From: Oryzias latipes
Taxonomy: Eukaryota; Chordata; Actinopteri; Beloniformes; Adrianichthyidae
Direction of reading: 5' to 3'
DNA: 64,000 nucleotides
Assembly (NCBI RefSeq): GCF_002234675.1
Contig: NC_019867.2
Location: forward strand, 4,048,001-4,112,000
Shown here: positions 1 through 64,000 of the stretch, piece by piece
How positions within the stretch are numbered: position 1 is the stretch's first letter
How the letters are laid out: every line of letters starts with the position of its first letter
Notes under the pieces: model-generated
Told to the model about the DNA's origin: nothing
What the model saw: only the letters and a program-made list of their open reading frames with translations
Database searches by the model: none
Position numbers and translations under genes: made by a program

Positions 1-356
1 ACTTAAGCAAGATGCTCACGATCTTTGAACTTGTGCAGAAGATGGATACCAACTTGGAGCGTATTTCTGCCCGAATTGAGGCAAGACTGGTCTAAATTGC
101 CCACTTTTCAGATCAAATCTGCCTCGAATAGCTGTACCAGCCAAGGACACAGCCGGCAGAGCAAACAACCTGCTGGCGCCGGGAAAAATCTAATTTAATC
201 AGACCCCCCCTCTGTGCTGAGGACTTCTGTCCTTGACTCCAAGAAAACAAGATATTCGCTTCCAGAGTGTGAAGACCGCTGTTGTGTTGAAGGTTGATGC
301 TGCCTCGCAACCCCCCCCCCTCCTGACCTCGGTGCCGCCCCCCGCTGTGAACACTG
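1..356 (+). repeat. Fragment of unclassified retroposon R (copy R0)
   Basis: This matches the left half of the element at 911-1638 base for base over most of its length, including the run GATGCTCACGATCTTTGAAC, and stops at the motif CGCTGTGAACACTG. After that point the DNA switches abruptly to the 3' arm of the IS630/Tc1-type element. A short frame (LTIFELVQKMDTNLERISAR, then a stop) may be the tail of an old element protein, but I do not recognise it. It contains poly-C tracts of variable length. The element continues off the left edge of the window. Confidence 0.6.
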
Positions 357-908
357 AAAACCAGTACAGTTACCATTGTCAATAAAGGACTGAACTACAA
401 CTGAAAGGTGGACATGAGGGATATTTCAATGGTCCTCTGCTATAGTGACAAAACATCTAATCATTTTGACCTGAGGTGCTTACACAATGCCAAAGGGACA
501 AAGTATTTTGGGGGCACTGACTGTTTAGAGGAGAAGAAAATTTAGTTTTGACACATGAGTGAATTGTTTTGGGAGAGAAATGGCTTTTGCAGGTGAAACA
601 TGGTGTTGTGCCGAACCATCCATATTACTTTGGCAAAAGCACCAAGAGTGCTGAGAACGTCCGGTCTGATCAAGACATGAGCCAAAGCAATTGAGAAGGA
701 TCTTTGCCATTTTGGTGGCACTCACTCTTCACATGGGAAAGGAATTTAGTTTTGAAGCACGAGTGAACAGTTTTGAAAGATATATTAGGTTTTGCAAGTG
801 AGTTTTTGTGTTGTGCTAAACTGTAATACTGTTTTGCCAAATGACCTTAGAGTTTTGAGAATGTAATTTCTGTTTCAAGAAATGAGCCAAACCAAAGGAG
901 AAAAACTG
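357..908 (+). mobile_element. Detached 3' arm of IS630/Tc1-type transposon
   Basis: This is colinear with 19914-20463 of the more complete element. It ends with the same terminal inverted repeat, GGAGAAAAACTG, followed by TA. The transposase part is missing here. The arm is sandwiched between two copies of retroposon R, so it looks like the product of an unequal exchange inside the TE cassette rather than an independent insertion. Confidence 0.7.
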
Positions 909-910
909 TA

Positions 911-1638
911 AGCGGGATGCTCACGATCTTTGAACTTGTGCAGAAGATGGATACCAACTTGGAGCGTATTTCTGCCCGAATTGAGGCAAGACTGGTCTAA
1001 ATTGCCCACTTTTCGGATCAAATCTGCCTCGAATAGCTGTACCAGCCAAGGACACAGCCGGCAGAGCGAACAACCTGCTGGCGCCGGGAAAAATCTAATT
1101 TAATCAGCCCCCCCCTCTGTGCTCAGGACTTCTGTCCTTGGCTCCAAGAAAACAAGATATTCGCTTCCAGAGTGTGAAGACCGCTGTTGTGTTCAAAGTT
1201 CATGTCCCCCCCCGACCTCGGTGCCTGCCCCCCCCCGCTGTGAACACTGCCTGAGAGGCGCCGATCCGTGGCTGCCCTCGGAGTGTATCGCTGAGGGCCC
1301 CCCCCTAACTACCTCCCTCGTGTACTGTGTGTCGTGTGAATATGTGCTTCTGTGTTTAGACGGTGTAGTTTTTTTCTTGTATCTACACATTGTAACAACA
1401 GTGTTGAGGTATGACTTTTTTTCTGTCACCAATGACCCAGACCCTCCCCATTGGTAACCCATCTACACCCATCCTAGTAAGGCAGCACATTTATTGCTGC
1501 AGCCTCAGCCAACTCTGAACTGTATATGTGTATCTGTTGTATGTCTGATCTTGTTCAGGTTGTACTGGAACTAATTTCGTATGTCGGTGTAAAGCTGTGC
1601 ATATGACAGTAAATGAATTCTGATTCTGATTCTGATTA
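911..1638 (+). repeat. Retroposon R (copy R1), ends in (TTCTGA)n
   Basis: A unit of about 0.73 kb found once or twice in every cassette of the window. It runs from GATGCTCACGATC to a tail reading ATGACAGTAAATGAATTC followed by TTCTGA repeats. A short simple-repeat tail after an ATAAA/GTAAATG-like end is typical of non-LTR retroposons, so I infer a SINE or a truncated LINE. Poly-C tracts near 1205, 1230 and 1300 vary in length between copies. It splits the 3' region of the IS630/Tc1-type element. Confidence 0.6.
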
Positions 1639-1979
1639 TTTACAGCACTGTAGGCTGCACATCATTGTCATAGTTTTTGGTTTGTGTTTAAATTATAAAG
1701 TATATTATGCTGTAAACATTTTCTTTTTATTCTGATATATGAAAGTTACTTTATGTGTGTGAATGATAATGGTTAGACTTTCCTCTGCAGTATGAGTGCA
1801 ATGTTTGCTGTTACTGTAAACCTAAGAGGCTTCCATTACCCTAAAATCCTTTTTCTTTTTTTCAGTTTTATACAAAATTGTATTCTGTTAGCTATACAAA
1901 AACAGTACAGTGACCATTGTCAATAAAGGACTGAGCTACAACTGAAAGATGGACATGAGGGATATTTCAATGGTCCTCT
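1639..1979 (+). mobile_element. IS630/Tc1-type element, 3' region (interrupted)
   Basis: Starts TTTACAGCACTGTAGGCTGC, which in the fullest copy follows the transposase stop codon at about 19667. It runs to GGTCCTCT, where an L2 fragment is inserted, and resumes at 2711. It has no coding potential of its own. Confidence 0.7.
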
Positions 1980-2710
1980 TACCATCTGAAAAACATTGCC
2001 AAAATCAAAAACATAGTGTCAAAGCCAGACCTGGAGATACTTATTGATGCATTTGTCTCCAGTAGGTTAGACTACTGTAACGGCCTGCTCACCGGCCTCT
2101 CCAAACGAGCTGTAAAACAGCTTCAGTACATCCAGAATGCTGCTGCTCGAGTCCTGACCAGAACCAGGAAGTATGATCACATTAGTCCTGTGCTCAGGTC
2201 TCTGCACTGGCTCCCTGTACCTCAAAGAAGAGACTTTAAAGCAGCTGTGCTTGTGTACAAGTCTCTCCATGGCCGAGCACCAAAGTACATCTCTGACATG
2301 TTAGTGCCATATGAACCATCTCGTACTCTGAGGACCTCAGGGGCCGGCCTCCTGTTGATTCCCAGAGTCAGAACTAAACAAGGGGAATCAGCGTTTCAAT
2401 ATTCTGCAGCTAAAATCTGGAACAGCCTCCCTGAAGTCGTAAGACAGGCCTCTTCTGTGTTCATGTTCAAATCTAGACTTAAAACATTTCTGTTTAGCCG
2501 TGTATATGACTGAAAGGTCCTATCTGCACTTTTCTTTCCTTTCCTTCCTTTATTTTTAAATCAATTTTCAAATTTTTTCTTTTCTTTTAAACTAAATTTT
2601 ACGTTGATTATTTCTATCATGCATTGTGATTTTAATGCATTTTTCTGTTTTGTGAAGCACCTTGAATTACATTGTGTATGAATTGTGCTTTACAAATAAA
2701 CTTGCCTTGC
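1980..2710 (+). mobile_element. L2-type LINE, 5'-truncated 3' end
   Basis: The open frame 2016-2513 (165 aa) is the C-terminal end of an L2-clade reverse transcriptase protein. Diagnostic blocks are SSRLDYCNGLLTGL, YIQNAAARVLTRT, HISPVLRSLHWLPV, FKAAVLVYKSLHGRAP and WNSLPEVVR. The 3' UTR ends in ACAAATAAACTTGCCTTGCC, the usual L2-style end with a short repeated tail. The flanks share CCTCT (GGTCCTCT before, CCTCTGCTATAG after), a probable 5-bp target-site duplication. The catalytic RT domain is missing, so the copy cannot move by itself. Confidence 0.88.
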
Positions 2711-3183
2711 CTCTGCTATAGTGACAAAACATCTAATAATTTTGACTTGAGGTGCTTACACAATGCCAAAGGGATGAAGGATTTTGGGGGCACTGACTGT
2801 TTAAATGAGAAGAAAATTTAGTTTTGACACATGAGTGAATTGTTTTGGGAGAGAAATGGCTTTTCAGGTGAACCATGGTGTTGTGCCGAACCATCCACAT
2901 TACTTTGGCAAAAGCACCAAGAGTGCTGAGAACGTCCGGTCTGATCAAGAAATGAGCCAAAGCAATTGAGAAGGATCTTTGCCATTTTGGTGGCACTCAG
3001 TCTTTACATGGGAAAGGAATTTAGTTTTGAAGCATGAGTGAACAGTTTTGAGAGATATATTAGATTTTGCAAGTGATCTATTGTGTTGTGCTAAACTGTA
3101 AGACTGTTTTGCCAAATAATCTTAGAATTTTGAGAATGTAATTTCTGTTTCAAGAAATGAGCCAAACCAATGGAGAAAAACTG
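2711..3183 (+). mobile_element. IS630/Tc1-type element, 3' arm and terminal inverted repeat
   Basis: Continues the element after the L2 insertion and ends with GGAGAAAAACTG-TA. Beyond the TA lies unique DNA (ATATGAAAATCC), so this is the genuine outer right boundary of the cassette. The arm contains two degenerate repeats of about 170 bp that both include a version of CAAGAAATGAGCCAAA. Confidence 0.75.
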
Positions 3184-3230
3184 TAATATGAAAATCCTCT
3201 TCATCCACTCTGATGTAGTACATCGTGCTG

Positions 3231-3244
3231 CCACCAGAGGGCAG
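3231..3244 (+). promoter_or_regulatory. CTCF-like motif
   Basis: CCACCAGAGGGCAG matches the vertebrate CTCF core closely. It sits just outside the right edge of the TE cassette. The equivalent site survives at 51455 but is deleted from the two short units, where a junction joins TTTCAAGAA directly to GACAGCAGCC. Binding is an inference from sequence only. Confidence 0.45.
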
Positions 3245-3699
3245 AAGACAGCAGCCATGGAGCATTTTCTAGTTTTCTAAATAAATTTCAACATAAAACC
3301 TTTTTCATGGTTAACAGCCATGAAAAAGAAAATAAACAGAAATGAATCAATTCTGTTTGTAGGTTAGAAGATGTAATATCAAATTTTTTTAAATGCCCCA
3401 ATGTTGTTCAAGTTCCATTATTTGTCACACACCTAGGTATGCGAAATTTGTTTCGCGCGTTTGACCCATCCCCTGGGGGAGTGGGGAGCTGCAGATGAGC
3501 CGCGCTCGGGAGGCAGCAGCGTTAAGGGTCTTGCCCAGCAGTTCTACATGATCTTTTCTTGATTTGAAAAAACTTTATGAAAATCTGGATGAGATTCTTT
3601 GCATTACTGGAACAGTACAACATGTAAATAAAAAAGACAATGTTTAGTCACTCTTCTCTTTTATTTAAAATAAATTCTCATTTTATTTTCCTTTAGCCA
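3245..3699. other. Intergenic, repeat-like, no gene seen
   Basis: AT-rich DNA with a GC-rich island at about 3465-3540 (CTGGGGGAGTGGGGAGCTGC ... GTTAAGGGTCTTGCCCAGCA). That island resembles a dispersed fish repeat. The short inverted pair TTTTTCATGG / CCATGAAAAA lies at about 3301-3327. No convincing exon was found. Confidence 0.5.
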
Positions 3700-4010
3700 G
3701 AGGGCCACAATGGAGGGCCAGAGCCGCAGGTCACACAAATGTATAATTTAGACTTTTTGATCATGTATCTGTCAAAATCTGCACCAAAACACCCAAACAG
3801 TGAAACAGTAAATGTTCTACATCTAAGAGCTAAAAACCACTTCAGTTGGTGTGTTGAAGGTTTGTTGGTGACGTTTGGCTTCTTTTCTTTCAGCATGATC
3901 CATTTCAAGTTGTGGCTGTCAAGACTAACTTCTGATGCACAGAACAGCTGGTGATTGACTCAGTCCACATCATTACACTTCCACCACTGTGTTTTACTGA
4001 TAGAAATTCA
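3700..4010 (-). pseudogene. Decayed Tc1-type transposase fragment
   Basis: On the minus strand the DNA reads VKHSGGSVMMW near 3970-4005, matching the Tc1 transposase block VKHGGGSVMVWG. Further blocks reading KWIMLKEKKPN and THQLKWFLALR may be degenerate remains of the segment that follows. Stops and frameshifts prevent any product. The same remnant recurs at about 23200, 39670 and 51926. It is a different element from the IS630-type transposon in the cassette. Confidence 0.5.
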
Positions 4011-4739
4011 AACATTAACAGGCCAGCACAAGCTTCTTGTTAAGAATCTTATACTGAAAGCTGGTTGAACTTTCCTGCATCTGGATGTGATATATTTTGC
4101 CAGCATAATTTTATAATGTTTAATCCTCTGCCACTTTTCAGCTTGTGTTGTTCTAGTGTTCAACCTTCTGTGTTTGTCTTAGCACCATTCTCTGGAATGC
4201 AAACGCTTCCACCTTATGGGGAATTATCAGTAAAATATGTGAGAAACTAAGAAAGAGTTCAGCTTATTAAATAAAATCCCATAAAAAAATAACATTAACT
4301 TTACCTGGATTTAATAATTTTTAATAAATACAATCAGGAACTTTAAATTAGAAATCTCTACCCTCTTGAATTAAGTACATCGAGCTACCACCAGAGGGCA
4401 GTAGACAGCAATCCTGTGACTATAGCTGTGAGCCACATAGGCTGCAAAACTGCAGTTATGGATCTTTTTCGATTTTTTCAAAATAACCGTCATCATTAGA
4501 TTTTTTGGATGTTTAAGAGAGCCGAAAATAATTTATTCTTTTTTTAAGCAATTTTGGGAAAACAAGGCAGAAAAAAATGGTATAATTTCCCACATTGCAG
4601 ATGATAATTTTATCACCAATCTAAAAGAAATTTGACTAAACATTTGTAAATATTACCAACATTTATGTTCTTTAAATAAAGTTTTTCTTTAATATTATAA
4701 AAGCCTTCATCCCTCAAATTCATTTAGATTTCAGAAGAG
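4011..4739. other. Intergenic spacer with second CTCF-like motif
   Basis: No gene recognised. CCACCAGAGGGCAG occurs again at 4388-4401 and is kept at 52614-52627 in the last unit. The short units have the changed form CCACTAGAGGGCAT (23865). The rest is AT-rich. Confidence 0.5.
4388..4401 (+). promoter_or_regulatory. CTCF-like motif
   Basis: Second CCACCAGAGGGCAG, in the same orientation and 1.16 kb downstream of the first, upstream of the ERAP1-like exons. The flanking TACATCGNGCT and GACAGCA are also shared by both sites, so the two may descend from one dispersed repeat. Confidence 0.42.
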
Positions 4740-5198
4740 AAAGTGATAAAGACATGAATATTTTAGAACTTGATCATGTTAAAGAGAAATCTCCTGGTCA
4801 GGATGGTCTGACTTCAAACTTCTGCAGGTTTTTCTGGAAACTTCTTAGAAAGTTCCTATTTGAAGCTTTAAAGACCTGTTTGCTGAATAAAACACTTTTG
4901 AAAACAATGAAAAAGAATGATAATATTAATACCAAAACCAAACAAAGACAAATCTCTTATTAACAACTTGAGACCAATAACTTTATTAAATGTTGATTAT
5001 AAATGATTCACTCACTTTTTAGCTAACAGACTGAAAAAGTTGTTCAACAGTCAGTTGTAATAAGTGAAACTCAATCTGGTTTCCTTCCAAACCAGTTAAT
5101 CCACAATAACATTTGTTTAGTCTGAGATTTATTAGATTATGGAAGATTAATTGAAGACAATGGAGTTATTTTATTTTTAGATTTGTTTCATGTTTAGA
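4740..5198 (+). pseudogene. Decayed L1/Tx1-like reverse transcriptase fragment
   Basis: Translating with a few frame breaks gives blocks in the order expected of an L1-type RT: EKSPGQDGLTSNFCRFFWK (4785-4845), LRPITLLNVDYK, FLANRLKKLFN, SETQSGFLP, LLDYGRLIEDNG and finally LFLDLF. The last block resembles the start of the catalytic FLDLxKAFD block. In-frame stops show it is dead. It ends only a few bases before the ERAP1-like signal-peptide exon, so the insertion probably removed or displaced the gene's true 5' end. Equivalent pieces are at 24150, 40617 and 52966. Confidence 0.72.
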
Positions 5199-5210
5199 TT
5201 TGATTCTCAG

Positions 5211-8200
5211 GAACTCTCCTGCTCCTACTCTTTGCTCTGATCCCTTCATCTCATGGAGCTCAAATACCAAGTCCAGACCAACCCAAGGAGATCCCAGTAG
5301 CTACAAATGGACAGCTGTTTCCCTGGGACCGCATGAGACTCCCCAAAACCATCTCCCCACTCCACTATGACCTGAGCCTCCACCCCAACCTCACCACCCT
5401 GGACTTCACCGGCGTCGTTCGCATAGACCTGGACGTGCACGAAGACACCAGCGTTGTGGTTCTCCACGCAAAGAAAATGCACATATCAAGCGCGCTGTTG
5501 CTCGCGCCAGCGGGCACGAGGGTCCTCCAGGTTCTGGAGTATCCTCGCTTTCATCAGCTCGCCTTGATGTCTGACGTGGTGCTGACCAAAGGCAGGAAGT
5601 ATGAGGTCCAGCTGGAGTTTGCTGCAAACCTGTCTGACAGCTACCATGGGTTCTACAAGAGCAGCTACCGCACCAGCACCGGGGAGGTCCGGTAGGTCCA
5701 CAAAACCCAGATTTGGGCCAAAACAGTGTCATTTAGAGCAAAAACTGGAGTTATTGTGAGAAAGAAAAAAGAAAACTAGAGTATTTTATGCTTTACTTCT
5801 CACAGGGTCATGGCATCAACACAGTTTGAGGCGACCTTTGCTCGTGGGGCCTTTCCCTGTTTTGATGAGCCCGCCTTCAAAGCCAACTTCACCATCCGGA
5901 TTATTAGAGAGCCACGCCACATTGCCATTTCCAACATGCCTAAGGTACACCAGCACGTCTTTTCCTGATGGCTTTAACACCAATGTCGTGAAGGGGATTG
6001 AGCGAATCTGTCATTACGTAGTCACTACATGCTAGTCATTTCTTAAAAACATTTCCCTTCTTTTTTGGCTCAGTTGCTGGACTTTTTCTCATCAGATAAT
6101 CTTAAGGATTTGCATTTCTGCTCCTTCTGTGCTTCATTTTTTAACACACACAATTTGAATAAAGAAATAGTCAGAAAGTGAGTTTTATAGCAAATTTTCT
6201 GATGTATGTCCTCAGTCGTCAGAAAAATCCAACAAAAACACGTTAAAAACACCAAACACTATTTTCATCAGAGTGGGTCTTTGGTTGAAAACTACATGGA
6301 TGTAAAGCAGCAGATCATGTTTAACCATGTAGTAACAGCTCTGTTCAGTGTTTTTCCTCTGCTTTTATACTAGATAAAAAAATGTTTATGCTTTTTACCA
6401 GCAGATGACTGCAGGTTGCTTATTAGGAATAAGAGATTTTCATAGTTTAAAGATGAAAAAAAATAAAAAATAAACATTTCTCTGTTATTTTCCATCTGCA
6501 GACTTTACTGTAAATTTTCACATTTATTTTGTTGATAAAACCCTTTTGGTTTTCTTTCAAACTTTAAAAGGAGATGTCCTTAGTCAGTGAATAAATGATG
6601 AAAAATTAAAAAAATTATTCTGATCCTTTTTATATGTTTTTTTTTTTTTGTAAAAATGACAGCAGCTTTTTTTGTTAATCGAATAGGTGTACTAAGAGAT
6701 GCTACTCTATTTCTGCAGGTTAGTGCTGTTCTTGGTTGTAGTATGTAGTTTTTTTTAAAATCTTTTTGAGCATGGGTGCACTTCTTCACTGATAACATTC
6801 ACAAAGCTATCTATAAAAGAAGAAATGAAAAAACTCTAGTTTATATTAATTGCATGCATTGTTATCTAAACAAAAAAGCATAAAAAAACTCAAAGAAAAA
6901 TCTGTTATGAAATTTAATATTTTAACTACTGAGTATGATGTTTGGATAAACTCAGAGTTGATAACCTGGCAGTGGTAAATGTTTTCTAGACTAATTAGGA
7001 ACATGGAATCATTTCCCATGGTGCATCTGATGCTTTCTCATGGCATACTGGTTGTTAAACACTGTACCATCTTTGTTCTGCTGTTTAAGACTTTGCTGCA
7101 TGTTTTCAGTTTGTTTAATTTACTTTTTTTTCTCAAATCCTGTGCTTTTTGTCTTCAGATCTGCAGCTCAGATGATTTGGACGAAGGCCGAATGAAGCAC
7201 AAAGAGTTTTGCTCCAAACGCTTTTAGCAAGAATATCAGATGGAAAAAAACACTCTGTCCTCATGTGGCTTCGTTGATTATCAATGTTACCTATTTTTTA
7301 GCCTTCACCGTATTCATTAAATCTGATTTAAAGTTACAATGTGAAGCTTCTGAGCGCATTTGATGCATTTTGAGCTTAAGGGATGTGGACTGATCGGCAG
7401 AAGTGGTACTCGGGGGATGAGCTGGATGTCAGGGCCATCATGGACACCTGGACGCTGCAGGAGGGCTTCCCGCTGGTCACCGTGGAGGTCAAAGGGCGGG
7501 AGGTCAGGCTGAGTCAGGAGCGGTTCCTTAGGACGGACAACCCCTCCCTCACTGAAGGGTAATATACCCATAAGTCATTCCTAAATAAATCCCTTTTCCT
7601 TATTTATATCTTAAAGCCAGAACAACAGCAGCTATAAAAGTAGAAACATCCTACTGTAGCCCACATAGCTAATATTTTCCCTGCTCGTGCTCTCGTTTAT
7701 ATGACCGTTTTTACTTTGAATGATTAAAAATGAAAATCAAAAATTGTCAGGGAAATCCTCACAGCATGAGTGAAAAATGTCATCTGTCAATCATTTCTGC
7801 TGGAGATAAAATGAAGGAGAGCAGATGTGAGGAACCTCAAGTGCAGATCTGTAACCTCGGCAGGAGCTCTGAACTGGAAATTTGAACAAGATTGGAAGAG
7901 ACGTTCAGAAAAACATTAGTAAATGGACTGAAACACTGTGAGGCTGTAAACGATCAGATTTCTTTTCAATTTCATGTAAATTTGTCAACATTCCAAAGTA
8001 CCGCAGTAGGATTTCTCAACCATTGTTTTGGCGGTGTCACATAGTGCATCTGTTCACCTGCAGGATGTTTCCTCTGCTTCATTTATGGCATTGACCTGGA
8101 ATGAATTATGAGGCCATAGAATCAGTTTTGTTTTTTTGTTTTTAATAAAGGAAAGGACTTTGTTGGCCAAGGAGTATTTATTTATATTAGCGCCTCACCG

Positions 8201-11200
8201 TCTCCAGAGACTATGGTCAAGCCAAGAAGCTTCATATCGAATACGAGAATATCTTAAAAAAATCGGATTTCTTTTGTGTTTCTATAAACCAATAGAGACA
8301 GAGTAAAAACTATTTAATTCCCTGTAAAAGTTTGATCAATCTGTGTGTCGGCAGGTTCTTGTGGCAGATCCCGTTGACGTATATGACCAGCGCCTCCCGC
8401 TCCGTCCACCGTTTCCTTCTGAAAACAAAATCTGGTGAATGTTTGCAGACTCTTCCTCACAAACACGACTAGATCCGTGAGCTCCCCCCCCTCACCCTAT
8501 GTCTCTTCCCTTTCAGACGTCCTGTACCTGCCAGAGGAGGTGGACTGGGTGAAGTTCAACGTCAACATGAGCGGCTACTACATGGTCCACTATGGCGGTG
8601 GGGGCTGGAACTCCATCATCTCCCTGCTGCATCACAACCACACAGCCCTGAGTGGCAACGACCGGGCCAGCCTGATCCACAACGTCTTCCAGCTGGTCAG
8701 GTCCGTCTCCTGCAGGAACACACTTCCTGTTTCATCTCCTCTGGGCGGAGTCACAGTTCATAACTGAGTCTGGTCACTTGTTATGTGCAGTGTAGAGAAG
8801 GTGAGGCTGGACACGGCCCTGGAGCTGTCCCTTTACCTGTCCAGAGAGACGGAGATCATGGCGGTCTGGCAGGGCTTTGGGGAACTTGTACCTCTCTACA
8901 AACTGATGGAGAAGCGAGACATGCCTGAGCTGGAGAACCAGATGAAGGTTTGTGGCGTGTCACAACGGGAGCATAAACAAAACTCTGTACTTTAAAGGTT
9001 TGAGAAGAATTGAAGAGCAGAAGGAAATAGATAAAAATATCAATGTTCACTCTAGGATTTACAATCTTCAGGAATTTGTGTTCAAATTTTGCAATGTGAG
9101 TTATTTATCATCATAATGTGAACAAGTAATTATAAACTGTGAAAATTATAGACAGCAAAAAAAGTTTTTTTGTAGTATTTATGGTAGTTTTTCTTCCTCT
9201 AAATCAGTGTTTTTCGATGGTCAGGTGTGCTGTGGGAACTTGCCCTCATTCACTGATCTAAAAACATTTTCCATCTCCAGGATATCAGCTCTGTGTTCAT
9301 CCAAACAGGCCCTGATAAAACACTGAGTAGTTAGGAATATGAAAGATCGTAAAATACTTTTTTCTTTGTGTTTATTTGATTCTATCAAAGACATTTTGTT
9401 AAGAATGACGGTACAGCGATTTAGCCGTAGCGTCAGCTGTTTTTGGAAAAGTCCCGCCCCTTTAACTGTCTCCACCAATCATTCTTGAAAGCTTAATCAC
9501 ACATCGTCAGTCTGACCAATCAGAAGTGGTTAAAGTCTTTACTTCCTTATTCCGATTTAGCTCATAAAGTCTCTCAGTTCCAACAAGCTTGTCTTTAGCG
9601 GTGTAGCTTTCCGCAGAATCCGGTGTCAGACCGTGGAGAAAGTGAACAAAACAATGAAGCAATGAAACATTTTCATCTCCCATAAACTACTCCCATGATG
9701 CATTGGGTTAAAGTGACAGCATCTTAGCGCACACTGAGTCTTCGTGTTAAACGTCTTGAAACCACAATGAACACACATCAAACAGTTTTTGAATATTTAA
9801 CTTAACCTTTATTGTGTCTTTTAGAAAAAACAGCTGCAACTTTCAGCTTTTTCTGCCACAATTATCACAAAAATGCATGTGAGATTGCAGAAGGGCTGTA
9901 GATCCATACAGACTATGAGTTTCTCCTTTTTTTTTTTTTTTTTGGATGCTGGTGTGCCGCGGGATTTTAGTCAAGGTTAAAGTGTGCCGTGGCTCAAAAA
10001 AGGTTGAAAAACACTGATCTAAATTTACCATCAGTTTTTCTATCTGTTCTTTTCTATAGATCATTTTGTAATCATTTTTTCATATGTTGCTGCTTCAATG
10101 CCTTTTTCTTTACAGGGGGAAATTTAAAAAAAGAAAGAAAATTTCATAAATTAAGTTAACAATTTAAACAAGGAAATAATTATTTAAAAAAAATAATCTA
10201 TCATTAGTTAACAGATCGTAAAGTTGTGTCTATCTCGTGCTTACAATTGAAAAAGGTTGAACTTCACTGATTGACGTCCCTGCTAGTGCAGATCAGTGGA
10301 TCCCACATTGAGGGGTAAACCTGCGTCCGCTCGTCTCCTTCAGAGCTTCATCGTGGATCTGTTTCGGGGGCTGATCGATCAGCAGGAGTGGAACGACTCT
10401 GGCTCGGTGTCCCAGCGAGTGTTGAGGAGTTACCTGCTGCTTTTCGCCTGCGTCAGGAATTACAGTCCCTGTGTGACCAAAGCCACGCGGCTTTTTAACC
10501 AGTGGAGGGATTCTGATGGCACCATGAGGTCAGAGGTCACAGCAGTGTGTAAAACCGTTCCGTCTTTAGTCTGAACTGACATGCTTGTGGCTTTAGCCTC
10601 CCTGTGGACATCACCATGGCCGTGTTTATGGTTGGAGCTCGCACACGGGAGGGGTGGGACTTCCTGTATGAGAAGTACCGCACGTCTCTGCAGATGTCGG
10701 TGAAGAGACGCTTAAAGTGGGCCATGGCGGTCACAACGATGACGGACAAGCTTCAGTGGTGAGTCTCAGCAAATGAGTACATCGGATTTCAAGGTTACTG
10801 GACTGAAGCTAAACCTCTCCTCTCTGTAGGATGATGGAGCAGAGCCTCAACGGGGAGGTGATGAAGACCCAGGACCTCCCAGATGTGATCGTCTCTGTCG
10901 CCAGGAATCCTCATGGCTTTAAACTGGCGTGGGACTTCCTCAGAACCCACTGGCACACGCTGATTCAGAAGTCAGTGAACTCATCACACATGAACATTTC
11001 AAACAGCAGGGATGGTCCCAAAACGGTGCAGAGATATTGCAAATACAATAATATAGCATCACTGTATAAAAACGGGCATCTCGATGCTTCATTGTTGTGC
11101 TTCGTTATGCGGCACAATTCTAGCCAATCATTTTACCTTTCCAGTTATTGTGGGTGGGCTCATATAAGGATGGGTGAGGCCGTGAGGGTGGGCGGAGCTT

Positions 11201-12667
11201 CAGTCAAAATGCTGAAGGCAGAGCGCACATCTTACATCAAAACTTTCTAATTCAGCGTCCTGCTGCACAAGAGCACTTTGAAGAATTCTCAGAAAAAAGA
11301 TTGTTGTCATGGTGATGAGCGGTAAAATCCGTGCTCTCTGGAAACAGATGACTGTCAGAAAGAAGGAAATCGAGCATCTGAGACACTTTCAAACGCTCTC
11401 CTGTGCTCCTGTGTCGCTGCTTTGTCACACTTAAATGTTTTTGGAAAAAGTTGGTGATGTGTTTTTTCAATTTTTGGGGAACCGATTCGAGTACCGTTTA
11501 GGCACCGGCTCTGTTTTTCAAAGTACCAGTTCAGTATCGGATAAAATCCCAACGATACCCATCCCTAATCCACATCAATGCTTTAAAACCAAATGATACA
11601 AAATAAACTTTATTCTGAGCACATGACACATTTCCAACAGTTACTTTACAATTCTGAATCATCCAGTAGTACTTTTTGTAGATTTTGTATAAACATCAAC
11701 ATATTTTGGTCTTCTGAACATATTTACATTATTTTCTTTAGTCAGATAAAATAAGGATAACAATAAAAAAGGTTATTTTTGTCTGATGAAGGAAAACACA
11801 TCATTGCATTTATTTAATCAAGTTCTATAAAAAAACCTTTACTCCTCTGTAAATAATTTAGTAATAATTAAAAAATGTGTTGCTAAAACATAAAAGAAAT
11901 CAGAAAAAATTAAGATCTTTCTGATAATTTTCTATCAGAGGCCAAAACTTTGTTCCCAAACTGAATGTCATGTGCTGGATTAGTAGCAAAATGGCTTTCA
12001 TGAGTAGAATTAAAAGAGGAAAAGTTGTTTATGGTTTGCCTGATTTTCTGGTAGCAGGACACCTCGGTTAGAATCCCGCCTGGACCCTTTCTGTGTGAAG
12101 TTTGCATCTTCTTCTAGTGCACGTATCTCTGATTAGTGCCTCTAAATTAGAAAAATAGAATGGGCTCCAGCAATTATTCCTAACCAGGATGGAACAGGAT
12201 AATCAACGGATGGGCTAAACCTAAAAACCAACTCAGTGCTGCTGTTTTCTCCAAAGAGGAGGTCAAGTTTGGAGTTAAATTCAATGCATTAACATTATTC
12301 TGTGTTTAACTGCAGGTTTGACCTGGGATCCAGCACTATATCCCACTTGGTAGCCGGAGTAACCAACCAGTACTCCACCAGAGAGATGCTTCACGAGGTG
12401 AGAGATCATTTCAGGCCACTTTTGCTAGAGGACCTGGCAGATCTAATACTTTTGTGTTGGTGTGTTTTTTGTTTATTGCTGTGCTCTTGCGTTCAGATAC
12501 GAAGCTTCTTCGACTCCCTGACAGAAGAGGCGGGTTCTCAGATGAGGTGCATCCAGCAGAGCTACGAGACCATCGAGGACAACATCCGCTGGATGGACAG
12601 GAACCTTCCTCTGCTGCAGGCCTGGCTGAACAAACATGGCAGCAGAAACCACCATCAGGAGTTATGA
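5211..12667 (+). CDS. erap1: ERAP1-like M1 aminopeptidase lacking catalytic exons, copy A
   Basis: Exons with GT/AG borders: 5211-5691, 5806-5944, 7401-7558, 8355-8434, 8517-8700, 8791-8947, 10344-10528, 10597-10758, 10830-10970, 12316-12397, 12497-12667 (TGA). Joined, they give one frame of 645 codons; vertebrate ERAP1 has about 940. The first exon opens with a hydrophobic signal segment ([15 protein letters not shown]), then [20 protein letters not shown] and [10 protein letters not shown]. Exon two carries [13 protein letters not shown]. From 7401 on come the linker domain ([20 protein letters not shown]) and C-terminal helical domain ([38 protein letters not shown]). These match ERAP1 throughout. 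About 300 residues with GAMEN, HEXXH and the distal Glu are absent, so no zinc peptidase activity is expected. No start-codon exon was found; the first in-frame Met (5333) lies after the signal segment. It could be a non-catalytic protein or a pseudogene. Confidence 0.8.
5945..7158. other. Intron where catalytic exons are missing
   Basis: In other ERAP1 genes several exons with the peptidase core lie between FDEPAFKA and the CSR/WYSGDEL region. I read all frames here and saw no GAMEN, HELAHQWFGN or LNEGFA-like segment. The DNA is AT-rich with homopolymer runs and has no recognised repeat. Confidence 0.6.
7159..7227 (+). pseudogene. Decayed ERAP1 exon ending in a stop
   Basis: After a good acceptor (TTTTTGTCTTCAG) the frame reads [18 protein letters not shown], then SKRF and TAG. 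It aligns with the ERAP1 segment beginning ICPTDG and containing GFCSR, which precedes the linker domain. No plausible GT donor follows the Arg codon; the sequence runs AAACGCTTTTAGC. Including it would truncate the protein, so it is probably skipped or marks decay. It is present in copies A and D and absent from B and C. Confidence 0.6.
7559..8354. other. ERAP1-like intron, no feature recognised
   Basis: Intron between the linker-domain exon and the FLWQIPLTY exon. In copies B and C the colinear sequence stops near 8074 (CCTGCAGGATGTT) and does not resume until about 11983, which marks the left edge of a 3.9-kb deletion. No gene or repeat was identified. Confidence 0.5.
9205..10016. mobile_element. 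hAT-type non-autonomous transposon in intron
   Basis: Starts CAGTGTTTTTC and ends GAAAAACACTG, the inverted ends of a hAT element. Subterminal GTGTGCTGTGG / GTGTGCCGTGGCTC resembles the widespread fish hAT/Charlie ends. It is flanked by CTCTAAAT and ATCTAAAT, an 8-bp target-site duplication with one mismatch. There is no transposase frame in its 812 bp. It lies between the exons ending 8947 and starting 10344, and is shared at the same site by copy D, so it predates that duplication. Confidence 0.8.
10017..10343. other. Rest of intron before exon 10344
   Basis: AT-rich intron sequence ending in a pyrimidine tract and CTCCTTCAG acceptor. An open frame starting at 10296 runs into the exon but begins inside the intron, so its first 16 residues are not coding. 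Confidence 0.5.
11008..11567. mobile_element. Probable non-autonomous DNA transposon (MITE-like)
   Basis: Begins AGGGATGGTCCC and ends CGATACCCATCCCT, giving short imperfect inverted ends. The right end, with GGATAAAATCCCAACGATAC, is like a common fish hAT-related MITE. It is about 560 bp and has no coding capacity. I could not define a clear target-site duplication. It lies in the intron after the exon ending at 10970. Confidence 0.5.
11568..12023. other. ERAP1-like intron, AT-rich, no feature recognised
   Basis: AT-rich intron sequence between the MITE and the SINE. The right edge of the B/C deletion falls at about 11983 (TAGCAAAATGGCTTTCATGAG). Confidence 0.45.
12024..12213 (+). repeat. 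Old tRNA-type SINE fragment
   Basis: Contains GGTTAGAATCCCGCC, a degenerate tRNA-like B box, followed by TTTCTGTGTGAAGTTTGCAT and later CCAGGATGGAACAGGATAA ... CGGATGGG. These are landmarks of a widespread fish SINE (TTTCTGTGTGGAGTTTGCAT ... GGATAAGCGG). The middle is deleted. It precedes the penultimate exon and is conserved in all four units. Confidence 0.65.
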
Positions 12668-13684
12668 GGGGGGGTTAAGGGGTCACAGAAGCCAAAACAG
12701 AAGCAGGTCGATGATGGAATTTCTATATTTTTACTTGATGAAAAAGGTTTTACCTGATGTATTTTTTTTGAACGGGAACTAAAGTATGAAAATTAATTTA
12801 TGCCAATGGAAAGGTTTAGGGGTTTTGACAAATTTAAAAAGGAATTATTGCATAATTTAAATACATTTTAAGTGCATACGATTGTAGCTTAATTGGATTA
12901 AAGATTTTAATTTTTTGTGATGTATTTTAGGCACAAATTTGGGACCTGGACACTTTTTCTAAGATTGATCCTGATGTGTTTCTGTGGGTTTGTGTTAACG
13001 GTAGTTTTTGCTGTGGGGGGGTTATGTTCAACAGCACTGACGTCTGAATTTCTGTGATTTTTGTTTTTATTGCACTATTTTTTTAATGCTACAAAAATTG
13101 TAAATAAAAAAAAAGACTTTATTCAAAGCAGATAATTGATATTTCTGAAATATTCAGTATCAGATCATGTTTGTGATCAGTTTATCAAAGATAAAGTTTC
13201 AAACTTGATTGAAAATATTATAATTACGTTTTAGTTAGATTTTAAATGAGATACTACCTTAAGTTGAAGTAAAAATAGTTTATAATTGCAGAAAATGATG
13301 TAAAAATGTATTATTTATAGTCATAAAGCTTTATCAAAAATGTCCTAAGTTTATAAAACATTGTTTTATATTGGATTAAGGAAAAACATAAAACTATGAC
13401 AGGTTTTTTTTAGGATTTATTTTTCTGTGTGTTTTCTGTTGTTAGTTTTCTAATTTTGGGTTTTTTGTTACCTGTAGGCCATAATCAACAAACCTAAAAG
13501 TAATAAAGACTTGATTGATTCAAAACTGTGTGTATTATTTTTTTATTAAATCAACGTTTCTCTTTTTAAATTCACTAAATGAAATTTTTAAATGTATTTG
13601 CTCCATCTTATCTGAAAGTGTGAATAACATTTTTATATATTTGCAGATCTATATATATTGTAGAAAATGTATGTTTTAATATCT
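12668..13684 (+). other. ERAP1-like 3' UTR and downstream spacer
   Basis: Follows the TGA at 12665-12667. A polyadenylation signal AATAAA lies at 13103-13108, about 440 bp after the stop. Compared with the other three units, this copy lacks about 54 bp between TAAGTT and ATAAAACATTG near 13350. No gene is seen. Confidence 0.55.
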
Positions 13685-13762
13685 TATTCTTTATTATGTT
13701 ACAGCTTTATCCTTAGTGTGAAGTATTCTTTATTATGTTACAGCTTTATCCTTAGTGTGAAG
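13685..13762 (+). repeat. 39-bp perfect tandem duplication
   Basis: Two adjacent identical 39-bp copies starting TATTCTTTATTATG and ending CCTTAGTGTGAAG. The same pair is at 27363, 43828 and 61964, so the duplication is older than the array expansion. Confidence 0.9.
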
Positions 13763-14040
13763 TGAACTTATTTTGAACTATCCAGATTTATGGTCGTGTG
13801 ACATTCCTTTTTGCTTTATGGTTGCAGCATCCTGTGAAGAAGCAGGATGTTCTTTGTGCAAACTTAGGTGTTTTTCATAGGTGCAATAAATATGCCATGG
13901 GCGATATCCGTACCATCTGGGTTGAAGATTCTTCCCCTGAAAGTGTGAAGATTCGTGTTCTCATGTGGAGGTTGGAGATGACCTTTGCTCTGGACACCGG
14001 TAAAAGGAACCTTGAGTTGTCCAGGAATGATTTACTCTGA

Positions 14041-14235
14041 CCAGATGGGGACTCTTTTGATCATCGGACCGTGTGCGCCGGTCAAACGGGCCCCCGGGAG
14101 GTGGAGCGGATCCGAAGCTTGCAATCGTCAGCTATTGGCCAGAGGAAGCAGGCGGGCTATCAACTGACGAATCAGAGCGACCAGGGGCGGAGATCCAGCG
14201 ACCATTATCTTTCCGGAAGACGGAGATTCAAACAC
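14041..14235 (+). promoter_or_regulatory. GC-rich, CpG-rich block upstream of TRIM
   Basis: A sharp compositional change in AT-rich surroundings. It holds many CpGs, an inverted CCAAT box (ATTGGCC, about 14133), a GC box (GGGGCGG, about 14184) and an ETS-like site (CCGGAAG, about 14212). It lies 2.1 kb upstream of the TRIM start and is conserved in all units (27721, 44184, 62320). A TATA-less promoter with a noncoding first exon for TRIM is a reasonable inference. No long ORF crosses it convincingly. Confidence 0.4.
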
Positions 14236-15504
14236 ATCTTAAAAAGACTGGTTTTAAAGTTTTCCATTGTTCTATGGAAAATCTACGAGTACTTCGCATG
14301 TAACTTCAAACTTGTGCGTCAGTAGATCTTTACTTGAGAATCCAGATATATCTGCATTAATGTTTTAATCTGTGCTTTAGAACTATTGTCAGGGAAATAA
14401 ACTCCGTGTATTTTTAAACCGGTTGAATCCTTGTTTGTTTTACCACTCTCGACTATCGAACACGCATGGATGGAAAGAACTGAAAAACGGACGATTTCTT
14501 TCCTACAATCTATATAGATATACCGGTATATTTGCAATATCTTTTAACTGTTTATTGGTGTTTGTTTCATATTTCCAGTTTCACTGGCATTGGAAAGCTG
14601 GTTATCAGAAAGAAGACTCCATCATCTTATTTGCTGCATGTTTTCCTTTGAATAAAATAAATAAATATACAAATATACAAAAGGTCAGTTTGTACCACAA
14701 CCCAAAAGTGCCTTGAATTCACTCGGCACAAACTGATCACAATTTACACACATTTCACTGAAATCACATTTGGCCCCCATGACAATGTACAGAGCGTACT
14801 GAAAGTCAAAAAGTACATGTTGATATATAGAATACATTTCACATATTGGAATGTCACCTATGCATAATACCATGTATTATCCCGCCCGTCTCTGTTGCTG
14901 TATGATTGTTTGTCTGCACATTCCTTGTACTTACCCCCCCTTCTTCAATCTAAATTTAGCTTTGAGAAAAACATTTTTTTAATAATTTATACTGTGTTTA
15001 ACTCCAACTGGTTCAAAGGGCACATAGTAGTCAAAACTTAAGTATCCTGTAGGTCTATGACATAAATCCAACTTACATCTGGTTTAGGCTGTCATCTTAG
15101 AACATTTAAAAATGACTTGCTTTTTAAAAATTACTTTAAGTTTTTGTTCATAAAAAACGTATTTAAAAAAATAACGTAAAATCAAGTAAGCCTCAGTTAC
15201 CATGGAAACACCAACATCTCCCTGTAAACACAGAAGATTACTGAATAGTGGGTTTTCTGTCATTATAACTGTGAAAATAGGTTTGAGTTAAATAATATGA
15301 AAGAATTTAATGCTGCAATATTTCCAGCCACTAATACAAATAGCCACTCATACAATCTACTCCAAAATAATGTTTATCTACAGCTTCTCTCCTCAGAGAT
15401 TAATGGACAAACACCTTCACATGTTTTCTGTTGCTCAAAGAGCTGCTTCCTATATTCTCAAATGGAAATGCAATCATAAAATATTAGAACAAAGAGTAAA
15501 GGAG
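14236..15504. other. Spacer between GC-rich block and hairpin
   Basis: No gene recognised. The small frames here show no family motif. The sequence is highly conserved among units, including a poly-C run near 14934 whose length varies. Confidence 0.45.
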
Positions 15505-15537
15505 AGAACAACAGGAAATCAAATTTCCTGTTGTTCT
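15505..15537. repeat. Perfect 15-bp inverted repeat (hairpin)
   Basis: AGAACAACAGGAAAT, 3-nt spacer CAA, then ATTTCCTGTTGTTCT. The arms are perfectly complementary. The beta-type units carry the same arms with spacer CAG. It is located about 0.8 kb upstream of the TRIM start; function unknown. Confidence 0.85.
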
Positions 15538-16349
15538 AAAAGCAAAACATGAAAACTTAAAATTAAAGATTTTAAAGGATTATTATTAGGAATTATGTTT
15601 TAAAGAAAACTGTTGTACTTTTTGTAAAAAAAAGGTATTACAAAATTGAGAGTTTGTTTGTTGAAAATGTATTTATGACTAAAAGCCTCTTCAAAGATTT
15701 ATTTCTGACTTTCATCTAAATTTCCAGTCCCTTTTATACTAGATCAAACTATTTAAAAAAAAACTGTTGATACTTTATCAGATTAAGCTTTCAATGATTT
15801 ACAGATGTTGGTAAATTTACATATTAAAAAACAAATATTTTAAAATCAAACCACTTAAGAAGACATAAAATATAACTTTTTTTCTGAGTCACAAGAATTC
15901 ATGAAACACAAATCCCCCAAAAACTCTTTAAATGTGTAGAAGTGATTATAAACAAGATAAAAAGCTGGAATTTTTCTTCACATTAGTTAGTGTACATATT
16001 TGTTAGTGTGACAGTTGTCTTCATGTTCATTTTATTTAAAAATGTGTTGTTTGATACACAGTTTTTGAAGAGGTGAAAAACAATGTAAACAATTAGACTG
16101 CATGAACTGCTGTTTAAATAAAGATTTAACACTTTGAAACATGACGAAGAGAAAAAAACTTGACTCCACCTTTGGTGAGAATGAAGAAATGACATCTGAG
16201 GAAACGGAAAGTTAAATGACTTTGCTGAACTGAACTCAGACGCCACTGAAGGTCTTTAAATCTCTGCTGGAAAAAAAAAAGATTTGTGGAATATTTTCAT
16301 CCTGAACTTCAAGACAGAAGCTGGTGAGTCTGAAAGACTTTGGTTAGAA
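15538..16349. other. TRIM upstream region / probable 5' UTR
   Basis: AT-rich. CTG-GTGAGT at 16321-16328 could be a splice donor of an alternative 5' exon. An in-frame ATG at 16284 precedes the family-typical start but adds 22 residues (WNIFILNF...) not expected in this family. No other gene was recognised. Confidence 0.4.
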
Positions 16350-17768
16350 ATGGCTGAGAGAGCTGCTCTTCTTGAATCCTACCTGAAGTGTCACGTTTGT
16401 TCAGAGACTTTCAATGATCCTGTAACTCTGAGCTGCAACCACAACTTCTGTTCGAGCTGCCTGCAGAAGTTCTGGGAACAAACTCAGAACAAAAACTGTC
16501 CCATCTGTAAAAGTAAATCTTCTAAAGATCATCCTGCTGTGAACCTTTGCCTGAAGGAACTTGCTGACTCGTTTGCTGGAAGACAGAAATCTGAATCATC
16601 AGAGACAAAAACAGGAGAGCAGAAGTTCATGGAGGTCTGCAGGAAACATCCAGGAGAATCCAAACTCTTCTGTAAAGACGAGCAGAGAGCTTTTTGTCCT
16701 TTCTGTGAGTTTTTTCAGCACCAGAGTCACAAAGTGGTTCCTGTAGAAGAAGCAGTCAGAGAGCTGAAGGAGGAGCTGAAATCTGACTTAAAGTCTCTGC
16801 AGGACAAGAAGATCAAATACAAAACAATGGAGAAAACATACAATCAGATGATTCAACACTCCAAGAAGCAGCTGCTGTCCACAGAGACACAGATCAGAGC
16901 AGAGTTCAACAAGCTCCAGCAGTTCCTGAAGGAGGAAGAGGAGTCCAGACTGGCAGCTCTGAGGGAGGAAGAGGAGCAGAAGAGGAAGACTGTGATGGGA
17001 GAGATGAAGAGGATCCAGGAGCAGATGTCCTCTCTGTCAGAAAGTATCAGTGCTGTTGAAGCAGAGCTGCAGAAAGACAAGGAGGCGTTCCTCAGCAGTT
17101 GGAAAGACACTCAGAGCAGAGCCAGAGCCCAGAGCTCGCTGTCAGACCCACAGCTGCTCTCAGGAGCTCTGATAGATGTGGCCAAACATGTGGGCAACCT
17201 GTCCTTCATAGTCTGGGAGAAGATGAAGGAGAAGGTCCACTTCAGCCCGGTCCTCCTGGACCCAAACACTGGAAGCAGATATCTTTATCTCTCTGATGAT
17301 CTGACCAGTGTGAGATTTGGAGAAACTTCTCAGCAGCTTCCTAACAATCCAGAGAGAAACATGTATTTTGTTTCTGTTTTTGGCTCTGAGGGATTCAGAT
17401 CAGGGAAACACAGCTGGGAGGTGGAGGTGGGAGATCATCCTCACTGGAACATTGGTGTGACTAAAGAGTCTGTTAACAGGAAGGGAGAGAGTTCTATTTC
17501 ACCAAAAGATGGAATCTGGTGTTTAGATCTTGAGAATGGAGAATACACAAACGGTGATGGTCAGACTGTCACTGTGACTAAGAGTCTCCAGAAGATCAGA
17601 GTCCAGCTGGACTATGACAGGGGGGAGGTGTCCTTCTACAACCCTGAAGACATGACTCACATCTACACTTACAAAGACACTTTCACTGAGAAACTTTACC
17701 CGTATTTCAATGTTGGAGAATCTGGAGAAGCAAAAACCTCTAAACTCCAAATCTGTCCGACTGATTGA
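16350..17768 (+). CDS. TRIM RING/B-box/PRY-SPRY protein, alpha type, copy 1
   Basis: Single-exon gene of 472 aa, taking the ATG at 16350 (MAERAALLESYLKCHVC), which has a good Kozak context and fits related fish TRIMs. An ATG at 16284 in frame would add 22 aa. The RING is complete C3HC4: C14, C17, C29, H31, C34, C37, C50, C53. The B-box has C97, H100, C108, C116, C119, H124 and H127. A long charged coiled coil covers roughly 135-250, then PRY (SPVLLDPNTGSRYLYLSDD) and SPRY (GKHSWEVEVGDHPHWNIGV ... GEVSFYNPEDM) to the end. It resembles the zinc-binding protein A33 / nuclear factor 7 / TRIM35-like group. The predicted role is E3 ubiquitin ligase with SPRY target recognition; an immune role is inferred. 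A polyadenylation signal is at 17796. Confidence 0.93.
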   Translation: MAERAALLESYLKCHVCSETFNDPVTLSCNHNFCSSCLQKFWEQTQNKNCPICKSKSSKDHPAVNLCLKELADSFAGRQKSESSETKTGEQKFMEVCRKHPGESKLFCKDEQRAFCPFCEFFQHQSHKVVPVEEAVRELKEELKSDLKSLQDKKIKYKTMEKTYNQMIQHSKKQLLSTETQIRAEFNKLQQFLKEEEESRLAALREEEEQKRKTVMGEMKRIQEQMSSLSESISAVEAELQKDKEAFLSSWKDTQSRARAQSSLSDPQLLSGALIDVAKHVGNLSFIVWEKMKEKVHFSPVLLDPNTGSRYLYLSDDLTSVRFGETSQQLPNNPERNMYFVSVFGSEGFRSGKHSWEVEVGDHPHWNIGVTKESVNRKGESSISPKDGIWCLDLENGEYTNGDGQTVTVTKSLQKIRVQLDYDRGEVSFYNPEDMTHIYTYKDTFTEKLYPYFNVGESGEAKTSKLQICPTD

Positions 17769-18574
17769 GATGATTTAACTCTTTTGTCATTAAAAAATAA
17801 AAATTGATCAAACCAATGATCTGATGTTCTTTTAGCAGAAAATTTGTATTTTTGTGTATAAAACCATTAACCCTAAAATATTATTTTAAAACTCTGATTT
17901 GTTCATTTAAAAAATTTGTTCAGATCTTGTGCGTTCCACTCCCAACATTAACGTGGATTGGATTGCAGGAAAGCTGAAATCGCAAATGTTGATTCCATTT
18001 CTGTTTTTCTTTGTTCTTTAGTGTCTCAAATATTTTGTATCTGAATTTGATTTTCACTGCAGCATCTTTAAAATGTTCAATGACAAGTTTCTGATGTTTC
18101 TTTTCAGGTAAATGTGAAGCAGCTGTTAAATCTCCTTCATGAGTCAGAAATCAGGAGCATTTCAGACAAAAACTGTTCAGTTAATGTTTTTCTCAGGTTC
18201 AGGAAGAAGAAACGGATCAGAAGAAGGTTTTTCATGTTGGAAGATGGTTTCAAATAGATTCAAGTGTCTGTGATTTATTTGATTTCTGTCAGAATTTAAA
18301 AGGCTCAAAGTAAAAAAAATGTTTTTTATTGTCTTCACATCAAAGCATAATACTACATTGATTTAAACTTTTAAAAAGTTTTAATGGTAGATATTCTTTA
18401 AGCAGCTTTACTCTTTAGGTCTTTTTGTAATTGAATTGTTGAATTTTTGAATTAACCCACCTCCATGATCAAAATATGAAATGAATTAAATGAGGAGAGC
18501 AATAATATGATGAACACACATTTGACCTGAATTCATTTTTTTTAAATAAATACAATCAGAAAATTGTTATTTTA
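17769..18574. other. TRIM 3' UTR and spacer before TE cassette
   Basis: AATAAA at 17796-17801 follows the stop by about 28 bp. The remainder is AT-rich and non-coding up to the TA at 18573-18574, where the IS630/Tc1-type element begins. Confidence 0.5.
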
Positions 18575-20463
18575 CAGTTTTTCTCCATTGGTTTGGCTCA
18601 TTTCTTGAAACAGAAATACATTCTCAAAACAACATGGACAAACCTCCAAACCACTCTGCAATTGTTCACAACAGAATGGCATTTCTCATTAGTTTCATCA
18701 AATTGCAAATGTCTTAGTACAAGTCTCAATGTCTCAGTACATCTTTAAAATGATGAAGTACAAGTAGCCTTCATTTAGCACAGATTCCATGAATAGATCT
18801 TGTTGATCTAAACTGATTGTTGATTCTCAGTCTAATGGTTGTTTGCTCCAAAATGAGTCAGCATCATTTCATTGTGTAAGTCATCACATGCACAATAGTC
18901 TGTTCAGTTGTCTAAATCAATCAAGAACATAATACCATGAATACGATATATGAATCACTTGGAACATTTGATACATTTATTACAGCAATTGACAGTCAGG
19001 TGAAACTAGAACTTGACTAACGAAGGAGGATGTCCCAGGCCAGCGAGGGGGCAATATAATTATGTGTGCTGCCATATCTGAGAATGGTGTGGCCACTCAC
19101 ATCACCAGGCTTGGCCCATACAATACACAGAAAATCCTCATCTTCTTTGACCGCCTTCATTTTGATTTGATCCCTGGAACTGAGAGAGGTCTCTTAGGGC
19201 CTCACCTACCACTATATGTTATTGTATGGGAATATGTGAATTTCCACCATGGCCCGCCCATCAGGGCCTGGTTCACTACTCATCCAAGGATGTTCATAGT
19301 GTTCCTACCACCTTACTCTCCTTTTCTCAATCCTATTCAGAAGTTTTTCTCCGCTTGAAGGTGGAGAGTGTATGAACATCGAGCTCAAGATCAGAGGTCC
19401 CTGCTCTTTGCAATAGATGCTGTGTGGGATAATTTTACAGAAGATCAGTGTAGGGGATGGTTGCCATATGCACACCGTTGTTTCCCTCGTTGCATCACAA
19501 GGGAAAAAATACGCTGTGATGTGGACAAGAATCTGTGGCCAGACAGACAGCAGCGTGTGGACGGCCAGCAGGGTGAGGACAATGGCCAGGACAGGGAGGG
19601 TGATGGGAGGGTGAGGACAGCGACCAGTAAAGAACTGTTGGTTGTGAAATTTTTTACAGCACTGTAGGCTGCATATCATTTTCATTGTTTTTTGTTTGTG
19701 TTTAAATTAAGAAGTATATTATGCTGTATACATTTACCATTTACTCTGATGTATGAAAGTTACTTTATGTGTGTGAATGATAATGGTTACAATTTCCTTG
19801 GCAGTATGAATGCAATGTGTACTGTTTCTGTAAACCTAAGAGGCTACTCTTACCCTAAAATCCTTTTTATTTTTTTCAGTTTTGTACAAAATTGTATTCT
19901 GTTAGCTATACAAAACCAGTACAGTTACCATTGTCAATAAAGGACTGAGCTACAACTGAAAGGTGGACATGAGGGATATTTCAATGGTCCTCTGCTAAAG
20001 TGACAAAACATCTAATCATTTTGACTTGAGGTGCTTACACAATGCCAAAGGGACAAAGTATTTTGGGGGCACTGACTGTTTAAATGAGAAGAAAATTTAG
20101 TTTTGACACATGAGTGAATTGTTCTGGGAGAGAAATGGCTTTTGCAGGTGAACCGTGGTGTTGTGCCGAACCATCCACATTATTTTGGCAAAAGCACCAA
20201 GAGTGCTGAGAATGTCCGGTCTGATCAAGAAATGAGCCAAAGCAATTGAGAAGGATCTTTGCCATTTTGGTGGCACTCACTCTTAACATGGGAAAGGAAT
20301 TTAGTTTTGAAGCACGAGTGAACAGTTTTGAAAGATATATTAGATTTTGCAAGTGAGTTTTTGTGTTGTGCTAAACTGTAATACTGTTTTGCCAAATGAC
20401 CTTAGAGTTTTGAGAATGTAATTTCTGTTTCAAGAAATGAGCCAAACCAAAGGAGAAAAACTG
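18575..20463 (+). mobile_element. IS630/Tc1-type transposon, near full length, defective
   Basis: About 1.9 kb, bounded by inverted repeats of about 56 bp (CAGTTTTTCTCC ... GGAGAAAAACTG) with one mismatch and one indel, and flanked by TA on both sides, as expected for this superfamily. A transposase remnant lies at 19032-19667. The 3' arm holds two degenerate repeats of about 170 bp (about 20094-20254 and 20298-20463), each with a version of CAAGAAATGAGCCAAA. The same insertion is present in other units, so it was in the ancestral module. Confidence 0.85.
19032..19667 (+). pseudogene. DDE transposase C-terminal remnant (IS630/Tc1 type)
   Basis: Reads VPGQRGGNIIMCAAISENG, then LYVIVWEYVNFHHGPP and FLPPYSPFLNPIQKFFSA, then after an in-frame TGA RWRVYEHRAQDQRSL and CRGWLPYAHRCFPRCI. 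These are the blocks of a DDE_3-type transposase. The TGA stands where homologues have Trp (SAWRWKVY). The expected Asp in VWDN is Glu, and the expected Glu in NPIE is Gln. It is therefore non-functional. The same TGA is in the copies at 35499 and 49184. Confidence 0.8.
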
Positions 20464-21176
20464 TAAGCGGGATGCTCACGATCTTTGAACTTGTGCAGAA
20501 GATGGATACCAACTTGGAGCGTATTTCTGCCCGAATTGAGGCAAGACTGGTCTAAATTGCCCACTTTTTGGATCAAATCTGCCTCGAATAGCTGTACCAG
20601 CCAAGGACACAGCCGGCAGAGCAAACAACCTGTTGGCGCCGAGAAAAATTTAATCTAATCAGACCCCCCCTCTGTGCTGAGGACTTCTGTCCTTGGCTCC
20701 AAGAAAACAAGATATTCGCTTCCAGAGTGTGAAGACCGCTGTTGTGTTGAAGGTTGATGCTGCGACCTCGGTGCCGCCCCCCCACTGTGAACACTGCCTG
20801 AGAGGCGCCGATCCGTGGCTGCCCTCGGAGTGTATCACTGAGCCCCCCCCCTAACTACCTCCCTCGTGTACTGTGTGTCGTGTGAATATGTGCTTCTGTG
20901 TTTGGACGGTGTACTTTTTTTCTTGTATCTACACATTGTAACAACAGTGTTGAGATACGACCTTTTTTCTATCACCAATGACCCAGACCCTCCCCATTGG
21001 TGACCCATCTACACCCATCCTAGTAAGGCAGCACATTTATTGCTGCAGCCTCAGCCAACTCTGAACTGTATATGTGTATCTGTTGTATGTCTGATCTTGT
21101 TCAGGTTGTACTGGAACTAATTTCGTATGTCGGTGTAAAGCTGTGCATATGACAGTAAATGAATTCTGATTCTGAT
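20464..21176 (+). repeat. Retroposon R (copy R2)
   Basis: Same element as 911-1638. It is joined directly to the right inverted repeat of the transposon (ACTGTAAGCGGGATGC). It has shorter poly-C tracts than R1 and a single-step TTCTGA tail. Confidence 0.6.
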
Positions 21177-21519
21177 TATTTACAGCACTGTAGGCTGCAC
21201 ATCATTGTCATAGTTTTTTGTTTGTGTTTAAATTATAAAGTATATTATGCTGTAAACATTTTCTTTTTATTCTGATGTATGAAAGTTACTTTATGTGTGT
21301 GAATGATAATGGTTAGAATTTCCTCGGCAGTATGAGTGCAATGTTTGCTGTTACTGTAAACCTAAGAGGCTTCCATTACCCTAAAATCCTTTTTCTTTTT
21401 TTCAGTTTTTTACAAAATTGTATTCTGTTAGCTATACAAAAACAGTACAGTGACCATTGTCAATAAAGGACTGAGCTACAACTGAAAGATGGACATGAGG
21501 GATATTTCAATGGTCCTCT
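21177..21519 (+). mobile_element. Second copy of IS630/Tc1 3' region
   Basis: Repeats the 3' region already present at 19660-19990 (TTTACAGCACTGTAGGCTGC onward), up to the L2 insertion at GGTCCTCT. A second 3' region after a complete right end shows that the cassette was rearranged by duplication. Confidence 0.65.
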
Positions 21520-22245
21520 TACCATTGAAAGTGCCAAAATCAAAAACATAGTGTCAAAGCCAGACCTGGAGATACTTATTCATGCATTTGTCTCCAGTAG
21601 GTTAGACTACTGTAACGGCCTGCTCACCGGCCTCTCCAAACGAGCTGTAAAACAGCTTCAGTACATCCAGAATGCTGCTGCTCGAGTCCTGACCAGAACC
21701 AGGAAGTATGATCACATTAGTCCTGTGCTCAGGTCTCTGCACTGGCTCCCTGTACCTCAAAGAATAGACTTCAAAGCAGCTGTGCTTGTGTACAAGTCTC
21801 TCCATGGCCGAGCACCAAAGTACATCTCTGACATGTTAGTGCCATATGAACCATCTCGTACTCTGAGGACCTCAGGGACCGGCCTCCTGTTGATTCCCAG
21901 AGTCAGAACTAAACAAGGGGAATCAGCGTTTCAATATTCTGCAGCTAAAATCTGGAACAGCCTCCCTGAAGTCGTAAGACAGGCCTCTTCTGTGTTCATG
22001 TTCAAATCTAGACTTAAAACATTTCTGTTTAGCCGTGTATATGACTGAAAAGTCCTATCTGCACTTTTCTTTCCTTTCCTTCCTTTATTTTAAATCAATT
22101 TTCAACATTTTTCTTTTCTTTTAAAGTAAATTTTACGTTGATTATTTCTATGATGTATTGTGATTTTAATGCATTTTTCTGTTTTGTGAAGCACCTTGAA
22201 TTACTTTGTGTATGAATTGTGCTATACAAATAAACTTGCCTTGCC
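21520..22245 (+). mobile_element. L2-type LINE 3' fragment
   Basis: Same insertion as 1980-2710, with the same C-terminal RT frame (21551-22048, 165 aa) differing at a few residues (HAFVSS for DAFVSS, PQRID for PQRRD). The tail TTGCC repeats and the CCTCT flanks are conserved. Confidence 0.85.
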
Positions 22246-22690
22246 TCTGCTATAGTGACAAAACATCTAATCATTTTGACTTGCAGTGCTTACACAATGC
22301 CAAAGGGATGAAGGATTTTGGGGGCACTGACTGTTTAAATGAGAAGAAAATTTAGTTTTGACACATGAGTGAATTGTTCTGGGAGAGAAATGGCTTTTCA
22401 GGTGAACCATGGTGTTGTGCCGAACCATCCACATTATTTTGGCAAAAGCACCAAGAGTGCTGAGAACGTCCGGTCTGATCAAGAAATGAGCCAAAGCAAT
22501 TGAGAAGGATCTTTGCCATTTTGGTGGCACTCACTCTTTACATGGGAAAGGAATTTAGTTTTGAAGCATGAGTGAACAGTTTTAAGAGATATATTAGATT
22601 TTGCAAGTGAGCTATTGTGTTGTGCTAAACTGTAAGACTGTTTTGCCAAATGACCTTAGAATTTTGAGAATGTAATTTCTGTTTCAAGAA
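22246..22690 (+). mobile_element. IS630/Tc1 3' arm, terminal repeat deleted
   Basis: Continues after the L2 but stops at TTTCAAGAA and jumps to GACAGCAGCCATGG, losing the final inverted repeat and the first CTCF-like motif. The short shared GAA/GAC bases suggest microhomology deletion. Confidence 0.65.
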
Positions 22691-23199
22691 GACAGCAGCC
22701 ATGGAGCATTTTCTAGTTTTCTAAATAAATTTCAACATAAAACCTTTTTCATGGTTAACAGCCATGAAAAAGAAAATAAACAGAAATGAATCAATTCTGT
22801 TTGTATGTTAGAAAATGTAATATCAATTTTTTTTAAATGCCCCAATGTTGTTCAATTTCAAGTTCCATTATTTGTCACACACCTAGGTGTGCGAAATTTG
22901 TTTCGCGCATTTGACCCATCCCCTGGGGAGTGGGGAGCTGCAGATGAGCCGCGCTTGGGAGGCAGCAGCGTTAAGGGTCTTGCCCAGCAGTTCTACATGA
23001 TCTTTTCTTGATTTGAAAAAACTTTATCAAAATCTGGATGAGATTCTTGTGTTTGCATTACTGGGACAGTACAACATGTAAATAAAAAAGACAATGTTTA
23101 GTCACTCTTCTTTTTTGTTAAATAAATTCTCATTTTATTTTCCTTTAGCCAGAGGGCCACAATGGAAGGCCAGCTCCTCAGGTCACACAAATGTAAAAT
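22691..23199. other. Intergenic, repeat-like, no gene seen
   Basis: Colinear with 3255-3700, including the dispersed-repeat-like GC-rich island near 22915-22990. No exon recognised. Confidence 0.45.
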
Positions 23200-23505
23200 T
23201 TAGACTTTTTGATCATCTATCTGTCAAAATCTGCACCAAAACACCCAAACAGTGAGTAAAACAGTAAATGTTCTACATCTAAGAGCTAAAAACCACTTCA
23301 GTTGGTGTGTTGAAGGTTTGTTTGGGTGACGTTTGGCTTCTTTTCTTTCAGTATGATCCATTTCAAGTTTTGGGCTGTCAAGACAGACTTTCATTGACTC
23401 TAATAACTTCTGATGCACAGAACAGCTTGTGATTGACTCAGTCCACATTATTACACTTCCACCACTGTGTTTTACTGATAGAAATTCAAACATTAACAGG
23501 CCAGC
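23200..23505 (-). pseudogene. Decayed Tc1-type transposase fragment
   Basis: Minus-strand frame with SVKHSGGSVIMW, matching the Tc1 block VKHGGGSVMVWG, followed by degenerate sequence. Base insertions relative to 39670-39972 (GTTTGGGTGACG versus GTTGGTGACG, TTTTGGGC versus TTTTGGC) change the frame and look like sequencing errors. Confidence 0.5.
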
Positions 23506-24149
23506 ACAAGCTTCTTGTTAAGAATCTAATACTGAAAGCTGTTAAAACCTTCCTGCATCTGGATGTGATATATTTTGCCAGCATAATTTTACAATGTTTA
23601 ATCATCTGCCACTTTTCAGCTTGTGTTGTTCCAGTGTTCAACCTTCTGTGTTTGTCTTAGCATCATTCTTGGTATGCAAACGCTTCACCCTAAAGAGGAA
23701 TTATCAGTAAAATATGTGAGAAACTAAGAAAGAGTTCAGCTTATTATATAAAATCCCATAAAAAATTAACATTAACTTTACCTGGATTAAATAATTTTTA
23801 ATGAATACAATCAGGAACTTTAAATGAGAAATCTCTATCCTCTTGAATGCAGTACATTGAGCTACCACTAGAGGGCATCAGACAGCAATCCTTTGACTGC
23901 AGTTATGGATCTTTTTCGATTTTTTCAAAATAACCGTCATCATTAGATTTTTTGGATGTTTAAGAGAGCCGAAAATAATTTATTCTTTTTTTAAGCAATT
24001 TTGGGAAAACAAGGCAGAAAAAAATGGTATAACTTCCCACATTGCAGATGATAATTTTATCACCAATCTAAAAGAAATTTCACTAAACATTTGTAAATAT
24101 TACCAACATTTATGTTCTTTAAATAAAGTTTTTCTTTAATGTTATAAAA
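23506..24149. other. Intergenic spacer
   Basis: Colinear with 4011-4690. It holds CCACTAGAGGGCAT (23865-23878), a diverged form of the CTCF-like motif. No gene seen. Confidence 0.45.
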
Positions 24150-24617
24150 GCCTTCATCCCTCAAATTCATTTAGATTTCAGAAGAGAAATTGATAAAGAC
24201 ATGAATATTTTAGAACTTGATCATGTTATCCATAGACTAAAGGGAAATCTCCTGGTCAGGCTGGTCTGACTTCAAACTTCTGCAGGTTTTTCTGGAAAGC
24301 TCTTAGAGAGTTCCTATTTGAAGCTTTAAAGAAATGTTTGCTGAATAAAACACTTTTGAAAACAATGAAAAAGAATGATAATATTAATACCAAAACCAAA
24401 CAAAGACAAATATCTTATTAACAACTTAAGTCCAATAACTTTATTAAATGTTGATTATAAATGATTCACTCACGTTTTAGCTAACAGACTGAAAAAGTGG
24501 TTCAACAGTCAGTTGTAATAAGTGAAACTCAATCTGGTTTCCTTCCAGTTAATCCACAATAACATTTGTTTAGTCCGAGATTTATTAGATTATGGAAGAT
24601 TAATTGAAGACAATTTT
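24150..24617 (+). pseudogene. Decayed L1-like RT fragment, right end deleted
   Basis: Same fragment as 4740-5198 with extra frame breaks. It stops at GAAGACAA and passes through an A/T run into TTTTAGCCTTCACCG, which corresponds to about 7298 in copy A. The deletion removed the two N-terminal ERAP1-like exons and the decayed exon. Confidence 0.6.
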
Positions 24618-24896
24618 TAAAAAAATTTCAAATTTTTAGCCTTCACCGTATTCATTAAATCTGATTTAAAGTTACAATGTGAAGCTTCTCAGCGCGTTTG
24701 ATGCATTTTGATCTTGAGGGATGTGGACTGATCGGCAGAAGTGGTATTCGGGGGATGAGCTGGATGTCAGGGCCATCATGGACACCTGGACGCTGCAGGA
24801 GGGCTTCCCGCTGGTCACCGTGGAGGTCAAAGGGCGGGAGGTCAGGGTGAGTCAGGAGCGGTTCCTTAGGACGGACAACCCCTCCCTCACTGAAGG

Positions 24897-25646
24897 GTAA
24901 TAAACCCATACGTCACTCCTCAATACATCCCTTTTCCTTTTTTTATTTCCTAAAGCCATAACAACAGCAGCTATAAAAGTAGAAACATTCTGGCCCACAT
25001 AGCTAATATTTTCCCTGCATGTGACCGTTTTTTCTTTGAATGATTAAAAATGAAAAATCAAAAATTGTCAGGGAAATCCTCACAGCATGAGTGAAAAAGG
25101 CCATCTGTCAATCATTTCTGCTGGAGCTAAAATGAAGGAGAGCAGACGTGAGGAAGCTCAAGTGCAGATCTGTAACCTCGGCAGGAGCTCTGAACTGGAA
25201 AATTGAACAAGATTGGAAGAGACGTTCAGAAAAACATCAGAAAATGGACTGAAACACTGTGAGGCTGTAAACGATCAGATTTCTTTTCAATTTCATGTAA
25301 ATTTTCCACATTCCAAAGTACCGCAGTAGGATTTCTCAAACCATTGTTTTGGCGGTGTCACATAGTGCATCTGTTCACCTGCAGGATGTTTTTTCCTGGT
25401 TTGTTTGTGTGAATCAAAATTGGAGTTATGCACAAATCAGAAAAGGAGCAAAAACTTTTTTTTTTTATTCGTGTGAATAAATCCTCATATTCAACAGTAT
25501 TTCATATCCTGTCGTTAAAATTATTAGCCAGTGTATTATCATAGTACCTCATGGTATTTCCTCACATAATGTGTATAAAAGCATGCAGTGTTGCATGAAA
25601 CCACAATAGCAAAATAGCTTTCATGAGTTAGAATAAAAAGAGAGAA
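24897..25646. other. Intron of remnant B with deletion filler
   Basis: Colinear with copy A to about 25389 (GCAGGATGTT). Then come about 220 bp (25390-25610) with no counterpart in copies A or D, and then sequence equal to about 11983 onward. The unique part may be intron sequence lost from the long copies or filler at the deletion. Confidence 0.5.
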
Positions 25647-25839
25647 GTGTTTATGGTTTGCCTGATTTTCTGGTAGCAGGACACCTCGGTTAGAATCCCG
25701 CCCCTGACCCCTTTCTGTGTGGAGTTTGCATCTTCTTCTAGTGCACGTATCTCTGATTAGTGCCTCTAAATTAGAAAACTAGAATGGCCTCCAGCAATCC
25801 AGTCCTAGCCAGGATGGAACAGGATAATCAACGGATGGG
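25647..25839 (+). repeat. Old tRNA-type SINE fragment
   Basis: Same SINE as 12024-12213, with B-box-like GGTTAGAATCCCGCC and TTTCTGTGTGGAGTTTGCAT. Confidence 0.6.
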
Positions 25840-26293
25840 CTAAACCTAAAAACCAACTCAGTGCTGCTGTTTTCTCCAAAGAGGAGGTCAAGTTTGGAGT
25901 TAAATTCAATGCATTAACATTTCTTCTGTGTTTAACTGCAGGTTTGACCTGGGATCCAGCACTATATCCCACTTGGTAGCCGGAGTAACCAACCAGTACT
26001 CCACCAGAGAGATGCTTCACCGAGGTCAGAGATCATTTCAGGCCACTTTTGCTAGAGGACCTGGCAGATCTAATACTTTTGTGTTGGTGTGTTTTTGTTT
26101 ATTGCTGTGCTCTTGCGTTCAGATACGAAGCTTCTTCGACTCCCTGACAGAGGAGGCGGGTTCTCAGATGAGGTGCATCCAGCAGAGCTACGAGACCATC
26201 GAGGACAACATCCGCTGGATGGACAGGAACCTTCCTCTGCTGCAGGCCTGGCTGAACAAACATGGCAGCAGAAACCACCATCAGGAGTTATGA

Positions 26294-27362
26294 GGGGGGG
26301 TTAAGGGGTCACAGAAGCCAAAACAGAAGCAGGTCGATGATAGAATTTCTATATTTTTACTTGATGAAAAAGGTTTTACCTGATGTATTTTTTTTGAACG
26401 GGAACTAAAGTATGAAAATTAATTTATGCCAATGGAAAGGTTTAGGGGTTTTGACAAATTTAAAAAGGAATTATTGCATAATTTAAATACATTTTAAGTG
26501 CATACGATTGTAGCTTAATTGGATTAAAGATTTTAATTTTTTGTGATGTATTTTAGGCACAAATTTGGGACCTGGACACTTTTTCTAAGATTGATCCTGA
26601 TGTGTTTCTGTGGGTTTGTGTTAACGGTAGGTTTTGCTGTGGGGGGTTATGTTCAACAGCACTGACGTCTGAATTTCTGTGATTTTTGTTTTTATTGCAC
26701 TATTTTTTTAATGCTACAAAAATTGTAAATAAAAAAAAGACTTTATTCAAAGCAGATAATTGATATTTCTGAAATATTCAGTATCAGATCATGTTTGTGA
26801 TCAGTTTATCAAAGATAAAGTTTCAAACTTGATTGAAAATATTATAATTACGTTTTAGTTAGATTTTAAATGAGATACTACCTTAAGTTGAAGTAAAAAT
26901 AGTTTATAATTGCAGAAAATGATGTAAAAATGTATTATTTATAGTCATAAAGCTTTATCAAAATGTCCTAAGTTCCCTCATGAGTTAAAAAAAGACATCA
27001 AAGATAAACATTTTCTTTAAATTATAAAAATAAAACATTGTTTTATATTGGATTAAGGAAAAACATAAAACTATGACAGGTTTTTTTTAGGATTTATTTT
27101 TCTGTGTGTTTTCAGTTTTTAGTTTTCTAATTTTGGGTTTTTTGTTACCTGTAGGCCATAATCAACAAACCTAAAAGTAATAAAGACTTGATTGATTCAA
27201 AACTGTGTGTATTATTTTTTATTAAATCAACGTTTCTCTTTTTAAATTCACTAAATGAAATTGTTTTTAAATGTATTTGCTCCATCTTATCTGAAAGTGT
27301 GAATAACATTTTTATATATTTGCAGATCATATATATTGTAGAAAATGTATGTTTTAATATCT
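26294..27362. other. Downstream spacer of remnant B
   Basis: Colinear with 12668-13684, but it keeps the approximately 54-bp segment (CCCTCATGAGTTAAAAAAAG ...) missing from copy A. No gene seen. Confidence 0.45.
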
Positions 27363-27440
27363 TATTCTTTATTATGTTACAGCTTTATCCTTAGTGTGAA
27401 GTATTCTTTATTATGTTACAGCTTTATCCTTAGTGTGAAG
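27363..27440 (+). repeat. 39-bp perfect tandem duplication
   Basis: Same pair of 39-bp repeats as 13685-13762. Confidence 0.88.
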
Positions 27441-27720
27441 TGAACTTATTTTGAACTATCCAGATTTATGTGGTCGTGTGACATTCCTTTTTGCTTTATG
27501 GTTGCAGCATCCTGTGAAGAAGCAGGATGTTCTTTGTGCAAACTTAGGTGTTTTTCATAGGTGCAATAAATATGCCATGGGCGATATCCGTACCATCTGG
27601 GTTGAAGATTCTTCCCCTGAAAGTGTGAAGATTCGTGTTCTCATGTGGAGGTTGGAGATGACCTTTGCTCTGGACACCGGTAAAAGGAACCTTGAGTTGT
27701 CCAGGAATGATTTACTCTGA

Positions 27721-27915
27721 CCAGATGGGGACTCTTTTGATCATCGGACCGTGTGCGCCGGTCAAACGGGCCCCCGGGAGGTGGAGCGGATCCGAAGCTG
27801 GCAATCGTCAGCTATTGGCCAGAGGAAGCAGGCGGGCTATCAGCTGACGAATCAGAGCGACCAGGGGCGGAGATCCAGCGACCATGATCTTTCCGGAAGA
27901 CGGAGATTCAAACAC
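27721..27915 (+). promoter_or_regulatory. GC-rich block upstream of TRIM-beta
   Basis: Counterpart of 14041-14235 with the same inverted CCAAT, GC box and ETS-like site. It has the beta-type variants GAAGCTGGCAATC and GACCATGATC. Confidence 0.4.
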
Positions 27916-30039
27916 ATCTTAAAAAGACTGGTTTTAAAGTTTTCCATTGTTCTTAGGAAAATCTACGAGTACTTCGCATGTAACTTCAAACTTGTGCGTC
28001 AGTAGATCTTTACTTGAGAATCCAGATATATCTGCATTAATGTTTTAATCTGTGCTTTAGAACTATTGTCAGGGAAATAAACTCCGTGTATTTTTAAACC
28101 GGTTGAATCCTTGTTTGTTTTACCACTCTCGACTATCGAACACGCATGGATGAAAGAACTGAAAAACGGACGATTTCTTTCCTACAATTTATATAGATAT
28201 ACCGGTATATTTGCAATATCTTTTAACTGTTTATTGGTGTTTGTTTCATATTTCCAGTTTCACTGGCATTGGAAAGCTGGTTATCAGAAAGAAGACTCCA
28301 TCATCTTATTTGCTGCATGTTTTCCTTTGAATAAATAAATAAATATACAAATATACAAAAAAAATATACAAAAGGTCAGTTTGTACCATAACCCAAAAGT
28401 GCCTTGAATTCACTCGGCACAAACTGATCACAATTTACACACATTTCACTGAAATCACATTTGGCCCCCATGACAATGTACAGAGCGTACTGAAAGTCAA
28501 AAAGTACATGTTGATATATAGAATACATTTCACATATTGGAATGTCACCTATGCATAATACCATGTATTATCCCGCCCGTCTCTGTTGCTGTATGATTGT
28601 TTGTCTGCACATTCCTTGTACTTCCCCCCCCCCCCCTTCTTCAATCTAAATTTATCTTTGAGAATATTTTTTTTAAAATAATTTATACAGTGTTTAATTC
28701 CAACTGGTTAAAAGGGCACATAGTAGTCAAAACTTAAGTATCCTGTAGGTCTATGACATAAATCCAACTTACATCTGGTTTAGGCTGTCATCTTAGAACA
28801 TTTAAAAATGACTTGCTTTTTAAAAATTACTTTAAGTTTTTGTTCATAAAAAACGTATTTAAAAAAATAACGTAAAATCAAGTAATCCTCAGTTACCATG
28901 GAAACACCAACATCTCCCTGTAAACACAGAAGATTACTGAATAGTGGGTTTTCTGTCATTATAACTGTGAAAATAGGTTTGAGTTAAATAATATGAAAGA
29001 ATTTAATGCTGCAATATTTCCAGCCACTAATACAAATAGCCACTCGTACAATCTACTCTAAAATAATGTTAATCTACAGCTTCTCTCCTCAGAGATTAAT
29101 GGACAAACACCTTCACATGTTTTCTGTTGCTCAAAGAGCTGCTTCCTATATTCTCAAATGGAAATGCAATCATAAAATATTAGAACAAAGAGTAAAGGAG
29201 AGAACAACAGGAAATCAGATTTCCTGTTGTTCTAAAAAAAAACATGAAAACTTAAAATTACAAGATTTTAAAGGATTATTAGGAATTATGTTTTAAAGAA
29301 AACTGTTGTACTTTTTGTGAAAAAGGTATTACAATATTGAGAGTTTGTTTGTTGAAAATGTATTTATGCTAAAAGCCTCTTCAAAGATTTTTATTTCTGA
29401 CTTTCATCTAAATTTCCAGTCCCTTTTATACTAGATCAAACTATTTTTAAAAAACTGTTGATACTTTATCAGATTAAGCTTTCAATGATTTACAGATGTT
29501 GATAAATTTTCATATTAAAAAACAAATATTTTAAAATCAAACCACTTATGAAGACATAAAATATTACTTTTTTTCTGAGTCACAAGAATTCATGAAACAC
29601 AAATCCCCCAAAAACTCTTTAAATGTGTAGAAGTGTTTATAAACAAGATAAAAAGCTGGAATTTTTCTTCACATTAGTTAGTGTACATATTTGTTAGTGT
29701 GACAGTTGTCTTCATGTTTATTTTATTTAAAAATGTGTTGTTTGATACACAGTTTTTGAAGAGGTGAAAAACAATGTAAACATTTAGACTGCATGAACTG
29801 TTTTTAAATAAAGATTTAACACTTTGAAACATGACGAAGACAAAAAAAACTTGACTCCACCTTTGGTGAGAATGAAGAAATGACATCTGAGGAAACGGAA
29901 AGTTAAATGACTTTGCTGAACTGAACTCAGACGCCACTGAAGGTCTTTAAATCTCTGCAGGAAAAACAAAGATTTGTGGAATATTTTCATCCTGAACTTC
30001 AAGACAGAAGCTGGTGAGTCTGAAAGACTTTGGTCAGAA
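27916..30039. other. Spacer upstream of gap-truncated TRIM-beta
   Basis: Colinear with 44379-46506. It contains the perfect hairpin at 29201-29233 (spacer CAG) and no gene. Small homopolymer length differences from the 44-46 kb stretch are frequent. Confidence 0.5.
29201..29233. repeat. Perfect 15-bp inverted repeat (hairpin)
   Basis: Same arms as 15505-15537, with spacer CAG instead of CAA. Confidence 0.85.
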
Positions 30040-30052
30040 ATGGCTGAGAGAG
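30040..30052 (+). CDS. TRIM-beta 5' end, cut by assembly gap
   Basis: Only the start codon and the next three complete codons (MAER) are present before the N run. Upstream bases (TTGGTCAGAAATGG) match the beta-type gene at 46507, not the alpha type (TTGGTTAGAAATGG). The body is hidden or absent. It is best explained as the same gene as 46507-47925 seen at a contig end. Confidence 0.7.
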
Positions 30053-31052
30053 NNNNNNNNNNNNNNNNNNNNNNNNNNNNNNNNNNNNNNNNNNNNNNNN
30101 NNNNNNNNNNNNNNNNNNNNNNNNNNNNNNNNNNNNNNNNNNNNNNNNNNNNNNNNNNNNNNNNNNNNNNNNNNNNNNNNNNNNNNNNNNNNNNNNNNNN
30201 NNNNNNNNNNNNNNNNNNNNNNNNNNNNNNNNNNNNNNNNNNNNNNNNNNNNNNNNNNNNNNNNNNNNNNNNNNNNNNNNNNNNNNNNNNNNNNNNNNNN
30301 NNNNNNNNNNNNNNNNNNNNNNNNNNNNNNNNNNNNNNNNNNNNNNNNNNNNNNNNNNNNNNNNNNNNNNNNNNNNNNNNNNNNNNNNNNNNNNNNNNNN
30401 NNNNNNNNNNNNNNNNNNNNNNNNNNNNNNNNNNNNNNNNNNNNNNNNNNNNNNNNNNNNNNNNNNNNNNNNNNNNNNNNNNNNNNNNNNNNNNNNNNNN
30501 NNNNNNNNNNNNNNNNNNNNNNNNNNNNNNNNNNNNNNNNNNNNNNNNNNNNNNNNNNNNNNNNNNNNNNNNNNNNNNNNNNNNNNNNNNNNNNNNNNNN
30601 NNNNNNNNNNNNNNNNNNNNNNNNNNNNNNNNNNNNNNNNNNNNNNNNNNNNNNNNNNNNNNNNNNNNNNNNNNNNNNNNNNNNNNNNNNNNNNNNNNNN
30701 NNNNNNNNNNNNNNNNNNNNNNNNNNNNNNNNNNNNNNNNNNNNNNNNNNNNNNNNNNNNNNNNNNNNNNNNNNNNNNNNNNNNNNNNNNNNNNNNNNNN
30801 NNNNNNNNNNNNNNNNNNNNNNNNNNNNNNNNNNNNNNNNNNNNNNNNNNNNNNNNNNNNNNNNNNNNNNNNNNNNNNNNNNNNNNNNNNNNNNNNNNNN
30901 NNNNNNNNNNNNNNNNNNNNNNNNNNNNNNNNNNNNNNNNNNNNNNNNNNNNNNNNNNNNNNNNNNNNNNNNNNNNNNNNNNNNNNNNNNNNNNNNNNNN
31001 NNNNNNNNNNNNNNNNNNNNNNNNNNNNNNNNNNNNNNNNNNNNNNNNNNNN
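30053..31052. other. Assembly gap of exactly 1000 N
   Basis: A round-number run of N is a scaffold placeholder rather than measured sequence. Left of it the DNA equals 46519 leftward; right of it the DNA equals 14588 rightward. Open frames spanning it are meaningless. Confidence 0.98.
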
Positions 31053-32816
31053 CAATTGGAAAGCTGGTTATCAGAAAGAAGACTCCATCATCTTATTTGC
31101 TGCATGTTTTCCTTTGAATAAAATAAATAAATATACAAATATACAAAAGGTCAGTTTGTACCACAACCCAAAAGTGCCTTGAATTCACTCGGCACAAACT
31201 GATCACAATTTACACACATTTCACTGAAATCACATTTGGCCCCCATGACAATGTACAGAGCGTACTGAAAGTCAAAAAGTACATGTTGATATATAGAATA
31301 CATTTCACATATTGGAATGTCACCTATGCATAATACCATGTATTATCCCGCCCGTCTCTGTTGCTGTATGATTGTTTGTCTGCACATTCCTTGTACTTAC
31401 CCCCCCTTCTTCAATCTAAATTTAGCTTTGAGAAAAACATTTTTTTAATAATTTATACTGGTGTTTAACTCCAACTGGTTCAAAGGGCACATAGTAGTCA
31501 AAACTTAAGTATCCTGTAGGTCTATGACATAAATCCAACTTACATCTGGTTTAGGCTGTCATCTTAGAACATTTAAAAATGACTTGCTTTTTAAAAATTA
31601 CTTTAAGTTTTTGTTCATAAAAAACGTATTTAAAAAAATAACGTAAAATCAAGTAAGCCTCAGTTACCATGGAAACACCAACATCTCCCTGTAAACACAG
31701 AAGATTACTGAATAGTGGGTTTTCTGTCATTATAACTGTGAAAATAGGTTTGAGTTAAATAATATGAAAGAATTTAATGCTGCAATATTTCCAGCCACTA
31801 ATACAAATAGCCACTCATACAATCTACTCCAAAATAATGTTTATCTACAGCTTCTCTCCTCAGAGATTAATGGACAAACACCTTCACATGTTTTCTGTTG
31901 CTCAAAGAGCTGCTTCCTATATTCTCAAATGGAAATGCAATCATAAAATATTAGAACAAAGAGTAAAGGAGAGAACAACAGGAAATCAAATTTCCTGTTG
32001 TTCTAAAAGCAAAACATGAAAACTTAAAATTAAAGATTTTAAAGGATTATTATTAGGAATTATGTTTTAAAGAAAACTGTTGTACTTTTTGTAAAAAAAA
32101 GGTATTACAAAATTGAGAGTTTGTTTGTTGAAAATGTATTTATGACTAAAAGCCTCTTCAAAGATTTATTTCTGACTTTCATCTAAATTTCCAGTCCCTT
32201 TTATACTAGATCAAACTATTTAAAAAAAAACTGTTGATACTTTATCAGATTAAGCTTTCAATGATTTACAGATGTTGGTAAATTTACATATTAAAAAACA
32301 AATATTTTAAAATCAAACCACTTAAGAAGACATAAAATATAACTTTTTTTCTGAGTCACAAGAATTCATGAAACACAAATCCCCCAAAAACTCTTTAAAT
32401 GTGTAGAAGTGATTATAAACAAGATAAAAAGCTGGAATTTTTCTTCACATTAGTTAGTGTACATATTTGTTAGTGTGACAGTTGTCTTCATGTTCATTTT
32501 ATTTAAAAATGTGTTGTTTGATACACAGTTTTTGAAGAGGTGAAAAACAATGTAAACAATTAGACTGCATGAACTGCTGTTTAAATAAAGATTTAACACT
32601 TTGAAACATGACGAAGAGAAAAAAACTTGACTCCACCTTTGGTGAGAATGAAGAAATGACATCTGAGGAAACGGAAAGTTAAATGACTTTGCTGAACTGA
32701 ACTCAGACGCCACTGAAGGTCTTTAAATCTCTGCTGGAAAAAAAAAAGATTTGTGGAATATTTTCATCCTGAACTTCAAGACAGAAGCTGGTGAGTCTGA
32801 AAGACTTTGGTTAGAA
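31053..32816. other. Spacer upstream of second TRIM-alpha
   Basis: Almost identical to 14588-16349. It begins inside the spacer just right of the gap and holds the hairpin at 31972-32004. No separate gene. Confidence 0.55.
31972..32004. repeat. Perfect 15-bp inverted repeat (hairpin)
   Basis: Same arms and CAA spacer as 15505-15537. Confidence 0.85.
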
Positions 32817-34235
32817 ATGGCTGAGAGAGCTGCTCTTCTTGAATCCTACCTGAAGTGTCACGTTTGTTCAGAGACTTTCAATGATCCTGTAACTCTGAGC
32901 TGCAACCACAACTTCTGTTCGAGCTGCCTGCAGAAGTTCTGGGAACAAACTCAGAACAAAAACTGTCCCATCTGTAAAAGTAAATCTTCTAAAGATCATC
33001 CTGCTGTGAACCTTTGCCTGAAGGAACTTGCTGACTCGTTTGCTGGAAGACAGAAATCTGAATCATCAGAGACAAAAACAGGAGAGCAGAAGTTCATGGA
33101 GGTCTGCAGGAAACATCCAGGAGAATCCAAACTCTTCTGTAAAGACGAGCAGAGAGCTTTTTGTCCTTTCTGTGAGTTTTTTCAGCACCAGAGTCACAAA
33201 GTGGTTCCTGTAGAAGAAGCAGTCAGAGAGCTGAAGGAGGAGCTGAAATCTGACTTAAAGTCTCTGCAGGACAAGAAGATCAAATACAAAACAATGGAGA
33301 AAACATACAATCAGATGATTCAACACTCCAAGAAGCAGCTGCTGTCCACAGAGACACAGATCAGAGCAGAGTTCAACAAGCTCCAGCAGTTCCTGAAGGA
33401 GGAAGAGGAGTCCAGACTGGCAGCTCTGAGGGAGGAAGAGGAGCAGAAGAGGAAGACTGTGATGGGAGAGATGAAGAGGATCCAGGAGCAGATGTCCTCT
33501 CTGTCAGAAAGTATCAGTGCTGTTGAAGCAGAGCTGCAGAAAGACAAGGAGGCGTTCCTCAGCAGTTGGAAAGACACTCAGAGCAGAGCCAGAGCCCAGA
33601 GCTCGCTGTCAGACCCACAGCTGCTCTCAGGAGCTCTGATAGATGTGGCCAAACATGTGGGCAACCTGTCCTTCATAGTCTGGGAGAAGATGAAGGAGAA
33701 GGTCCACTTCAGCCCGGTCCTCCTGGACCCAAACACTGGAAGCAGATATCTTTATCTCTCTGATGATCTGACCAGTGTGAGATTTGGAGAAACTTCTCAG
33801 CAGCTTCCTAACAATCCAGAGAGAAACATGTATTTTGTTTCTGTTTTTGGCTCTGAGGGATTCAGATCAGGGAAACACAGCTGGGAGGTGGAGGTGGGAG
33901 ATCATCCTCACTGGAACATTGGTGTGACTAAAGAGTCTGTTAACAGGAAGGGAGAGAGTTCTATTTCACCAAAAGATGGAATCTGGTGTTTAGATCTTGA
34001 GAATGGAGAATACACAAACGGTGATGGTCAGACTGTCACTGTGACTAAGAGTCTCCAGAAGATCAGAGTCCAGCTGGACTATGACAGGGGGGAGGTGTCC
34101 TTCTACAACCCTGAAGACATGACTCACATCTACACTTACAAAGACACTTTCACTGAGAAACTTTACCCGTATTTCAATGTTGGAGAATCTGGAGAAGCAA
34201 AAACCTCTAAACTCCAAATCTGTCCGACTGATTGA
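32817..34235 (+). CDS. TRIM RING/B-box/PRY-SPRY protein, alpha type, copy 2
   Basis: Encodes a 472-aa protein identical over its whole length to the gene at 16350-17768: C3HC4 RING (C14-C53), B-box (C97-H127), coiled coil and PRY-SPRY. The flanks are also almost identical for kilobases on both sides. I think this is probably the same gene assembled twice across the gap, so counting it as a second locus is unsafe. If real, it is a very recent duplicate. The alternative upstream ATG at 32751 would add 22 aa. Confidence 0.85.
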   Translation: MAERAALLESYLKCHVCSETFNDPVTLSCNHNFCSSCLQKFWEQTQNKNCPICKSKSSKDHPAVNLCLKELADSFAGRQKSESSETKTGEQKFMEVCRKHPGESKLFCKDEQRAFCPFCEFFQHQSHKVVPVEEAVRELKEELKSDLKSLQDKKIKYKTMEKTYNQMIQHSKKQLLSTETQIRAEFNKLQQFLKEEEESRLAALREEEEQKRKTVMGEMKRIQEQMSSLSESISAVEAELQKDKEAFLSSWKDTQSRARAQSSLSDPQLLSGALIDVAKHVGNLSFIVWEKMKEKVHFSPVLLDPNTGSRYLYLSDDLTSVRFGETSQQLPNNPERNMYFVSVFGSEGFRSGKHSWEVEVGDHPHWNIGVTKESVNRKGESSISPKDGIWCLDLENGEYTNGDGQTVTVTKSLQKIRVQLDYDRGEVSFYNPEDMTHIYTYKDTFTEKLYPYFNVGESGEAKTSKLQICPTD

Positions 34236-35041
34236 GATGATTTAACTCTTTTGTCATTAAAAAATAAAAATTGATCAAACCAATGATCTGATGTTCTTTT
34301 AGCAGAAAATTTGTATTTTTGTGTATAAAACCATTAACCCTAAAATATTATTTTAAAACTCTGATTTGTTCATTTAAAAAATTTGTTCAGATCTTGTGCG
34401 TTCCACTCCCAACATTAACGTGGATTGGATTGCAGGAAAGCTGAAATCGCAAATGTTGATTCCATTTCTGTTTTTCTTTGTTCTTTAGTGTCTCAAATAT
34501 TTTGTATCTGAATTTGATTTTCACTGCAGCATCTTTAAAATGTTCAATGACAAGTTTCTGATGTTTCTTTTCAGGTAAATGTGAAGCAGCTGTTAAATCT
34601 CCTTCATGAGTCAGAAATCAGGAGCATTTCAGACAAAAACTGTTCAGTTAATGTTTTTCTCAGGTTCAGGAAGAAGAAACGGATCAGAAGAAGGTTTTTC
34701 ATGTTGGAAGATGGTTTCAAATAGATTCAAGTGTCTGTGATTTATTTGATTTCTGTCAGAATTTAAAAGGCTCAAAGTAAAAAAAATGTTTTTTATTGTC
34801 TTCACATCAAAGCATAATACTACATTGATTTAAACTTTTAAAAAGTTTTAATGGTAGATATTCTTTAAGCAGCTTTACTCTTTAGGTCTTTTTGTAATTG
34901 AATTGTTGAATTTTTGAATTAACCCACCTCCATGATCAAAATATGAAATGAATTAAATGAGGAGAGCAATAATATGATGAACACACATTTGACCTGAATT
35001 CATTTTTTTTAAATAAATACAATCAGAAAATTGTTATTTTA
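34236..35041. other. TRIM 3' flank
   Basis: Equal to 17769-18574; polyadenylation signal AATAAA about 28 bp after the stop. No gene. Confidence 0.5.
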
Positions 35042-36930
35042 CAGTTTTTCTCCATTGGTTTGGCTCATTTCTTGAAACAGAAATACATTCTCAAAACAAC
35101 ATGGACAAACCTCCAAACCACTCTGCAATTGTTCACAACAGAATGGCATTTCTCATTAGTTTCATCAAATTGCAAATGTCTTAGTACAAGTCTCAATGTC
35201 TCAGTACATCTTTAAAATGATGAAGTACAAGTAGCCTTCATTTAGCACAGATTCCATGAATAGATCTTGTTGATCTAAACTGATTGTTGATTCTCAGTCT
35301 AATGGTTGTTTGCTCCAAAATGAGTCAGCATCATTTCATTGTGTAAGTCATCACATGCACAATAGTCTGTTCAGTTGTCTAAATCAATCAAGAACATAAT
35401 ACCATGAATACGATATATGAATCACTTGGAACATTTGATACATTTATTACAGCAATTGACAGTCAGGTGAAACTAGAACTTGACTAACGAAGGAGGATGT
35501 CCCAGGCCAGCGAGGGGGCAATATAATTATGTGTGCTGCCATATCTGAGAATGGTGTGGCCACTCACATCACCAGGCTTGGCCCATACAATACACAGAAA
35601 ATCCTCATCTTCTTTGACCGCCTTCATTTTGATTTGATCCCTGGAACTGAGAGAGGTCTCTTAGGGCCTCACCTACCACTATATGTTATTGTATGGGAAT
35701 ATGTGAATTTCCACCATGGCCCGCCCATCAGGGCCTGGTTCACTACTCATCCAAGGATGTTCATAGTGTTCCTACCACCTTACTCTCCTTTTCTCAATCC
35801 TATTCAGAAGTTTTTCTCCGCTTGAAGGTGGAGAGTGTATGAACATCGAGCTCAAGATCAGAGGTCCCTGCTCTTTGCAATAGATGCTGTGTGGGATAAT
35901 TTTACAGAAGATCAGTGTAGGGGATGGTTGCCATATGCACACCGTTGTTTCCCTCGTTGCATCACAAGGGAAAAAATACGCTGTGATGTGGACAAGAATC
36001 TGTGGCCAGACAGACAGCAGCGTGTGGACGGCCAGCAGGGTGAGGACAATGGCCAGGACAGGGAGGGTGATGGGAGGGTGAGGACAGCGACCAGTAAAGA
36101 ACTGTTGGTTGTGAAATTTTTTACAGCACTGTAGGCTGCATATCATTTTCATTGTTTTTTGTTTGTGTTTAAATTAAGAAGTATATTATGCTGTATACAT
36201 TTACCATTTACTCTGATGTATGAAAGTTACTTTATGTGTGTGAATGATAATGGTTACAATTTCCTTGGCAGTATGAATGCAATGTGTACTGTTTCTGTAA
36301 ACCTAAGAGGCTACTCTTACCCTAAAATCCTTTTTATTTTTTTCAGTTTTGTACAAAATTGTATTCTGTTAGCTATACAAAACCAGTACAGTTACCATTG
36401 TCAATAAAGGACTGAGCTACAACTGAAAGGTGGACATGAGGGATATTTCAATGGTCCTCTGCTAAAGTGACAAAACATCTAATCATTTTGACTTGAGGTG
36501 CTTACACAATGCCAAAGGGACAAAGTATTTTGGGGGCACTGACTGTTTAAATGAGAAGAAAATTTAGTTTTGACACATGAGTGAATTGTTCTGGGAGAGA
36601 AATGGCTTTTGCAGGTGAACCGTGGTGTTGTGCCGAACCATCCACATTATTTTGGCAAAAGCACCAAGAGTGCTGAGAATGTCCGGTCTGATCAAGAAAT
36701 GAGCCAAAGCAATTGAGAAGGATCTTTGCCATTTTGGTGGCACTCACTCTTAACATGGGAAAGGAATTTAGTTTTGAAGCACGAGTGAACAGTTTTGAAA
36801 GATATATTAGATTTTGCAAGTGAGTTTTTGTGTTGTGCTAAACTGTAATACTGTTTTGCCAAATGACCTTAGAGTTTTGAGAATGTAATTTCTGTTTCAA
36901 GAAATGAGCCAAACCAAAGGAGAAAAACTG
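35042..36930 (+). mobile_element. IS630/Tc1-type transposon, defective
   Basis: Same 1.9-kb element as 18575-20463, with CAGTTTTTCTCC ... GGAGAAAAACTG ends and TA flanks. It lies in the probable assembly-duplicated block. Confidence 0.83.
35499..36134 (+). pseudogene. DDE transposase C-terminal remnant
   Basis: Same protein blocks and same in-frame TGA as 19032-19667, including VWEYV and NPIQK at the expected catalytic positions. Confidence 0.8.
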
Positions 36931-37643
36931 TAAGCGGGATGCTCACGATCTTTGAACTTGTGCAGAAGATGGATACCAACTTGGAGCGTATTTCTGCCCG
37001 AATTGAGGCAAGACTGGTCTAAATTGCCCACTTTTTGGATCAAATCTGCCTCGAATAGCTGTACCAGCCAAGGACACAGCCGGCAGAGCAAACAACCTGT
37101 TGGCGCCGAGAAAAATTTAATCTAATCAGACCCCCCCTCTGTGCTGAGGACTTCTGTCCTTGGCTCCAAGAAAACAAGATATTCGCTTCCAGAGTGTGAA
37201 GACCGCTGTTGTGTTGAAGGTTGATGCTGCGACCTCGGTGCCGCCCCCCCACTGTGAACACTGCCTGAGAGGCGCCGATCCGTGGCTGCCCTCGGAGTGT
37301 ATCACTGAGCCCCCCCCTAACTACCTCCCTCGTGTACTGTGTGTCGTGTGAATATGTGCTTCTGTGTTTGGACGGTGTACTTTTTTTCTTGTATCTACAC
37401 ATTGTAACAACAGTGTTGAGATACGACCTTTTTTCTATCACCAATGACCCAGACCCTCCCCATTGGTGACCCATCTACACCCATCCTAGTAAGGCAGCAC
37501 ATTTATTGCTGCAGCCTCAGCCAACTCTGAACTGTATATGTGTATCTGTTGTATGTCTGATCTTGTTCAGGTTGTACTGGAACTAATTTCGTATGTCGGT
37601 GTAAAGCTGTGCATATGACAGTAAATGAATTCTGATTCTGATT
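36931..37643 (+). repeat. Retroposon R
   Basis: Same copy type as 20464-21176, differing in poly-C length near 37310. Confidence 0.6.
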
Positions 37644-37985
37644 ATTTACAGCACTGTAGGCTGCACATCATTGTCATAGTTTTTTGTTTGTGTTTAAATT
37701 ATAAAGTATATTATGCTGTAAACATTTTCTTTTTATTCTGATGTATGAAAGTTACTTTATGTGTGTGAATGATAATGGTTAGAATTTCCTCGGCAGTATG
37801 AGTGCAATGTTTGCTGTTACTGTAAACCTAAGAGGCTTCCATTACCCTAAAATCCTTTTTCTTTTTTTCAGTTTTTTACAAAATTGTATTCTGTTAGCTA
37901 TACAAAAACAGTACAGTGACCATTGTCAATAAAGGACTGAGCTACAACTGAAAGATGGACATGAGGGATATTTCAATGGTCCTCT
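37644..37985 (+). mobile_element. Second copy of IS630/Tc1 3' region
   Basis: Equal to 21177-21519. Confidence 0.62.
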
Positions 37986-38711
37986 TACCATTGAAAGTGC
38001 CAAAATCAAAAACATAGTGTCAAAGCCAGACCTGGAGATACTTATTCATGCATTTGTCTCCAGTAGGTTAGACTACTGTAACGGCCTGCTCACCGGCCTC
38101 TCCAAACGAGCTGTAAAACAGCTTCAGTACATCCAGAATGCTGCTGCTCGAGTCCTGACCAGAACCAGGAAGTATGATCACATTAGTCCTGTGCTCAGGT
38201 CTCTGCACTGGCTCCCTGTACCTCAAAGAATAGACTTCAAAGCAGCTGTGCTTGTGTACAAGTCTCTCCATGGCCGAGCACCAAAGTACATCTCTGACAT
38301 GTTAGTGCCATATGAACCATCTCGTACTCTGAGGACCTCAGGGACCGGCCTCCTGTTGATTCCCAGAGTCAGAACTAAACAAGGGGAATCAGCGTTTCAA
38401 TATTCTGCAGCTAAAATCTGGAACAGCCTCCCTGAAGTCGTAAGACAGGCCTCTTCTGTGTTCATGTTCAAATCTAGACTTAAAACATTTCTGTTTAGCC
38501 GTGTATATGACTGAAAAGTCCTATCTGCACTTTTCTTTCCTTTCCTTCCTTTATTTTTAAATCAATTTTCAACATTTTTCTTTTCTTTTAAAGTAAATTT
38601 TACGTTGATTATTTCTATGATGTATTGTGATTTTAATGCATTTTTCTGTTTTGTGAAGCACCTTGAATTACTTTGTGTATGAATTGTGCTATACAAATAA
38701 ACTTGCCTTGC
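37986..38711 (+). mobile_element. L2-type LINE 3' fragment
   Basis: Same insertion as 21520-22245. The 165-aa C-terminal RT frame is at 38017-38514 and matches that copy. Confidence 0.85.
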
Positions 38712-39156
38712 CTCTGCTATAGTGACAAAACATCTAATCATTTTGACTTGCAGTGCTTACACAATGCCAAAGGGATGAAGGATTTTGGGGGCACTGACTG
38801 TTTAAATGAGAAGAAAATTTAGTTTTGACACATGAGTGAATTGTTCTGGGAGAGAAATGGCTTTTCAGGTGAACCATGGTGTTGTGCCGAACCATCCACA
38901 TTATTTTGGCAAAAGCACCAAGAGTGCTGAGAACGTCCGGTCTGATCAAGAAATGAGCCAAAGCAATTGAGAAGGATCTTTGCCATTTTGGTGGCACTCA
39001 CTCTTTACATGGGAAAGGAATTTAGTTTTGAAGCATGAGTGAACAGTTTTAAGAGATATATTAGATTTTGCAAGTGAGCTATTGTGTTGTGCTAAACTGT
39101 AAGACTGTTTTGCCAAATGACCTTAGAATTTTGAGAATGTAATTTCTGTTTCAAGA
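38712..39156 (+). mobile_element. IS630/Tc1 3' arm, terminal repeat deleted
   Basis: Equal to 22246-22690, with the same deletion junction TTTCAAGAA-GACAGCAGCC. Confidence 0.65.
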
Positions 39157-40616
39157 AGACAGCAGCCATGGAGCATTTTCTAGTTTTCTAAATAAATTTC
39201 AACATAAAACCTTTTTCATGGTTAACAGCCATGAAAAAGAAAATAAACAGAAATGAATCAATTCTGTTTGTATGTTAGAAAATGTAATATCAATTTTTTT
39301 TAAATGCCCCAATGTTGTTCAATTTCAAGTTCCATTATTTGTCACACACCTAGGTGTGCGAAATTTGTTTCGCGCATTTGACCCATCCCCTGGGGGAGTG
39401 GGGAGCTGCAGATGAGCCGCGCTTGGGAGGCAGCAGCGTTAAGGGTCTTGCCCAGCAGTTCTACATGATCTTTTCTTGATTTGAAAAAACTTTATCAAAA
39501 TCTGGATGAGATTCTTGTGTTTGCATTACTGGGACAGTACAACATGTAAATAAAAAAAGACAATGTTTAGTCACTCTTCTTTTTTTGTTAAATAAATTCT
39601 CATTTTATTTTCCTTTAGCCAGAGGGCCACAATGGAAGGCCAGCTCCTCAGGTCACACAAATGTAAAATTTAGACTTTTTGATCATCTATCTGTCAAAAT
39701 CTGCACCAAAACACCCAAACAGTGAGTAAAACAGTAAATGTTCTACATCTAAGAGCTAAAAACCACTTCAGTTGGTGTGTTGAAGGTTTGTTGGTGACGT
39801 TTGGCTTCTTTTCTTTCAGTATGATCCATTTCAAGTTTTGGCTGTCAAGACAGACTTTCATTGACTCTAATAACTTCTGATGCACAGAACAGCTTGTGAT
39901 TGACTCAGTCCACATTATTACACTTCCACCACTGTGTTTTACTGATAGAAATTCAAACATTAACAGGCCAGCACAAGCTTCTTGTTAAGAATCTAATACT
40001 GAAAGCTGTTAAAACCTTCCTGCATCTGGATGTGATATATTTTGCCAGCATAATTTTACAATGTTTAATCATCTGCCACTTTTCAGCTTGTGTTGTTCCA
40101 GTGTTCAACCTTCTGTGTTTGTCTTAGCATCATTCTTTGGTATGCAAACGCTTCACCCTAAAGAGGAATTATCAGTAAAATATGTGAGAAACTAAGAAAG
40201 AGTTCAGCTTATTATATAAAATCCCATAAAAAATTAACATTAACTTTACCTGGATTAAATAATTTTTAATGAATACAATCAGGAACTTTAAATGAGAAAT
40301 CTCTATCCTCTTGAATGCAGTACATTGAGCTACCACTAGAGGGCATCAGACAGCAATCCTTTGACTGCAGTTATGGATCTTTTTCGATTTTTTCAAAATA
40401 ACCGTCATCATTAGATTTTTTGGATGTTTAAGAGAGCCGAAAATAATTTATTCTTTTTTTAAGCAATTTTGGGAAAACAAGGCAGAAAAAAATGGTATAA
40501 CTTCCCACATTGCAGATGATAATTTTATCACCAATCTAAAAGAAATTTCACTAAACATTTGTAAATATTACCAACATTTATGTTCTTTAAATAAAGTTTT
40601 TCTTTAATGTTATAAA
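39157..40616. other. Intergenic spacer with decayed Tc1 fragment
   Basis: Equal to 22691-24149. It includes the minus-strand Tc1 remnant (SVKHSGGSVIMW) at about 39670-39972. No host gene seen. Confidence 0.45.
39670..39972 (-). pseudogene. Decayed Tc1-type transposase fragment
   Basis: Minus-strand SVKHSGGSVIMW and downstream degenerate blocks; same remnant as at 23200-23505 without the extra G bases. Confidence 0.5.
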
Positions 40617-41085
40617 AGCCTTCATCCCTCAAATTCATTTAGATTTCAGAAGAGAAATTGATAAAGACATGAATATTTTAGAACTTGATCATGTTATCCA
40701 TAGACTAAAGGGAAATCTCCTGGTCAGGCTGGTCTGACTTCAAACTTCTGCAGGTTTTTCTGGAAAGCTCTTAGAGAGTTCCTATTTGAAGCTTTAAAGA
40801 AATGTTTGCTGAATAAAACACTTTTGAAAACAATGAAAAAGAATGATAATATTAATACCAAAACCAAACAAAGACAAATATCTTATTAACAACTTAAGTC
40901 CAATAACTTTATTAAATGTTGATTATAAATGATTCACTCACGTTTTAGCTAACAGACTGAAAAAGTGGTTCAACAGTCAGTTGTAATAAGTGAAACTCAA
41001 TCTGGTTTCCTTCCAGTTAATCCACAATAACATTTGTTTAGTCCGAGATTTATTAGATTATGGAAGATTAATTGAAGACAATTTT
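40617..41085 (+). pseudogene. Decayed L1-like RT fragment, right end deleted
   Basis: Same as 24150-24617, with the same deletion junction after GAAGACAA. Confidence 0.6.
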
Positions 41086-41206
41086 TAAAAAAATTTCAAA
41101 TTTTTAGCCTTCACCGTATTCATTAAATCTGATTTAAAGTTACAATGTGAAGCTTCTCAGCGCGTTTGATGCATTTTGATCTTGAGGGATGTGGACTGAT
41201 CGGCAG

Positions 41207-42758
41207 AAGTGGTATTCGGGGGATGAGCTGGATGTCAGGGCCATCATGGACACCTGGACGCTGCAGGAGGGCTTCCCGCTGGTCACCGTGGAGGTCAAAG
41301 GGCGGGAGGTCAGGGTGAGTCAGGAGCGGTTCCTTAGGACGGACAACCCCTCCCTCACTGAAGGGTAATAAACCCATACGTCACTCCTCAATACATCCCT
41401 TTTCCTTTTTTTATTTCCTAAAGCCATAACAACAGCAGCTATAAAAGTAGAAACATTCTGGCCCACATAGCTAATATTTTCCCTGCATGTGACCGTTTTT
41501 TCTTTGAATGATTAAAAATGAAAAATCAAAAATTGTCAGGGAAATCCTCACAGCATGAGTGAAAAAGGCCATCTGTCAATCATTTCTGCTGGAGCTAAAA
41601 TGAAGGAGAGCAGACGTGAGGAAGCTCAAGTGCAGATCTGTAACCTCGGCAGGAGCTCTGAACTGGAAAATTGAACAAGATTGGAAGAGACGTTCAGAAA
41701 AACATCAGAAAATGGACTGAAACACTGTGAGGCTGTAAACGATCAGATTTCTTTTCAATTTCATGTAAATTTGTCCACATTCCAAAGTACCGCAGTAGGA
41801 TTTCTCAACCATTGTTTTGGCGGTGTCACATAGTGCATCTGTTCACCTGCAGGATGTTTTTTCCTGGTTTGTTTGTGTGAATCAAAATTGGAGTTATGCA
41901 AAATCAGAAAAGGAGCAAAAACTTTTTTTTTTTATTCGTGTGAATAAATCCTCATATTTCAACAGTATTTTCATATCCTGTCGTTAAAATTATTAGCCAG
42001 TGTATATCATAGTACCTCATGGTATTTCCTCACATAAGTGTATAAAAGCATGCAGTGTTTGCATGAAACCACAATAGCAAAATAGCTTTCATGAGTAGAA
42101 TAAAAAGAGAGAAAGTTGTTTATGGTTTGCCTGATTTTCTGGTAGCAGGACACCTCGGTTAGAATCCCGCCTGGACCCTTTCTGTGTGGAGTTTGCATCT
42201 TCTTCTAGTGCACGTATCTCTGATTAGTGCCTCTAAATTAGAAAACTAGAATGGGCTCCAGCAATCAGTCCTAGCCAGGATGGAACAGGATAATCAACGG
42301 ATGGGCTAAACCTAAAAACCAACTCAGTGCTGCTGTTTTCTCCAAAGAGGAGGTCAAGTTTGGAGTTAAATTCAATGCATTAACATTCTTCTGTGTTTAA
42401 CTGCAGGTTTGACCTGGGATCCAGCACTATATCCCACTTGGTAGCCGGAGTAACCAACCAGTACTCCACCAGAGAGATGCTTCACGAGGTCAGAGATCAT
42501 TTCAGGCCACTTTTGCTAGAGGACCTGGCAGATCTAATACTTTTGTGTTGGTGTGTTTTTTGTTTATTGCTGTGCTCTTGCGTTCAGATACGAAGCTTCT
42601 TCGACTCCCTGACAGAGGAGGCGGGTTCTCAGATGAGGTGCATCCAGCAGAGCTACGAGACCATCGAGGACAACATCCGCTGGATGGACAGGAACCTTCC
42701 TCTGCTGCAGGCCTGGCTGAACAAACATGGCAGCAGAAACCACCATCAGGAGTTATGA
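41207..42758 (+). pseudogene. erap1: ERAP1-like remnant, three exons, copy C
   Basis: Exons 41207-41364, 42407-42488 and 42588-42758. It carries the same deletions as copy B but the penultimate exon has the normal 82 bp, so its frame into the last exon is intact. The first exon holds the new GGTGAGT found in B. Lacking the N-terminal, catalytic and most C-terminal exons, it cannot make an aminopeptidase. It is probably the same locus as copy B, read with fewer errors on the far side of the gap. Confidence 0.85.
42115..42305 (+). repeat. Old tRNA-type SINE fragment
   Basis: Same SINE as 12024-12213, in the intron before the penultimate exon. Confidence 0.6.
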
Positions 42759-43827
42759 GGGGGGGTTAAGGGGTCACAGAAGCCAAAACAGAAGCAGGTC
42801 GATGATAGAATTTCTATATTTTTACTTGATGAAAAAGGTTTTACCTGATGTATTTTTTTTGAACGGGAACTAAAGTATGAAAATTAATTTATGCCAATGG
42901 AAAGGTTTAGGGGTTTTGACAAATTTAAAAAGGAATTATTGCATAATTTAAATACATTTTAAGTGCATACGATTGTAGCTTAATTGGATTAAAGATTTTA
43001 ATTTTTTGTGATGTATTTTAGGCACAAATTTGGGACCTGGACACTTTTTCTAAGATTGATCCTGATGTGTTTCTGTGGGTTTGTGTTAACGGTAGGTTTT
43101 GCTGTGGGGGGTTATGTTCAACAGCACTGACGTCTGAATTTCTGTGATTTTTGTTTTTATTGCACTATTTTTTTAATGCTACAAAAATTGTAAATAAAAA
43201 AAAGACTTTATTCAAAGCAGATAATTGATATTTCTGAAATATTCAGTATCAGATCATGTTTGTGATCAGTTTATCAAAGATAAAGTTTCAAACTTGATTG
43301 AAAATATTATAATTACGTTTTAGTTAGATTTTAAATGAGATACTACCTTAAGTTGAAGTAAAAATAGTTTATAATTGCAGAAAATGATGTAAAAATGTAT
43401 TATTTATAGTCATAAAGCTTTATCAAAATGTCCTAAGTTCCCTCATGAGTTAAAAAAAGACATCAAAGATAAACATTTTCTTTAAATTATAAAAATAAAA
43501 CATTGTTTTATATTGGATTAAGGAAAAACATAAAACTATGACAGGTTTTTTTTAGGATTTATTTTTCTGTGTGTTTTCAGTTTTTAGTTTTCTAATTTTG
43601 GGTTTTTTGTTACCTGTAGGCCATAATCAACAAACCTAAAAGTAATAAAGACTTGATTGATTCAAAACTGTGTGTATTATTTTTTATTAAATCAACGTTT
43701 CTCTTTTTAAATTCACTAAATGAAATTGTTTTTAAATGTATTTGCTCCATCTTATCTGAAAGTGTGAATAACATTTTTATATATTTGCAGATCATATATA
43801 TTGTAGAAAATGTATGTTTTAATATCT
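42759..43827. other. Downstream spacer of remnant C
   Basis: Equal to 26294-27362; no gene seen. Confidence 0.45.
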
Positions 43828-43905
43828 TATTCTTTATTATGTTACAGCTTTATCCTTAGTGTGAAGTATTCTTTATTATGTTACAGCTTTATCCTTAGTG
43901 TGAAG
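43828..43905 (+). repeat. 39-bp perfect tandem duplication
   Basis: Same pair as 13685-13762. Confidence 0.88.
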
Positions 43906-44183
43906 TGAACTTATTTTGAACTATCCAGATTTATGGTCGTGTGACATTCCTTTTTGCTTTATGGTTGCAGCATCCTGTGAAGAAGCAGGATGTTCTTTGT
44001 GCAAACTTAGGTGTTTTTCATAGGTGCAATAAATATGCCATGGGCGATATCCGTACCATCTGGGTTGAAGATTCTTCCCCTGAAAGTGTGAAGATTCGTG
44101 TTCTCATGTGGAGGTTGGAGATGACCTTTGCTCTGGACACCGGTAAAAGGAACCTTGAGTTGTCCAGGAATGATTTACTCTGA

Positions 44184-44378
44184 CCAGATGGGGACTCTTT
44201 TGATCATCGGACCGTGTGCGCCGGTCAAACGGGCCCCCGGGAGGTGGAGCGGATCCGAAGCTGGCAATCGTCAGCTATTGGCCAGAGGAAGCAGGCGGGC
44301 TATCAGCTGACGAATCAGAGCGACCAGGGGCGGAGATCCAGCGACCATGATCTTTCCGGAAGACGGAGATTCAAACAC
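44184..44378 (+). promoter_or_regulatory. GC-rich block upstream of TRIM-beta
   Basis: Counterpart of 14041-14235 with inverted CCAAT, GC box and ETS-like site; beta-type variants as at 27721. Confidence 0.4.
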
Positions 44379-46506
44379 ATCTTAAAAAGACTGGTTTTAA
44401 AGTTTTCCATTGTTCTTAGGAAAATCTACGAGTACTTCGCATGTAACTTCAAACTTGTGCGTCAGTAGATCTTTACTTGAGAATCCAGATATATCTGCAT
44501 TAATGTTTTAATCTGTGCTTTAGAACTATTGTCAGGGAAATAAACTCCGTGTATTTTTAAACCGGTTGAATCCTTGTTTGTTTTACCACTCTCGACTATC
44601 GAACACGCATGGATGAAAGAACTGAAAAACGGACGATTTCTTTCCTACAATTTATATAGATATACCGGTATATTTGCAATATCTTTTAACTGTTTATTGG
44701 TGTTTGTTTCATATTTCCAGTTTCACTGGCATTGGAAAGCTGGTTATCAGAAAGAAGACTCCATCATCTTATTTGCTGCATGTTTTCCTTTGAATAAATA
44801 AATAAATATACAAATATACAAAAAAAATATACAAAAGGTCAGTTTGTACCATAACCCAAAAGTGCCTTGAATTCACTCGGCACAAACTGATCACAATTTA
44901 CACACATTTCACTGAAATCACATTTGGCCCCCATGACAATGTACAGAGCGTACTGAAAGTCAAAAAGTACATGTTGATATATAGAATACATTTCACATAT
45001 TGGAATGTCACCTATGCATAATACCATGTATTATCCCGCCCGTCTCTGTTGCTGTATGATTGTTTGTCTGCACATTCCTTGTACTTACCCCCCCCCCCCC
45101 CTTCTTCAATCTAAATTTATCTTTGAGAATATTTTTTTTAAAATAATTTATACAGTGTTTAATTCCAACTGGTTAAAAGGGCACATAGTAGTCAAAACTT
45201 AAGTATCCTGTAGGTCTATGACATAAATCCAACTTACATCTGGTTTAGGCTGTCATCTTAGAACATTTAAAAATGACTTGCTTTTTAAAAATTACTTTAA
45301 GTTTTTGTTCATAAAAAACGTATTTAAAAAAATAACGTAAAATCAAGTAATCCTCAGTTACCATGGAAACACCAACATCTCCCTGTAAACACAGAAGATT
45401 ACTGAATAGTGGGTTTTCTGTCATTATAACTGTGAAAATAGGTTTGAGTTAAATAATATGAAAGAATTTAATGCTGCAATATTTCCAGCCACTAATACAA
45501 ATAGCCACTCGTACAATCTACTCTAAAATAATGTTAATCTACAGCTTCTCTCCTCAGAGATTAATGGACAAACACCTTCACATGTTTTCTGTTGCTCAAA
45601 GAGCTGCTTCCTATATTCTCAAATGGAAATGCAATCATAAAATATTAGAACAAAGAGTAAAGGAGAGAACAACAGGAAATCAGATTTCCTGTTGTTCTAA
45701 AAGAAAAACATGAAAACTTAAAATTACAAGATTTTAAAGGATTATTAGGAATTATGTTTTAAAGAAAACTGTTGTACTTTTTGTGAAAAAGGTATTACAA
45801 TATTGAGAGTTTGTTTGTTGAAAATGTATTTATGCCTAAAAGCCTCTTCAAAGATTTTTATTTCTGACTTTCATCTAAATTTCCAGTCCCTTTTATACTA
45901 GATCAAACTATTTTTAAAAAACTGTTGATACTTTATCAGATTAAGCTTTCAATGATTTACAGATGTTGATAAATTTTCATATTAAAAAACAAATATTTTA
46001 AAATCAAACCACTTATGAAGACATAAAATATTACTTTTTTTCTGAGTCACAAGAATTCATGAAACACAAATCCCCCAAAAACTCTTTAAATGTGTAGAAG
46101 TGTTTATAAACAAGATAAAAAGCTGGAATTTTTCTTCACATTAGTTAGTGTACATATTTGTTAGTGTGACAGTTGTCTTCATGTTTATTTTATTTAAAAA
46201 TGTGTTGTTTGATACACAGTTTTTGAAGAGGTGAAAAACAATGTAAACATTTAGACTGCATGAACTGTTTTTAAATAAAGATTTAACACTTTGAAACATG
46301 ACGAAGACAAAAAAAACTTGACTCCACCTTTGGTGAGAATGAAGAAATGACATCTGAGGAAACGGAAAGTTAAATGACTTTGCTGAACTGAACTCAGACG
46401 CCACTGAAGGTCTTTAAATCTCTGCAGGAAAAACAAAGATTTGTGGAATATTTTCATCCTGAACTTCAAGACAGAAGCTGGTGAGTCTGAAAGACTTTGG
46501 TCAGAA
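44379..46506. other. Spacer upstream of TRIM-beta
   Basis: Colinear with 14236-16349. It contains the hairpin at 45666-45698 and a variable poly-C run near 45089. No gene seen. Confidence 0.45.
45666..45698. repeat. Perfect 15-bp inverted repeat (hairpin)
   Basis: Same arms as 15505-15537, spacer CAG. Confidence 0.85.
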
Positions 46507-47925
46507 ATGGCTGAGAGAGCTGCTCTTCTTGAATCCTACCTGAAGTGTCACGTTTGTTCAGAGACTTTCAATGATCCTGTAACTCTGAGCTGCAACCACA
46601 ACATCTGTTGGAGCTGCCTGCAGAAGTTCTGGGAACAAACTCAGAACAAAAACTGTCCCATCTGTAAAAGAAAATCTTCTAAAGATCATCCTGCTGTGAA
46701 CCTTTGCCTGAAGGAACTTGCTGACTCGTTTGCTGGAAGACAGAAATCTGAATCATCAGAGACAAAAACAGGAGAGCAGAAGTTCATGGAGGTCTGCAGG
46801 AAACATCCAGGAGAATCCAAACTGTTCTGTAAAGACGAGCAGAGAGCTTTTTGTCCTGTCTGTGAGTTTTCTCAGCACCAGAGTCACAAAGTGGTTCCTG
46901 TAGAAGAAGCAGTCAGAGAGCTGAAGGAGGAGCTGAAATCTGACTTAAAGTCTCTGCAGGACAAGAAGATCAAATACAAAACAATGGAGAAAACATACAA
47001 TCAGATGATTCAACACTCCAAGAAGCAGCTGCTGTGCACAGAGACACAGATCAGAGCAGAGTTCAACAAGCTCCAGCAGTTCCTGAAGGAGGAAGAGGAG
47101 TCCAGACTGGCAGCTCTGAGGGAGGAAGAGGAGCAGAAGAGGAAGACTGTGATGGGAGAGATGAAGAGGATCCAGGAGCAGATGTCCTCTCTGTCAGAAA
47201 GTATCAGTGCTGTTGAAGCAGAGCTGCAGAAAGACAAGGAGGCGTTCCTCAGCAGTTGGAAAGACACTCAGAGCAGAGCCAGAGCCCAGAGCTCGCTGTC
47301 AGACCCACAGCTGCTCTCAGGAGCTCTGATAGATGTGGCCAAACATGTGGGCAACCTGTCCTTCAGAGTCTGGGAGAAGATGAAGGAGAAGGTCCACTTC
47401 AGTCCGGTCCTCCTGGACCCAAACTCTGCAAGCAGATATCTTTATCTGTCTGATGATCTGACCAGTGTGAGATTTGGAGAAACTTCTCAGCAGCTTCCTA
47501 ACAATCCAGAGAGAAACATGTATTTTGTTTCTGTTTTTGGCTCTGAGGGATTCAGATCAGGGAAACACAGCTGGGAGGTGGAGGTGGGAGATCATCCTCA
47601 CTGGAACATTGGTGTGACTAAAGAGTCTGTTAAGAGGAAGGGAGAGAGTTCTATTTCACCAAAAGATGGAATCTGGTGTTTAGATCTTGAGAATGGAAAA
47701 TACACAAACGGTGATGGTCAGACTGTCACTGTGACCAAGAGTCTCCAGAAGATCAGAGTCCAGCTGGACTATGACAGGGGGGAGGTGTCCTTCTACAACC
47801 CTGAAGACATGACTCACATCTACACTTACAAAGACACTTTCACTGAGAAACTTTACCCGTATTTCAATATTGGAGAATCTGGAGACGCAAAAACCTCTAA
47901 ACTCCAAATCTGTCCGACTGATTGA
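46507..47925 (+). CDS. TRIM RING/B-box/PRY-SPRY protein, beta type
   Basis: Single-exon 472-aa paralogue of the alpha gene. All RING (C14, C17, C29, H31, C34, C37, C50, C53) and B-box metal ligands are kept. It differs from alpha by roughly 14 residues, clustered in the RING loop (F33I, S35W, S55R), the B-box (F118V, F122S) and the PRY-SPRY half (NTGSR to NSASR, VNRKG to VKRKG, NGEYT to NGKYT, NVGESGE to NIGESGD). The central coiled coil is nearly invariant. It is a predicted E3 ubiquitin ligase with a SPRY recognition domain. An upstream in-frame ATG at 46441 would add 22 aa; I prefer 46507 from family comparison and Kozak context. Confidence 0.92.
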   Translation: MAERAALLESYLKCHVCSETFNDPVTLSCNHNICWSCLQKFWEQTQNKNCPICKRKSSKDHPAVNLCLKELADSFAGRQKSESSETKTGEQKFMEVCRKHPGESKLFCKDEQRAFCPVCEFSQHQSHKVVPVEEAVRELKEELKSDLKSLQDKKIKYKTMEKTYNQMIQHSKKQLLCTETQIRAEFNKLQQFLKEEEESRLAALREEEEQKRKTVMGEMKRIQEQMSSLSESISAVEAELQKDKEAFLSSWKDTQSRARAQSSLSDPQLLSGALIDVAKHVGNLSFRVWEKMKEKVHFSPVLLDPNSASRYLYLSDDLTSVRFGETSQQLPNNPERNMYFVSVFGSEGFRSGKHSWEVEVGDHPHWNIGVTKESVKRKGESSISPKDGIWCLDLENGKYTNGDGQTVTVTKSLQKIRVQLDYDRGEVSFYNPEDMTHIYTYKDTFTEKLYPYFNIGESGDAKTSKLQICPTD

Positions 47926-48726
47926 GATGATTTAACTCTTTTGTCATTAAAAAATAAAAATTGATCAAACGCTCTGATGTTCTTTTAGCAGAAAATTTGT
48001 ATTTTTGTGTATAAAACCTTTAACCCTAAAATATTATTTTAAAACTCTGATTTGTTCATTTAAAAAATTTGTTCAGATCTTGTGCGTTCCACTCCCAACA
48101 TTAACGTGGATTGGATTGCAGGAAAGCTGAAATCACAAATGTTGATTCCATTTCTGTTTTCTTTGTTCTTTAGTGTCTCAAATATTTTGTATCTGAATTT
48201 GATTTTCACTGCAGCATCTCTAAAATGTTCAATGATAAGTTTCTGCTGTTTCTGTTCAAGTAAATGTGAAGCAGCTGTTAAATCTCCTTCATGAGTCAGA
48301 AATTAATAGTGTTTCAGACAAAAACTGTTCAGTTAATGTTTTTCTCAGGTTCAGGAAGAAGAAACGGATCAGAAGAAGTTTTTCATGTTGGATGATGGTT
48401 TCAAATAGATTCAAGTTTCTGTGATTTATTTGATTTCTGTCAGAATTTAAAAGGCTCAAAGTAAAAAAAATGTTTTTTATTGTCTTCACATCAAAGCATA
48501 ATACTACATTGATTTAAACTTTAAAAAAGTTTTAATGGTAGATATTCTTTAAGCAGCTTAACTCTTTAGGTCTTTTTGTAATTGAATTGTTGAATTTTTG
48601 AATTAACCCACCTCCATGATCAAAATATGAAATGAATTAAATGAGGAGAGCAATAATATGATGAACACACATTTGACCTGAATTCATTTTTTTTTAAATG
48701 AATACAATCAGGAAATTGTTATTTTA
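47926..48726. other. TRIM-beta 3' flank
   Basis: Colinear with 17769-18574 but with scattered substitutions and small indels, so it is a truly diverged copy, unlike the 34-kb flank. No gene. Confidence 0.5.
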
Positions 48727-49825
48727 CAGTTTTTCTCCATTGGTTTGGCTCATTTCTTGAAACAGAAATACATTCTCAAAACAACATGGACAAACCTCCA
48801 AACCACTCTGCAATTGTTCACAACAGAATGGCATTTCTCATTAGTTTCATCAAATTGCAAATGTCTTAGTACAAGTCTCAATGTCTCAGTACATCTTTCA
48901 AATGATGAAGTACAAGTAGCCTTCATTTAGCACAGATTCCATGAATAGATCTTGTTGATCTAAACTGATTGTTGATTCTCAGTCTAATGGTTGTTTGCTC
49001 CAAAATGAGTCAGCATCATTTCATTGTGTAAGTCATCACATGCACAATAGTCTGTTCAGTTGTCTAAATCAATCAAGAACATAATACCATGAATACGATA
49101 TATGAATCACTTGGAACATTTGATACATTTATTACAGCAATTGACAGTCAGGTGAAACTAGAACTTGACTAACGAAGGAGGATGTCCCAGGCCAGTGAGG
49201 GGGCAATATAATTATGTGTGCTGCCATATGTGAGAATGGTGAGGCCACTCACATCACCAGGCTTGGCCCATACAATACACAGAAAATCCTCATCTTCTTT
49301 GACCGCCTTCATTTTGATTTGATCCCTGGAACTGAGAGAGGTCTCTTAGGGCCTCACCTACCACTATATGTTATTGTATGGGAATATGTGAATTTCCACC
49401 ATGGCCCGCCCATCAGGGCCTGGTTCACTACTCATCCAAGGATGGTCATAGTTTTCCTACCACCTTACTCTCCTTTTCTCAATCCTATTGAGGAGTTTTT
49501 CTCCACTTGAAGGTGGAGAGTGTATGAACATCGAGCTCAAGATCAGAGGTCCCTGCTCCATGCCATGGATGCTGCGTGTGAGGATGTTGCAGGAGATCAG
49601 TGTAGGGGATGGTTGCCACATGCACGCCGTTTCTTCCCTCGTTCCATCACAAGGGCGAAAATACGCTGTGATGTGGACGAGAATCTGTGGCCAGACAGAC
49701 AGCAGAGTGTGGACGGCCAGCAGGGTGAGGACGCTGGCCAGGAGAGGGAGGGTGATGGGAGGGTGAGGACAGCGACCAGTGAAGAACTGTTGGTTTTGAA
49801 ACTCAAGCATGTGCTTGTCTTGCCC
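48727..49825 (+). mobile_element. IS630/Tc1-type transposon, left part with transposase
   Basis: Left inverted repeat CAGTTTTTCTCC after TA, then the transposase remnant. It is interrupted at about 49825 by retroposon R and resumes at 50571. The outer right end is at 51407 (GGAGAAAAACTG-TA). This is the simplest cassette in the window and probably closest to the ancestral order. Confidence 0.82.
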
Positions 49826-49831
49826 ACTTAA
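49184..49831 (+). pseudogene. DDE transposase C-terminal remnant
   Basis: Reads as 19032-19667 but retains the third catalytic acid (SPFLNPIEEFFS) and RFFPRSITRAKIRCDVDENL. It still carries the shared in-frame TGA after EEFFST and VWEYV for VWDN. Less decayed than the other copies but still broken. Confidence 0.8.
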
Positions 49832-50570
49832 GTAGGATGCTCACGATCTATGAACTTGTGCAGAAGATGGATACCAACTTGGAGCGTATTTCTGCCCGAA
49901 TTGAGGCAAGACTGGTCTAAATTGCCCACTTTTCGGATCGAATCTGCCTCGAATAGCTGTACCAGCCAAGGACACAGCCGGCAGAGCAAACAACCTGCTG
50001 GCGCCAGGAAAAATCGAATTTAATCAGACCCCCCCTCTGTGCTGAGGACTTCTGTCCTTGACTCCAAGAAAACAAGATATTCGCTTCCAGAGTGTGAAGA
50101 CCGCTGTTGTGTTGAAGGTTGATGCTGCCTCGCAACCCCCCCCCCCCCCCCTGACCTCGGTGCCTGCCCCCCCCCGCTGTGAACACTGCCTGAGAGGCGC
50201 CGATCCGTGGCTGCCCTCGGAGTGTATCGCTGAGGGCCCCCCCCCTAACTACCTCCCTCGTGTACTGTGTGTCGTGTGAATATGTGCTTCTGTGTTTAGA
50301 TGGTGTAGTTTTTTTCTTGTATCTACACATTGTAACAACAGTGTTGAGGTATGACTTTTTTTCTGTCACCAATGACCCAGACCCTCCCCATTGGTAACCC
50401 ATCTACACCCATCCTAGTAAGGCAGCACCTTTATTGCTGCAGCCTCAGCCAACTCTGAACTGTATATGTGTATCTGTTGTATGTCTGATCTTGTTCAGGT
50501 TGTACTGGAACTAATTTCGTATGTCGGTGTAAAGCTGTGCATATGACAATAAATTAATTCTGATTCTGAT
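49826..50570 (+). repeat. Retroposon R inserted in transposon
   Basis: The clearest view of the R insertion: transposase 3' end on the left (CTTGTCTTGCCCACTTAAG), transposon 3' region on the right (TTTACAGCACTGTAGG). Poly-C tracts near 50137, 50167 and 50237 are the longest among the copies. Confidence 0.62.
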
Positions 50571-51407
50571 TATTTACAGCACTGTAGGCTGCACATCATT
50601 GTCATAGTTTTTGGTTTGTGTTTAAATTATAAAGTATATTATGGAACAGCCTCCCTGAAGTCGTAAGACAGGCCTCTTCTGTGTTCATGTTCAAATCTAG
50701 ACTTAAAACATTTCTGTTTAGCCGTGTATATGACTGAAAAGTCCTATCTGCACTTTTCTTTCCTTTCCTTCCTTTATTTTTAAATCAATTTTCAAATTTT
50801 TTCTTTTCTTTTAAACTAAATTTTACGTTGATTATTTCTATCATGCATTGTGATTTTAATGCATTTTTCTGTTTTGTGAAGCACCTTGAATTACATTGTG
50901 TATGAATTGTGCTTTACAAATAAACTTGCCTTGCCTCTGCTATAGTGACAAAACATCTAATAATTTTGACTTGAGGTGCTTACACAATGCCAAAGGGATG
51001 AAGGATTTTGGGGGCACTGACTGTTTAAATGAGAAGAAAATTTAGTTTTGACACATGAGTGAATTGTTTTGGGAGAGAAATGGCTTTTCAGGTGAACCAT
51101 GGTGTTGTGCCGAACCATCCACATTACTTTGGCAAAAGCACCAAGAGTGCTGAGAACGTCCGGTCTGATCAAGAAATGAGCCAAAGCAATTGAGAAGGAT
51201 CTTTGCCATTTTGGTGGCACTCAGTCTTTACATGGGAAAGGAATTTAGTTTTGAAGCATGAGTGAACAGTTTTGAGAGATATATTAGATTTTGCAAGTGA
51301 TCTATTGTGTTGTGCTAAACTGTAAGACTGTTTTGCCAAATAATCTTAGAATTTTGAGAATGTAATTTCTGTTTCAAGAAATGAGCCAAACCAATGGAGA
51401 AAAACTG
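50571..51407 (+). mobile_element. IS630/Tc1 3' arm with shortened L2 insertion
   Basis: The transposon 3' region (50571-50643) is joined at TATTATGG to the last 292 bp of the L2 fragment (AACAGCCTCCCTGAAG, 50644-50935). A deletion fused them at a shared TGG. The arm then continues to the right inverted repeat. Confidence 0.7.
50644..50935 (+). mobile_element. L2-type LINE 3' end, further truncated
   Basis: Retains only the final residues of the RT frame (NSLPEVVRQASSVFMFKSRL) and the 3' UTR with the TTGCC tail. Confidence 0.78.
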
Positions 51408-51454
51408 TAATATGAAAATCCTCTTCATCCACTCTGATGTAGTACATCGTGCTG

Positions 51455-51468
51455 CCACCAGAGGGCAG
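51455..51468 (+). promoter_or_regulatory. CTCF-like motif
   Basis: CCACCAGAGGGCAG, counterpart of 3231-3244. Confidence 0.45.
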
Positions 51469-51925
51469 AAGACAGCAGCCATGGAGCATTTTCTAGTTTT
51501 CTAAATAAATTTCAACATAAAACCTTTTTCATGGTTAACAGCCATGAAAAAGAAAATAAACAGAAATGAATCAATTCTGTTTGTAGGTTAGAAGATGTAA
51601 TATCAAATTTTTTTAAATGCCCCAATGTTGTTCAAGTTCCATTATTTGTCACACACCTAGGTATGCGAAATTTGTTTCGCGCGTTTGACCCATCCCCTGG
51701 GGGAGTGGGGAGCTGCAGATGAGCCGCGCTCGGGAGGCAGCAGCGTTAAGGGTCTTGCCCAGCAGTTCTACATGATCTTTTCTTGATTTGAAAAAACTTT
51801 ATGAAAATCTGGATGAGATTCTTTGCATTACTGGAACAGTACAACATGTAAATAAAAAAGACAATGTTTAGTCACTCTTCTTTTTTGTTAAATAAATTCT
51901 CATTTTATTTTCCTTTAGCCAGAGG

Positions 51926-52236
51926 GCCACAATGGAGGGCCAGATCCTCAGGTCACACAAATGTATAATTTAGACTTTTTGATCATCTATCTGTCAATAT
52001 CTGCACCAAAACACCCAAACAGTGAGTAAAAGAGTAAATGTTCTACATCTAAGAGCTAAAAACCACTTCAGTTGGTGTGTTGAAGGTTTGTTGGTGACGT
52101 TTGGCTTCTTTTCTTTCAGCATGATCCATTTCAAGTTGTGGCTGTCAAGACTAACTTCTGATGCACAGAACAGCTGGTGATTGACTCAGTCCACATCATT
52201 ACACTTCCACCACTGTGTTTTACTGATAGAAATTCA
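51926..52236 (-). pseudogene. Decayed Tc1-type transposase fragment
   Basis: Counterpart of 3700-4010; the minus strand reads VKHSGGSVMMW near its left end in protein order. Confidence 0.48.
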
Positions 52237-52613
52237 AACATTAACAGGCCAGCACAAGCTTCTTGTTAAGAATCTTATACTGAAAGCTGGTTGAACTTTC
52301 CTGCATCTGGATGTGATATATTTTGCCAGCATAATTTTATAATGTTTAATCCTCTGCCACTTTTCAGCTTGTGTTGTTCTAGTGTTCAACCTTCTGTGTT
52401 TGTCTTAGCACCATTCTCTGGAATGCAAACGCTTCCACCTTATGGGGAATTATCAGTAAAATATGTGAGAAACTAAGAAAGAGTTCAGCTTATTAAATAA
52501 AATCCCATAAAAAAATAACATTAACTTTACCTGGATTTAATAATTTTTAATAAATACAATCAGGAACTTTAAATTAGAAATCTCTACCCTCTTGAATTAA
52601 GTACATCGAGCTA

Positions 52614-52627
52614 CCACCAGAGGGCAG
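52614..52627 (+). promoter_or_regulatory. CTCF-like motif
   Basis: CCACCAGAGGGCAG, counterpart of 4388-4401. Confidence 0.42.
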
Positions 52628-52965
52628 TAGACAGCAATCCTGTGACTATAGCTGTGAGCCACATAGGCTGCAAAACTGCAGTTATGGATCTTTTTCGATT
52701 TTTTCAAAATAACCGTCATCATTAGATTTTTTGGATGTTTAAGAGAGCCGAAAATAATTTATTCTTTTTTTAAGCAATTTTGGGAAAACAAGGCAGAAAA
52801 AAATGGTATAATTTCCCACATTGCAGATGATAATTTTATCACCAATCTAAAAGAAATTTGACTAAACATTTGTAAATATTACCAACATTTATGTTCTTTA
52901 AATAAAGTTTTTCTTTAATATTATAAAAGCCTTCATCCCTCAAATTCATTTAGATTTCAGAAGAG

Positions 52966-53424
52966 AAAGTGATAAAGACATGAATATTTTAGAACTTGAT
53001 CATGTTAAAGAGAAATCTCCTGGTCAGGATGGTCTGACTTCAAACTTCTGCAGGTTTTTCTGGAAACTTCTTAGAAAGTTCCTATTTGAAGCTTTAAAGA
53101 CCTGTTTGCTGAATAAAACACTTTTGAAAACAATGAAAAAGAATGATAATATTAATACCAAAACCAAACAAAGACAAATCTCTTATTAACAACTTGAGAC
53201 CAATAACTTTATTAAATGTTGATTATAAATGATTCACTCACTTTTTAGCTAACAGACTGAAAAAGTTGTTCAACAGTCAGTTGTAATAAGTGAAACTCAA
53301 TCTGGTTTCCTTCCAAACCAGTTAATCCACAATAACATTTGTTTAGTCTGAGATTTATTAGATTATGGAAGATTAATTGAAGACAATGGAGTTATTTTAT
53401 TTTTAGATTTGTTTCATGTTTAGA
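52966..53424 (+). pseudogene. Decayed L1/Tx1-like reverse transcriptase fragment
   Basis: Counterpart of 4740-5198; again ends (LFLDLF) immediately before the ERAP1-like signal-peptide exon. Confidence 0.72.
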
Positions 53425-53436
53425 TTTGATTCTCAG

Positions 53437-56400
53437 GAACTCTCCTGCTCCTACTCTTTGCTCTGATCCCTTCATCTCATGGAGCTCAAATACCAAGTCC
53501 AGACCAACCCAAGGAGATCCCAGTAGCTACAAATGGACAGCTGTTTCCCTGGGACCGCATGAGACTCCCCAAAACCATCTCCCCACTCCACTATGACCTG
53601 AGCCTCCACCCCAACCTCACCACCCTGGACTTCACCGGTGTCGTTCGCATAGACCTGGACGTGCACGAAGACACCAGCGTTGTGGTTCTCCACGCAAAGA
53701 AAATGCACATATCAAGCGCGCTGTTGCTCGCGCCAGCGGGCACGAGGGTCCTCCAGGTTCTGGAGTATCCTCGCTTTCATCAGCTCGCCTTGATGTCTGA
53801 CGTGGTGCTGACCAAAGGCAGGAAGTATGAGGTCCAGCTGGAGTTTGCTGCAAACCTGTCTGACAGCTACCATGGGTTCTACAAGAGCAGCTACCGCACC
53901 AGCACCGGGGAGGTCCGGTAGGTCCACAAAACCCAGATTTGGGCCAAAACAGTGTCATTTAGAGCAAAAACTGGAGTTATTGTGAGAAAGAAAAAAGAAA
54001 ACTAGAGTATTTTATGCTTTACTTCTCACAGGGTCATGGCATCAACACAGTTTGAGGCGACCTTTGCTCGTGGGGCCTTTCCCTGTTTTGATGAGCCCGC
54101 CTTCAAAGCCAACTTCACCATCCGGATTATTAGAGAGCCACGCCACATTGCCATTTCCAACATGCCTAAGGTACACCAGCACGTCTTTTCCTGATGGCTT
54201 TAACACCAATGTCGTGAAGGGGATTGAGCGAATCTGTCATTACGTAGTCACTACATGCTAGTCATTTCTTAAAAACATTTCCCTTCTTTTTTGGCTCAGT
54301 TGCTGGACTTTTTCTCATCAGATAATCTTAAGGATTTGCATTTCTGCTCCTTCTGTGCTTCATTTTTTAACACACACAATTTGAATAAAGAAATAGTCAG
54401 AAAGTGAGTTTTATAGCAAATTTTCTGATGTATGTCCTCAGTCGTCAGAAAAATCCAACAAAAACACGTTAAAAACACCAAACACTATTTTCATCAGAGT
54501 GGGTCTTTGGTTGAAAACTACATGGATGTAAAGCAGCAGATCATGTTTAACCATGTAGTAACAGCTCTGTTCAGTGTTTTTCCTCTGCTTTTATACTAGA
54601 TAAAAAAATGTTTATGCTTTTTACCAGCAGATGACTGCAGGTTGCTTATTAGGAATAAGAGATTTTCATAGTTTAAAGATGAAAAAAAATAAAAAATAAA
54701 CATTTCTCTGTTATTTTCCATCTGCAGACTTTACTGTAAATTTTCACATTTATTTTGTTGATAAAACCCTTTTGGTTTTCTTTCAAACTTTAAAAGGAGA
54801 TGTCCTTAGTCAGTGAATAAATGATGAAAAATTAAAAAAATTATTCTGATCCTTTTTATATGTTTTTTTTTTTTTGTAAAAATGACAGCAGCTTTTTTTG
54901 TTAATCGAATAGGTGTACTAAGAGATGCTACTCTATTTCTGCAGGTTAGTGCTGTTCTTGGTTGTAGTATGTAGTTTTTTTTAAAATCTTTTTGAGCATG
55001 GGTGCACTTCTTCACTGATAACATTCACAAAGCTATCTATAAAAGAAGAAATGAAAAAACTCTAGTTTATATTAATTGCATGCATTGTTATCTAAACAAA
55101 AAAGCATAAAAAAACTCAAAGAAAAATCTGTTATGAAATTTAATATTTTAACTACTGAGTATGATGTTTGGATAAACTCAGAGTTGATAACCTGGCAGTG
55201 GTAAATGTTTTCTAGACTAATTAGGAACATGGAATCATTTCCCATGGTGCATCTGATGCTTTCTCATGGCATACTGGTTGTTAAACACTGTACCATCTTT
55301 GTTCTGCTGTTTAAGACTTTGCTGCATGTTTTCAGTTTGTTTAATTTACTTTTTTTTCTCAAATCCTGTGCTTTTTGTCTTCAGATCTGCAGCTCAGATG
55401 ATTTGGACGAAGGCCGAATGAAGCACAAAGAGTTTTGCTCCAAACGCTTTTAGCAAGAATATCAGATGGAAAAAAACACTCTGTCCTCATGTGGCTTCGT
55501 TGATTATCAATGTTACCTATTTTTTAGCCTTCACCGTATTCATTAAATCTGATTTAAAGTTACAATGTGAAGCTTCTGAGCGCATTTGATGCATTTTGAG
55601 CTTAAGGGATGTGGACTGATCGGCAGAAGTGGTACTCGGGTGATGAGCTGGATGTCAGGGCCATCATGGACACCTGGACGCTGCAGGAGGGCTTCCCGCT
55701 GGTCACCGTGGAGGTCAAAGGGCGGGAGGTCAGGCTGAGTCAGGAGCGGTTCCTTAGGACGGACAACCCCTCCCTCACTGAAGGGTAATATACCCATAAG
55801 TCATTCCTAAATAAATCCCTTTTCCTTATTTATATCTTAAAGCCAGAACAACAGCAGCTATAAAAGTAGAAACATCCTACTGTAGCCCACATAGCTAATA
55901 TTTTCCCTGCTCGTGCTCTCGTTTATATGACCGTTTTTACTTTGAATGATTAAAAATGAAAATCAAAAATTGTCAGGGAAATCCTCACAGCATGAGTGAA
56001 AAATGTCATCTGTCAATCATTTCTGCTGGAGATAAAATGAAGGAGAGCAGATGTGAGGAACCTCAAGTGCAGATCTGTAACCTCGGCAGGAGCTCTGAAC
56101 TGGAAATTTGAACAAGATTGGAAGAGACGTTCAGAAAAACATTAGTAAATGGACTGAAACACTGTGAGGCTGTAAACGATCAGATTTCTTTTCAATTTCA
56201 TGTAAATTTGTCAACATTCCAAAGTACCGCAGTAGGATTTCTCAACCATTGTTTTGGCGGTGTCACATAGTGCATCTGTTCACCTGCAGGATGTTTCCTC
56301 TGCTTCATTTATGGCATTGACCTGGAATGAATTATGAGGCCATAGAATCAGTTTTGTTTTTTTGTTTTTAATAAAGGAAAGGACTTTGTTGGCCAAGGAG

Positions 56401-59400
56401 TATTTATTTATATTAGCGCCTCACCGTCTCCAGAGACTATGGTCAAGCCAAGAAGCTTCATATCGAATACGAGAATATCTTAAAAAAATCGGATTTCTTT
56501 TGTGTTTCTATAAACCAATAGAGACAGAGTAAAAACTATTTAATTCCCTGTAAAAGTTTGATCAATCTGTGTGTCGGCAGGTTCTTGTGGCAGATCCCGT
56601 TGACGTATATGACCAGCGCCTCCCGCTCCGTCCACCGTTTCCTTCTGAAAACAAAATCTGGTGAATGTTTGCAGACTCTTCCTCACAAACACGACTAGAT
56701 CCGTGAGCTCCCCCCCTCACCCTATGTCTCTTCCCTTTCAGACGTCCTGTACCTGCCAGAGGAGGTGGACTGGGTGAAGTTCAACGTCAACATGAGCGGC
56801 TACTACATGGTCCACTATGGCGGTGGGGGCTGGAACTCCATCATCTCCCTGCTGCATCACAACCACACAGCCCTGAGTGGCAACGACCGGGCCAGCCTGA
56901 TCCACAACGTCTTCCAGCTGGTCAGGTCCGTCTCCTGCAGGAACACACTTCCTGTTTCATCTCCTCTGGGCGGAGTCACAGTTCATAACTGAGTCTGGTC
57001 ACTTGTTATGTGCAGTGTAGAGAAGGTGAGGCTGGACACGGCCCTGGAGCTGTCCCTTTACCTGTCCAGAGAGACGGAGATCATGGCGGTCTGGCAGGGC
57101 TTTGGGGAACTTGTACCTCTCTACAAACTGATGGAGAAGCGAGACATGCCTGAGCTGGAGAACCAGATGAAGGTTTGTGGCGTGTCACAACGGGAGCATA
57201 AACAAAACTCTGTACTTTAAAGGTTTGAGAAGAATTGAAGAGCAGAAGGAAATAGATAAAAATATCAATGTTCACTCTAGGATTTACAATCTTCAGGAAT
57301 TTGTGTTCAAATTTTGCAATGTGAGTTATTTATCATCATAATGTGAACAAGTAATTATAAACTGTGAAAATTATAGACAGCAAAAAAAGTTTTTTTGTAG
57401 TATTTATGGTAGTTTTTCTTCCTCTAAATCAGTGTTTTTCGATGGTCAGGTGTGCTGTGGGAACTTGCCCTCATTCACTGATCTAAAAACATTTTCCATC
57501 TCCAGGATATCAGCTCTGTGTTCATCCAAACAGGCCCTGATAAAACACTGAGTAGTTAGGAATATGAAAGATCGTAAAATACTTTTTTCTTTGTGTTTAT
57601 TTGATTCTATCAAAGACATTTTGTTAAGAATGACGGTACAGCGATTTAGCCGTAGCGTCAGCTGTTTTTGGAAAAGTCCCGCCCCTTTAACTGTCTCCAC
57701 CAATCATTCTTGAAAGCTTAATCACACATCGTCAGTCTGACCAATCAGAAGTGGTTAAAGTCTTTACTTCCTTATTCCGATTTAGCTCATAAAGTCTCTC
57801 AGTTCCAACAAGCTTGTCTTTAGCGGTGTAGCTTTCCGCAGAATCCGGTGTCAGACCGTGGAGAAAGTGAACAAAACAATGAAGCAATGAAACATTTTCA
57901 TCTCCCATAAACTACTCCCATGATGCATTGGGTTAAAGTGACAGCATCTTAGCGCACACTGAGTCTTCGTGTTAAACGTCTTGAAACCACAATGAACACA
58001 CATCAAACAGTTTTTGAATATTTAACTTAACCTTTATTGTGTCTTTTAGAAAAAACAGCTGCAACTTTCAGCTTTTTCTGCCACAATTATCACAAAAATG
58101 CATGTGAGATTGCAGAAGGGCTGTAGATCCATACAGACTATGAGTTTCTCCTTTTTTTTTTTTTTTTTGGATGCTGGTGTGCCGCGGGATTTTAGTCAAG
58201 GTTAAAGTGTGCCGTGGCTCAAAAAAGGTTGAAAAACACTGATCTAAATTTACCATCAGTTTTTCTATCTGTTCTTTTCTATAGATCATTTTGTAATCAT
58301 TTTTTCATATGTTGCTGCTTCAATGCCTTTTTCTTTACAGGGGGAAATTTAAAAAAAGAAAGAAAATTTCATAAATTAAGTTAACAATTTAAACAAGGAA
58401 ATAATTATTTAAAAAAAATAATCTATCATTAGTTAACAGATCGTAAAGTTGTGTCTATCTCGTGCTTACAATTGAAAAAGGTTGAACTTCACTGATTGAC
58501 GTCCCTGCTAGTGCAGATCAGTGGATCCAACATTGAGGGGTAAACCTGCGTCCGCTCGTCTCCTTCAGAGCTTCATCGTGGATCTGTTTCGGGGGCTGAT
58601 CGATCAGCAGGAGTGGAACGACTCTGGCTCGGTGTCCCAGCGAGTGTTGAGGAGTTACCTGCTGCTTTTCGCCTGCGTCAGGAATTACAGTCCCTGTGTG
58701 ACCAAAGCCACGCGGCTTTTTAACCAGTGGAGGGATTCTGATGGCACCATGAGGTCAGAGGTCACAGCAGTGTGTAAAACCGTTCCGTCTTTAGTCTGAA
58801 CTGACATGCTTGTGGCTTTAGCCTCCCTGTGGACATCACCATGGCCGTGTTTATGGTTGGAGCTCGCACACGGGAGGGGTGGGACTTCCTGTATGAGAAG
58901 TACCGCACGTCTCTGCAGATGTCGGTGAAGAGACGCTTAAAGTGGGCCATGGCGGTCACAACGATGACGGACAAGCTTCAGTGGTGAGTCTCAGCAAATG
59001 AGTACATCGGATTTCAAGGTTACTGGACTGAAGCTAAACCTCTCCTCTCTGTAGGATGATGGAGCAGAGCCTCAACGGGGAGGTGATGAAGACCCAGGAC
59101 CTCCCAGATGTGATCGTCTCTGTCGCCAGGAATCCTCATGGCTTTAAACTGGCGTGGGACTTCCTCAGAACCCACTGGCACACGCTGATTCAGAAGTCAG
59201 TGAACTCATCACACATGAACATTTCAAACAGCAGGGATGGTCCCAAAACGGTGCAGAGATATTGCAAATACAATAATATAGCATCACTGTATAAAAACGG
59301 GCATCTCGATGCTTCATTGTTGTGCTTCGTTATGCGGCACAATTCTAGCCAATCATTTTACCTTTCCAGTTATTGTGGGTGGGCTCATATAAGGATGGGT

Positions 59401-60892
59401 GAGGCCGTGAGGGTGGGCGGAGCTTCAGTCAAAATGCTGAAGGCAGAGCGCACATCTTACATCAAAACTTTCTAATTCAGCGTCCTGCTGCACAAGAGCA
59501 CTTTGAAGAATTCTCAGAAAAAAGATTGTTGTCATGGTGATGAGCGGTAAAATCCGTGCTCTCTGGAAACAGATGACTGTCAGAAAGAAGGAAATCGAGC
59601 ATCTGAGACACTTTCAAACGCTCTCCTGTGCTCCTGTGTCGCTGCTTTGTCACACTTAAATGTTTTTGGAAAAAGTTGGTGATGTGTTTTTTCAATTTTT
59701 GGGGAACCGATTCGAGTACCGTTTAGGCACCGGCTCTGTTTTTCAAAGTACCAGTTCAGTATCGGATAAAATCCCAACGATACCCATCCCTAATCCACAT
59801 CAATGCTTTAAAACCAAATGATACAAAATAAACTTTATTCTGAGCACATGACACATTTCCAACAGTTACTTTACAATTCTGAATCATCCAGTAGTACTTT
59901 TTGTAGATTTTGTATAAACATCAACATATTTTGGTCTTCTGAACATATTTACATTATTTTCTTTAGTCAGATAAAATAAGGATAACAATAAAAAAGGTTA
60001 TTTTTGTCTGATGAAGGAAAACACATCATTGCATTTATTTAATCAAGTTCTATAAAAAAACCTTTACTCCTCTGTAAATAATTTAGTAATAATTAAAAAA
60101 TGTGTTGCTAAAACATAAAAGAAATCAGAAAAAATTAAGATCTTTCTGATAATTTTCTATCAGAGGCCAAAACTTTGTTCCCAAACTGAATGTCATGTGC
60201 TGGATTAGTAGCAAAATGGCTTTCATGAGTAGAATTAAAAGAGGAAAAGTTGTTTATGGTTTGCCTGATTTTCTGGTAGCAGGACACCTCGGTTAGAATC
60301 CCGCCTGGACCCTTTCTGTGTGAAGTTTGCATCTTCTTCTAGTGCACGTATCTCTGATTAGTGCCTCTAAATTAGAAAAATAGAATGGGCTCCAGCAATT
60401 ATTCCTAACCAGGATGGAACAGGATAATCAACGGATGGGCTAAACCTAAAAACCAACTCAGTGCTGCTGTTTTCTCCAAAGAGGAGGTCAAGTTTGGAGT
60501 TAAATTCAATGCATTAACATTATTCTGTGTTTAACTGCAGGTTTGACCTGGGATCCAGCACTATATCCCACTTGGTAGCCGGAGTAACCAACCAGTACTC
60601 CACCAGAGAGATGCTTCACGAGGTCAGAGATCATTTCAGGCCACTTTTGCTAGAGGACCTGGCAGATCTAATACTTTTGTGTTGGTGTGTTTTTTGTTTA
60701 TTGCTGTGCTCTTGCGTTCAGATACGAAGCTTCTTCGACTCCCTGACAGAAGAGGCGGGTTCTCAGATGAGGTGCATCCAGCAGAGCTACGAGACCATCG
60801 AGGACAACATCCGCTGGATGGACAGGAACCTTCCTCTGCTGCAGGCCTGGCTGAACAAACATGGCAGCAGAAACCACCATCAGGAGTTATGA
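53437..60892 (+). CDS. erap1: ERAP1-like M1 aminopeptidase lacking catalytic exons, copy D
   Basis: Exons: 53437-53917, 54032-54170, 55627-55784, 56581-56660, 56742-56925, 57016-57172, 58569-58753, 58822-58983, 59055-59195, 60541-60622, 60722-60892 (TGA). Same architecture as copy A: signal segment, N-terminal domain, [13 protein letters not shown], then a direct jump to the linker and C-terminal domains, with no GAMEN or HEXXH exon. The joined frame is again 645 codons, and exon differences from A are few (for example GGC/GGT near 53638 and GGG/GGT near 55641, both silent). The decayed exon is at 55385-55453. All splice borders are intact, which argues that the reduced form was present before the duplication. 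The initiator exon is missing as in A. Confidence 0.8.
54171..55384. other. Intron where catalytic exons are missing
   Basis: Counterpart of 5945-7158; no peptidase-core coding sequence in any frame. Confidence 0.6.
55385..55453 (+). pseudogene. Decayed ERAP1 exon ending in a stop
   Basis: Same as 7159-7227: acceptor, [18 protein letters not shown], then TAG and no donor. Confidence 0.6.
55785..56580. other. ERAP1-like intron, no feature recognised
   Basis: Counterpart of 7559-8354; no repeat or gene identified. Confidence 0.45.
57430..58241. mobile_element. hAT-type non-autonomous transposon in intron
   Basis: Same insertion as 9205-10016, with CAGTGTTTTTC ... GAAAAACACTG ends and CTCTAAAT/ATCTAAAT flanks. 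Confidence 0.8.
59233..59792. mobile_element. Probable non-autonomous DNA transposon (MITE-like)
   Basis: Same insertion as 11008-11567, with AGGGATGG ... CCCATCCCT ends. Confidence 0.5.
59793..60248. other. ERAP1-like intron, AT-rich
   Basis: Counterpart of 11568-12023; nothing recognised. Confidence 0.4.
60249..60438 (+). repeat. Old tRNA-type SINE fragment
   Basis: Same SINE as 12024-12213. Confidence 0.62.
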
Positions 60893-61963
60893 GGGGGGGT
60901 TAAGGGGTCACAGAAGCCAAAACAGAAGCAGGTCGATGATGGAATTTCTATATTTTTACTTGATGAAAAAGGTTTTACCTGATGTATTTTTTTTGAACGG
61001 GAACTAAAGTATGAAAATTAATTTATGCCAATGGAAAGGTTTAGGGGTTTTGACAAATTTAAAAAGGAATTATTGCATAATTTAAATACATTTTAAGTGC
61101 ATACGATTGTAGCTTAATTGGATTAAAGATTTTAATTTTTTGTGATGTATTTTAGGCACAAATTTGGGACCTGGACACTTTTTCTAAGATTGATCCTGAT
61201 GTGTTTCTGTGGGTTTGTGTTAACGGTAGTTTTTGCTGTGGGGGGGTTATGTTCAACAGCACTGACGTCTGAATTTCTGTGATTTTTGTTTTTATTGCAC
61301 TATTTTTTTAATGCTACAAAAATTGTAAATAAAAAAAAAGACTTTATTCAAAGCAGATAATTGATATTTCTGAAATATTCAGTATCAGATCATGTTTGTG
61401 ATCAGTTTATCAAAGATAAAGTTTCAAACTTGATTGAAAATATTATAATTACGTTTTAGTTAGATTTTAAATGAGATACTACCTTAAGTTGAAGTAAAAA
61501 TAGTTTATAATTGCAGAAAATGATGTAAAAATGTATTATTTATAGTCATAAAGCTTTATCAAAATGTCCTAAGTTCCCTCATGAGTTAAAAAAAGACATC
61601 AAAGATAAACATTTTCTTTAAATTATAAAAATAAAACATTGTTTTATATTGGATTAAGGAAAAACATAAAACTATGACAGGTTTTTTTTAGGATTTATTT
61701 TTCTGTGTGTTTTCAGTTTTTAGTTTTCTAATTTTGGGTTTTTTGTTACCTGTAGGCCATAATCAACAAACCTAAAAGTAATAAAGACTTGATTGATTCA
61801 AAACTGTGTGTATTATTTTTTATTAAATCAACGTTTCTCTTTTTAAATTCACTAAATGAAATTGTTTTTAAATGTATTTGCTCCATCTTATCTGAAAGTG
61901 TGAATAACATTTTTATATATTTGCAGATCATATATATTGTAGAAAATGTATGTTTTAATATCT
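60893..61963 (+). other. ERAP1-like 3' UTR and downstream spacer
   Basis: Polyadenylation signal AATAAA at 61328-61333. It keeps the approximately 54-bp segment that copy A lacks, and so matches the flanks of B and C. Confidence 0.55.
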
Positions 61964-62041
61964 TATTCTTTATTATGTTACAGCTTTATCCTTAGTGTGA
62001 AGTATTCTTTATTATGTTACAGCTTTATCCTTAGTGTGAAG
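61964..62041 (+). repeat. 39-bp perfect tandem duplication
   Basis: Same pair as 13685-13762. Confidence 0.88.
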
Positions 62042-62319
62042 TGAACTTATTTTGAACTATCCAGATTTATGGTCGTGTGACATTCCTTTTTGCTTTATGG
62101 TTGCAGCATCCTGTGAAGAAGCAGGATGTTCTTTGTGCAAACTTAGGTGTTTTTCATAGGTGCAATAAATATGCCATGGGCGATATCCGTACCATCTGGG
62201 TTGAAGATTCTTCCCCTGAAAGTGTGAAGATTCGTGTTCTCATGTGGAGGTTGGAGATGACCTTTGCTCTGGACACCGGTAAAAGGAACCTTGAGTTGTC
62301 CAGGAATGATTTACTCTGA

Positions 62320-62514
62320 CCAGATGGGGACTCTTTTGATCATCGGACCGTGTGCGCCGGTCAAACGGGCCCCCGGGAGGTGGAGCGGATCCGAAGCTGG
62401 CAATCGTCAGCTATTGGCCAGAGGAAGCAGGCGGGCTATCAGCTGACGAATCAGAGCGACCAGGGGCGGAGATCCAGCGACCATGATCTTTCCGGAAGAC
62501 GGAGATTCAAACAC
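62320..62514 (+). promoter_or_regulatory. GC-rich block upstream of an expected TRIM gene
   Basis: Counterpart of 14041-14235 with beta-type variants. By analogy a TRIM start is expected about 2.3 kb to the right, beyond the window. Confidence 0.4.
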
Positions 62515-64000
62515 ATCTTAAAAAGACTGGTTTTAAAGTTTTCCATTGTTCTTAGGAAAATCTACGAGTACTTCGCATGTAACTTCAAACTTGTGCGTCA
62601 GTAGATCTTTACTTGAGAATCCAGATATATCTGCATTAATGTTTTAATCTGTGCTTTAGAACTTTTGTCAGGGAAATAAACTCCGTGTATTTTTAAACCG
62701 GTTGAATCCTTGTTTGTTTTACCACTCTCGACTATCGAACACGCATGGATGAAAGAACTGAAAAACGGACGATTTCTTTCCTACAATTTATATAGATATA
62801 CCGGTATATTTGCAATATCTTTTAACTGTTTATTGGTGTTTGTTTCATATTTCCAGTTTCACTGGCATTGGAAAGCTGGTTATCAGAAAGAAGACTCCAT
62901 CATCTTATTTGCTGCATGTTTTCCTTTGAATAAATAAATAAATATACAAATATACAAAAAAAATATACAAAAGGTCAGTTTGTACCATAACCCAAAAGTG
63001 CCTTGAATTCACTCGGCACAAACTGATCACAATTTACACACATTTCACTGAAATCACATTTGGCCCCCATGACAATGTACAGAGCGTACTGAAAGTCAAA
63101 AAGTACATGTTGATATATAGAATACATTTCACATATTGGAATGTCACCTATGCATAATACCATGTATTATCCCGCCCGTCTCTGTTGCTGTATGATTGTT
63201 TGTCTGCACATTCCTTGTACTTACCCCCCCCCCCCCCCCTTCTTCAATCTAAATTTATCTTTGAGAATATTTTTTTTAAAATAATTTATACAGTGTTTAA
63301 TTCCAACTGGTTAAAAGGGCACATAGTAGTCAAAACTTAAGTATCCTGTAGGTCTATGACATAAATCCAACTTACATCTGGTTTAGGCTGTCATCTTAGA
63401 ACATTTAAAAATGACTTGCTTTTTAAAAATTACTTTAAGTTTTTGTTCATAAAAAACGTATTTAAAAAAATAACGTAAAATCAAGTAATCCTCAGTTACC
63501 ATGGAAACACCAACATCTCCCTGTAAACACAGAAGATTACTGAATAGTGGGTTTTCTGTCATTATAACTGTGAAAATAGGTTTGAGTTAAATAATATGAA
63601 AGAATTTAATGCTGCAATATTTCCAGCCACTAATACAAATAGCCACTCGTACAATCTACTCTAAAATAATGTTAATCTACAGCTTCTCTCCTCAGAGATT
63701 AATGGACAAACACCTTCACATGTTTTCTGTTGCTCAAAGAGCTGTTTCCTATATTCTCAAATGGAAATGCAATCATAAAATATTAGAACAAAGAGTAAAG
63801 GAGAGAACAACAGGAAATCAGATTTCCTGTTGTTCTAAAAGAAAAACATGAAAACTTAAAATTACAAGATTTTAAAGGATTATTAGGAATTATGTTTTAA
63901 AGAAAACTGTTGTACTTTTTGTGAAAAAGGTATTACAATATTGAGAGTTTGTTTGTTGAAAATGTATTCATGACTAAAAGCCTCTTCAAAGATTTTTATT
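62515..64000. other. Spacer running off the window
   Basis: Colinear with 44379-45867, with the hairpin at 63804-63836 (spacer CAG). No gene before the window ends. Confidence 0.5.
63804..63836. repeat. Perfect 15-bp inverted repeat (hairpin)
   Basis: Same arms as 15505-15537, spacer CAG. Confidence 0.85.

Follow-up and report, generated by a model that had tools for sequence, protein, structure and literature searches.

Homotype false duplication at contig boundaries has been described in PMC8081667 for assemblies that include those made with FALCON, one of the examples given there coming from a FALCON bug. According to PMC9516828, heterotype duplication is the main source of false duplications, and a gap between the copies and reduced depth are among the primary marks of a false duplication. 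Among the matches listed in a literature search, no title concerned the locus described here or false duplications in the medaka reference.

The window analysed is a stretch of 64,000 nucleotides of the medaka genome (Oryzias latipes, contig NC_019867.2, 4,048,001-4,112,000), in which position 1 is the first base. Medaka has 24 chromosomes. The likely source is the Hd-rR assembly of about 734 Mb, in which anchored contigs make up 733.5 Mb with 491 gaps, and which was assembled into contigs with FALCON and polished with Quiver and Pilon as part of a study covering three inbred medaka strains (PMC5705604). Fixed gaps of 1 kbp were put between neighbouring contigs by its authors, who infer that the gaps are generally longer than fosmid clones (PMC5705604).

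Judging from the sequence, two blocks of the window, 14588-30052 (copy A) and 31053-46519 (copy B), are very probably a single locus of 15.46 kb, written out twice because the ends of two contigs were not merged. Their class is best read as a dovetail duplication at the boundary of contigs, of the "homotype" kind in the sense of PMC8081667.

Geometry and gene content of the two copies

The array around the two copies was studied over 204 kb, comprising the window with 40 kb to its left and 100 kb to its right. A single N run of exactly 1000 bases (30053-31052) was found in the window and no other in the 204 kb. The longest self-match of the window joins 14589-30052 to 31055-46519 at 99.77% identity. 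Base-by-base alignment of copy A with copy B gave 5 substitutions and 29 indels from end to end, of which one substitution and one indel are accounted for by the first two bases of contig 2, a ragged start. With the ragged first ten bases set aside, 4 substitutions and 28 indels were counted over 15,439 aligned bases, and 23 of the 28 indels were of a single base, as the first-pass annotation had remarked of many of the differences. Its description of two colinear and nearly identical blocks, the first stopping and the second starting exactly at the gap, likewise held over the full length of the alignment.

The end of contig 1 is therefore repeated as the beginning of contig 2, in a dovetail, and as in homotype duplication a gap separates the two copies on one scaffold. 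The overlap of 15.46 kb compares with inserts of 20 kb, a size cut-off of 15 kb and a mean subread of 6.5 kb in the Hd-rR library (PMC5705604). The mean subread is much shorter than the overlap and counts to some extent against an unmerged overlap, the size cut-off notwithstanding. As proof by itself, the dovetail was rejected. A gap in any tandem array can produce one, and it is weak evidence here because the head of contig 2 can align to the tail of contig 1 when both lie in homologous units. Copies that meet the gap exactly would be produced by an unmerged overlap as well as by a real array that was broken, so that the kind and polarity of the differences must decide.

The array is truly tandem within the 204 kb, its units pairing a single-exon TRIM gene with an M1 aminopeptidase gene or remnant. 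RING, B-box, PRY and SPRY domains were found in the TRIM units (two copies scanned). In the exons of the unit-1 aminopeptidase, Pfam models identified Peptidase_M1_N twice and ERAP1_C once above and once below the cut-off; the best solved relatives were ERAP1 and leucyl-cystinyl aminopeptidase, indicating a gene of the ERAP/IRAP kind. For the TRIM-alpha gene, the coiled coil was assumed from the TRIM layout and the start codon was picked by inspection. A conserved exon in the aminopeptidase remnant of copy A is thrown out of frame by one additional C, at 26020; of the seven copies of this exon found by motif, the other six are in frame. A tRNA search using the bacterial code found none. Coordinates of all features are collected in Table 1.

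Table 1. Features of the repeated block and its surroundings (window coordinates)
Feature	Position	Strand	Description	Basis
Copy A	14588..30052	+	Tail of contig 1; TRIM-alpha, repeats, aminopeptidase remnant and start of the TRIM-beta unit; apparently the noisier version	Alignment to copy B, polarised errors
Placeholder gap	30053..31052	.	Exactly 1000 N between two contigs	N-run count and 1 kbp convention given in PMC5705604
Copy B	31053..46519	+	Head of contig 2; same sequence as copy A; apparently the cleaner version	Alignment, polarity
TRIM-alpha, copy A	16350..17768	+	Single exon; RING / B-box / coiled coil / PRY-SPRY	Open frame; Pfam RING, B-box, PRY, SPRY
TRIM-alpha, copy B	32817..34235	+	Identical to copy A throughout the surrounding 5,842 bases	
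Aminopeptidase (ERAP/IRAP-like) remnant, copy A	24633..26974	+	Matches the unit-1 gene at 7295-8070 and 11984-13351	
Aminopeptidase remnant, copy B	41101..43439	+	Exon at 42408 not frame-shifted	
TRIM-beta stub	30040..30052	+	End of contig 1; first four codons (MAER), 13 bases; counterpart 46507-46519	Translation
TRIM-beta, complete in contig 2	46507..47925	+	Crosses the end of the overlap	
Noisy cluster 1 of copy A	22925..23669	+	6 indels relative to copy B	
Noisy cluster 2 of copy A	25305..26092	+	15 indels and 4 substitutions relative to copy B; includes the extra C at 26020, exon frame shifted	

Many of the array self-matches longer than 900 bases that were listed are 96-99% identical, with older ones at about 80% and a few that are younger. 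In genome searches, a 1,001-base probe from copy A (20000-21000) had copy B as its only other near-identical hit, the next best being 96%, and full coverage of an 801-base probe (25300-26100) was obtained in copies A and B only.

Kind, position and polarity of the differences

As a reference for A/B, substitutions and indels were counted in 18 array segment pairs taken from the self-matches, neither member of which lies in A or B; some segments are shared between pairs, which are not independent. Substitutions outnumbered indels in all 18 pairs, at 3.0 to 12.7 substitutions per indel, against a ratio of 4:28, or 0.14, for A and B. The signature of true segmental duplication, an excess of substitutions over indels, is thus present in every chosen pair and absent in A/B. 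Comparison of A/B with each single pair gave Fisher p values from 3e-5 to 3e-17, and the sum over the 18 pairs, 1,092 substitutions and 150 indels, is descriptive since the pairs overlap.

The least diverged of the other long pairs, 2418-13351 and 50642-61575, has 12 substitutions and 4 indels over 10,930 bases. Taken by itself, the rate of substitution is no more than moderately lower in A/B than in this pair (Fisher p 0.009). A short young pair, 43495-45862 and 61631-64000, has 4 substitutions and 1 indel, a ratio that differs from that of A/B at p 0.005. The long pair was also considered as a second false duplication and rejected, as it touches neither contig end at the gap; its 12:4 ratio and its more diverged flanks on both sides likewise spoke against this. 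Pairs that contain copy A were more indel-rich than those that contain copy B, which a noisy copy A would predict. For instance, at the head of TRIM-beta against the copy at 60-64 kb, substitutions and indels were 3:4 using A and 4:1 using B, and at the end of the remnant, also against the 60-64 kb copy, they were 21:8 using A and 13:2 using B.

The differences are unevenly placed. Two clusters of 0.8 kb (Table 1) contain 21 of the 28 indels and all 4 substitutions, the latter lying within 25647-25788 of copy A, and in random placement none of 2000 trials put 15 indels within 800 bases. The stretch 14999-20840, 5,842 bases including the whole of TRIM-alpha, is identical in the two copies. It had been suggested that the noise lies near a contig end, and an increase towards the end of contig 1 was rejected: both clusters sit 4-7 kb before it, and the last 3.9 kb of copy A holds 4 indels.

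Five indels named in the first-pass annotation were all recovered in the alignment, at 22925, 23323 (2 bases, TG), 23372, 25338 and 26020. The homopolymer character attributed to the indels stood for part of them, 18 of the 23 single-base indels being scored as run-length changes (two of these a change from one base to two) and the others not. The indel at 25500, one of the five scored as 'other' by the script, is also a run-length change in the base-by-base alignment and would be a nineteenth. Since about half of all bases sit in runs of two or more, the run-length share, though in excess, is not striking.

To polarise the 28 indels, copies A and B were masked and each site was compared with the remainder of the 204 kb array. 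It was found that 17 agree with copy B only, 1 agrees with copy A only, 4 are mixed (20843, 23084, 23111 and 28624) and 6, at 25433-25591, have no paralogue and were left unscored. This scoring tested the first-pass claim that the block after the gap usually agrees with the other units. Changes are private to A at 17 of the 18 one-sided sites (binomial p 1.4e-4), the sole B-private indel being at 14994, 407 bases from the start of contig 2, so that the balance of private changes on both copies that marks a real duplication was not observed among the 28 indels. The 4 substitutions also agree with copy B, three in the wide-array scoring and the fourth in the window scoring, although they lie near indels and their scores are not independent. 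An earlier scoring within the window had given 17 for B, 4 for A, 1 split and 6 with none; in the wider array 23084 and 23111 moved from A to split, 28624 from B to split and 29369 from A to B.

Three of the mixed sites, 23084, 23111 and 28624, speak against a simple assignment of all errors to copy A. At 23084 and 23111, four of five array copies side with A, and the fifth, at 111299 and 111327, sides with B; this copy at about 111.3 kb is part of the unit that resembles A/B most closely here, at about 98%. At 28624, in a C run, three of four copies side with A. Overall, because of the 4:28 ratio and the mostly A-private indels, the differences look like consensus error, mostly in A. By their spectrum and polarity they would be sequencing errors, as in homotype duplication, rather than alleles or paralogue changes.

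Explanations for the repeated block

The reading as one locus written twice is favoured because the only substitutions between A and B fall in the noisy stretch and at the ragged start of contig 2, whereas every other compared array pair holds at least 3, and because the differences are mostly single-base indels of which the polarisable ones are mostly private to A. It is also favoured because the 1000 N are a fixed placeholder, presumably inserted by the 1 kb convention of PMC5705604, in what appears to be an inbred-strain assembly made with FALCON, for which PMC8081667 describes duplications of this kind. Shown by the sequence itself are the dovetail, the spectrum of errors and, for most of the differences that could be scored, their polarity; PMC5705604, the paper on the likely assembly, is the source for the gap convention, the use of FALCON and the inbreeding of the strain.

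In the proposed sequence of events, contig 1 would have ended inside the array and contig 2 would have begun on the same path, further back by roughly the length of one long corrected read. No merging of the overlap would have taken place, and the contigs would have been placed side by side with a fixed spacer, the 1000 N occupying the place of a negative gap of about -15.46 kb. What differs between A and B would then be consensus errors, mostly in A, in two patches that polishing left uncleaned, perhaps through low coverage or ambiguous mapping of short reads during polishing. For the gap at 30053-31052, such a reading would contradict the general inference in PMC5705604 that gaps are longer than fosmid clones.

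As a rival explanation, the array may have undergone a genuine tandem duplication of about 16-30 kb very recently, the gap hiding the junction and copy A being left poorly polished, but this is improbable. Errors confined to A would look no different had A been a genuine copy that was badly polished, and in a truly tandem array that contains other young pairs a still younger one is not absurd; such real-looking young duplications (12 substitutions in 10.9 kb and 4 in 2.4 kb) would count to some extent against an artefact. Against this stands the lack of substitutions over about 15.4 kb once the noisy stretch and the ragged start are set aside, together with the finding of only N between A and B and no junction sequence, although a junction could be hidden in the gap. 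In addition, noisy reads could hardly separate near-identical copies and the assembler would probably have collapsed them, in which case a text written twice would be no evidence of two copies. That two TRIM-alpha units were copied so recently, or converted so fully, as to be without a credible base difference over 15 kb is equally hard to credit; if true, an immune-gene array would have expanded anew in an inbred strain, and the assembler would show the ends of that expansion only. Two haplotypes of one locus, placed as a heterotype false duplication, are the least probable source of A and B. The same geometry could arise in this way, and PMC9516828 gives heterotype duplication as the commonest origin, but haplotypes should differ by substitutions, and the 4 found in 15,439 bases all fall in a noise cluster. 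The strain is moreover inbred if the assembly is that of Hd-rR (PMC5705604), which makes two haplotypes unlikely.

Consequences and comparison with known false duplications

The first-pass annotation had proposed a false duplication of a locus with one TRIM-alpha and one remnant, and the indel-rich and mostly A-private differences support this proposal; most likely, the locus holds one TRIM-alpha and one aminopeptidase remnant. Read once, it would run from the aminopeptidase copy of unit 1 through TRIM-alpha, the remnant, TRIM-beta and the aminopeptidase copy of unit 3 to the next TRIM unit, and the second TRIM-alpha, the second remnant and the 13-base TRIM-beta stub would not be counted. In the 204 kb, motif-found RING exons would fall from 7 to 6, as would motif matches to the C-terminal aminopeptidase exon. 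If the assembly is the medaka Hd-rR reference, one TRIM gene, an aminopeptidase remnant and a truncated TRIM-beta stub would be present once too often in the genome of a model fish, and the frame-shifted remnant in copy A could be misread as a further decayed copy. Identical tandem copies would also be expected to make short reads ambiguous, weakening variant calls and expression counts for TRIM-alpha. Alignment of the flanks at every 1 kb gap would reveal whether other gaps conceal overlaps.

With the heterotype false duplications of PMC9516828, the block described here shares a duplicate on one scaffold with a gap between the copies; unlike them, it is without haplotype-like substitutions and comes from an apparently inbred strain. 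The likeness to the homotype cases set out in PMC8081667 extends to dovetailed contigs, an overlap perhaps comparable with a long read in length, a gap between tandem copies, error-like differences and, if the assembly is Hd-rR, FALCON contigs. Unlike those homotype cases, the noise lies mostly in two patches away from the contig end, and the copies lie inside a true tandem array, where they are easily mistaken for an extra unit.

Aminopeptidase copies and catalytic motifs

A search for the aminopeptidase zinc-site motif HELAH across the 204 kb comprising the window and its flanks returned a single occurrence, and GAMEN likewise occurred once, both within the aminopeptidase copy left of the window. 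The sole further HE-x-x-H match in the 204 kb was HEVGH at 151951, outside the array units. The aminopeptidase copy of unit 1, the leftmost array unit inside the window, has retained its N- and C-terminal exons, and none of the eight open frames between these exons gave an M1 catalytic match. For the copy in unit 3, a later unit, the assessment used only the motif search and that copy's 99.8 % identity. It may be that the array amplified an aminopeptidase lacking its active site. A motif interrupted by an intron would be overlooked by such a search.

Coordinates of aminopeptidase and transposase features (window positions; negative values lie in the left flank)
Feature	Position	Remark
Unit 1 aminopeptidase copy	5204-12664	
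Unit 3 aminopeptidase copy	53430-60889	
Catalytic-motif locus, left-flank copy	-20089	L010
Catalytic-motif locus, left-flank copy	-19981	L011
DDE transposase remnant	19017-19355	Pfam DDE_3 match
Second DDE transposase remnant	35484-35822	Translation same as 19017-19355, the stretch scanned with Pfam

TRIM RING exons and dispersed repeats

A motif search of the 204 kb for RING exons identified those of seven TRIM copies, at coordinates from -3275 to 104561, two of the seven being accounted for by the near-identical pair of blocks flanking the 1000-N gap. The RING exon at 85871 diverges from the remaining copies directly after the motif, the pattern expected of a frame shift. Separately, 20000-20467 holds a repeat roughly 470 bases long that recurs, at 91–96 % identity, on many of the genome's sequences; at least 43 matches are listed, a tally that includes longer array matches and a few short ones.

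Unit junctions and the 10.9 kb pair

Self-match coordinates indicated that the junction between units 1 and 2 at 13352 is without about 55 bases that occur at the junctions 26975-27029 and 61576-61630. Across 10.9 kb, 2418-13351 and 50642-61575 were 99.82 % identical, differing by 12 substitutions, seven of which fall in 3658-3806, and four indels. The pair is abruptly bounded: identity falls to 94.7 % beyond its left end and to about 97 % beyond its right end. It may reflect recent gene conversion along this tract, duplication of recent date, or the use of reads from one copy in the other.
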